From IMG/VR virus record IMGVR_UViG_3300021599_001431, positions 1 to 21,103 of that record: a stretch of DNA of 21,103 nt. One strand, given 5' to 3'. The notes beneath the pieces are model-generated. The model ran no database searches. It was given only the letters and a program-made list of their open reading frames with translations, and had not been told where the DNA came from. A program made the position numbers and the translations under genes. Source of the DNA: a virus. The first letter of the stretch is position 1; each line of letters begins with the position of its first letter. Positions 1 to 21,103 of the stretch are shown here, piece after piece.

Positions 1-431
1 TTTGGATATAGGTTTGATTTTGCACATAACCATCTTCTCATATTTTGGTCATAGAATTCAGCAGTTGACCTTGCATTATCTTTGAGGTATTTGAATGTTC
101 TAATATCAATGTTTGAACCTTGCTCATTCCTATTCTGAACTAGACCCACATTTACCCACTTAACGAAGAAATTATCAAGACCATGATAATAAGCCCACTG
201 AGTTGTGGCAGGAACAATGTATTTGTCCAATAGATATCTGTTATCAGGGGTTAAAGTATTTCCTGATACTTGTTGTTGGATTTCTTCAAACAGCGGCTGG
301 CCGAGGGTCTCCTGAATGTTTATATTTTGGCTAGTGAGTATGCAAAATCTAAGCTCACCAGAATCAACATTCTCGTTAATTGCAGTATTGGTTTTCAAAT
401 ATTCCTCTGATATAAAAAATACTTCAGTCAT
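1..431 (-). CDS. Head-tail connector-like protein (DUF6712-like), 3' end outside the window
   Basis: Reading the minus strand from the ATG at 431 gives at least 143 codons with no stop before the window edge. It begins MTEVFFISEEYLKTNTAINE, followed by ENVDSGELRFCI, an LGQPLFEEI segment, then TPDNRYLLDKYIVPATTQWA and a VNVGLVQN stretch. This pattern (an early N-VD motif, an LG..L+.E helix, then a helical region followed by NVG) resembles small DUF6712-type connector proteins of Bacteroidetes phages, which I infer sit under the portal in the neck. The start overlaps the portal stop (TAATG), so the two are probably translationally coupled. Its place right after the portal supports a connector role. 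The C-terminus is not in the window. The family call is from memory of the pattern, not from a search. Confidence 0.65.
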   Translation of the reverse strand, partial: MTEVFFISEEYLKTNTAINENVDSGELRFCILTSQNINIQETLGQPLFEEIQQQVSGNTLTPDNRYLLDKYIVPATTQWAYYHGLDNFFVKWVNVGLVQNRNEQGSNIDIRTFKYLKDNARSTAEFYDQNMRRWLCAKSNLYP

Positions 432-1513
432 TATAGTGCAGTGTTTTGTTCAATTTTTAGGTCAACAGGTATGCCGACATTTACAAGTTCAACCAACGGT
501 TTAATCTCTCTAATCAAGAAATTCTGAACTGGCAGAATTGATGTCTTCATAAATAGTTTGTGAGCTGTTTCAAGTAGTTCAGCACCTGAATTAAATCCTG
601 TTGGTGAAGGAAGACCAATCAATGACCCATCAGGAATCTTATGACCTGATAGGATTTGTCTTTGGATGAGTTCAAAGATTTCAGAGTAAGCTCCCTGTTG
701 CATCTGTGAACTAATCTGTGTGATTTCAGGCTTACCTAAATCCCCATCCGAATAGGATACTGTTATACGACCACTATTATTTGGACCTGAATATCTTTGT
801 TCAACTTGTCTTAAGATATCTCTCTCTTCTTGTTCAGACTCAGGGAATCCATCACTAAAGTGTACCCATAAACCAGGATAACCACCATTGGTAATTAGTC
901 CCAAATTGTGTACGGATATGGCGTGGTTGAGTCTAATATCATTTACGACACTTAGATACTGCGGAGCTCCATAAGCCCAATATGCGGGATTCCTATCCCT
1001 AATATGAACGATTTGACGATTGGTAAAATCTTTAGGGTTAAACTGATGAAACTCAATAACACCCGCCTTCTTAAAGTTTAACCAATCTCTACAATAAAAA
1101 TACTTCTCAACCTCAAGTTCAGCGTTATCAGGTAATCCAACTCTCATATATTTTGAGGGTATGTAATGTAAACCTGCTAAACCTTGGCTTCTATCTTCCT
1201 TCCAAATAACCTCAAGGAATAGATTCCCTGTTACGATATAGTCAAATACCATATCCTTGAATACATCATTTAAAGTTTCTTTTGTTGAAATACGATAGTC
1301 TGTGATGAACCCCTGACCCACAATATTATCAATCTTTGAACGGATACAAGCATTGTGGATTGGAGAAAAGTCCAATAGGTCATATAGACCCATAACAAAT
1401 ATATTATCTTGTCCCCAACTTACCCAAGGCACACCACGCATTACACGCTCCTCAAATTTTATCAAGGTATCCACAACATTGGCAAATCCGACATTTTGTA
1501 TTACTTTTTTCAT
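431..1513 (-). CDS. Phage portal protein (PBSX-type)
   Basis: A 360-residue protein with the hallmarks of PBSX-family portals. After an N-terminal extension it has FSPIHNACIRSKIDNIVGQG (residues about 49-68), the portal opening 'I..ci..Ki..ivg.g'. It then has a TGNLFLEV strand, the YIPSKYMRVG segment, HIRDRNPAYWAYGAPQYLSV ('YG.P.yl') and an LNHAISVHNLGLITNGG helix. The C-terminal crown region contains GHKIPDGSLIGLPSP and a GAELLETAHKLFMKTSILPV helix. Portals form the dodecameric DNA entry/exit ring at one capsid vertex. At 360 residues it is on the short side, like other PBSX portals. The start follows an A/T-rich leader without a Shine-Dalgarno sequence. The downstream connector overlaps its stop. 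No terminase is in the window, so the usual terminase-portal adjacency is absent here. Confidence 0.9.
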   Translation of the reverse strand: MKKVIQNVGFANVVDTLIKFEERVMRGVPWVSWGQDNIFVMGLYDLLDFSPIHNACIRSKIDNIVGQGFITDYRISTKETLNDVFKDMVFDYIVTGNLFLEVIWKEDRSQGLAGLHYIPSKYMRVGLPDNAELEVEKYFYCRDWLNFKKAGVIEFHQFNPKDFTNRQIVHIRDRNPAYWAYGAPQYLSVVNDIRLNHAISVHNLGLITNGGYPGLWVHFSDGFPESEQEERDILRQVEQRYSGPNNSGRITVSYSDGDLGKPEITQISSQMQQGAYSEIFELIQRQILSGHKIPDGSLIGLPSPTGFNSGAELLETAHKLFMKTSILPVQNFLIREIKPLVELVNVGIPVDLKIEQNTAL

Positions 1514-1531
1514 CTTTTAATAAATATAGGG

Positions 1532-1966
1532 CTAATTTTGATATATGATAACTGACTCAGTCGTACCAGTATAGTTTAGTGTTCCGATTGGACTATCAGT
1601 TTCAACAATAAGCATTCCCTCATATACAACATCATAAGATTGTGATGGAAGTAAATTGGTTGTGGAATACTGCTCATAAATTTTTAGATACCACTCGCCA
1701 GGTATCAGATGGATATTCACATTGTTTCCTGGACTACCAATCAAAACCTCAGGTAAAGAATCATCAATTGAAACATAGAAAAGGTCTTTTGATGGTTCAT
1801 AACCTACAGCAAGAGATGGTTCACGATACGGAATAAACCTTGCAGTCTGTTGTGATAACTTGTGTCTAACTGTCCACAAATAAGTAACAGCACCAGTTAA
1901 CGACTTGTTCCTTGAACAGGTAACCAACGCTTGATTATTTAATGAACCTTGTTGTAGATATATCAT
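1532..1966 (-). CDS. Small structural protein, probable beta-sandwich (unknown function)
   Basis: A 144-residue protein opening MIYLQQGSLNNQALVTCSRN, rich in beta-type segments, with the central motif IHLIPGEWYLKIYEQYSTTN (residues about 85-104) followed by a YEGMLIVE strand. The 'l..GeW.YkIYEQ.s..N......vv..G...v' arrangement recurs, as I remember it, in small proteins near portal and capsid genes of Bacteroidetes phages that have no assigned function. It lacks the Thr/Pro linker seen in the genes upstream. It is 18 bases ahead of the portal gene and about 13 bases after the stop of the broken fibre gene, so it is probably in the same transcript. A decoration or adaptor role is only a guess from its position. 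Confidence 0.75.
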   Translation of the reverse strand: MIYLQQGSLNNQALVTCSRNKSLTGAVTYLWTVRHKLSQQTARFIPYREPSLAVGYEPSKDLFYVSIDDSLPEVLIGSPGNNVNIHLIPGEWYLKIYEQYSTTNLLPSQSYDVVYEGMLIVETDSPIGTLNYTGTTESVIIYQN

Positions 1967-1979
1967 TCTTTATTCATTT

Positions 1980-2150
1980 TTAACAACAAACACTTCCATC
2001 AACAGTTATGTAGACATAAGTAGTCCCCACAAATGTGTGAGTATATACACAACCTGTTGTTGAGTTTGGACAATCGGCTGTATCTCCGTTTATACCACAA
2101 GTAAGTAGTGTAACAAAGTCAATTTCATCACCATTAACAAGTCCTGTAAT
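1980..2150 (-). pseudogene. Out-of-frame C-terminal domain of the fibre gene starting at 2583
   Basis: Read from the codon at 2150, the minus strand gives 56 residues with no start codon of its own. It starts ITGLVNGDEIDFVTLLTCGI, then has NGDTADCPNSTTGCVY, THTFVGTTYVYITVDG and ends SVCC before TAA. Five cysteines, regular hydrophobic alternation and an end just ahead of the next gene all look like real protein. Reaching it from the upstream frame needs a +1 shift around bases 2150-2157 (GCCATTACAGG on the minus strand). A TAA lies in this frame just upstream at about 2154-2156, so the junction must fall within a few bases. It may be the remnant of an indel, a sequencing error, or the product of frameshifting. 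Confidence 0.6.
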
Positions 2151-2583
2151 GGCTTAAGGTAGGGGTTGAAGTCATCGTAGGAGTTTGCGTAGGAGTCAAA
2201 CCTATTGTTTGCGTAGGAGTGGAAGTGACCGTAGGCGTGGCTGATAATGTCGTTGTTGCGGTTGGAGTTAATCCAATAGTTGCGGTCGGAGATGGCGTAA
2301 CAGGAATCGTAGAGGTCGGAGTGGATGTAACGGTCGGGGTTACTGTTGATGTAGGCAAATTCTGAACCACAGCCAATATAAAATTTAAACATTCACCTTG
2401 TGATTGAACCTTGATGGTAAGTGTGTTATTTGGGACAAGGGTTGTGTAATAACCATAGGTAAAGGCTGAGGTAGGGATATTACTCTCAAATGGGGTTGCA
2501 TAGTTATCCACATCTGAATAAAGGTCAAAAGGTCCAACTGCTGAACCCACATCTGTTAATGTTATGATTACTGAATATGCCAT
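2134..2583 (-). CDS. Fibre-like protein with long Thr/Pro linker, frame broken near its C-terminus
   Basis: The open frame gives 149 residues. Residues 1-70 form a compact domain, beginning MAYSVIITLTDVGSAVGPFD and including LYSDVDNYATPFESNIP and an LTIKVQSQGECLNF strand. I recognise this 'TDVGS..GPFdLYSdvD....PFE' pattern as a common beta domain in uncultured-phage fibre proteins. Residues 76-143 are an almost pure Thr/Pro/Ser tract with periodic TIGLTPT units. The frame then ends abruptly in LSHYRTC. In the +1 frame a convincing Cys-bearing C-terminal domain continues from about 2150 to 1980 (separate entry), so the annotated stop is premature relative to the probable intact protein of about 200 residues. 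The ATG lies immediately after the preceding gene's stop. Function (virion surface fibre or decoration) is inferred from composition and context. Confidence 0.7.
   Translation of the reverse strand: MAYSVIITLTDVGSAVGPFDLYSDVDNYATPFESNIPTSAFTYGYYTTLVPNNTLTIKVQSQGECLNFILAVVQNLPTSTVTPTVTSTPTSTIPVTPSPTATIGLTPTATTTLSATPTVTSTPTQTIGLTPTQTPTMTSTPTLSHYRTC
2155..2358 (-). repeat. Thr/Pro-rich linker tract in the 2583 fibre gene
   Basis: This codes for about 68 residues made almost entirely of Thr, Pro, Ser, Val and Ala, with repeats of PTxT and two TIGLTPT units. The plus strand appears as runs of GGAGT-, GTAGGAGT- and GTCGG-type words. It ends within a few bases of the frame break. Confidence 0.85.
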
Positions 2584-2584
2584 A

Positions 2585-4111
2585 TTAAATACAAGTTAAT
2601 CCTCCACAGCTTGCTTGACCAACCCAAGGAACATTCATTTGGAAATTTGAAGATGGACCTGAGGTTAGGCTCAATAGTTTATATTTGTAAGTTGAAGCAC
2701 TATTACAATAATGGAAACCAATTGTTAAGGCTGCTGGTGTTTCAATTTTAAGAACACCTGTTGTAACAAGAGTACATGATGATTTATCATAAGCTTCAAC
2801 ATTATAGTATAAATACGATGGACTTGTTCTTGTCGGAGTCACTGAAGGTGTTACGGGAATTGTTGAGGTCGGACTAGGTGTTAAAGTAGGAGTTGCCGCT
2901 GGTGTTCTCGTAGGAGTCATGCTCGGAGTAACAGGAGGGGTTGAATAGTTATACTTTGTCTTAAGATAATTCAACACTTGGTTAAATTCAGATTGAGTTA
3001 ATAACTTATTATAACCAAGGAATTCAAACATGGAAATGTTATTTGTGAATGGTGTTCCACTAATACTATATCCAAAGTTAATCCAATCAGCTACCTCACC
3101 AATATAAGATGTCGTTCCAGATGTTCCAAGAGTATCATTCACCGAAGCTGTAAATCCTGTTGTAGTCAATCCTGAAGCGGCATATAAAGTATATCCCGTT
3201 GTGAATAGAAACTCTCTTCTACCAGGTTTACTTCTTGAAACAGATGTACTTACCCCACCATAGAATTGATAATCCCATATGTTGTTATTTAGGGTATAAC
3301 CTGAACCATTTTGAATATTGATTGACCATCCACCATCACTTCTTGAATTAACTTGTGAGACAAAGAAGAATGTCTTACCAGTAAATGTTGTAGCTGAACT
3401 TGGATGAGACAAGGTCATAAAATCAAGTGCTCCAAAGTTAACAGATTGACCTGTGTAAGATGACCCAAATGTATCGTTTGAAATAATCGTTGGTTGATTA
3501 ACCCCAACTGATTGAGTCAATGCTCCACCAATTAAACCATAGTTAGTCCAAGATGAACTACTTGCTCCCTCAGTTGATTTAAACCAATACTGAAGATTAC
3601 CAAGTGATGATGGGTCAAATGTTGGTTGTGTACTAGTTGGGGTTATTGTGTTGGTAGGACTCGGCGTGATATTAGGAGTAGTCGTAGGACTAGCAGTTAA
3701 AGTAACAGTTGGAGTCATCGTGGAGGTTGTTGTAACACTCGGAGTTGGCGTGTTCGTGTTTGTTGTGGTCGGAGTAACCTCAGGCGTTGCAGTTAAGGTC
3801 GTGGTTGTCGTAGGAGTTATCGTCGGTGTTGAAGTGATGGTATTGGTCGGAGTTACTGATGGAGTGATTTGTGGAGTTTCCGTTGGAGTCACAGAAGGAG
3901 TATTACTTGGAGTGGTTGTTACACTCGGGGTTGGGGTCATCGTCAAAGTTGGAGTAACACTCGGAGTAGGTGGCACAAGGGTAAACACAGCACTACCTGA
4001 GAATGTACAACCAGGGTTATATGCTGAAATATAATTGTCGTGAAATGGTCTCCACTCCCCAAGATATGGTGACCACCAAGTCTTTAAAAATACTCTCCTT
4101 TGTTGAGACAT
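2585..4111 (-). CDS. Multidomain surface protein: anchor, Thr/Pro linker, lectin-like domain, linker, Cys domain
   Basis: The frame is open from an ATG at 4153, but the ATG at 4111 is preferred. It lies two bases after the preceding stop (TAATTATG), whereas the longer form would overlap that gene by 40 bases. This gives 508 residues. Residues 1-46 are a short, Trp-rich anchor (MSQQRRVFLKTWWSPYLGEW). Residues 47-164 form a Thr/Pro linker of about 118 residues. Residues 169-389 form a laminin-G/concanavalin-like domain opening SSLGNLQYWFKSTEGAS and closing with the typical NQVLNYLKTKYNY helix. A second linker covers residues 391-430. The last 75 residues, with YYNVEAYDKSSC and a CGGLTCI tail, form a separate Cys-containing beta module. 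This is a probable virion surface protein that may bind glycans. Binding is inferred from the fold type only. Confidence 0.75.
   Translation of the reverse strand: MSQQRRVFLKTWWSPYLGEWRPFHDNYISAYNPGCTFSGSAVFTLVPPTPSVTPTLTMTPTPSVTTTPSNTPSVTPTETPQITPSVTPTNTITSTPTITPTTTTTLTATPEVTPTTTNTNTPTPSVTTTSTMTPTVTLTASPTTTPNITPSPTNTITPTSTQPTFDPSSLGNLQYWFKSTEGASSSSWTNYGLIGGALTQSVGVNQPTIISNDTFGSSYTGQSVNFGALDFMTLSHPSSATTFTGKTFFFVSQVNSRSDGGWSINIQNGSGYTLNNNIWDYQFYGGVSTSVSRSKPGRREFLFTTGYTLYAASGLTTTGFTASVNDTLGTSGTTSYIGEVADWINFGYSISGTPFTNNISMFEFLGYNKLLTQSEFNQVLNYLKTKYNYSTPPVTPSMTPTRTPAATPTLTPSPTSTIPVTPSVTPTRTSPSYLYYNVEAYDKSSCTLVTTGVLKIETPAALTIGFHYCNSASTYKYKLLSLTSGPSSNFQMNVPWVGQASCGGLTCI
2822..2941 (-). repeat. Second Thr/Pro linker of the 4111 gene
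   Basis: It codes for about 40 residues such as PVTPSMTPTRTPAATPTLTP, lying between the lectin-like domain and the C-terminal Cys domain. Confidence 0.85.
3620..3973 (-). repeat. Longest Thr/Pro linker of the window (about 118 residues)
   Basis: An almost uninterrupted Thr/Pro/Ser/Val tract between the N-terminal anchor and the lectin-like domain of the 4111 gene. Its low complexity leaves a long hydrophobic open frame on the opposite strand (3648-4034), which I regard as an artefact. Confidence 0.9.
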
Positions 4112-4113
4112 AA

Positions 4114-4407
4114 TTAGATATTCGCTGTTGCTCCTGAAACCACGAAGGAACAAGTGTTAATGTTTGATGGAAGAGCAAAAACCTCTTCTTTTTCTTGAGT
4201 TGTTAAACAATCAAGAATGAAATCTTTAATCAAAATACCATATCCAATGTTTTGTTTTTCACCTGTTTCCAAATCAAACTCACACATAACATCAGGAGCA
4301 TTCATATAAGTGGTTGTTCCACCAGATGGATAACCCATACAAGTATTGATTCTTGTGATTAAATTTTGAGCTTCTTGCTCATTAATAAAAATGATATAGT
4401 TTACCAT
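4114..4407 (-). CDS. Small hypothetical structural protein
   Basis: A 97-residue protein starting MVNYIIFINEQEAQNLITRI, with a TCMGYPSGGTTTY loop, a VMCEFDLETGEKQNIGYGIL segment and an acidic helix around TQEKEEVFALPSN. I do not recognise the family. It carries no Thr/Pro linker and no membrane segment. Its start sits inside ATGGTAA, where TAA would be the stop of the upstream gene if that gene kept its ancestral frame. This tight arrangement suggests translational coupling and that the small protein is part of the same structural set. It might be an adaptor or chaperone for the neighbouring surface proteins, but nothing in the sequence proves this. Confidence 0.65.
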   Translation of the reverse strand: MVNYIIFINEQEAQNLITRINTCMGYPSGGTTTYMNAPDVMCEFDLETGEKQNIGYGILIKDFILDCLTTQEKEEVFALPSNINTCSFVVSGATANI

Positions 4408-6076
4408 GTGTTATATTGATATTTTGTTTTAAGATAATTGATAACATTAGCGTGTTCTGTAATGCAGGTGCTCCGTCAACAACAGGTGTTCTATATTGAC
4501 CTCTATTCATTCTTGTAGAACCAGTACCTGCGGATTCCCAGTTTTGATAAAACCAATTGTATGTTGTTGCTGATAATAATCCAATTGAAAAATTACTTGC
4601 TGATGAAGTAACAGGTTTGTAGACAATATAAGAAGTATGATTTTGTATGTTGAGTGAGGAGGTTGTACCAGTCATAAAATCAGCACTATTCAAGAATTGA
4701 ACTGATGTACCTGTGAATGAACCTAAAGTGGAGTTAGTTTTTATAACAGGTTGGTTAGCTGCTGCTGTTTGTGTTGCTGAACCCCCTTGTCCACCATAGT
4801 TCGTCCAAGATGAAACTGTAGCGCCCGAATCGGCCATAAACCAATATTGTAGGTTCGTTACCCCCGATGGTGAAAATGCTGGTGGAGTTGAGCTCGGTGT
4901 CGGACTAGTCGTTACGGTAGGCGAGTTTGTTAAAGTTGGAGTTACTGTTGGAGAAACACTCGGAGTCGGAGTAGCTGTAACCTGAGGAGTTGCCGTCGGA
5001 GTCGGAACAGGTGATGCCCATTCATCATATCTCCATTTGTCTTTAAGATAAAGTTCAACCGCTTCTTGTTCAGCAGAAGATAGTTCATAGTTATAAACCA
5101 TCATTTCCGCTAACTCAATATTGGAATTCAGTGAATATAATTGTTGTGTCGTATTTGTTGTACAACCTATGTTAATCGCATTCCATCTTGGACTTACAGT
5201 TGTTCCTGTGAATAATATTGATGATGTTCCTGCTGATTGGTTCAATTCCCAACTACCGAAACCTGGATTAGCAGGTAAAACAACTTTTAACAAATACTTT
5301 CCATTGAGGTTTGTAGCTGAAAAAGGTGCTGGTATTGGAACTGTTTGAGCTGAGTTTTGTGGATAAATATTTGTATTACCGATGTTAGTGGCTATTGAAG
5401 CAAATTGTAATCTGTCTGCTATATCAGAGCCAGTTTGAACAAGTGTTCCATTCGTATTACCTGAATATAACTGATTTACAAAGGATGGTGTTCCTGCTGG
5501 TTGAGACCAAACCACAAAGAGCGTTGAACCAGTATGTGTTAAAGTTGGTCTATCAAAAGCAACCAACCCTTTTCTTAAAGCAGCTGTTGCATTTGGAGTG
5601 AATCTAATAATGTTTGGATTACCTGGTAATGATGTTGAAGCAGAATATGTTGGATATCTATCAGATGTTTGACCTGTTAAAGTCCAAGTCTCCGTACCTT
5701 TTGAGGTTAATTGAGAAATATAAGTTGTTCCACCCGACAATATCAAGTTCATGGTTGTGCTATCAGAAGCATCAAACCATAGACTTGGTTGAACAAATGG
5801 GAATGGAGTTGAAGATGGAGTTACAGAAGGTGTTAAAGTCGGTGAAGCTGTGATACTCGGAGTCGGTGTAACCTGAGCTGTTGCGGTCGGACTAGGTGTA
5901 ATAACAGGGACAACGGGCTCATTTCCTTTACCTGAAATATATTGACCTGTAAGGATTGCTGAACCCAAACCAGCTTTCATTGATAATGGTTTGATTAGTT
6001 CATTAACATCGGGTTTGTAAACTTTAACAAAGTTTGTTGCTGGTCTATATGAACGACCTTTCCATTGTAATCTCAT
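4382..6076 (-). CDS. Multidomain surface protein with two linkers and two lectin-like domains, second one truncated and frameshifted
   Basis: The open frame gives 564 residues. Residues 1-55 form a basic N-terminal anchor (MRLQWKGRSYRPATNFVKVY). Residues 59-91 are a Thr/Pro linker. Residues 94-352 form a laminin-G/concanavalin-like domain opening FVQPSLWFDASDS and closing EQEAVELYLKDKWRY. Residues 356-400 are a second linker. A second domain starts at about 405 with GVTNLQYWFMADSG, closely similar to the domain in the 4111 gene. That second domain is cut short after about 135 residues (TPVVDGAPALQ) and the frame runs into NTLMLSIILK..., which does not look native. The expected closing helix is present in another frame at 4463-4401 (separate entry). 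This is the first gene after the hairpin at 6094-6125. It is probably a virion surface protein. Confidence 0.7.
   Translation of the reverse strand: MRLQWKGRSYRPATNFVKVYKPDVNELIKPLSMKAGLGSAILTGQYISGKGNEPVVPVITPSPTATAQVTPTPSITASPTLTPSVTPSSTPFPFVQPSLWFDASDSTTMNLILSGGTTYISQLTSKGTETWTLTGQTSDRYPTYSASTSLPGNPNIIRFTPNATAALRKGLVAFDRPTLTHTGSTLFVVWSQPAGTPSFVNQLYSGNTNGTLVQTGSDIADRLQFASIATNIGNTNIYPQNSAQTVPIPAPFSATNLNGKYLLKVVLPANPGFGSWELNQSAGTSSILFTGTTVSPRWNAINIGCTTNTTQQLYSLNSNIELAEMMVYNYELSSAEQEAVELYLKDKWRYDEWASPVPTPTATPQVTATPTPSVSPTVTPTLTNSPTVTTSPTPSSTPPAFSPSGVTNLQYWFMADSGATVSSWTNYGGQGGSATQTAAANQPVIKTNSTLGSFTGTSVQFLNSADFMTGTTSSLNIQNHTSYIVYKPVTSSASNFSIGLLSATTYNWFYQNWESAGTGSTRMNRGQYRTPVVDGAPALQNTLMLSIILKQNINITHGKLYHFY
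4401..4463 (-). pseudogene. Out-of-frame C-terminal helix of the 6076 gene's second lectin-like domain
   Basis: Read from 4463, the minus strand gives ITEHANVINYLKTKYQYNTW and then TAA at 4403-4401. This matches the closing helix of the paralogous domain in the 4111 gene (NQVLNYLKTKYNYSTPP). Compared with that paralogue, roughly 60-80 residues are missing between TPVVDGAPALQ and ITEHANV. This indicates an out-of-frame internal deletion or a misassembly. The stop of this frame overlaps the ATG of the next gene (ATGGTAA), which supports it as the ancestral frame. Confidence 0.65.
4877..5011 (-). repeat. Second Thr/Pro linker of the 6076 gene
   Basis: It codes for about 45 residues such as TPTATPQVTATPTPSVSPTV, joining the two lectin-like domains. 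Confidence 0.85.
5804..5902 (-). repeat. First Thr/Pro linker of the 6076 gene
   Basis: It codes for about 33 residues such as ITPSPTATAQVTPTPSITAS, between the N-terminal anchor and the first lectin-like domain. Confidence 0.85.
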
Positions 6077-6093
6077 CTATAAAATGTTGGCTT

Positions 6094-6125
6094 AAAATAA
6101 GGGGGGAATTACCCCCCCTTTATTT
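6094..6125 (-). terminator. Strong GC hairpin, probable intrinsic terminator after the capsid block
   Basis: On the minus strand an AAATAAAGGGGGGG arm is followed by a TAATT loop and a CCCCCCTTATTTT arm. This makes a stem with six or seven G:C pairs flanked by A:T pairs, and the 3' arm ends in T-rich sequence. It lies a few bases after the stop of the 6673 gene and before the surface-protein genes. It would be expected to end or attenuate the highly expressed capsid/tail-tube transcript. The symmetry means it could act in either direction. Confidence 0.75.
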
Positions 6126-6130
6126 ATATA

Positions 6131-6673
6131 TTAGGATTGAACTGTGAATCCAGTAGCGATAGCCGCAAGAGTTGTTGTTACATCAATCTCACGAGCTGGG
6201 TTTGGTTCACCACCAGTCATCGTAACAGAAATACCGTTCAGGTCGTTGTACGCCTGTCCTGTCTGCTGAGAAGCTGTAGTTACCATTGCTCCGTTGCTCC
6301 AAGCAACAGCCCAATAACGCTCATTATTATCTTTGATGATAATGTAAAGTTCATTTTGTTTAACCAAATCAAAGAATAAATTTCTAAGCGTTTGGTTAAG
6401 TTTCGGTAAGGATATTACCACTGCAGGTTGGAAGGTTACAGATTGAGCAACATCGTTAACCAAAATGTCTTCAGTGAATGAAGAAGATTGTTTAACAAGT
6501 TCAAAGTGATACCATGTACCTTGACCACTAAATCCAGTGATTTCATCATTTGCTGATGTAGTATAACCAGAAATAGTGTGAGCACTATCACCCAAAATCC
6601 ATAATTCTTTGATACCTCCAATAGATGCATTTCTACAATCTAAAGTATATCCTTGGTCAATATAACACGACAT
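6131..6673 (-). CDS. Probable major tail tube protein
   Basis: A 180-residue protein beginning MSCYIDQGYTLDCRNASIGG, with KELWILGDS following. This 'dC+ns.GGik.l.i' opening is, in my recollection, common to a conserved small structural protein of Bacteroidetes phages that I take to be the tail tube subunit. The centre has a QNELYIIIKDNNERYWAVAW beta hairpin, and the C-terminal part has TGQAYNDLNGISVTMTGGEP. The 'G.ay.D.nG.tvT.tg.E' ending is typical of tube-type beta-sandwich proteins, which stack as hexamers around the DNA channel. It comes straight after the major capsid gene and before the hairpin terminator, consistent with a high-copy product. A capsid decoration protein is the main alternative. 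Confidence 0.6.
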   Translation of the reverse strand: MSCYIDQGYTLDCRNASIGGIKELWILGDSAHTISGYTTSANDEITGFSGQGTWYHFELVKQSSSFTEDILVNDVAQSVTFQPAVVISLPKLNQTLRNLFFDLVKQNELYIIIKDNNERYWAVAWSNGAMVTTASQQTGQAYNDLNGISVTMTGGEPNPAREIDVTTTLAAIATGFTVQS

Positions 6674-6699
6674 AGTTTATATTATTTAAATTTGGTTTA

Positions 6700-7653
6700 T
6701 TAGTTTTTCGCAAGGACAAATGAATCTACAGAGAATACTCCAAGACCATATACCATACGAGCGATGATTTTAACGATATCTTCGTAAGGGTCATACATAC
6801 CTTTGATTTCAATACCACCGTTATCAGTAGCGTTCATACCTACCATGAAGTAAGAAGCTGGACCAGCAACAACTGCTGATTGACCGTCAAGACCTTGAGT
6901 TGGGATTACTCTAACATTTGTGCCAGGTAACATCACTGTCCACTCTTGACCTTGTGCTGCAGAAGCATCGTCAAATGAGAACAAGTTCACATAAGAAGAG
7001 TTTCTCATTGAAGCTACAAGACCTCTGTAATCGCTGTAAGAACAGAACATAACTAAGTCATTTCTGTGTAATACATTCGCAGGGATTGATTCGTAGTAAG
7101 TAGAGAACACATCAAGACCATTTGTTGAAGTCGCTGCTGTGTAAGCTAATTGAGTAGCTCCGTTACCTGAAGTAACAAGTGCTAAAACTCCGTCAAAGCA
7201 CTGTGAGTTGTACTCAGTAGCACCAGTCGCAGTTGTATTTCTCCATAATTGTTTTTCTATAGAATCCGCTATGCGATTACTGATATCAGTAATTATCAAC
7301 TCTTCAAATGGAATTGACTCTTGGAAATTTGAGTTAGATAATCTCTGACTCAAGAAGTAATCATAAAGGTCATAAGCACAAAGTGATTGGTTAACCTTCT
7401 TATTACAAGTTGCAATTGTTACTTGTGAAATTGTTGTATCACCAGTAGCGTTAAATCCACATGAACCATCTTGGAAGATAACATTGTTTGTTAAGAATCC
7501 TACCTGTTCTGTACCTTTAATATTTGGTCTGATTGTAGCGTACTTTGGTAAAGTTTCTCCAAGGATACTCTTAATAAGCATATCAGTTGCGTTTTCGTCA
7601 ACCCATACACTCAAGTTAGAGAGGTTATATGAAAATTTTTCATTCTTTTTCAT
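6700..7653 (-). CDS. Major capsid protein (HK97-fold type, inferred)
   Basis: A 317-residue protein starting MKKNEKFSYNLSNLSVWVDE, with WVDENATDMLIKSILGETLP and later TISQVTIATCNKKVNQSLCA, IADSIEKQLWRN, NVLHRNDLVMFCSYSDYRGL and a closing GIEIKGMYDPYEDIVKIIAR. The order (N-arm, long helix with 'i...ie..l...', peripheral domain, then a strand-rich end) resembles coat proteins of Bacteroidetes siphoviruses. The context is decisive: it lies directly after the protease and a scaffold-like protein and before the probable tail tube. The leader is the A-rich AAACAAACAAATAAATTTTA without a Shine-Dalgarno site, as in highly expressed Bacteroidetes genes. No catalytic or signal sequence is visible. Confidence 0.85.
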   Translation of the reverse strand: MKKNEKFSYNLSNLSVWVDENATDMLIKSILGETLPKYATIRPNIKGTEQVGFLTNNVIFQDGSCGFNATGDTTISQVTIATCNKKVNQSLCAYDLYDYFLSQRLSNSNFQESIPFEELIITDISNRIADSIEKQLWRNTTATGATEYNSQCFDGVLALVTSGNGATQLAYTAATSTNGLDVFSTYYESIPANVLHRNDLVMFCSYSDYRGLVASMRNSSYVNLFSFDDASAAQGQEWTVMLPGTNVRVIPTQGLDGQSAVVAGPASYFMVGMNATDNGGIEIKGMYDPYEDIVKIIARMVYGLGVFSVDSFVLAKN

Positions 7654-7679
7654 AATAAAATTTATTTGTTTGTTTTAGT

Positions 7680-8585
7680 TTATTTTCTTAAATCTTTGAG
7701 GATGCTTACTCTGAAGTCCTCAAACTTTTCTTTGTAATCAACTTTTTTATCCACAGGTTTTCTCTCTGGTGAATTTTTAAAAGTATTAAACTCAGACTTT
7801 AATTCGGATAATTCTGTTTTGAATTTTCCATTTATTGTTTCTACGAGTGATAACAGTTGAGCGATACCGTCTTTAAGTTTTTCAACCTGAGCAACTTGCT
7901 CAAAGTAAAGGTCCGTAGACATCTTAGCTTTGGTCATATTTTTTGCTTTGATTGAACCACAAATTTTTGCAGCTGTCTCTTCTGAATAACCCTCTTCTGC
8001 CATTTTCAACATGCATTCATCCCAAGGGAATTCAGCCATGTCTACTTCAGCCATCTGTTCAACATTTTCTCTTTGAACAATCTTGCCGTCAACAGTTTGG
8101 ATTCTAATTTTGTTTTCATTACCTGAACTATCTTTCAATACCACTTGATGTTCTCCATCAGGTGCTGGTGTTTTTTCACCATCAGGTCCAAGAACATATA
8201 CTTCCTCACCGACATCAAATGTTGGTGATTCAAGTTTCTGTCCTTGAGCATCTTCAGCAATGGTCATTTCCATCTTTGAACTCTCAACCTCTTCTTGGTT
8301 TCTCTCAACCTCAGCTTCAGCTGATTTGACTTCCAATTTAATAATCGTTGATTCTTCATCCAATGTTAATACCAAACCTTCACGAGTTGTGTGAACTCCT
8401 GCAGGTGCTGGTTGCAATGTAGCTTCTCCCAAAACATAAAGAGTTTGTCCAACTTGAAATTCACCATCAGCATTGTTGGTAACCTCAGTTTTTCCGTCCT
8501 CTAAAATTGTTGTGAAAAAAGATTCCTTTTTGAATCTCAAACCTAATAACTTAACAATCTTGTCTAGTGCTAGTGTAGCGTTCAT
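7680..8585 (-). CDS. Capsid scaffold-like protein with duplicated beta domain
   Basis: A 301-residue acidic protein. Residues about 24-88 and 104-172 are two copies of the same small domain: VGQTLYVLGEATLQPAPAG in copy one and VGEEVYVLGPDGEKTPAPDG in copy two. Each is followed by beta strands, the second ending TVDGKI. Residues 188-216 carry WDECMLKMAEEGYSEETAAK followed by ICGSIKAKN, a motif I also associate with phage protease/scaffold proteins. Residues 217-301 are helical and charged (EQVAQVEKLKDGIAQLLSLV, then KTELSELKSEFNTFK), likely coiled coil. Position between protease and major capsid gene, acidity and helical C-terminus fit a scaffold processed by the upstream protease. The duplicated domain resembles a motif seen in other Bacteroidetes phage genomes. 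The role is inferred. Confidence 0.65.
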   Translation of the reverse strand: MNATLALDKIVKLLGLRFKKESFFTTILEDGKTEVTNNADGEFQVGQTLYVLGEATLQPAPAGVHTTREGLVLTLDEESTIIKLEVKSAEAEVERNQEEVESSKMEMTIAEDAQGQKLESPTFDVGEEVYVLGPDGEKTPAPDGEHQVVLKDSSGNENKIRIQTVDGKIVQRENVEQMAEVDMAEFPWDECMLKMAEEGYSEETAAKICGSIKAKNMTKAKMSTDLYFEQVAQVEKLKDGIAQLLSLVETINGKFKTELSELKSEFNTFKNSPERKPVDKKVDYKEKFEDFRVSILKDLRK

Positions 8586-8590
8586 GAGTA

Positions 8591-11206
8591 TTAGTTTATT
8601 TGATTTAAAATGTTTATGATTTCTTTAAGTAAATATTCATCAGTATTCTCTACCGAAAACTTATACTCAAAGTTTCCTTCAATTGATAGACCTTTGACTT
8701 TTCCTTGCTTAATCATATCCCATACTTCGTCATTGTCTATTCTATATCCAACCATCCATGTCCCGATTGGAACATCTTGTTTTGAATAACCCATTGAATA
8801 GGCTTTATCTTGTTCCCCATCCACAATCCAAGATTCAACAAGGTACACACCATTGAACTTTTGATTTGAGTGTTCATAGTTTGTCTTGTCTGTTCTTTTC
8901 TCAATAAGGAATCTCTGACTCATTACCTTGATTGTCTCAGGTTTAAATGTTACAAAATACTTTTCTCTCGTCATCTCATCAATCCTTGGAATTAAAATAC
9001 CAGGTTTCATTGCTGGTGAATATAACATTCTTTGTTCCTCGTTAATTGAAAACTGAGCTGACTTATTAAAACTAGCAGATAATGAGGTTGGGGATACTGA
9101 CCTGATACCTTGTTTTTGGTATAGTCTTCTAGCTTCTGAATCATTATCAATAGCTTCAACAATCATATACCCTTTATCTTTTAACCACTTAGCTTTGTAT
9201 TCCTTAAATGCATTTGAAGCATTTGGACCTACAGGGAAATCAGATAGGTAAATATCATCCCATAAAACCCCAAGTTGGTCAAGATGTCTTTTGGTTTCTT
9301 CTGTTCTTGACTTTTGTCTACCTGAAACAACAACGATTCTATAAGTCTTAGCTTTATCATTGATGTAGTCAATTGTCTTTTGGATTGGGGAATTACCTCT
9401 AACCAAAGTATCATCCATATCAACGATGATAACCTGTGAAGAAGCTCTGGTCATCTTCTGTGATTGTGATATTGCGTATGCTTTTTCCGATGCTTTTTTG
9501 GTTTCCTCAGAATAGTAACCATTGTTAGGCATTGACTTAGGTGGCATTCCTGCTTTACCTTGTGCAAAACCTTCATCAACAATATCTTTTCCTTGAACCA
9601 AAAATTTTCTCCAAGCGTGAACACAGTTAGGTCCACCCTTATATAACCACTTGGAATATGGCTCTCTATTATGACCAAAATCACGATTGGTATCTCTTAG
9701 AAGGTCTATCTCCAATCTTCTAAAATATCTTCCTTCAATACTATCACAGAATTCTCTATCAGGTGAACCAGTCAAAACCCTCTCATACTTGAAATAAGTT
9801 GTAGGATTCTTATGGTTTCTATCTTTAATTTCTTGAAGTGTTGCACCCCTCATTGATTCCATAACAGCTTCAAACTTTTGTTTGTCTGTCTTTGATAGGA
9901 ATTGTAATAACTTGGCTACTTCATATTCTTCTTCAGTATACTCAGCCATCTCATCATCTTCGTTGATTGCTTGGTCGTGAATTGTACAAGGCATATACAT
10001 CTCAACACCATCTACCATATGAACATGTGAACCATTACAACCAATTGTTTCAGCGTAAGTTGCAGCTTCATCAGGGTTATCAAATACTGGTACCCCGTTA
10101 ATCATTGTTGTACCAAAATAAGTCCCACCATTATCCCAACAACCATCAGCGTCAGGACAATTACAACCACAATCACTAGCTTGGTCAATTACTGTACCTT
10201 TTTGTATCTGACCAATTGGATATGCCATATTCTCTTGACCAACATAGGATTCAATTGTTCTAATATGGTTATCCATATAAGACACATCAAATGTCTTACC
10301 TTGAATCTTCTCAATCTCACCAATTATATCTTTGAAATCTTCAACCAATACCTTAGCTTCAGATAGTTGTTGTTCACTTGCTGTCTTATATTCAAGGACA
10401 TCTGCTTCAATTTCAAACACTTTATCAGCAACAACAGCTGCTGACCTAATCATTCCTATACTATCTTCTGTTGGTTTAACAGACATTATGTCCTTGAAGG
10501 TTGCTTGAGCACCAGGACAGATGTAAAAATACTTCGTTTTATAACCAAAAACATCAAGCTCATAGGCTGATAACTCCTCTTTTGGAACACAATTGGGGAC
10601 TTTTTGACCCTCTGCATTCCTTTTCCAACCTATCATTTCATATCCTTCCCAACAAGGACCATCTTGAAGTATCTGATATGTTCTCTCACCACATCCACAC
10701 ATCTCAGTATCACCTGATGTCTTTGACCAAGGCTTAAGATTTGAGGTATCAATTCCCATCTCTTCTTCAATCTGTTGCAATTTTCCTTCAAGCCAGTTTA
10801 GTGTTTTCCACGAACCATCTTCACCCCAACTCATCATTGCAAGATATCCACATCCATCACCAAATTCTTTGGATGAATCCAAATCTCCTTTGTGTCTTGA
10901 AATGTAACTAAACATTCTTTTCAAGGTTTCCACGGATAGTGGTTCACCTTTGGCTAACTGATTAAGTCTTGCCTTACCTACGGGGGTCATACAACTACCA
11001 TAACCATTTTCGTCAACCCATGCCTGAGCTCTCTTTGCGTTGTCTGTTATGTATTGTGGATAGTCTGTAACAGATTCAAAATTCTGTTGTCCAAACCACA
11101 TAAATTCTGTTTCAATTGCTGGTTGCAAAACAAGAGCAATCTCTTCAACTCTTGTATCACCTGTTAAAGCGTCATCAACCAATAATTCAATTACTTTCAG
11201 TGCCAT
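8591..11206 (-). CDS. Large XkdF-type prohead protease with embedded HAD phosphatase domain
   Basis: An 871-residue multidomain protein. Residues 59-130 contain AQAWVDENGYGSCMTPVGKA, a MFSYISRHKGD stretch and GDGCGYLAMMSWGED, a segment I associate with phage protease/capsid proteins. Residues 170-206 and 346-410 are Cys/His rich (CGCNCPDADGC; CNGSHVHMVDGVEMYMPCTI) and may bind metal. Residues 519-535 hold KWLYKGGPNCVHAWRKF. Residues 592-704 form a HAD-superfamily domain: DMDDT (D596, D598), SGR at 628-630, a lysine region WLKDKG and AIDND at about 685-689. It resembles the phosphatase half of T4-type polynucleotide kinase. The C-terminus (about 725-850) looks like XkdF serine protease: H779 in NYEHS, GTWMVGYRI, and S841 in KGLSIEG. 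The protease would cleave scaffold and capsid proteins. The HAD substrate is unknown. Confidence 0.75.
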   Translation of the reverse strand: MALKVIELLVDDALTGDTRVEEIALVLQPAIETEFMWFGQQNFESVTDYPQYITDNAKRAQAWVDENGYGSCMTPVGKARLNQLAKGEPLSVETLKRMFSYISRHKGDLDSSKEFGDGCGYLAMMSWGEDGSWKTLNWLEGKLQQIEEEMGIDTSNLKPWSKTSGDTEMCGCGERTYQILQDGPCWEGYEMIGWKRNAEGQKVPNCVPKEELSAYELDVFGYKTKYFYICPGAQATFKDIMSVKPTEDSIGMIRSAAVVADKVFEIEADVLEYKTASEQQLSEAKVLVEDFKDIIGEIEKIQGKTFDVSYMDNHIRTIESYVGQENMAYPIGQIQKGTVIDQASDCGCNCPDADGCWDNGGTYFGTTMINGVPVFDNPDEAATYAETIGCNGSHVHMVDGVEMYMPCTIHDQAINEDDEMAEYTEEEYEVAKLLQFLSKTDKQKFEAVMESMRGATLQEIKDRNHKNPTTYFKYERVLTGSPDREFCDSIEGRYFRRLEIDLLRDTNRDFGHNREPYSKWLYKGGPNCVHAWRKFLVQGKDIVDEGFAQGKAGMPPKSMPNNGYYSEETKKASEKAYAISQSQKMTRASSQVIIVDMDDTLVRGNSPIQKTIDYINDKAKTYRIVVVSGRQKSRTEETKRHLDQLGVLWDDIYLSDFPVGPNASNAFKEYKAKWLKDKGYMIVEAIDNDSEARRLYQKQGIRSVSPTSLSASFNKSAQFSINEEQRMLYSPAMKPGILIPRIDEMTREKYFVTFKPETIKVMSQRFLIEKRTDKTNYEHSNQKFNGVYLVESWIVDGEQDKAYSMGYSKQDVPIGTWMVGYRIDNDEVWDMIKQGKVKGLSIEGNFEYKFSVENTDEYLLKEIINILNQIN

Positions 11207-11209
11207 ATA

Positions 11210-14200
11210 TTAAAATTTACTTAAGTCATCCAATCTCTTGGATATCATTTGTTCGTTTGTTATATCCGAACCTAATACATAAGCTCGGATTGGGGTTTGT
11301 TTTTGTTTAGCCAAGGCTTCAATAATTCTTGAATCATCAAAGTTATTCATCACAAGTGGACGACCTCCACCTGATTGATTTATACTTGATAACAAACCTT
11401 GGAAATTCATTGTGGATTGTCTGTTGATTATTGCTTCATTTCCTTCTGCAATAACCCCCATTTGAGCCAGTGGTATTCCACCATTCTCGTGTGAAGGTCC
11501 TCTTAATAACATACCACCCTGAGCTTTGAGTAAACCACCCTTTCTCATCGCTTGAGCGTTTGATATTTGGTCTTGGATAATACCAATTTGTGCTGCTGTA
11601 ACACCTGCGATAACTGCTGTCTGAATAGCCCCAAGAATAGGGTTAGCTGCTATGAATGGGTTTGTCCAAAGTGCCGTAATCGCTTGAGCAGCGTTAGCGA
11701 TGGATTGTACAAGTGAAAATTGAAGTGCGGAAATTCTACCTCTCTTCTCAATCTCTTTTCTTTTTTCTTCATACTCAGCTTGGATTTCAAGTCGTTTGTC
11801 GGCTGCTGTCTTTGAATCACCCACAACTTGTGTTAAGGCTTTTTGTTCAGCAACTTTAAGTGATTCCAAATCTGTTCTAACTCTTTCTTGAGTTACAGAT
11901 GAAATCATATTTAAACTTGTGGAGAATTGTTGAAATACAGCTTCAAGAGTCTTTAATGTTTTTTCAGCTTCTGTTCTTTTGGATTTTTCAGTTTCATCAA
12001 AAACCTCTTTTTCTTTTTTCTTAAAAAGAATATATGCTTCTATAAAATTTTCTTCACTAACATATCTTAATTTATCATTCTTTTTAATCAACATTTCTTT
12101 GAACTTAGCAAGACCTCCCTCTTCTTTCAATACCTTGTCCCTAAAGTCTTTGTCTTCTTGCTCAGCTTGTGTCCTCAAACCTAAAAATTCTTTTCTTAAA
12201 GTTTCAAAGTTTTTAACAACTATTCCACCTAAGGATTTCCCTAAGTCCGTTGTGTTAGCTAAATCCTCGGCTAAGTTATCAAATTCAAGATTCAATGCAA
12301 GAACACCTTGTTCTGCCTTAACTGTAGCTCCCAATAATTTTTGGAATTCAGCAATGATTAAATCAACACCAGTTTGAATTTCCTTGGGGTCAATTATTTT
12401 TAAATCTAACTCACCTTTATCAGCGAATAATTTTATTGCATCTTGAACTGCCTTTATCTGACCTCTAATTTCTTCTACCTGTGTAGCAGGTAAACCTTTG
12501 AGTGCTTTTTGGGTTTCCAATGCTGCTAACTTTTGATTTAATAAATCTTCGGTAACTGGTTTAAATAAACCCTTTCTAATTTCCTGATATGTTTCATCAG
12601 CGTTCTTTTTTGCTAATACTGGGTCAAATTGTAACTTAACTATTTTTCTTGTAGTATCGTCAAGCTCTAATTTATATTCACCAGTAGCTGCCGCTAAATC
12701 TCCAAATATTTTTAGAACATTAAACCACTCTCCATACCCCGCATCGGTTGCATTGATATTTTCATCCCAAGCAACATTCAAATCTTTTAACTGTCCAATT
12801 ACTTGTTTGAATCCAGGTCTTGTTTCAATTAGTGTGTAGATATCTTTATAACCTTGTGTTACTGCAACTAAAGCATCTCTTTGTTCTTGAGTAGTTACTG
12901 TAAAATTCTTTAATCCATCAGTTAAAATTTTATCAAATTTTTTGATGTCTTTTTCAGGTTGTGTAAATGCCTTTTCTAAGTTTGCTCTGAAAAGCAAGAA
13001 AAAGTTTCCAAAAGCATCAATTGTTGGGGGAATAACCTCATTAACTTGTTTATCAAAACTTGTTGTGAAATCAACCAATTCTTGAGCTGCCGCTATTCTT
13101 GCTTCCTTAACCTTTTTAATAGCTTCAATAACAGGTATATCAACTTTGATATTCTCTAATTTTTTGATTGTTTCCTCATAAGTCGCAAATGATTTCGTTA
13201 ACAAATCTAATTGTTCTTTGAAACTGATAGATGATGTAACCCCTTTTTTGTAGGCTGCGTTTAATTCCTCTTGAGTTTTAGCTGCGTTTTGTTTTGCGGT
13301 AGTTAGTTTCTTTTCAGTTTCCACTTGAGTGGTAAGAGTTTGTTCAAGAGGTTTCAATTGTTTGTAAACCTCATCTGTTTGAATATAAACATCCCCCAAT
13401 GATTTTCTCCATCTCTCGTTCTCCTCTGTTACTGCTTTAATCTTAGCTTGTTGATTCTTTAAACCTGTCTCAAAGTCAGCCAATACGCCTGCTGAAATTT
13501 GACCACCACTCTTTATCACATTACCCAATTTTTCATACCAAGTAACATTGTCCAAAATTGAACTCTGTTCAATCTCCAAAATCTTGATTGAGTTTTCAGC
13601 TATCTTTTGTGTGATTAACTTAGCCTGAGCTTCAAGTTCATACTGTTTGATTTTAAGTTTGATAAATTCAATACCCTGTTTGTTTAACTTGTTCTCTTTA
13701 TCAATGAACGCATTAAAACCAGGATATTGTTTAACAAGTTTTTCAATCTCTCTTCTTTGTAAATCCCTTTGACTATTGAACTCAGTAAGAATAACTAATG
13801 AATTCTTCAAGTTGTTAGCTTCATCAGAATTAACCTTATTAAGTTCGGCTTGAACATTTACTTGTTCAGCAGTAGAATCACTTAGAGCTACATAAGCAGC
13901 GACAAGAGCTCCCACTACTGCAAGGATTGCTCCAATTGGGTTAGCGGCTAAGGTTGCCCATAATACTCTTGTGGCTGTGGTCGCTGCGTTAGCTGCCGCT
14001 GCTGAGGCGTATGTTGCGATGTTGGCCGCAACCGTTCTAACGGCAACAACTCCTTCAGCAGCCGACCTGGCAGCAAGTGCGATGGTAAGAACAGCCTGAG
14101 CCTTTGCAGCTGCTTCAGCTACGGCTTCTGATTCTGTTCCAAATAAGGCTATGGCAGCTTGTGCTCCCGCAAAAGAAGCTGTGATACCTTCCCCCACTTT

Positions 14201-14437
14201 GGCGAAGGCTCCAACTCTTTTTTCAAGGTCTTGTCCTTTAACTGATTCACCGAAATCTTCTAATACACTTTTTGCATTCTTAACATCTGTGGATAACCTC
14301 TTGAAACTTTCTGAACCAATGTTTAAACCTTTTAACTCTTCTTCAGCAGATTTAATTGCAGCTTCAAGCTCCTTGATGTTTGTGATGTTCTGTTTAACAC
14401 CACCAATGGTGAGGGTAAGTGCGATATTTTTAGCCAT
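11210..14437 (-). CDS. Tail tape measure protein
   Basis: A 1075-residue protein, the longest in the window. Residues 15-75 are a helical coiled-coil opening (KELEAAIKSAEEELKGLNIG). Residues 85-186 are Ala-rich and hydrophobic and include ANPIGAILAVVGALVAAYVA. The middle (about 230-900) is long, charged and heptad-like. Residues about 902-963 form a second hydrophobic stretch (NPILGAIQTAVIAGVTAAQI). The end has RGPSHENGGIPLAQ, NEAIINRQS and LLSSINQSGGGRPL, the 'GpSH..GGi...EaIINr...lls.iN..GGG' signature I know from Bacteroidetes tape measures. Tape measures set tail length and exit into the host envelope. As a rule of thumb for extended helix (about 0.15 nm per residue), this size implies a long non-contractile tail of roughly 150 nm. 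It is followed, not preceded, by the capsid genes. Confidence 0.9.
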   Translation of the reverse strand: MAKNIALTLTIGGVKQNITNIKELEAAIKSAEEELKGLNIGSESFKRLSTDVKNAKSVLEDFGESVKGQDLEKRVGAFAKVGEGITASFAGAQAAIALFGTESEAVAEAAAKAQAVLTIALAARSAAEGVVAVRTVAANIATYASAAAANAATTATRVLWATLAANPIGAILAVVGALVAAYVALSDSTAEQVNVQAELNKVNSDEANNLKNSLVILTEFNSQRDLQRREIEKLVKQYPGFNAFIDKENKLNKQGIEFIKLKIKQYELEAQAKLITQKIAENSIKILEIEQSSILDNVTWYEKLGNVIKSGGQISAGVLADFETGLKNQQAKIKAVTEENERWRKSLGDVYIQTDEVYKQLKPLEQTLTTQVETEKKLTTAKQNAAKTQEELNAAYKKGVTSSISFKEQLDLLTKSFATYEETIKKLENIKVDIPVIEAIKKVKEARIAAAQELVDFTTSFDKQVNEVIPPTIDAFGNFFLLFRANLEKAFTQPEKDIKKFDKILTDGLKNFTVTTQEQRDALVAVTQGYKDIYTLIETRPGFKQVIGQLKDLNVAWDENINATDAGYGEWFNVLKIFGDLAAATGEYKLELDDTTRKIVKLQFDPVLAKKNADETYQEIRKGLFKPVTEDLLNQKLAALETQKALKGLPATQVEEIRGQIKAVQDAIKLFADKGELDLKIIDPKEIQTGVDLIIAEFQKLLGATVKAEQGVLALNLEFDNLAEDLANTTDLGKSLGGIVVKNFETLRKEFLGLRTQAEQEDKDFRDKVLKEEGGLAKFKEMLIKKNDKLRYVSEENFIEAYILFKKKEKEVFDETEKSKRTEAEKTLKTLEAVFQQFSTSLNMISSVTQERVRTDLESLKVAEQKALTQVVGDSKTAADKRLEIQAEYEEKRKEIEKRGRISALQFSLVQSIANAAQAITALWTNPFIAANPILGAIQTAVIAGVTAAQIGIIQDQISNAQAMRKGGLLKAQGGMLLRGPSHENGGIPLAQMGVIAEGNEAIINRQSTMNFQGLLSSINQSGGGRPLVMNNFDDSRIIEALAKQKQTPIRAYVLGSDITNEQMISKRLDDLSKF

Positions 14438-14464
14438 ACTGATAAATAGTTATTTCGGTTTTTA

Positions 14465-16804
14465 TTAGCATTGATTTTCAGTTACCTGACCCAAGTTGTT
14501 AATACCAACAAATGTTGTCCCTGTGGTTGTCTGTCTGAAGAATGTACCCGTTGTTAAAGCACTTGTTCCAAGTGAGTCGTAGTAAACTGATGAACCATCC
14601 ACAACAGGGTTTGTTGAACTGTATAAGTTAAATATCGTAGCAGCGTTAGCACATACCTCGGATTGATTTGTTGAAACAAAACCAGTGATTGAAAATGTTG
14701 CAGCAGTTGATGGGTAAGCTTCATTTGGTGTTACAGTATAACTCGGGGCTGGTGGAACAACTTTGTTATAAGGTGCAACAAGTTTAATTAAAGATACCTC
14801 AGTTGCCTTCCAATTCACAAGGTCAGCTTCATTAACTCTCTCAATATTGAAAAGGGAATCCTTCAAAAAGATTTTATTTGTTAAATTGATTTGGGATATC
14901 TGTATTGGTTCAAAGATGAATTTTCCCGTTACCCTTCTCGTCTCAGGAGAATATAGATTGGTGAAGTAATCCCCATACCATAATTGGAATATGTTATTAG
15001 CAGTATACTGTTGAATAACATTATTCTCAGGGTCATAAAAGTCCGTTGTTTTATCAAAGTTTAAATCTGATATTAACTCGGGGTCTTGTTTGTCCAATGA
15101 ACTAAGATGGTTAACACATGGATAGGTATTCCAAGCAACTGGTGTTCCCCCACTTGTGATATACCAAGTCTTCTGTGTTGTCTTTGTTTCATCAGCATAG
15201 AAGTATCTATTTCCACACCAAAAGAATATATGGTTTTTATTTGAATATGGTATTTCCTTACCTGTTGCAACATCATACTTGTAGACCATTGGAATAACCA
15301 GGTTAGTTGACCCCGTCATCACATCAGATGGATAAGGTCTGAATGGGAATTCAAAGTCAACTGTCCCTGTTAAGATGTCTGAAGTGGCAACGAACCTCTT
15401 CGTCCCAAAAGGTAATTCGTATTCATCTTCATAAATCTTACCCAAATGTTCATCTTCTGCTGGTAGATATTTGAAATTATATTCTTTTTGTAATTGAAAA
15501 TTAACTGGCTCAATTTTAAATGGCTCGTTTTTATCAAGGATTTGTGACCAGTCTTTTGTCTCAGCAAAGTTTTGTGAGTAATACCAGTTGAGTGGCTCCA
15601 TCCTAAGTTTCTTTGTCCCCTCAGTTTGAACAACTACAAGGTTAAACATCTTCACAATTGCTTTAACAAAGTCAAGACAACTAATCTCGGGGAATTGTAA
15701 TTTCATTTCAACAATGTTATTTGCAACAAAGTTTGGTGAGTTATACAAATCCCATCTTGCCCCATATCCCACCCAATCAGTAGGTCCAACCCACAGACCA
15801 GCATTTCTGTTTGATGAGCTTGAAGTATTAAATCTTATGAATATACCAATCCACTCACCCACATTAAGGTTAAGATTGTTAATGAATATTCTTTGGTTAT
15901 TTGAATTAGAATAGTTAAATGCTAACAAACCATCTGTTGTTCCCCCAACTGCTGTACGCTTTGTTGGGTCAGACAAGTCTTGTGGTCTTGAAGCTTTGAA
16001 TATTGAAATACCATAATATGTTGAAACATAGTTATTGGAATATCTTTGATTGACCTTCCCCTTAAACTCAAAAGAATATTGTCCTGAATAAGGGATTTGG
16101 TAGGCTGAATAAGTCTCATTAAAATTAAATGAAGGGTCATAACCATCTGTTGATGATATTCTACCCATCTTAATTTGTTGTGTTACTCCATTTGAATATG
16201 AAAACTCTTGTGCTAATGGTGTTGCATTTCCATATACTCTAAAGATATTTTGGTTTGTTCTTGCAGATGCTGTCTCAACCCCAAGTCTACCATTCATTGC
16301 TAAGTCAATGTAGATAGCTCTAAAATACTCTGATTCAAAAAAGTTTGATTCAACCTCATATCCACTCGTTTCAAAAATCTTCTCAATGATTGTTTTAACA
16401 CGCATGGCTGGTTTAAAATAAGTTGGGGGAATACTACTACCCGAAAAATCAATACCCTTTATCTCAGATAGAATATAAACCTCATATTCAATTTGGTCTT
16501 TTACTCTTGTTACAGAGTTAAGTCTAAGGAAACCCTTGAAGATATCTGTTCCTCTGTATTGAACAACACATTTTCTTCTAGTAAGAGGGTCATAACCGAT
16601 TGCATTTACCTCATAGAAGTGCTCAAAGAAATCATTATTATTCTTTGTTCCTGGTATGGGGAATGTCTTGGAATAAGGTGAGCGTCTAGCTTCAATATCT
16701 GTTATGTCCGTTTCTTGGATAATAACATTGATGGATAATTGTTCAAATAAATCTAACTCAATCCATTGGTTATTATCACCTAATACTAAAAGGGTTGTAT
16801 CCAT
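14465..16804 (-). CDS. Tail/baseplate protein with C-terminal display domain
   Basis: A 779-residue protein. Near the N-terminus it has ETDITDIEARRSPYSKTFPI followed by PGTKNNNDFF and FKGFLRLNSVTRVKDQIEYE. The 'R.s.ySKTf.iPgT..N..fF...fev' motif is characteristic of a conserved Bacteroidetes phage tail protein found with tape measure genes, presumably a tail-tip or baseplate component. The middle contains beta-rich inserts (residues about 215-350) that look like a carbohydrate-binding or jelly-roll module. Residues 683-779 are a separate C-terminal domain with CANAATIFNLYSSTN and GTFFRQTTTGTTFVG, ending TENQC. I recognise this as a small add-on domain on uncultured-phage fibre proteins. Its ATG overlaps the upstream stop (TAATG). 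The precise role (distal tail versus tail-associated) cannot be decided from sequence alone. Confidence 0.7.
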   Translation of the reverse strand: MDTTLLVLGDNNQWIELDLFEQLSINVIIQETDITDIEARRSPYSKTFPIPGTKNNNDFFEHFYEVNAIGYDPLTRRKCVVQYRGTDIFKGFLRLNSVTRVKDQIEYEVYILSEIKGIDFSGSSIPPTYFKPAMRVKTIIEKIFETSGYEVESNFFESEYFRAIYIDLAMNGRLGVETASARTNQNIFRVYGNATPLAQEFSYSNGVTQQIKMGRISSTDGYDPSFNFNETYSAYQIPYSGQYSFEFKGKVNQRYSNNYVSTYYGISIFKASRPQDLSDPTKRTAVGGTTDGLLAFNYSNSNNQRIFINNLNLNVGEWIGIFIRFNTSSSSNRNAGLWVGPTDWVGYGARWDLYNSPNFVANNIVEMKLQFPEISCLDFVKAIVKMFNLVVVQTEGTKKLRMEPLNWYYSQNFAETKDWSQILDKNEPFKIEPVNFQLQKEYNFKYLPAEDEHLGKIYEDEYELPFGTKRFVATSDILTGTVDFEFPFRPYPSDVMTGSTNLVIPMVYKYDVATGKEIPYSNKNHIFFWCGNRYFYADETKTTQKTWYITSGGTPVAWNTYPCVNHLSSLDKQDPELISDLNFDKTTDFYDPENNVIQQYTANNIFQLWYGDYFTNLYSPETRRVTGKFIFEPIQISQINLTNKIFLKDSLFNIERVNEADLVNWKATEVSLIKLVAPYNKVVPPAPSYTVTPNEAYPSTAATFSITGFVSTNQSEVCANAATIFNLYSSTNPVVDGSSVYYDSLGTSALTTGTFFRQTTTGTTFVGINNLGQVTENQC

Positions 16805-17568
16805 TAGTTATTCAATAGTTTTATGTTATTTGAGTATGAATAAGTCAATTCCATATTGACCATTGACTTGTTACCTTTTGTCTTTCTAACGAATTCAGCA
16901 TTCACAATGTTGATTGGGAATAATGTTCCATCAGTTTGGATTAGGTAAGCATCGTTTGTTGTGTATAACTCTTCAAGCCAAACCATCATTGGTTGTGATA
17001 TGAAACCTGAGTTTACAACATGAGTCTCAGCAATGTCTGTATTAAAGTCAGTTGTTCCTCTTGAATAGTTTGTCTTGATTGGATTTGATGAACCCCAAGC
17101 TACATTCCACTGACCATATACTTGTCTATCAATTGATAAACCTTCAGCTCTTGCTCTCTCAAACAAGAAGTAGTCATAAACACCATATCTATTCTTGAAC
17201 ATAATTTGGTCGTTAAAGAATTGATTACAAGGAGGGACAACATTGAATTGGAATATCTCAGATACAGCTGAATAAGTCACACAAGGAGCTGTTCCCCCAC
17301 TTGGTAGAATTGTAACAGGTTGAACTGATGGTTTAATCTGTGATGGTTTTTGTGGGTCTACAGGACAAGGGTAATCTGCCACACACTCATTACAATTGAT
17401 GTAGTAATCTGCTGTAACATAATTTCCACCTGAACCATCCCCACCCAATGCATAGATTTGGAAACATTCACCAGCAATGAATACCTGGCACAATTGTGTT
17501 ACAATAACAACATGCTGTAATGGTATATGTTCCAAGACTTGTTGCTTGTTCATACTGAGTATTACCAT
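16804..17568 (-). CDS. C-terminal part of a split tail/baseplate protein
   Basis: The open frame gives 254 residues, but the first 30 (MVILSMNKQQVLEH...) are the shadow of the upstream gene's frame and are probably not native. Recognisable protein starts at IAGECFQIYALGGDGSGG. The C-terminal half (FQFNVVPPCNQFFNDQIMFK, then NRYGVYDYFLFERA) matches, as I remember it, the second half of a Bacteroidetes phage tail protein whose first half is encoded by 18877-17468. Joining the two requires a +1 shift at 17479, giving about 690 residues with a smooth ...IVPGI/IAGECF... seam. It may be expressed by frameshifting, by re-initiation at the ATGs at 17568 or 17553, or the break may be a sequence error. 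Its stop overlaps the ATG of the next tail gene. Confidence 0.65.
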   Translation of the reverse strand: MVILSMNKQQVLEHIPLQHVVIVTQLCQVFIAGECFQIYALGGDGSGGNYVTADYYINCNECVADYPCPVDPQKPSQIKPSVQPVTILPSGGTAPCVTYSAVSEIFQFNVVPPCNQFFNDQIMFKNRYGVYDYFLFERARAEGLSIDRQVYGQWNVAWGSSNPIKTNYSRGTTDFNTDIAETHVVNSGFISQPMMVWLEELYTTNDAYLIQTDGTLFPINIVNAEFVRKTKGNKSMVNMELTYSYSNNIKLLNN

Positions 17569-18877
17569 TACAATCTGTGTATTTGAACCAACCTGTATCT
17601 GTTATGTTTAAGGTTGTTCCACTGGTACATGAACCAATTGGAGTTGAAGAAGGAGTAATACTTGGGGTTGCGCTTGGAGTAGTTACAGGTCCACCACAAC
17701 TACCCAAATATGTTTGAGTGAAATTAGGTTGAGCAGTTATTGAACAAGCACATAGATAAAGAGTTTCACCAGGTCCCAAATAAACATTTGAATCTACCCC
17801 AAAACAATCAACATAAGAAACCAATACTGTAAACCCTACCTCAGAAATCAATTCATAACTACCACAAGCACAAGCTGGTGATGAACTTGGAGTTTGTGTT
17901 TGAGTCTGACTCGGGGTTGGTTGAGGACTACCATTTGGTGTTGCAGTCATCGTTGGTGTGATGCTCGGAGTGGGAGTCGGCGTAACCGCAATTGGAGTTG
18001 CTCCCCCAAATAATTGAACAGTATAATAACTTGTTCCACCAGGAAAATTATAGATGTTTAGTGGACCTACACCGATGTTTAAAATGTTATAATCTGACCC
18101 ACCTGTGAATGTGTTATTCACATAGTCTTGTGTACAAGCTGTTGCTGGTCCCCCACCATTTGATTGGATATTAGAATACTTGTCTGTTCTAATTAGAAAA
18201 CCATTAACATCATAGAATTTATATTCAGAGTAATATGGTTCAGACTTATAAGGTCCACCAAGTTCATAGTTGGTAAATGATAAAGTATAATACTCATCAA
18301 CAGAGATATCTCTAATTCTTGGTGAGTTGGTTAGGAATAAACCTGTTGTGGTATATGGGAATGCTGGTTGTGGGTTTCCTGATAATGTGAATTGACCAGT
18401 ATCCCAAGTGGCTTTGGTTGCATTTCTGTTAACCCCCATCGTTCCAAGAAATGACTTATAAGTTGATGATTGAACAGCAGGAAAACCTACTTGGTCTCCA
18501 ATACCTGTGAACCCTGTTAATGGAGCAACAAATGAATCAGCATACTCCTCACCCACAAGGATATAATAATCAACAACATCATTACCATAAGGTCTTGAGA
18601 ATGGTGAGGTTTGATGGGTAAAGATTGGGGTTTGGTCGTGATAAGCAACAGGATAGTTTTGTAGATATGAATCTAATACTCTTGAAATATCAATGATACC
18701 AAGACCATAAGGGTTAGGTGTAGATTTACCTTCAAATACTTTATAGTTTTGAACATACACCTCATAGACATATCTAAACTTTGGTTGTGATGTTGTGTCT
18801 GCTGATACTGTGAAATACAACGAATCAGATTTTGATGGTTGGAAATCAGCAGGATTTTTAATGATAACTGTGCTCAT
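17468..18877 (-). CDS. N-terminal part of a split tail/baseplate protein with linker and two Cys domains
   Basis: The open frame gives 469 residues. Residues 1-290 are a conserved-looking tail domain with KFRYVYEVYVQNYKVFEGKS and TPNPYGLGIIDISRVLDSYL ('y+.vydVyV....v...k..pNP.g.giiDisrvl.sYl'), known to me from Bacteroidetes phages. Residues 298-334 are a Thr/Pro linker. Residues 335-395 and 416-460 are two copies of a small Cys domain: CGSYELISEVGF...YVDCFG...CACS and CTSGTTLNITDTGW...YTDCNG...CCYC. A short second linker lies between them. The frame ends at TIVPGIHCW. Since the 17568 frame carries what looks like the missing second half, I believe one protein has been interrupted, with extra display modules inserted in its middle. 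Confidence 0.7.
   Translation of the reverse strand: MSTVIIKNPADFQPSKSDSLYFTVSADTTSQPKFRYVYEVYVQNYKVFEGKSTPNPYGLGIIDISRVLDSYLQNYPVAYHDQTPIFTHQTSPFSRPYGNDVVDYYILVGEEYADSFVAPLTGFTGIGDQVGFPAVQSSTYKSFLGTMGVNRNATKATWDTGQFTLSGNPQPAFPYTTTGLFLTNSPRIRDISVDEYYTLSFTNYELGGPYKSEPYYSEYKFYDVNGFLIRTDKYSNIQSNGGGPATACTQDYVNNTFTGGSDYNILNIGVGPLNIYNFPGGTSYYTVQLFGGATPIAVTPTPTPSITPTMTATPNGSPQPTPSQTQTQTPSSSPACACGSYELISEVGFTVLVSYVDCFGVDSNVYLGPGETLYLCACSITAQPNFTQTYLGSCGGPVTTPSATPSITPSSTPIGSCTSGTTLNITDTGWFKYTDCNGNTQYEQATSLGTYTITACCYCNTIVPGIHCW
17636..17689 (-). repeat. Short Thr/Pro linker between two Cys domains
   Basis: It codes for about 18 residues (PVTTPSATPSITPSSTPI) separating the two similar Cys domains of the 18877 gene. 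Confidence 0.8.
17876..17986 (-). repeat. Thr/Pro/Gln linker in the 18877 gene
   Basis: It codes for about 37 residues such as VTPTPTPSITPTMTATPNGS, and is richer in Gln than the other tracts in its second half. Confidence 0.85.
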
Positions 18878-18881
18878 CTTA

Positions 18882-19421
18882 TTATAATAAATTTACTAAT
18901 CCGTTTTCTAAAAGACCTTGGAAATAATTTGCCATTGCTTGTTCCCCCAAATCTTCTAATTGTTTGATTACTTTATTTTCGGCTTTCTGTAAAAAGTTTG
19001 TTCCTTTAAAACCTTTTTCTTTTATGGAACGAGCTATTAGGAATGCTCTTTGTTTAACTGTCCCTGTTCCAAATCTACCTCTTGCATCTCTAAAGAATAC
19101 AGGTTTAACTTTAACCCATGCTTCAATAGCTGCTAGTGGTGGATATTTTGTTGATGGTTTTCTACCTTGGTCAATTATCTGTGGTAAAAAAAATGGTTCA
19201 ACTGTTGGGAATGATACAATCAATTGCATATTTCCATCAACATCTTCATCCCACTCAACACTTAAATCTCTAAGTAGTGTACCAGTTGCAACTGAACCCC
19301 TTCTATTGAATCCTGTCTTTTGTGCCCCATAATACCCTTCAGGTTTATAAGGTGTCTGCAATTCAGTCCTAATTGCTGAATAGAGCAGGTCTCTCATTAA
19401 AGTCATTGCAGCTTCATCCAT
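18882..19421 (-). CDS. HK97-gp10-like neck / minor tail protein
   Basis: A 179-residue protein. The key region is PQIIDQGRKPSTKYPPLAAI followed by EAWVKVKPV. This matches the 'v..G+kps..pp..ai..Wv..k' signature of HK97-gp10-like proteins, and RGRFGTGTVKQRAFLIARSI with a KGTNFLQKA segment follows, as is usual in these families. The C-terminal helix (ENKVIKQLEDLGEQAMANYF) is also typical. Such proteins sit at the head-tail interface and help join the tail. The ATG follows the upstream stop by two bases (TAAAGATG), so coupling is likely. Its neighbour upstream is a terminator-like protein, as expected for a neck module, although connector and portal genes lie far downstream here. Confidence 0.75.
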   Translation of the reverse strand: MDEAAMTLMRDLLYSAIRTELQTPYKPEGYYGAQKTGFNRRGSVATGTLLRDLSVEWDEDVDGNMQLIVSFPTVEPFFLPQIIDQGRKPSTKYPPLAAIEAWVKVKPVFFRDARGRFGTGTVKQRAFLIARSIKEKGFKGTNFLQKAENKVIKQLEDLGEQAMANYFQGLLENGLVNLL

Positions 19422-19423
19422 CT

Positions 19424-20602
19424 TTAATACTTGTTATTAAGATAATTAAACATTTGGGACAACTGACTATCATTCAACTTTTTATCAAAATAGAATTGTT
19501 CGGTATTACCATCTAGTCCTCCGTCAAACATCAATCTATACTGCTGGTCTGTAAGTGTGTAAAGTGATGCTGATGCTGTTGTTCCTGAAGAAATCAAGGA
19601 GTTATTTTCCCATACTTCCAAATAAGCATCACCACTTTGTTCGTATGCTCTAACAGCAATTGATGTCCATCCTGTTGTTGATAAATCAAATCCAACTTGT
19701 AATGAACCTCCCCCATTTAATCTAGCATTAGCATAGAATACATTTGGTGGGTTATTAAGGTCTCTAACAAAGAAGAATCTTGTCCCTGTAGGGAATCCTG
19801 TTCCATCGTATGCTTCTACAAAACAACCCCCTCTTTGTGGTCCAACATTATCATCATCAATAAATCCAAACCAAGTAAATCCGTTATGATGTGCTGTATA
19901 TGTTCCTAATGGATTTTCTAATGGTGCTGCATTTTCAGTAGTCATACCTGATACTGCCAAATAACCAATTGGATTATACAAAGGTCCACTTAGAGTAGTA
20001 GCTGTGAATGCAACAGAAGCAATTTTATCTACTGCTTGTGATACTGTTCCAAAATTAGTTGTTAGGGTTGAAGCGTCAGTAAAGTCAATCCACCACAATG
20101 CGTTGAATGAAGCAGGGTTTACTGATGGAGGTGTACTTGTTTGAGTCGGGGTTGGTTGAGGAGTTGAACCAACAGATGCGGTTGGAGTGCTTGTCTGAGT
20201 TAAAGTTGGGGTTGCGCTTGGTGTTCTTGTAGTTGTTGGCGTTACTTGAGGAGTTGTTTGTGGTGTGCTTGTTACTGTCGGGGTTACCGATGGAGTTACA
20301 GCAATCCACTGCTCACAAGCATTGATATCTTCCATAACCACAAGGTTTAGGTCAAGAGCCACACCAGCAACATAGTCATTGAATCTCTCCAAGATTGTTG
20401 ATAACTGATAGGTTGTTGTATTTTGGTCATAAGAGACAGACAGAGGTACAACGAATAGATATGGGTAAGTTACAGTTTGACCTGAAACATTTTTTCCAAA
20501 GTCAACCAAGTTACCATAACCAAATGAGTTTAGGCAACAATAGTTTTGTTGGAATTGCTCCAACTTGTCCAAGACTTTGTGGTAGGTTAAATAAAGCTCC
20601 AT
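19424..20602 (-). CDS. Tail-terminator-like protein fused to linker and lectin-like domain
   Basis: A 392-residue protein. Residues 1-95 (YCCLNSFGYGNLVDFGKNVS, TYPYLFVVPLSVSYDQNTT, YQLSTILERFNDYVAG, LDLNLVVMEDI) follow the pattern 'l.sfgyGdl.d.......yPylfv.p.s......ty.l.i...d' that I know from small tail-completion/terminator proteins of Bacteroidetes phages. These are normally about 130-180 residues and cap the tail at the neck. Residues 102-160 are a Thr/Pro linker. Residues 165-392 form a laminin-G/concanavalin-like domain (WWIDFTDASTLTTNFG...) ending in the NDSQLSQMFNYLNNKY helix, related to those of the 4111 and 6076 genes. The fusion would place a lectin-like domain at the neck. It lies 33 bases after the chaperone-like reading frame. 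Confidence 0.65.
   Translation of the reverse strand: MELYLTYHKVLDKLEQFQQNYCCLNSFGYGNLVDFGKNVSGQTVTYPYLFVVPLSVSYDQNTTTYQLSTILERFNDYVAGVALDLNLVVMEDINACEQWIAVTPSVTPTVTSTPQTTPQVTPTTTRTPSATPTLTQTSTPTASVGSTPQPTPTQTSTPPSVNPASFNALWWIDFTDASTLTTNFGTVSQAVDKIASVAFTATTLSGPLYNPIGYLAVSGMTTENAAPLENPLGTYTAHHNGFTWFGFIDDDNVGPQRGGCFVEAYDGTGFPTGTRFFFVRDLNNPPNVFYANARLNGGGSLQVGFDLSTTGWTSIAVRAYEQSGDAYLEVWENNSLISSGTTASASLYTLTDQQYRLMFDGGLDGNTEQFYFDKKLNDSQLSQMFNYLNNKY
20123..20299 (-). repeat. Thr/Pro linker in the terminator-like gene
   Basis: It codes for about 59 residues such as VTPSVTPTVTSTPQTTPQVT, between the neck domain and the lectin-like domain. Confidence 0.85.
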
Positions 20603-20635
20603 AATCTTAAATATTGAAATGATAACTTATATGCG

Positions 20636-20962
20636 TTATCTTAATTTGGGGGTTTGTTTTTTTATCTTTTCTATCTCTCTTCTCTCAGCTTCTCTAATGT
20701 CTTTGTTTCTTGCTAACATATTCAGACATAAATAAATGGGTAGTTTATCTATCTCCTTTATTTTTGTAATGTCGTTGTTTGTAAGTTCAATTGTCGCTGC
20801 AAAATAGAATCTAGCGGTAGCTTCTTTTGGAGCCATTTTGGGAGTATCTTTTTCCCCTTCTCCATCAGTCGGTACATTTTCATCTGAGACTCCATAGTAT
20901 TCTTTATATTGTCTATGTATGTTTTGCTGATGAAAAAAAAAAGTTGTGCTGCTCCAAACCAA
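20636..20962 (-). CDS. Tail assembly chaperone extension frame (T-like part of a G/GT pair)
   Basis: The frame is open from an ATG at 20962 (108 residues), but its first third overlaps the 0-frame of the gene entering from the right. Convincing protein runs from about KMAPKEATARFYFAATIELT onwards, with NNDITKIKEIDKLPIYLCLN, LARNKDI and a basic helical tail. The 'fy.....LtnnDitki..id.lpiylcLN.la..kd' pattern resembles the second member of chaperone pairs in Bacteroidetes phages. Entry from the upstream frame needs a -1 shift, either at the T10 run (20942-20933) or nearer GGGGAAAAAG (20857-20848). If expressed as a G-T fusion it would guide tape measure folding and tube assembly. Independent translation from 20962 is possible but the start context is unremarkable. 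Confidence 0.6.
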   Translation of the reverse strand: MVWSSTTFFFHQQNIHRQYKEYYGVSDENVPTDGEGEKDTPKMAPKEATARFYFAATIELTNNDITKIKEIDKLPIYLCLNMLARNKDIREAERREIEKIKKQTPKLR

Positions 20963-21103
20963 ATCTTGATTGGTACCTTCTTGAATAACTCAGCTCTATC
21001 GTCAATGGTGTTAGCGTCGTAAGCTTCTGTCTTATACTTTGTCCCATTCATTTTGGTTACTGGTCTATAAAGAACAGCTAGTATCTTGTGTATGTTATCT
21101 GTT
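20758..21103 (-). CDS. Tail assembly chaperone-like protein (G-like part), 5' end outside the window
   Basis: The frame contains an ATG at 21051 but stays open to the window edge, reading TDNIHKILAVLYRPVTKMNG and then KYKTEAYDANTIDDRAELFK. The residues before the ATG (ILAVLYRPVTK) look like coherent protein, so the true start is upstream of base 21103. 'LYRPv.k..g.kY..e.Yd' followed by a PIKIWFGAAQLFFFISKTYI helix is a pattern I associate with a small protein just ahead of tail genes in Bacteroidetes phages, matching the place of lambda gpG. The 0-frame stops at 20758, after a Lys/Leu-rich end that looks less natural. The second frame overlaps it by about 200 bases. The family assignment is from memory. 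Confidence 0.6.
   Translation of the reverse strand, partial: TDNIHKILAVLYRPVTKMNGTKYKTEAYDANTIDDRAELFKKVPIKIWFGAAQLFFFISKTYIDNIKNTMESQMKMYRLMEKGKKILPKWLQKKLPLDSILQRQLNLQTTTLQK
20933..20942 (-). promoter_or_regulatory. T10 run, candidate -1 ribosomal frameshift site
   Basis: In the upstream frame the codons read CAA CTT TTT TTT TTC. Slipping back one base gives ...L F F F then HQQNIHRQYKEYYGV, joining the two chaperone-like frames into a fusion of at least 155 residues within the window. U UUU UUU is a classic -1 slippery heptamer. A homopolymer sequencing error is the alternative. GGGGAAAAAG at 20857-20848 is a second candidate region. Confidence 0.45.

What the first reader, a model, noticed from the sequence alone, without database searches (positions are those of the whole stretch)
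2134..20602. Thr/Pro linkers shared by five virion genes: a common display architecture
Eight Thr/Pro-rich tracts (18 to about 118 residues) occur in five genes (20602, 18877, 6076, 4111, 2583). In each, an N-terminal part that looks like a virion or neck/tail component is followed by a linker and then a lectin-like, Cys-type or other beta domain. Some genes carry two linker-domain units in series. Linkers of one composition spread over so many virion proteins suggest a plug-in system for exposing variable binding domains on stalks, perhaps for host glycans, mucus or particle attachment. The linkers and modular layout are seen in the sequence; the function is inferred.
Basis: partly seen in the sequence, partly recalled or inferred. 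Interest (0 to 1): 0.75.

Follow-up and report, generated by a model that had tools for sequence, protein, structure and literature searches.

The report
Swappable virion binding domains on stalks
A small uncultured phage carries lectin-like and other beta domains on Thr/Pro stalks in five genes of its head and tail block, and related phages have swapped those domains at the stalks while leaving the anchors unchanged, probably to change what the particle sticks to.

Summary
In detail: eight Thr/Pro tracts lie in five genes of a tailed-phage structural block, far beyond chance. The 'plug-in' idea is largely supported by 90 related loci. Anchors stay conserved while displayed domains change: 100%-identical A anchors carry unrelated domains, and in all 13 pairs inspected DNA identity first breaks inside a linker. 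One domain family occurs both on a tail-completion-like anchor and on a gene between capsid and portal. Linkers alternate strictly (Thr/Ser every second residue). The A display has a ConA-like lectin fold; others are Gly-rich or beta-propeller.

Corrections: the window carries five deletions of about 150-234 nt, probably assembly errors. Its 18877 and 17568 genes are one 755-aa protein in intact relatives, with the linker block internal. The C, D and E anchors are only 42-75 aa and cannot be named. A linker-free outgroup shows the modules are additions.

Decoration of virions with carbohydrate-binding modules at several sites is known (936 lactococcal phages), so this is a variant: long disordered stalks, many unrelated domains, up to 31% of a 28-kb genome, linkers as exchange points. 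Ligand, host and virion location are untested.

The parts
19424..20602 (-). Gene A (20602): tail-completion-like anchor, T/P linker, ConA-like lectin domain
   Evidence: the anchor lacks about 49 aa here because of a deletion at ~20391-20400
20108..20296 (-). linker of gene A (63 aa, 59% T+P)
   Evidence: the same region in relative L042 is predicted disordered, pLDDT about 35
19427..20107 (-). lectin-like display domain of gene A
17468..18877 (-). Gene B, N-terminal half with two linkers and two small Cys domains; one gene with 16804-17568 in intact relatives
17876..17998 (-). linker 1 of gene B
17612..17689 (-). linker 2 of gene B (short)
16804..17568 (-). C-terminal half of gene B, separated here by a 194-nt deletion at ~17472-17478; includes the end of a third Cys-rich module
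4382..6076 (-). Gene C (6076): 52-aa anchor and two linker-LamG units; 3' end frameshifted at ~4461
5804..5917 (-). linker 1 of gene C
4856..5014 (-). linker 2 of gene C
2585..4111 (-). Gene D (4111): 42-aa anchor, 121-aa linker, LamG-type domain, second linker, 74-aa domain
3620..3982 (-). linker 1 of gene D (121 aa, 65% T+P)
2816..2944 (-). linker 2 of gene D
2134..2583 (-). Gene E (2583): 75-aa N-terminal domain and linker; display truncated by a ~167-nt deletion at ~2150
   Evidence: intact relatives are 252-344 aa
2158..2355 (-). linker of gene E
6700..7653 (-). capsid-like protein used to fetch relatives; role rests on gene order (PHROG match is to a family of unknown function)
431..1513 (-). 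portal protein
11210..14437 (-). tape measure protein

Best explanation
These are virion-block proteins that display adhesion domains. Conserved or short anchor segments are joined by extended, disordered Thr/Pro stalks to interchangeable beta-domains (ConA/LamG-like lectins, small Cys domains, Gly-rich domains, beta-propellers). In B the stalked block is inserted between two halves of a tail protein. Within populations the stalks are the joints at which displayed domains are replaced, added or lost, so a phage can change its surface binding while the virion scaffold stays the same. Shown by sequence: modular layout, conserved anchors, swaps, breakpoints in linkers, the predicted lectin fold of the A display, absence of the modules in an outgroup. 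Inferred: that A to E sit in the particle, that the stalks project outward, that the domains bind host-surface glycans (or mucus or particles), and that they serve instead of a separate fibre or spike gene.
For: Swaps: 93 of 202 A pairs with anchors at least 60% identical have no detectable similarity in the display, including the 100%-identical anchors of L042 and L059/L060; the LamG form (window, L042, L043) and the small-domain form (L059, L060) each occur in separate assemblies. Breakpoints: in all 13 pairs inspected for A, C, D and E the first break of DNA identity lies inside a linker; in E a whole linker-domain unit is inserted with both edges in linker DNA. Over all pairs 74 of 92 breaks fall in linkers against about 27 expected by length (pairs are not independent). 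Sharing between anchors: HDHSFN domain on E and A (61% aa identity, L007 E vs L058 A), LamG on C and D (37% aa) and more remotely on A. Gly_rich_2 and DUF5122 displays. Linkers: 91% of P-P spacings are even vs 44% in shuffles; Thr+Ser make up 76% of the other register; codons are scrambled. In the six linker-bearing contigs read whole, such tracts occur only in the structural block. Outgroup L040/G005: A is 161 aa and B 464 aa without linkers, with separate genes of 576 aa and 386 aa (three PKD domains). In the circular 28.2-kb genome G006/G007 the linker genes take 31% and no separate fibre gene was seen.
Against: No proteomics or imaging, so virion location rests on gene position. The anchors of C, D and E are 42-75 aa and unidentified; the model of B is poor (pLDDT 43). 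A ConA-like fold does not prove sugar binding. Linkers evolve quickly, so alignments tend to end there even without recombination. F/16804 could carry the true receptor-binding part.
Confidence: 0.68

Rival explanations
1. Ordinary receptor-binding diversity: the linkers are neutral spacers, the domains vary by usual phage mosaicism, and the linker has no special role as joint or stalk.
For: Domain shuffling in receptor-binding and neck proteins is common in phages (PMC10684548). Alignments would end in fast-evolving linkers anyway.
Against: The same linker grammar recurs in five unrelated genes and three lineages with strict alternation; whole linker-domain units are inserted within linkers; the anchors do not look like fibre stems.
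Confidence: 0.2
2. The tracts are mucin-like O-glycosylated coats whose main job is the sugar they carry (shielding, hydration, protection); the domains are secondary.
For: Thr/Ser on every second residue and few charged residues; tracts up to 310 residues.
Against: No glycosyltransferase family was found among the non-structural genes scanned (a partial scan); nearly every intact linker leads to or joins a folded domain, and those domains are being exchanged.
Confidence: 0.1
3. The swaps are chimeras of metagenome assembly at low-complexity DNA.
For: The window and contigs with neighbouring sample numbers have read-length-sized deletions, and L047 lost its A linker in that way.
Against: Anchor-display combinations recur in separate assemblies, the DNA up to the joint differs by about 4% between the two forms, as expected of distinct strains, and frames stay open over the joins.
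Confidence: 0.07

Closest known systems
Carbohydrate-binding-module decorations of 936 lactococcal siphophages (evolved Dit, MTP/TpeX, neck passage structure; PMC6669499)
   Same: Binding modules attached to several different virion parts in one phage group, including internal insertion into a structural protein (evolved Dit); combinations vary between phages.
   Different: There the modules sit on tail tube, neck and baseplate, partly by frameshift, and add to a dedicated receptor-binding protein; here long Thr/Pro stalks join many unrelated domain families to a tail-completion-like anchor, an internal site of a tail protein and small genes by the portal, and no separate fibre gene was seen.
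Ig-like capsid and tail decorations (T4 Hoc, lambda gpV; modular gut-phage adhesins, PMC13370021)
   Same: Accessory beta domains thought to hold phages to surfaces; modular BACON/PKD/Ig proteins in phages predicted to infect Bacteroidota.
   Different: Displayed folds here are ConA/LamG-like, Cys, Gly-rich and propeller, on disordered stalks rather than chains of Ig domains.
PilC minor pilin of Streptococcus sanguinis (7oa7, 7oa8)
   Same: A domain of the same fold in a surface structure; weak sequence match (profile E 3.6e-5) and first Foldseek hit.
   Different: A bacterial pilin; the relation is at the level of the domain only.
PT-box linkers of cellulases and other multidomain carbohydrate-active enzymes (from own knowledge)
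   Same: Pro/Thr-rich flexible linker between a core and a binding module.
   Different: Secreted enzymes; here in phage structural-block proteins, with strict two-residue alternation and exchange of the joined domain.
Domain mosaicism of phage receptor-binding and neck proteins (PMC10684548)
   Same: Recent swapping of domains between otherwise conserved phage proteins.
   Different: That survey's main text does not mention linkers; here one linker type recurs as the joint in five genes.

Membership tests
ConA-like/LamG lectin fold (display of A; by sequence also C and D) | beta-sandwich jelly-roll matching solved ConA-like domains | tested here: met
   A model residues 208-441: VIA-align Z 17-18, rmsd 2.7-3.1 over 188-203 residues; Foldseek rank 1 PilC, E 1.5e-8. 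The C/D LamG profile reaches A at 2.7e-4. No Pfam hit; C and D were not modelled.
ConA-like/LamG lectin fold (display of A; by sequence also C and D) | carbohydrate binding | not testable with these tools
   fold alone does not show ligand binding
Tail completion protein (anchor of A) | fold and size of tail completion proteins, next to an HK97-gp10-like gene | tested here: inconclusive
   the ~145-aa anchor matches BFVD A0A6J5N663 'Tail completion protein' (TMt 0.78, rmsd 3.4, 19% identity) and other 149-166-aa proteins; the neighbour gene has HK97-gp10_like at E 0.006, below the curated cut-off
936-type CBM-decorated virions | binding domains attached to several virion proteins of one phage | tested here: inconclusive
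   five genes in the structural block carry such domains; presence in particles and binding not shown
936-type CBM-decorated virions | homology of the modules to BppA-type CBMs on Dit, MTP or NPS | not tested
   no comparison with BppA was run; displays matched ConA-like, Gly_rich_2 and DUF5122
Diversity-generating retroelement variable proteins | reverse transcriptase in the genome | tested here: not met
   no RVT_1 in 14 related records; the control rings in 4 genomes. Most records are fragments, but G006/G007 are full circles

The most novel reading that the evidence does not exclude
A whole clade of roughly 28-32-kb phages has given up a dedicated receptor-binding fibre and spread attachment over several virion proteins, using one codon-scrambled Thr/Pro linker grammar both as stalk and as the joint at which binding domains are exchanged between anchors of head and tail.
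Probability: 0.3. Interest if true: 0.8.

Novelty: new variant of a known kind. Interest (0 to 1): 0.6.

Why it matters
Phage host range is usually sought in fibres and spikes. If attachment is spread over stalked, exchangeable domains on otherwise conserved head and tail genes, host prediction from a fibre gene would miss it, and these natural joints show where phage structural proteins tolerate added domains. The pairs with the same anchor and different displays are a ready-made natural experiment on what each domain binds.

Tried and rejected
DGR: no reverse transcriptase. Bacterial-genome relatives of the capsid gene: none. Cultured phages: capsid and A gave no match; portal and 16804 gave only distant ones, the latter to Nonlabens phages P12024S/L. 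Pfam and NCBIfam on the window's linker genes: nothing significant. Slippage or phase variation in linkers: codons are scrambled and only 15 of 177 linkers hold an exact internal repeat of 18 nt or more. Programmed frameshift joining 18877 and 17568: rejected, relatives have one open frame and the window a 194-nt deletion. 'Linker-less' A in L047/L065 (one contig): an assembly-type deletion, since the lectin continues in another frame. B structure: model too poor to search. VIA-align rows for the A model cover residues 208-441 only, so the anchor was tested only through BFVD. Searches failed on my coordinates. My first shuffle test used too low a threshold; one search replaces it. Literature searches found no description of Thr/Pro-linked display in phages, which is weak evidence because the library is partial.

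Full report
What is in the window. The window is a whole 21,103-base virus record, read on the - strand: 20758, A/20602, 19421 (whose homologue is HK97-gp10-like), B/18877+17568, 16804 (F), tape measure 14437, a protease fusion 11206, 8585, capsid-like 7653, 6673, C/6076, 4407, D/4111, E/2583, 1966, portal 1513, 431. Portal and tape measure have PHROG matches; the capsid role of 7653 rests on gene order.

The window's frames are damaged. Against relatives 98-99% identical the window lacks about 148 nt (A), 194 nt (B), 234 nt (16804), 184 nt (C) and 167 nt (E). L029 lacks a similar stretch of its capsid gene and L047 the linker of A. I take these as assembly errors, which is not proven, and used intact relatives below. 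In L042 and L043 B is one 755-aa frame.

Relatives. Three scans of IMG/VR gave 90 loci, some from the same contig. The closest cultured phage is the distant Nonlabens phage P12024S, a flavobacterial phage with no such tracts in the 27.8 kb examined. Lineage I (window, G001, G003) has A, B, C, D, E. Lineage II (G006 and G007, two rotations of one 28.2-kb circle) has two A genes (570 and 1450 aa), B with its C-terminal half as a separate gene, and a C-like anchor next to F; linker genes are 31% of the genome. The likeness of that relocated anchor to C rests on a short motif. Lineage III (G004, G012) has A, a split B, C and D. The outgroup G005/L040 has A (161 aa) and B (464 aa) without linkers and keeps a 576-aa gene and a 386-aa gene with three PKD domains. 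In these contigs such tracts occur only in the structural block; besides A to E, short ones end an 83-aa gene beside C and lie near the end of the outgroup's F protein.

Linkers. Over some 170 distinct linkers the length is 17 to 310 aa (median 49), with 32% Thr, 23% Pro and 13% Ser. P-P spacing is even in 91% (shuffled 44%); one register holds Pro and assorted residues, the other 58% Thr and 18% Ser. Codons are evened out (CCG is 22% of Pro codons in linkers, 4% elsewhere in the same genes), so the protein pattern is kept while DNA repeats are broken up. This argues that the tracts are translated and kept at the protein level.

Domains and swaps. Inter-linker segments form many unrelated clusters per anchor. 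A genes with 100% identical anchors and unrelated displays exist; DNA identity runs through the anchor into the linker, stops, and resumes just past the stop codon, and in E a linker-domain unit is gained inside the linker. Over all pairs, 74 of 92 breaks lie in linkers, about 27 expected by length; pairs are not independent, and most of the breaks placed in the A anchor come from the window's own deletion. HDHSFN domains are shared by A and E, and LamG-type domains by C, D and more remotely A. B shows an internal block that is present or absent between alignable halves.

Structure. The A model (from L042) has a folded anchor (pLDDT mostly 70-80), a linker at about 35 and a lectin domain mostly at 80-93. 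The lectin domain matches the jelly-roll of many ConA-like binding domains: PilC first by Foldseek and, by VIA-align, the jelly-roll part of clostridial binding regions at Z 17-18. This is a widespread fold class and implies no toxin. The anchor matches a protein annotated as tail completion and many stand-alone phage proteins of 149-166 aa. B could not be modelled.

Verdict. Modular, swapped display on Thr/Pro stalks is well supported by sequence; position in the virion, ligand and host are inference. Decoration at several sites is known from 936 phages, and domain shuffling is common in phages, so I file this as a new variant of a known kind.

Noticed in passing
L030, L031, L032, L034, L036 (L031:356-609, L030:642-887, L036:8120-8371): Group I intron inside the capsid gene of several relatives (Rfam RF00028 above gathering score in L030, L031, L036); absent from the window and most relatives.
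   Followed up: partly
window 20391, 17475, 16459, 4461, 2150: Five deletions of about 148-234 nt against near-identical relatives; contigs with neighbouring sample numbers show the same, one inside the capsid gene (L029), so gene calls from this assembly series may be unreliable.
   Followed up: yes
window 8591-11206: 871-aa fusion with a head-protease-like part and a polynucleotide-kinase/HAD-like segment (PHROG matches at residues 583-705); some relatives match only residues 1-602.
   Followed up: no
L097 with L098 (G006) and L099 with L100 (G007): Two contigs are rotations of one 28.2-kb circle; A is duplicated, with a linker stretch of about 310 residues and DUF5122 beta-propellers.
   Followed up: partly
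all linkers, e.g. window 3620-3982: Pro codon CCG is about five times commoner in linkers than elsewhere in the same genes, and Thr codons are evened out.
   Followed up: partly
L105:5953-7683 (-) and L105:7909-9069 (-): The outgroup without linkers has a 576-aa gene of unknown family and a 386-aa gene with three PKD domains, possible dedicated attachment genes.
   Followed up: partly
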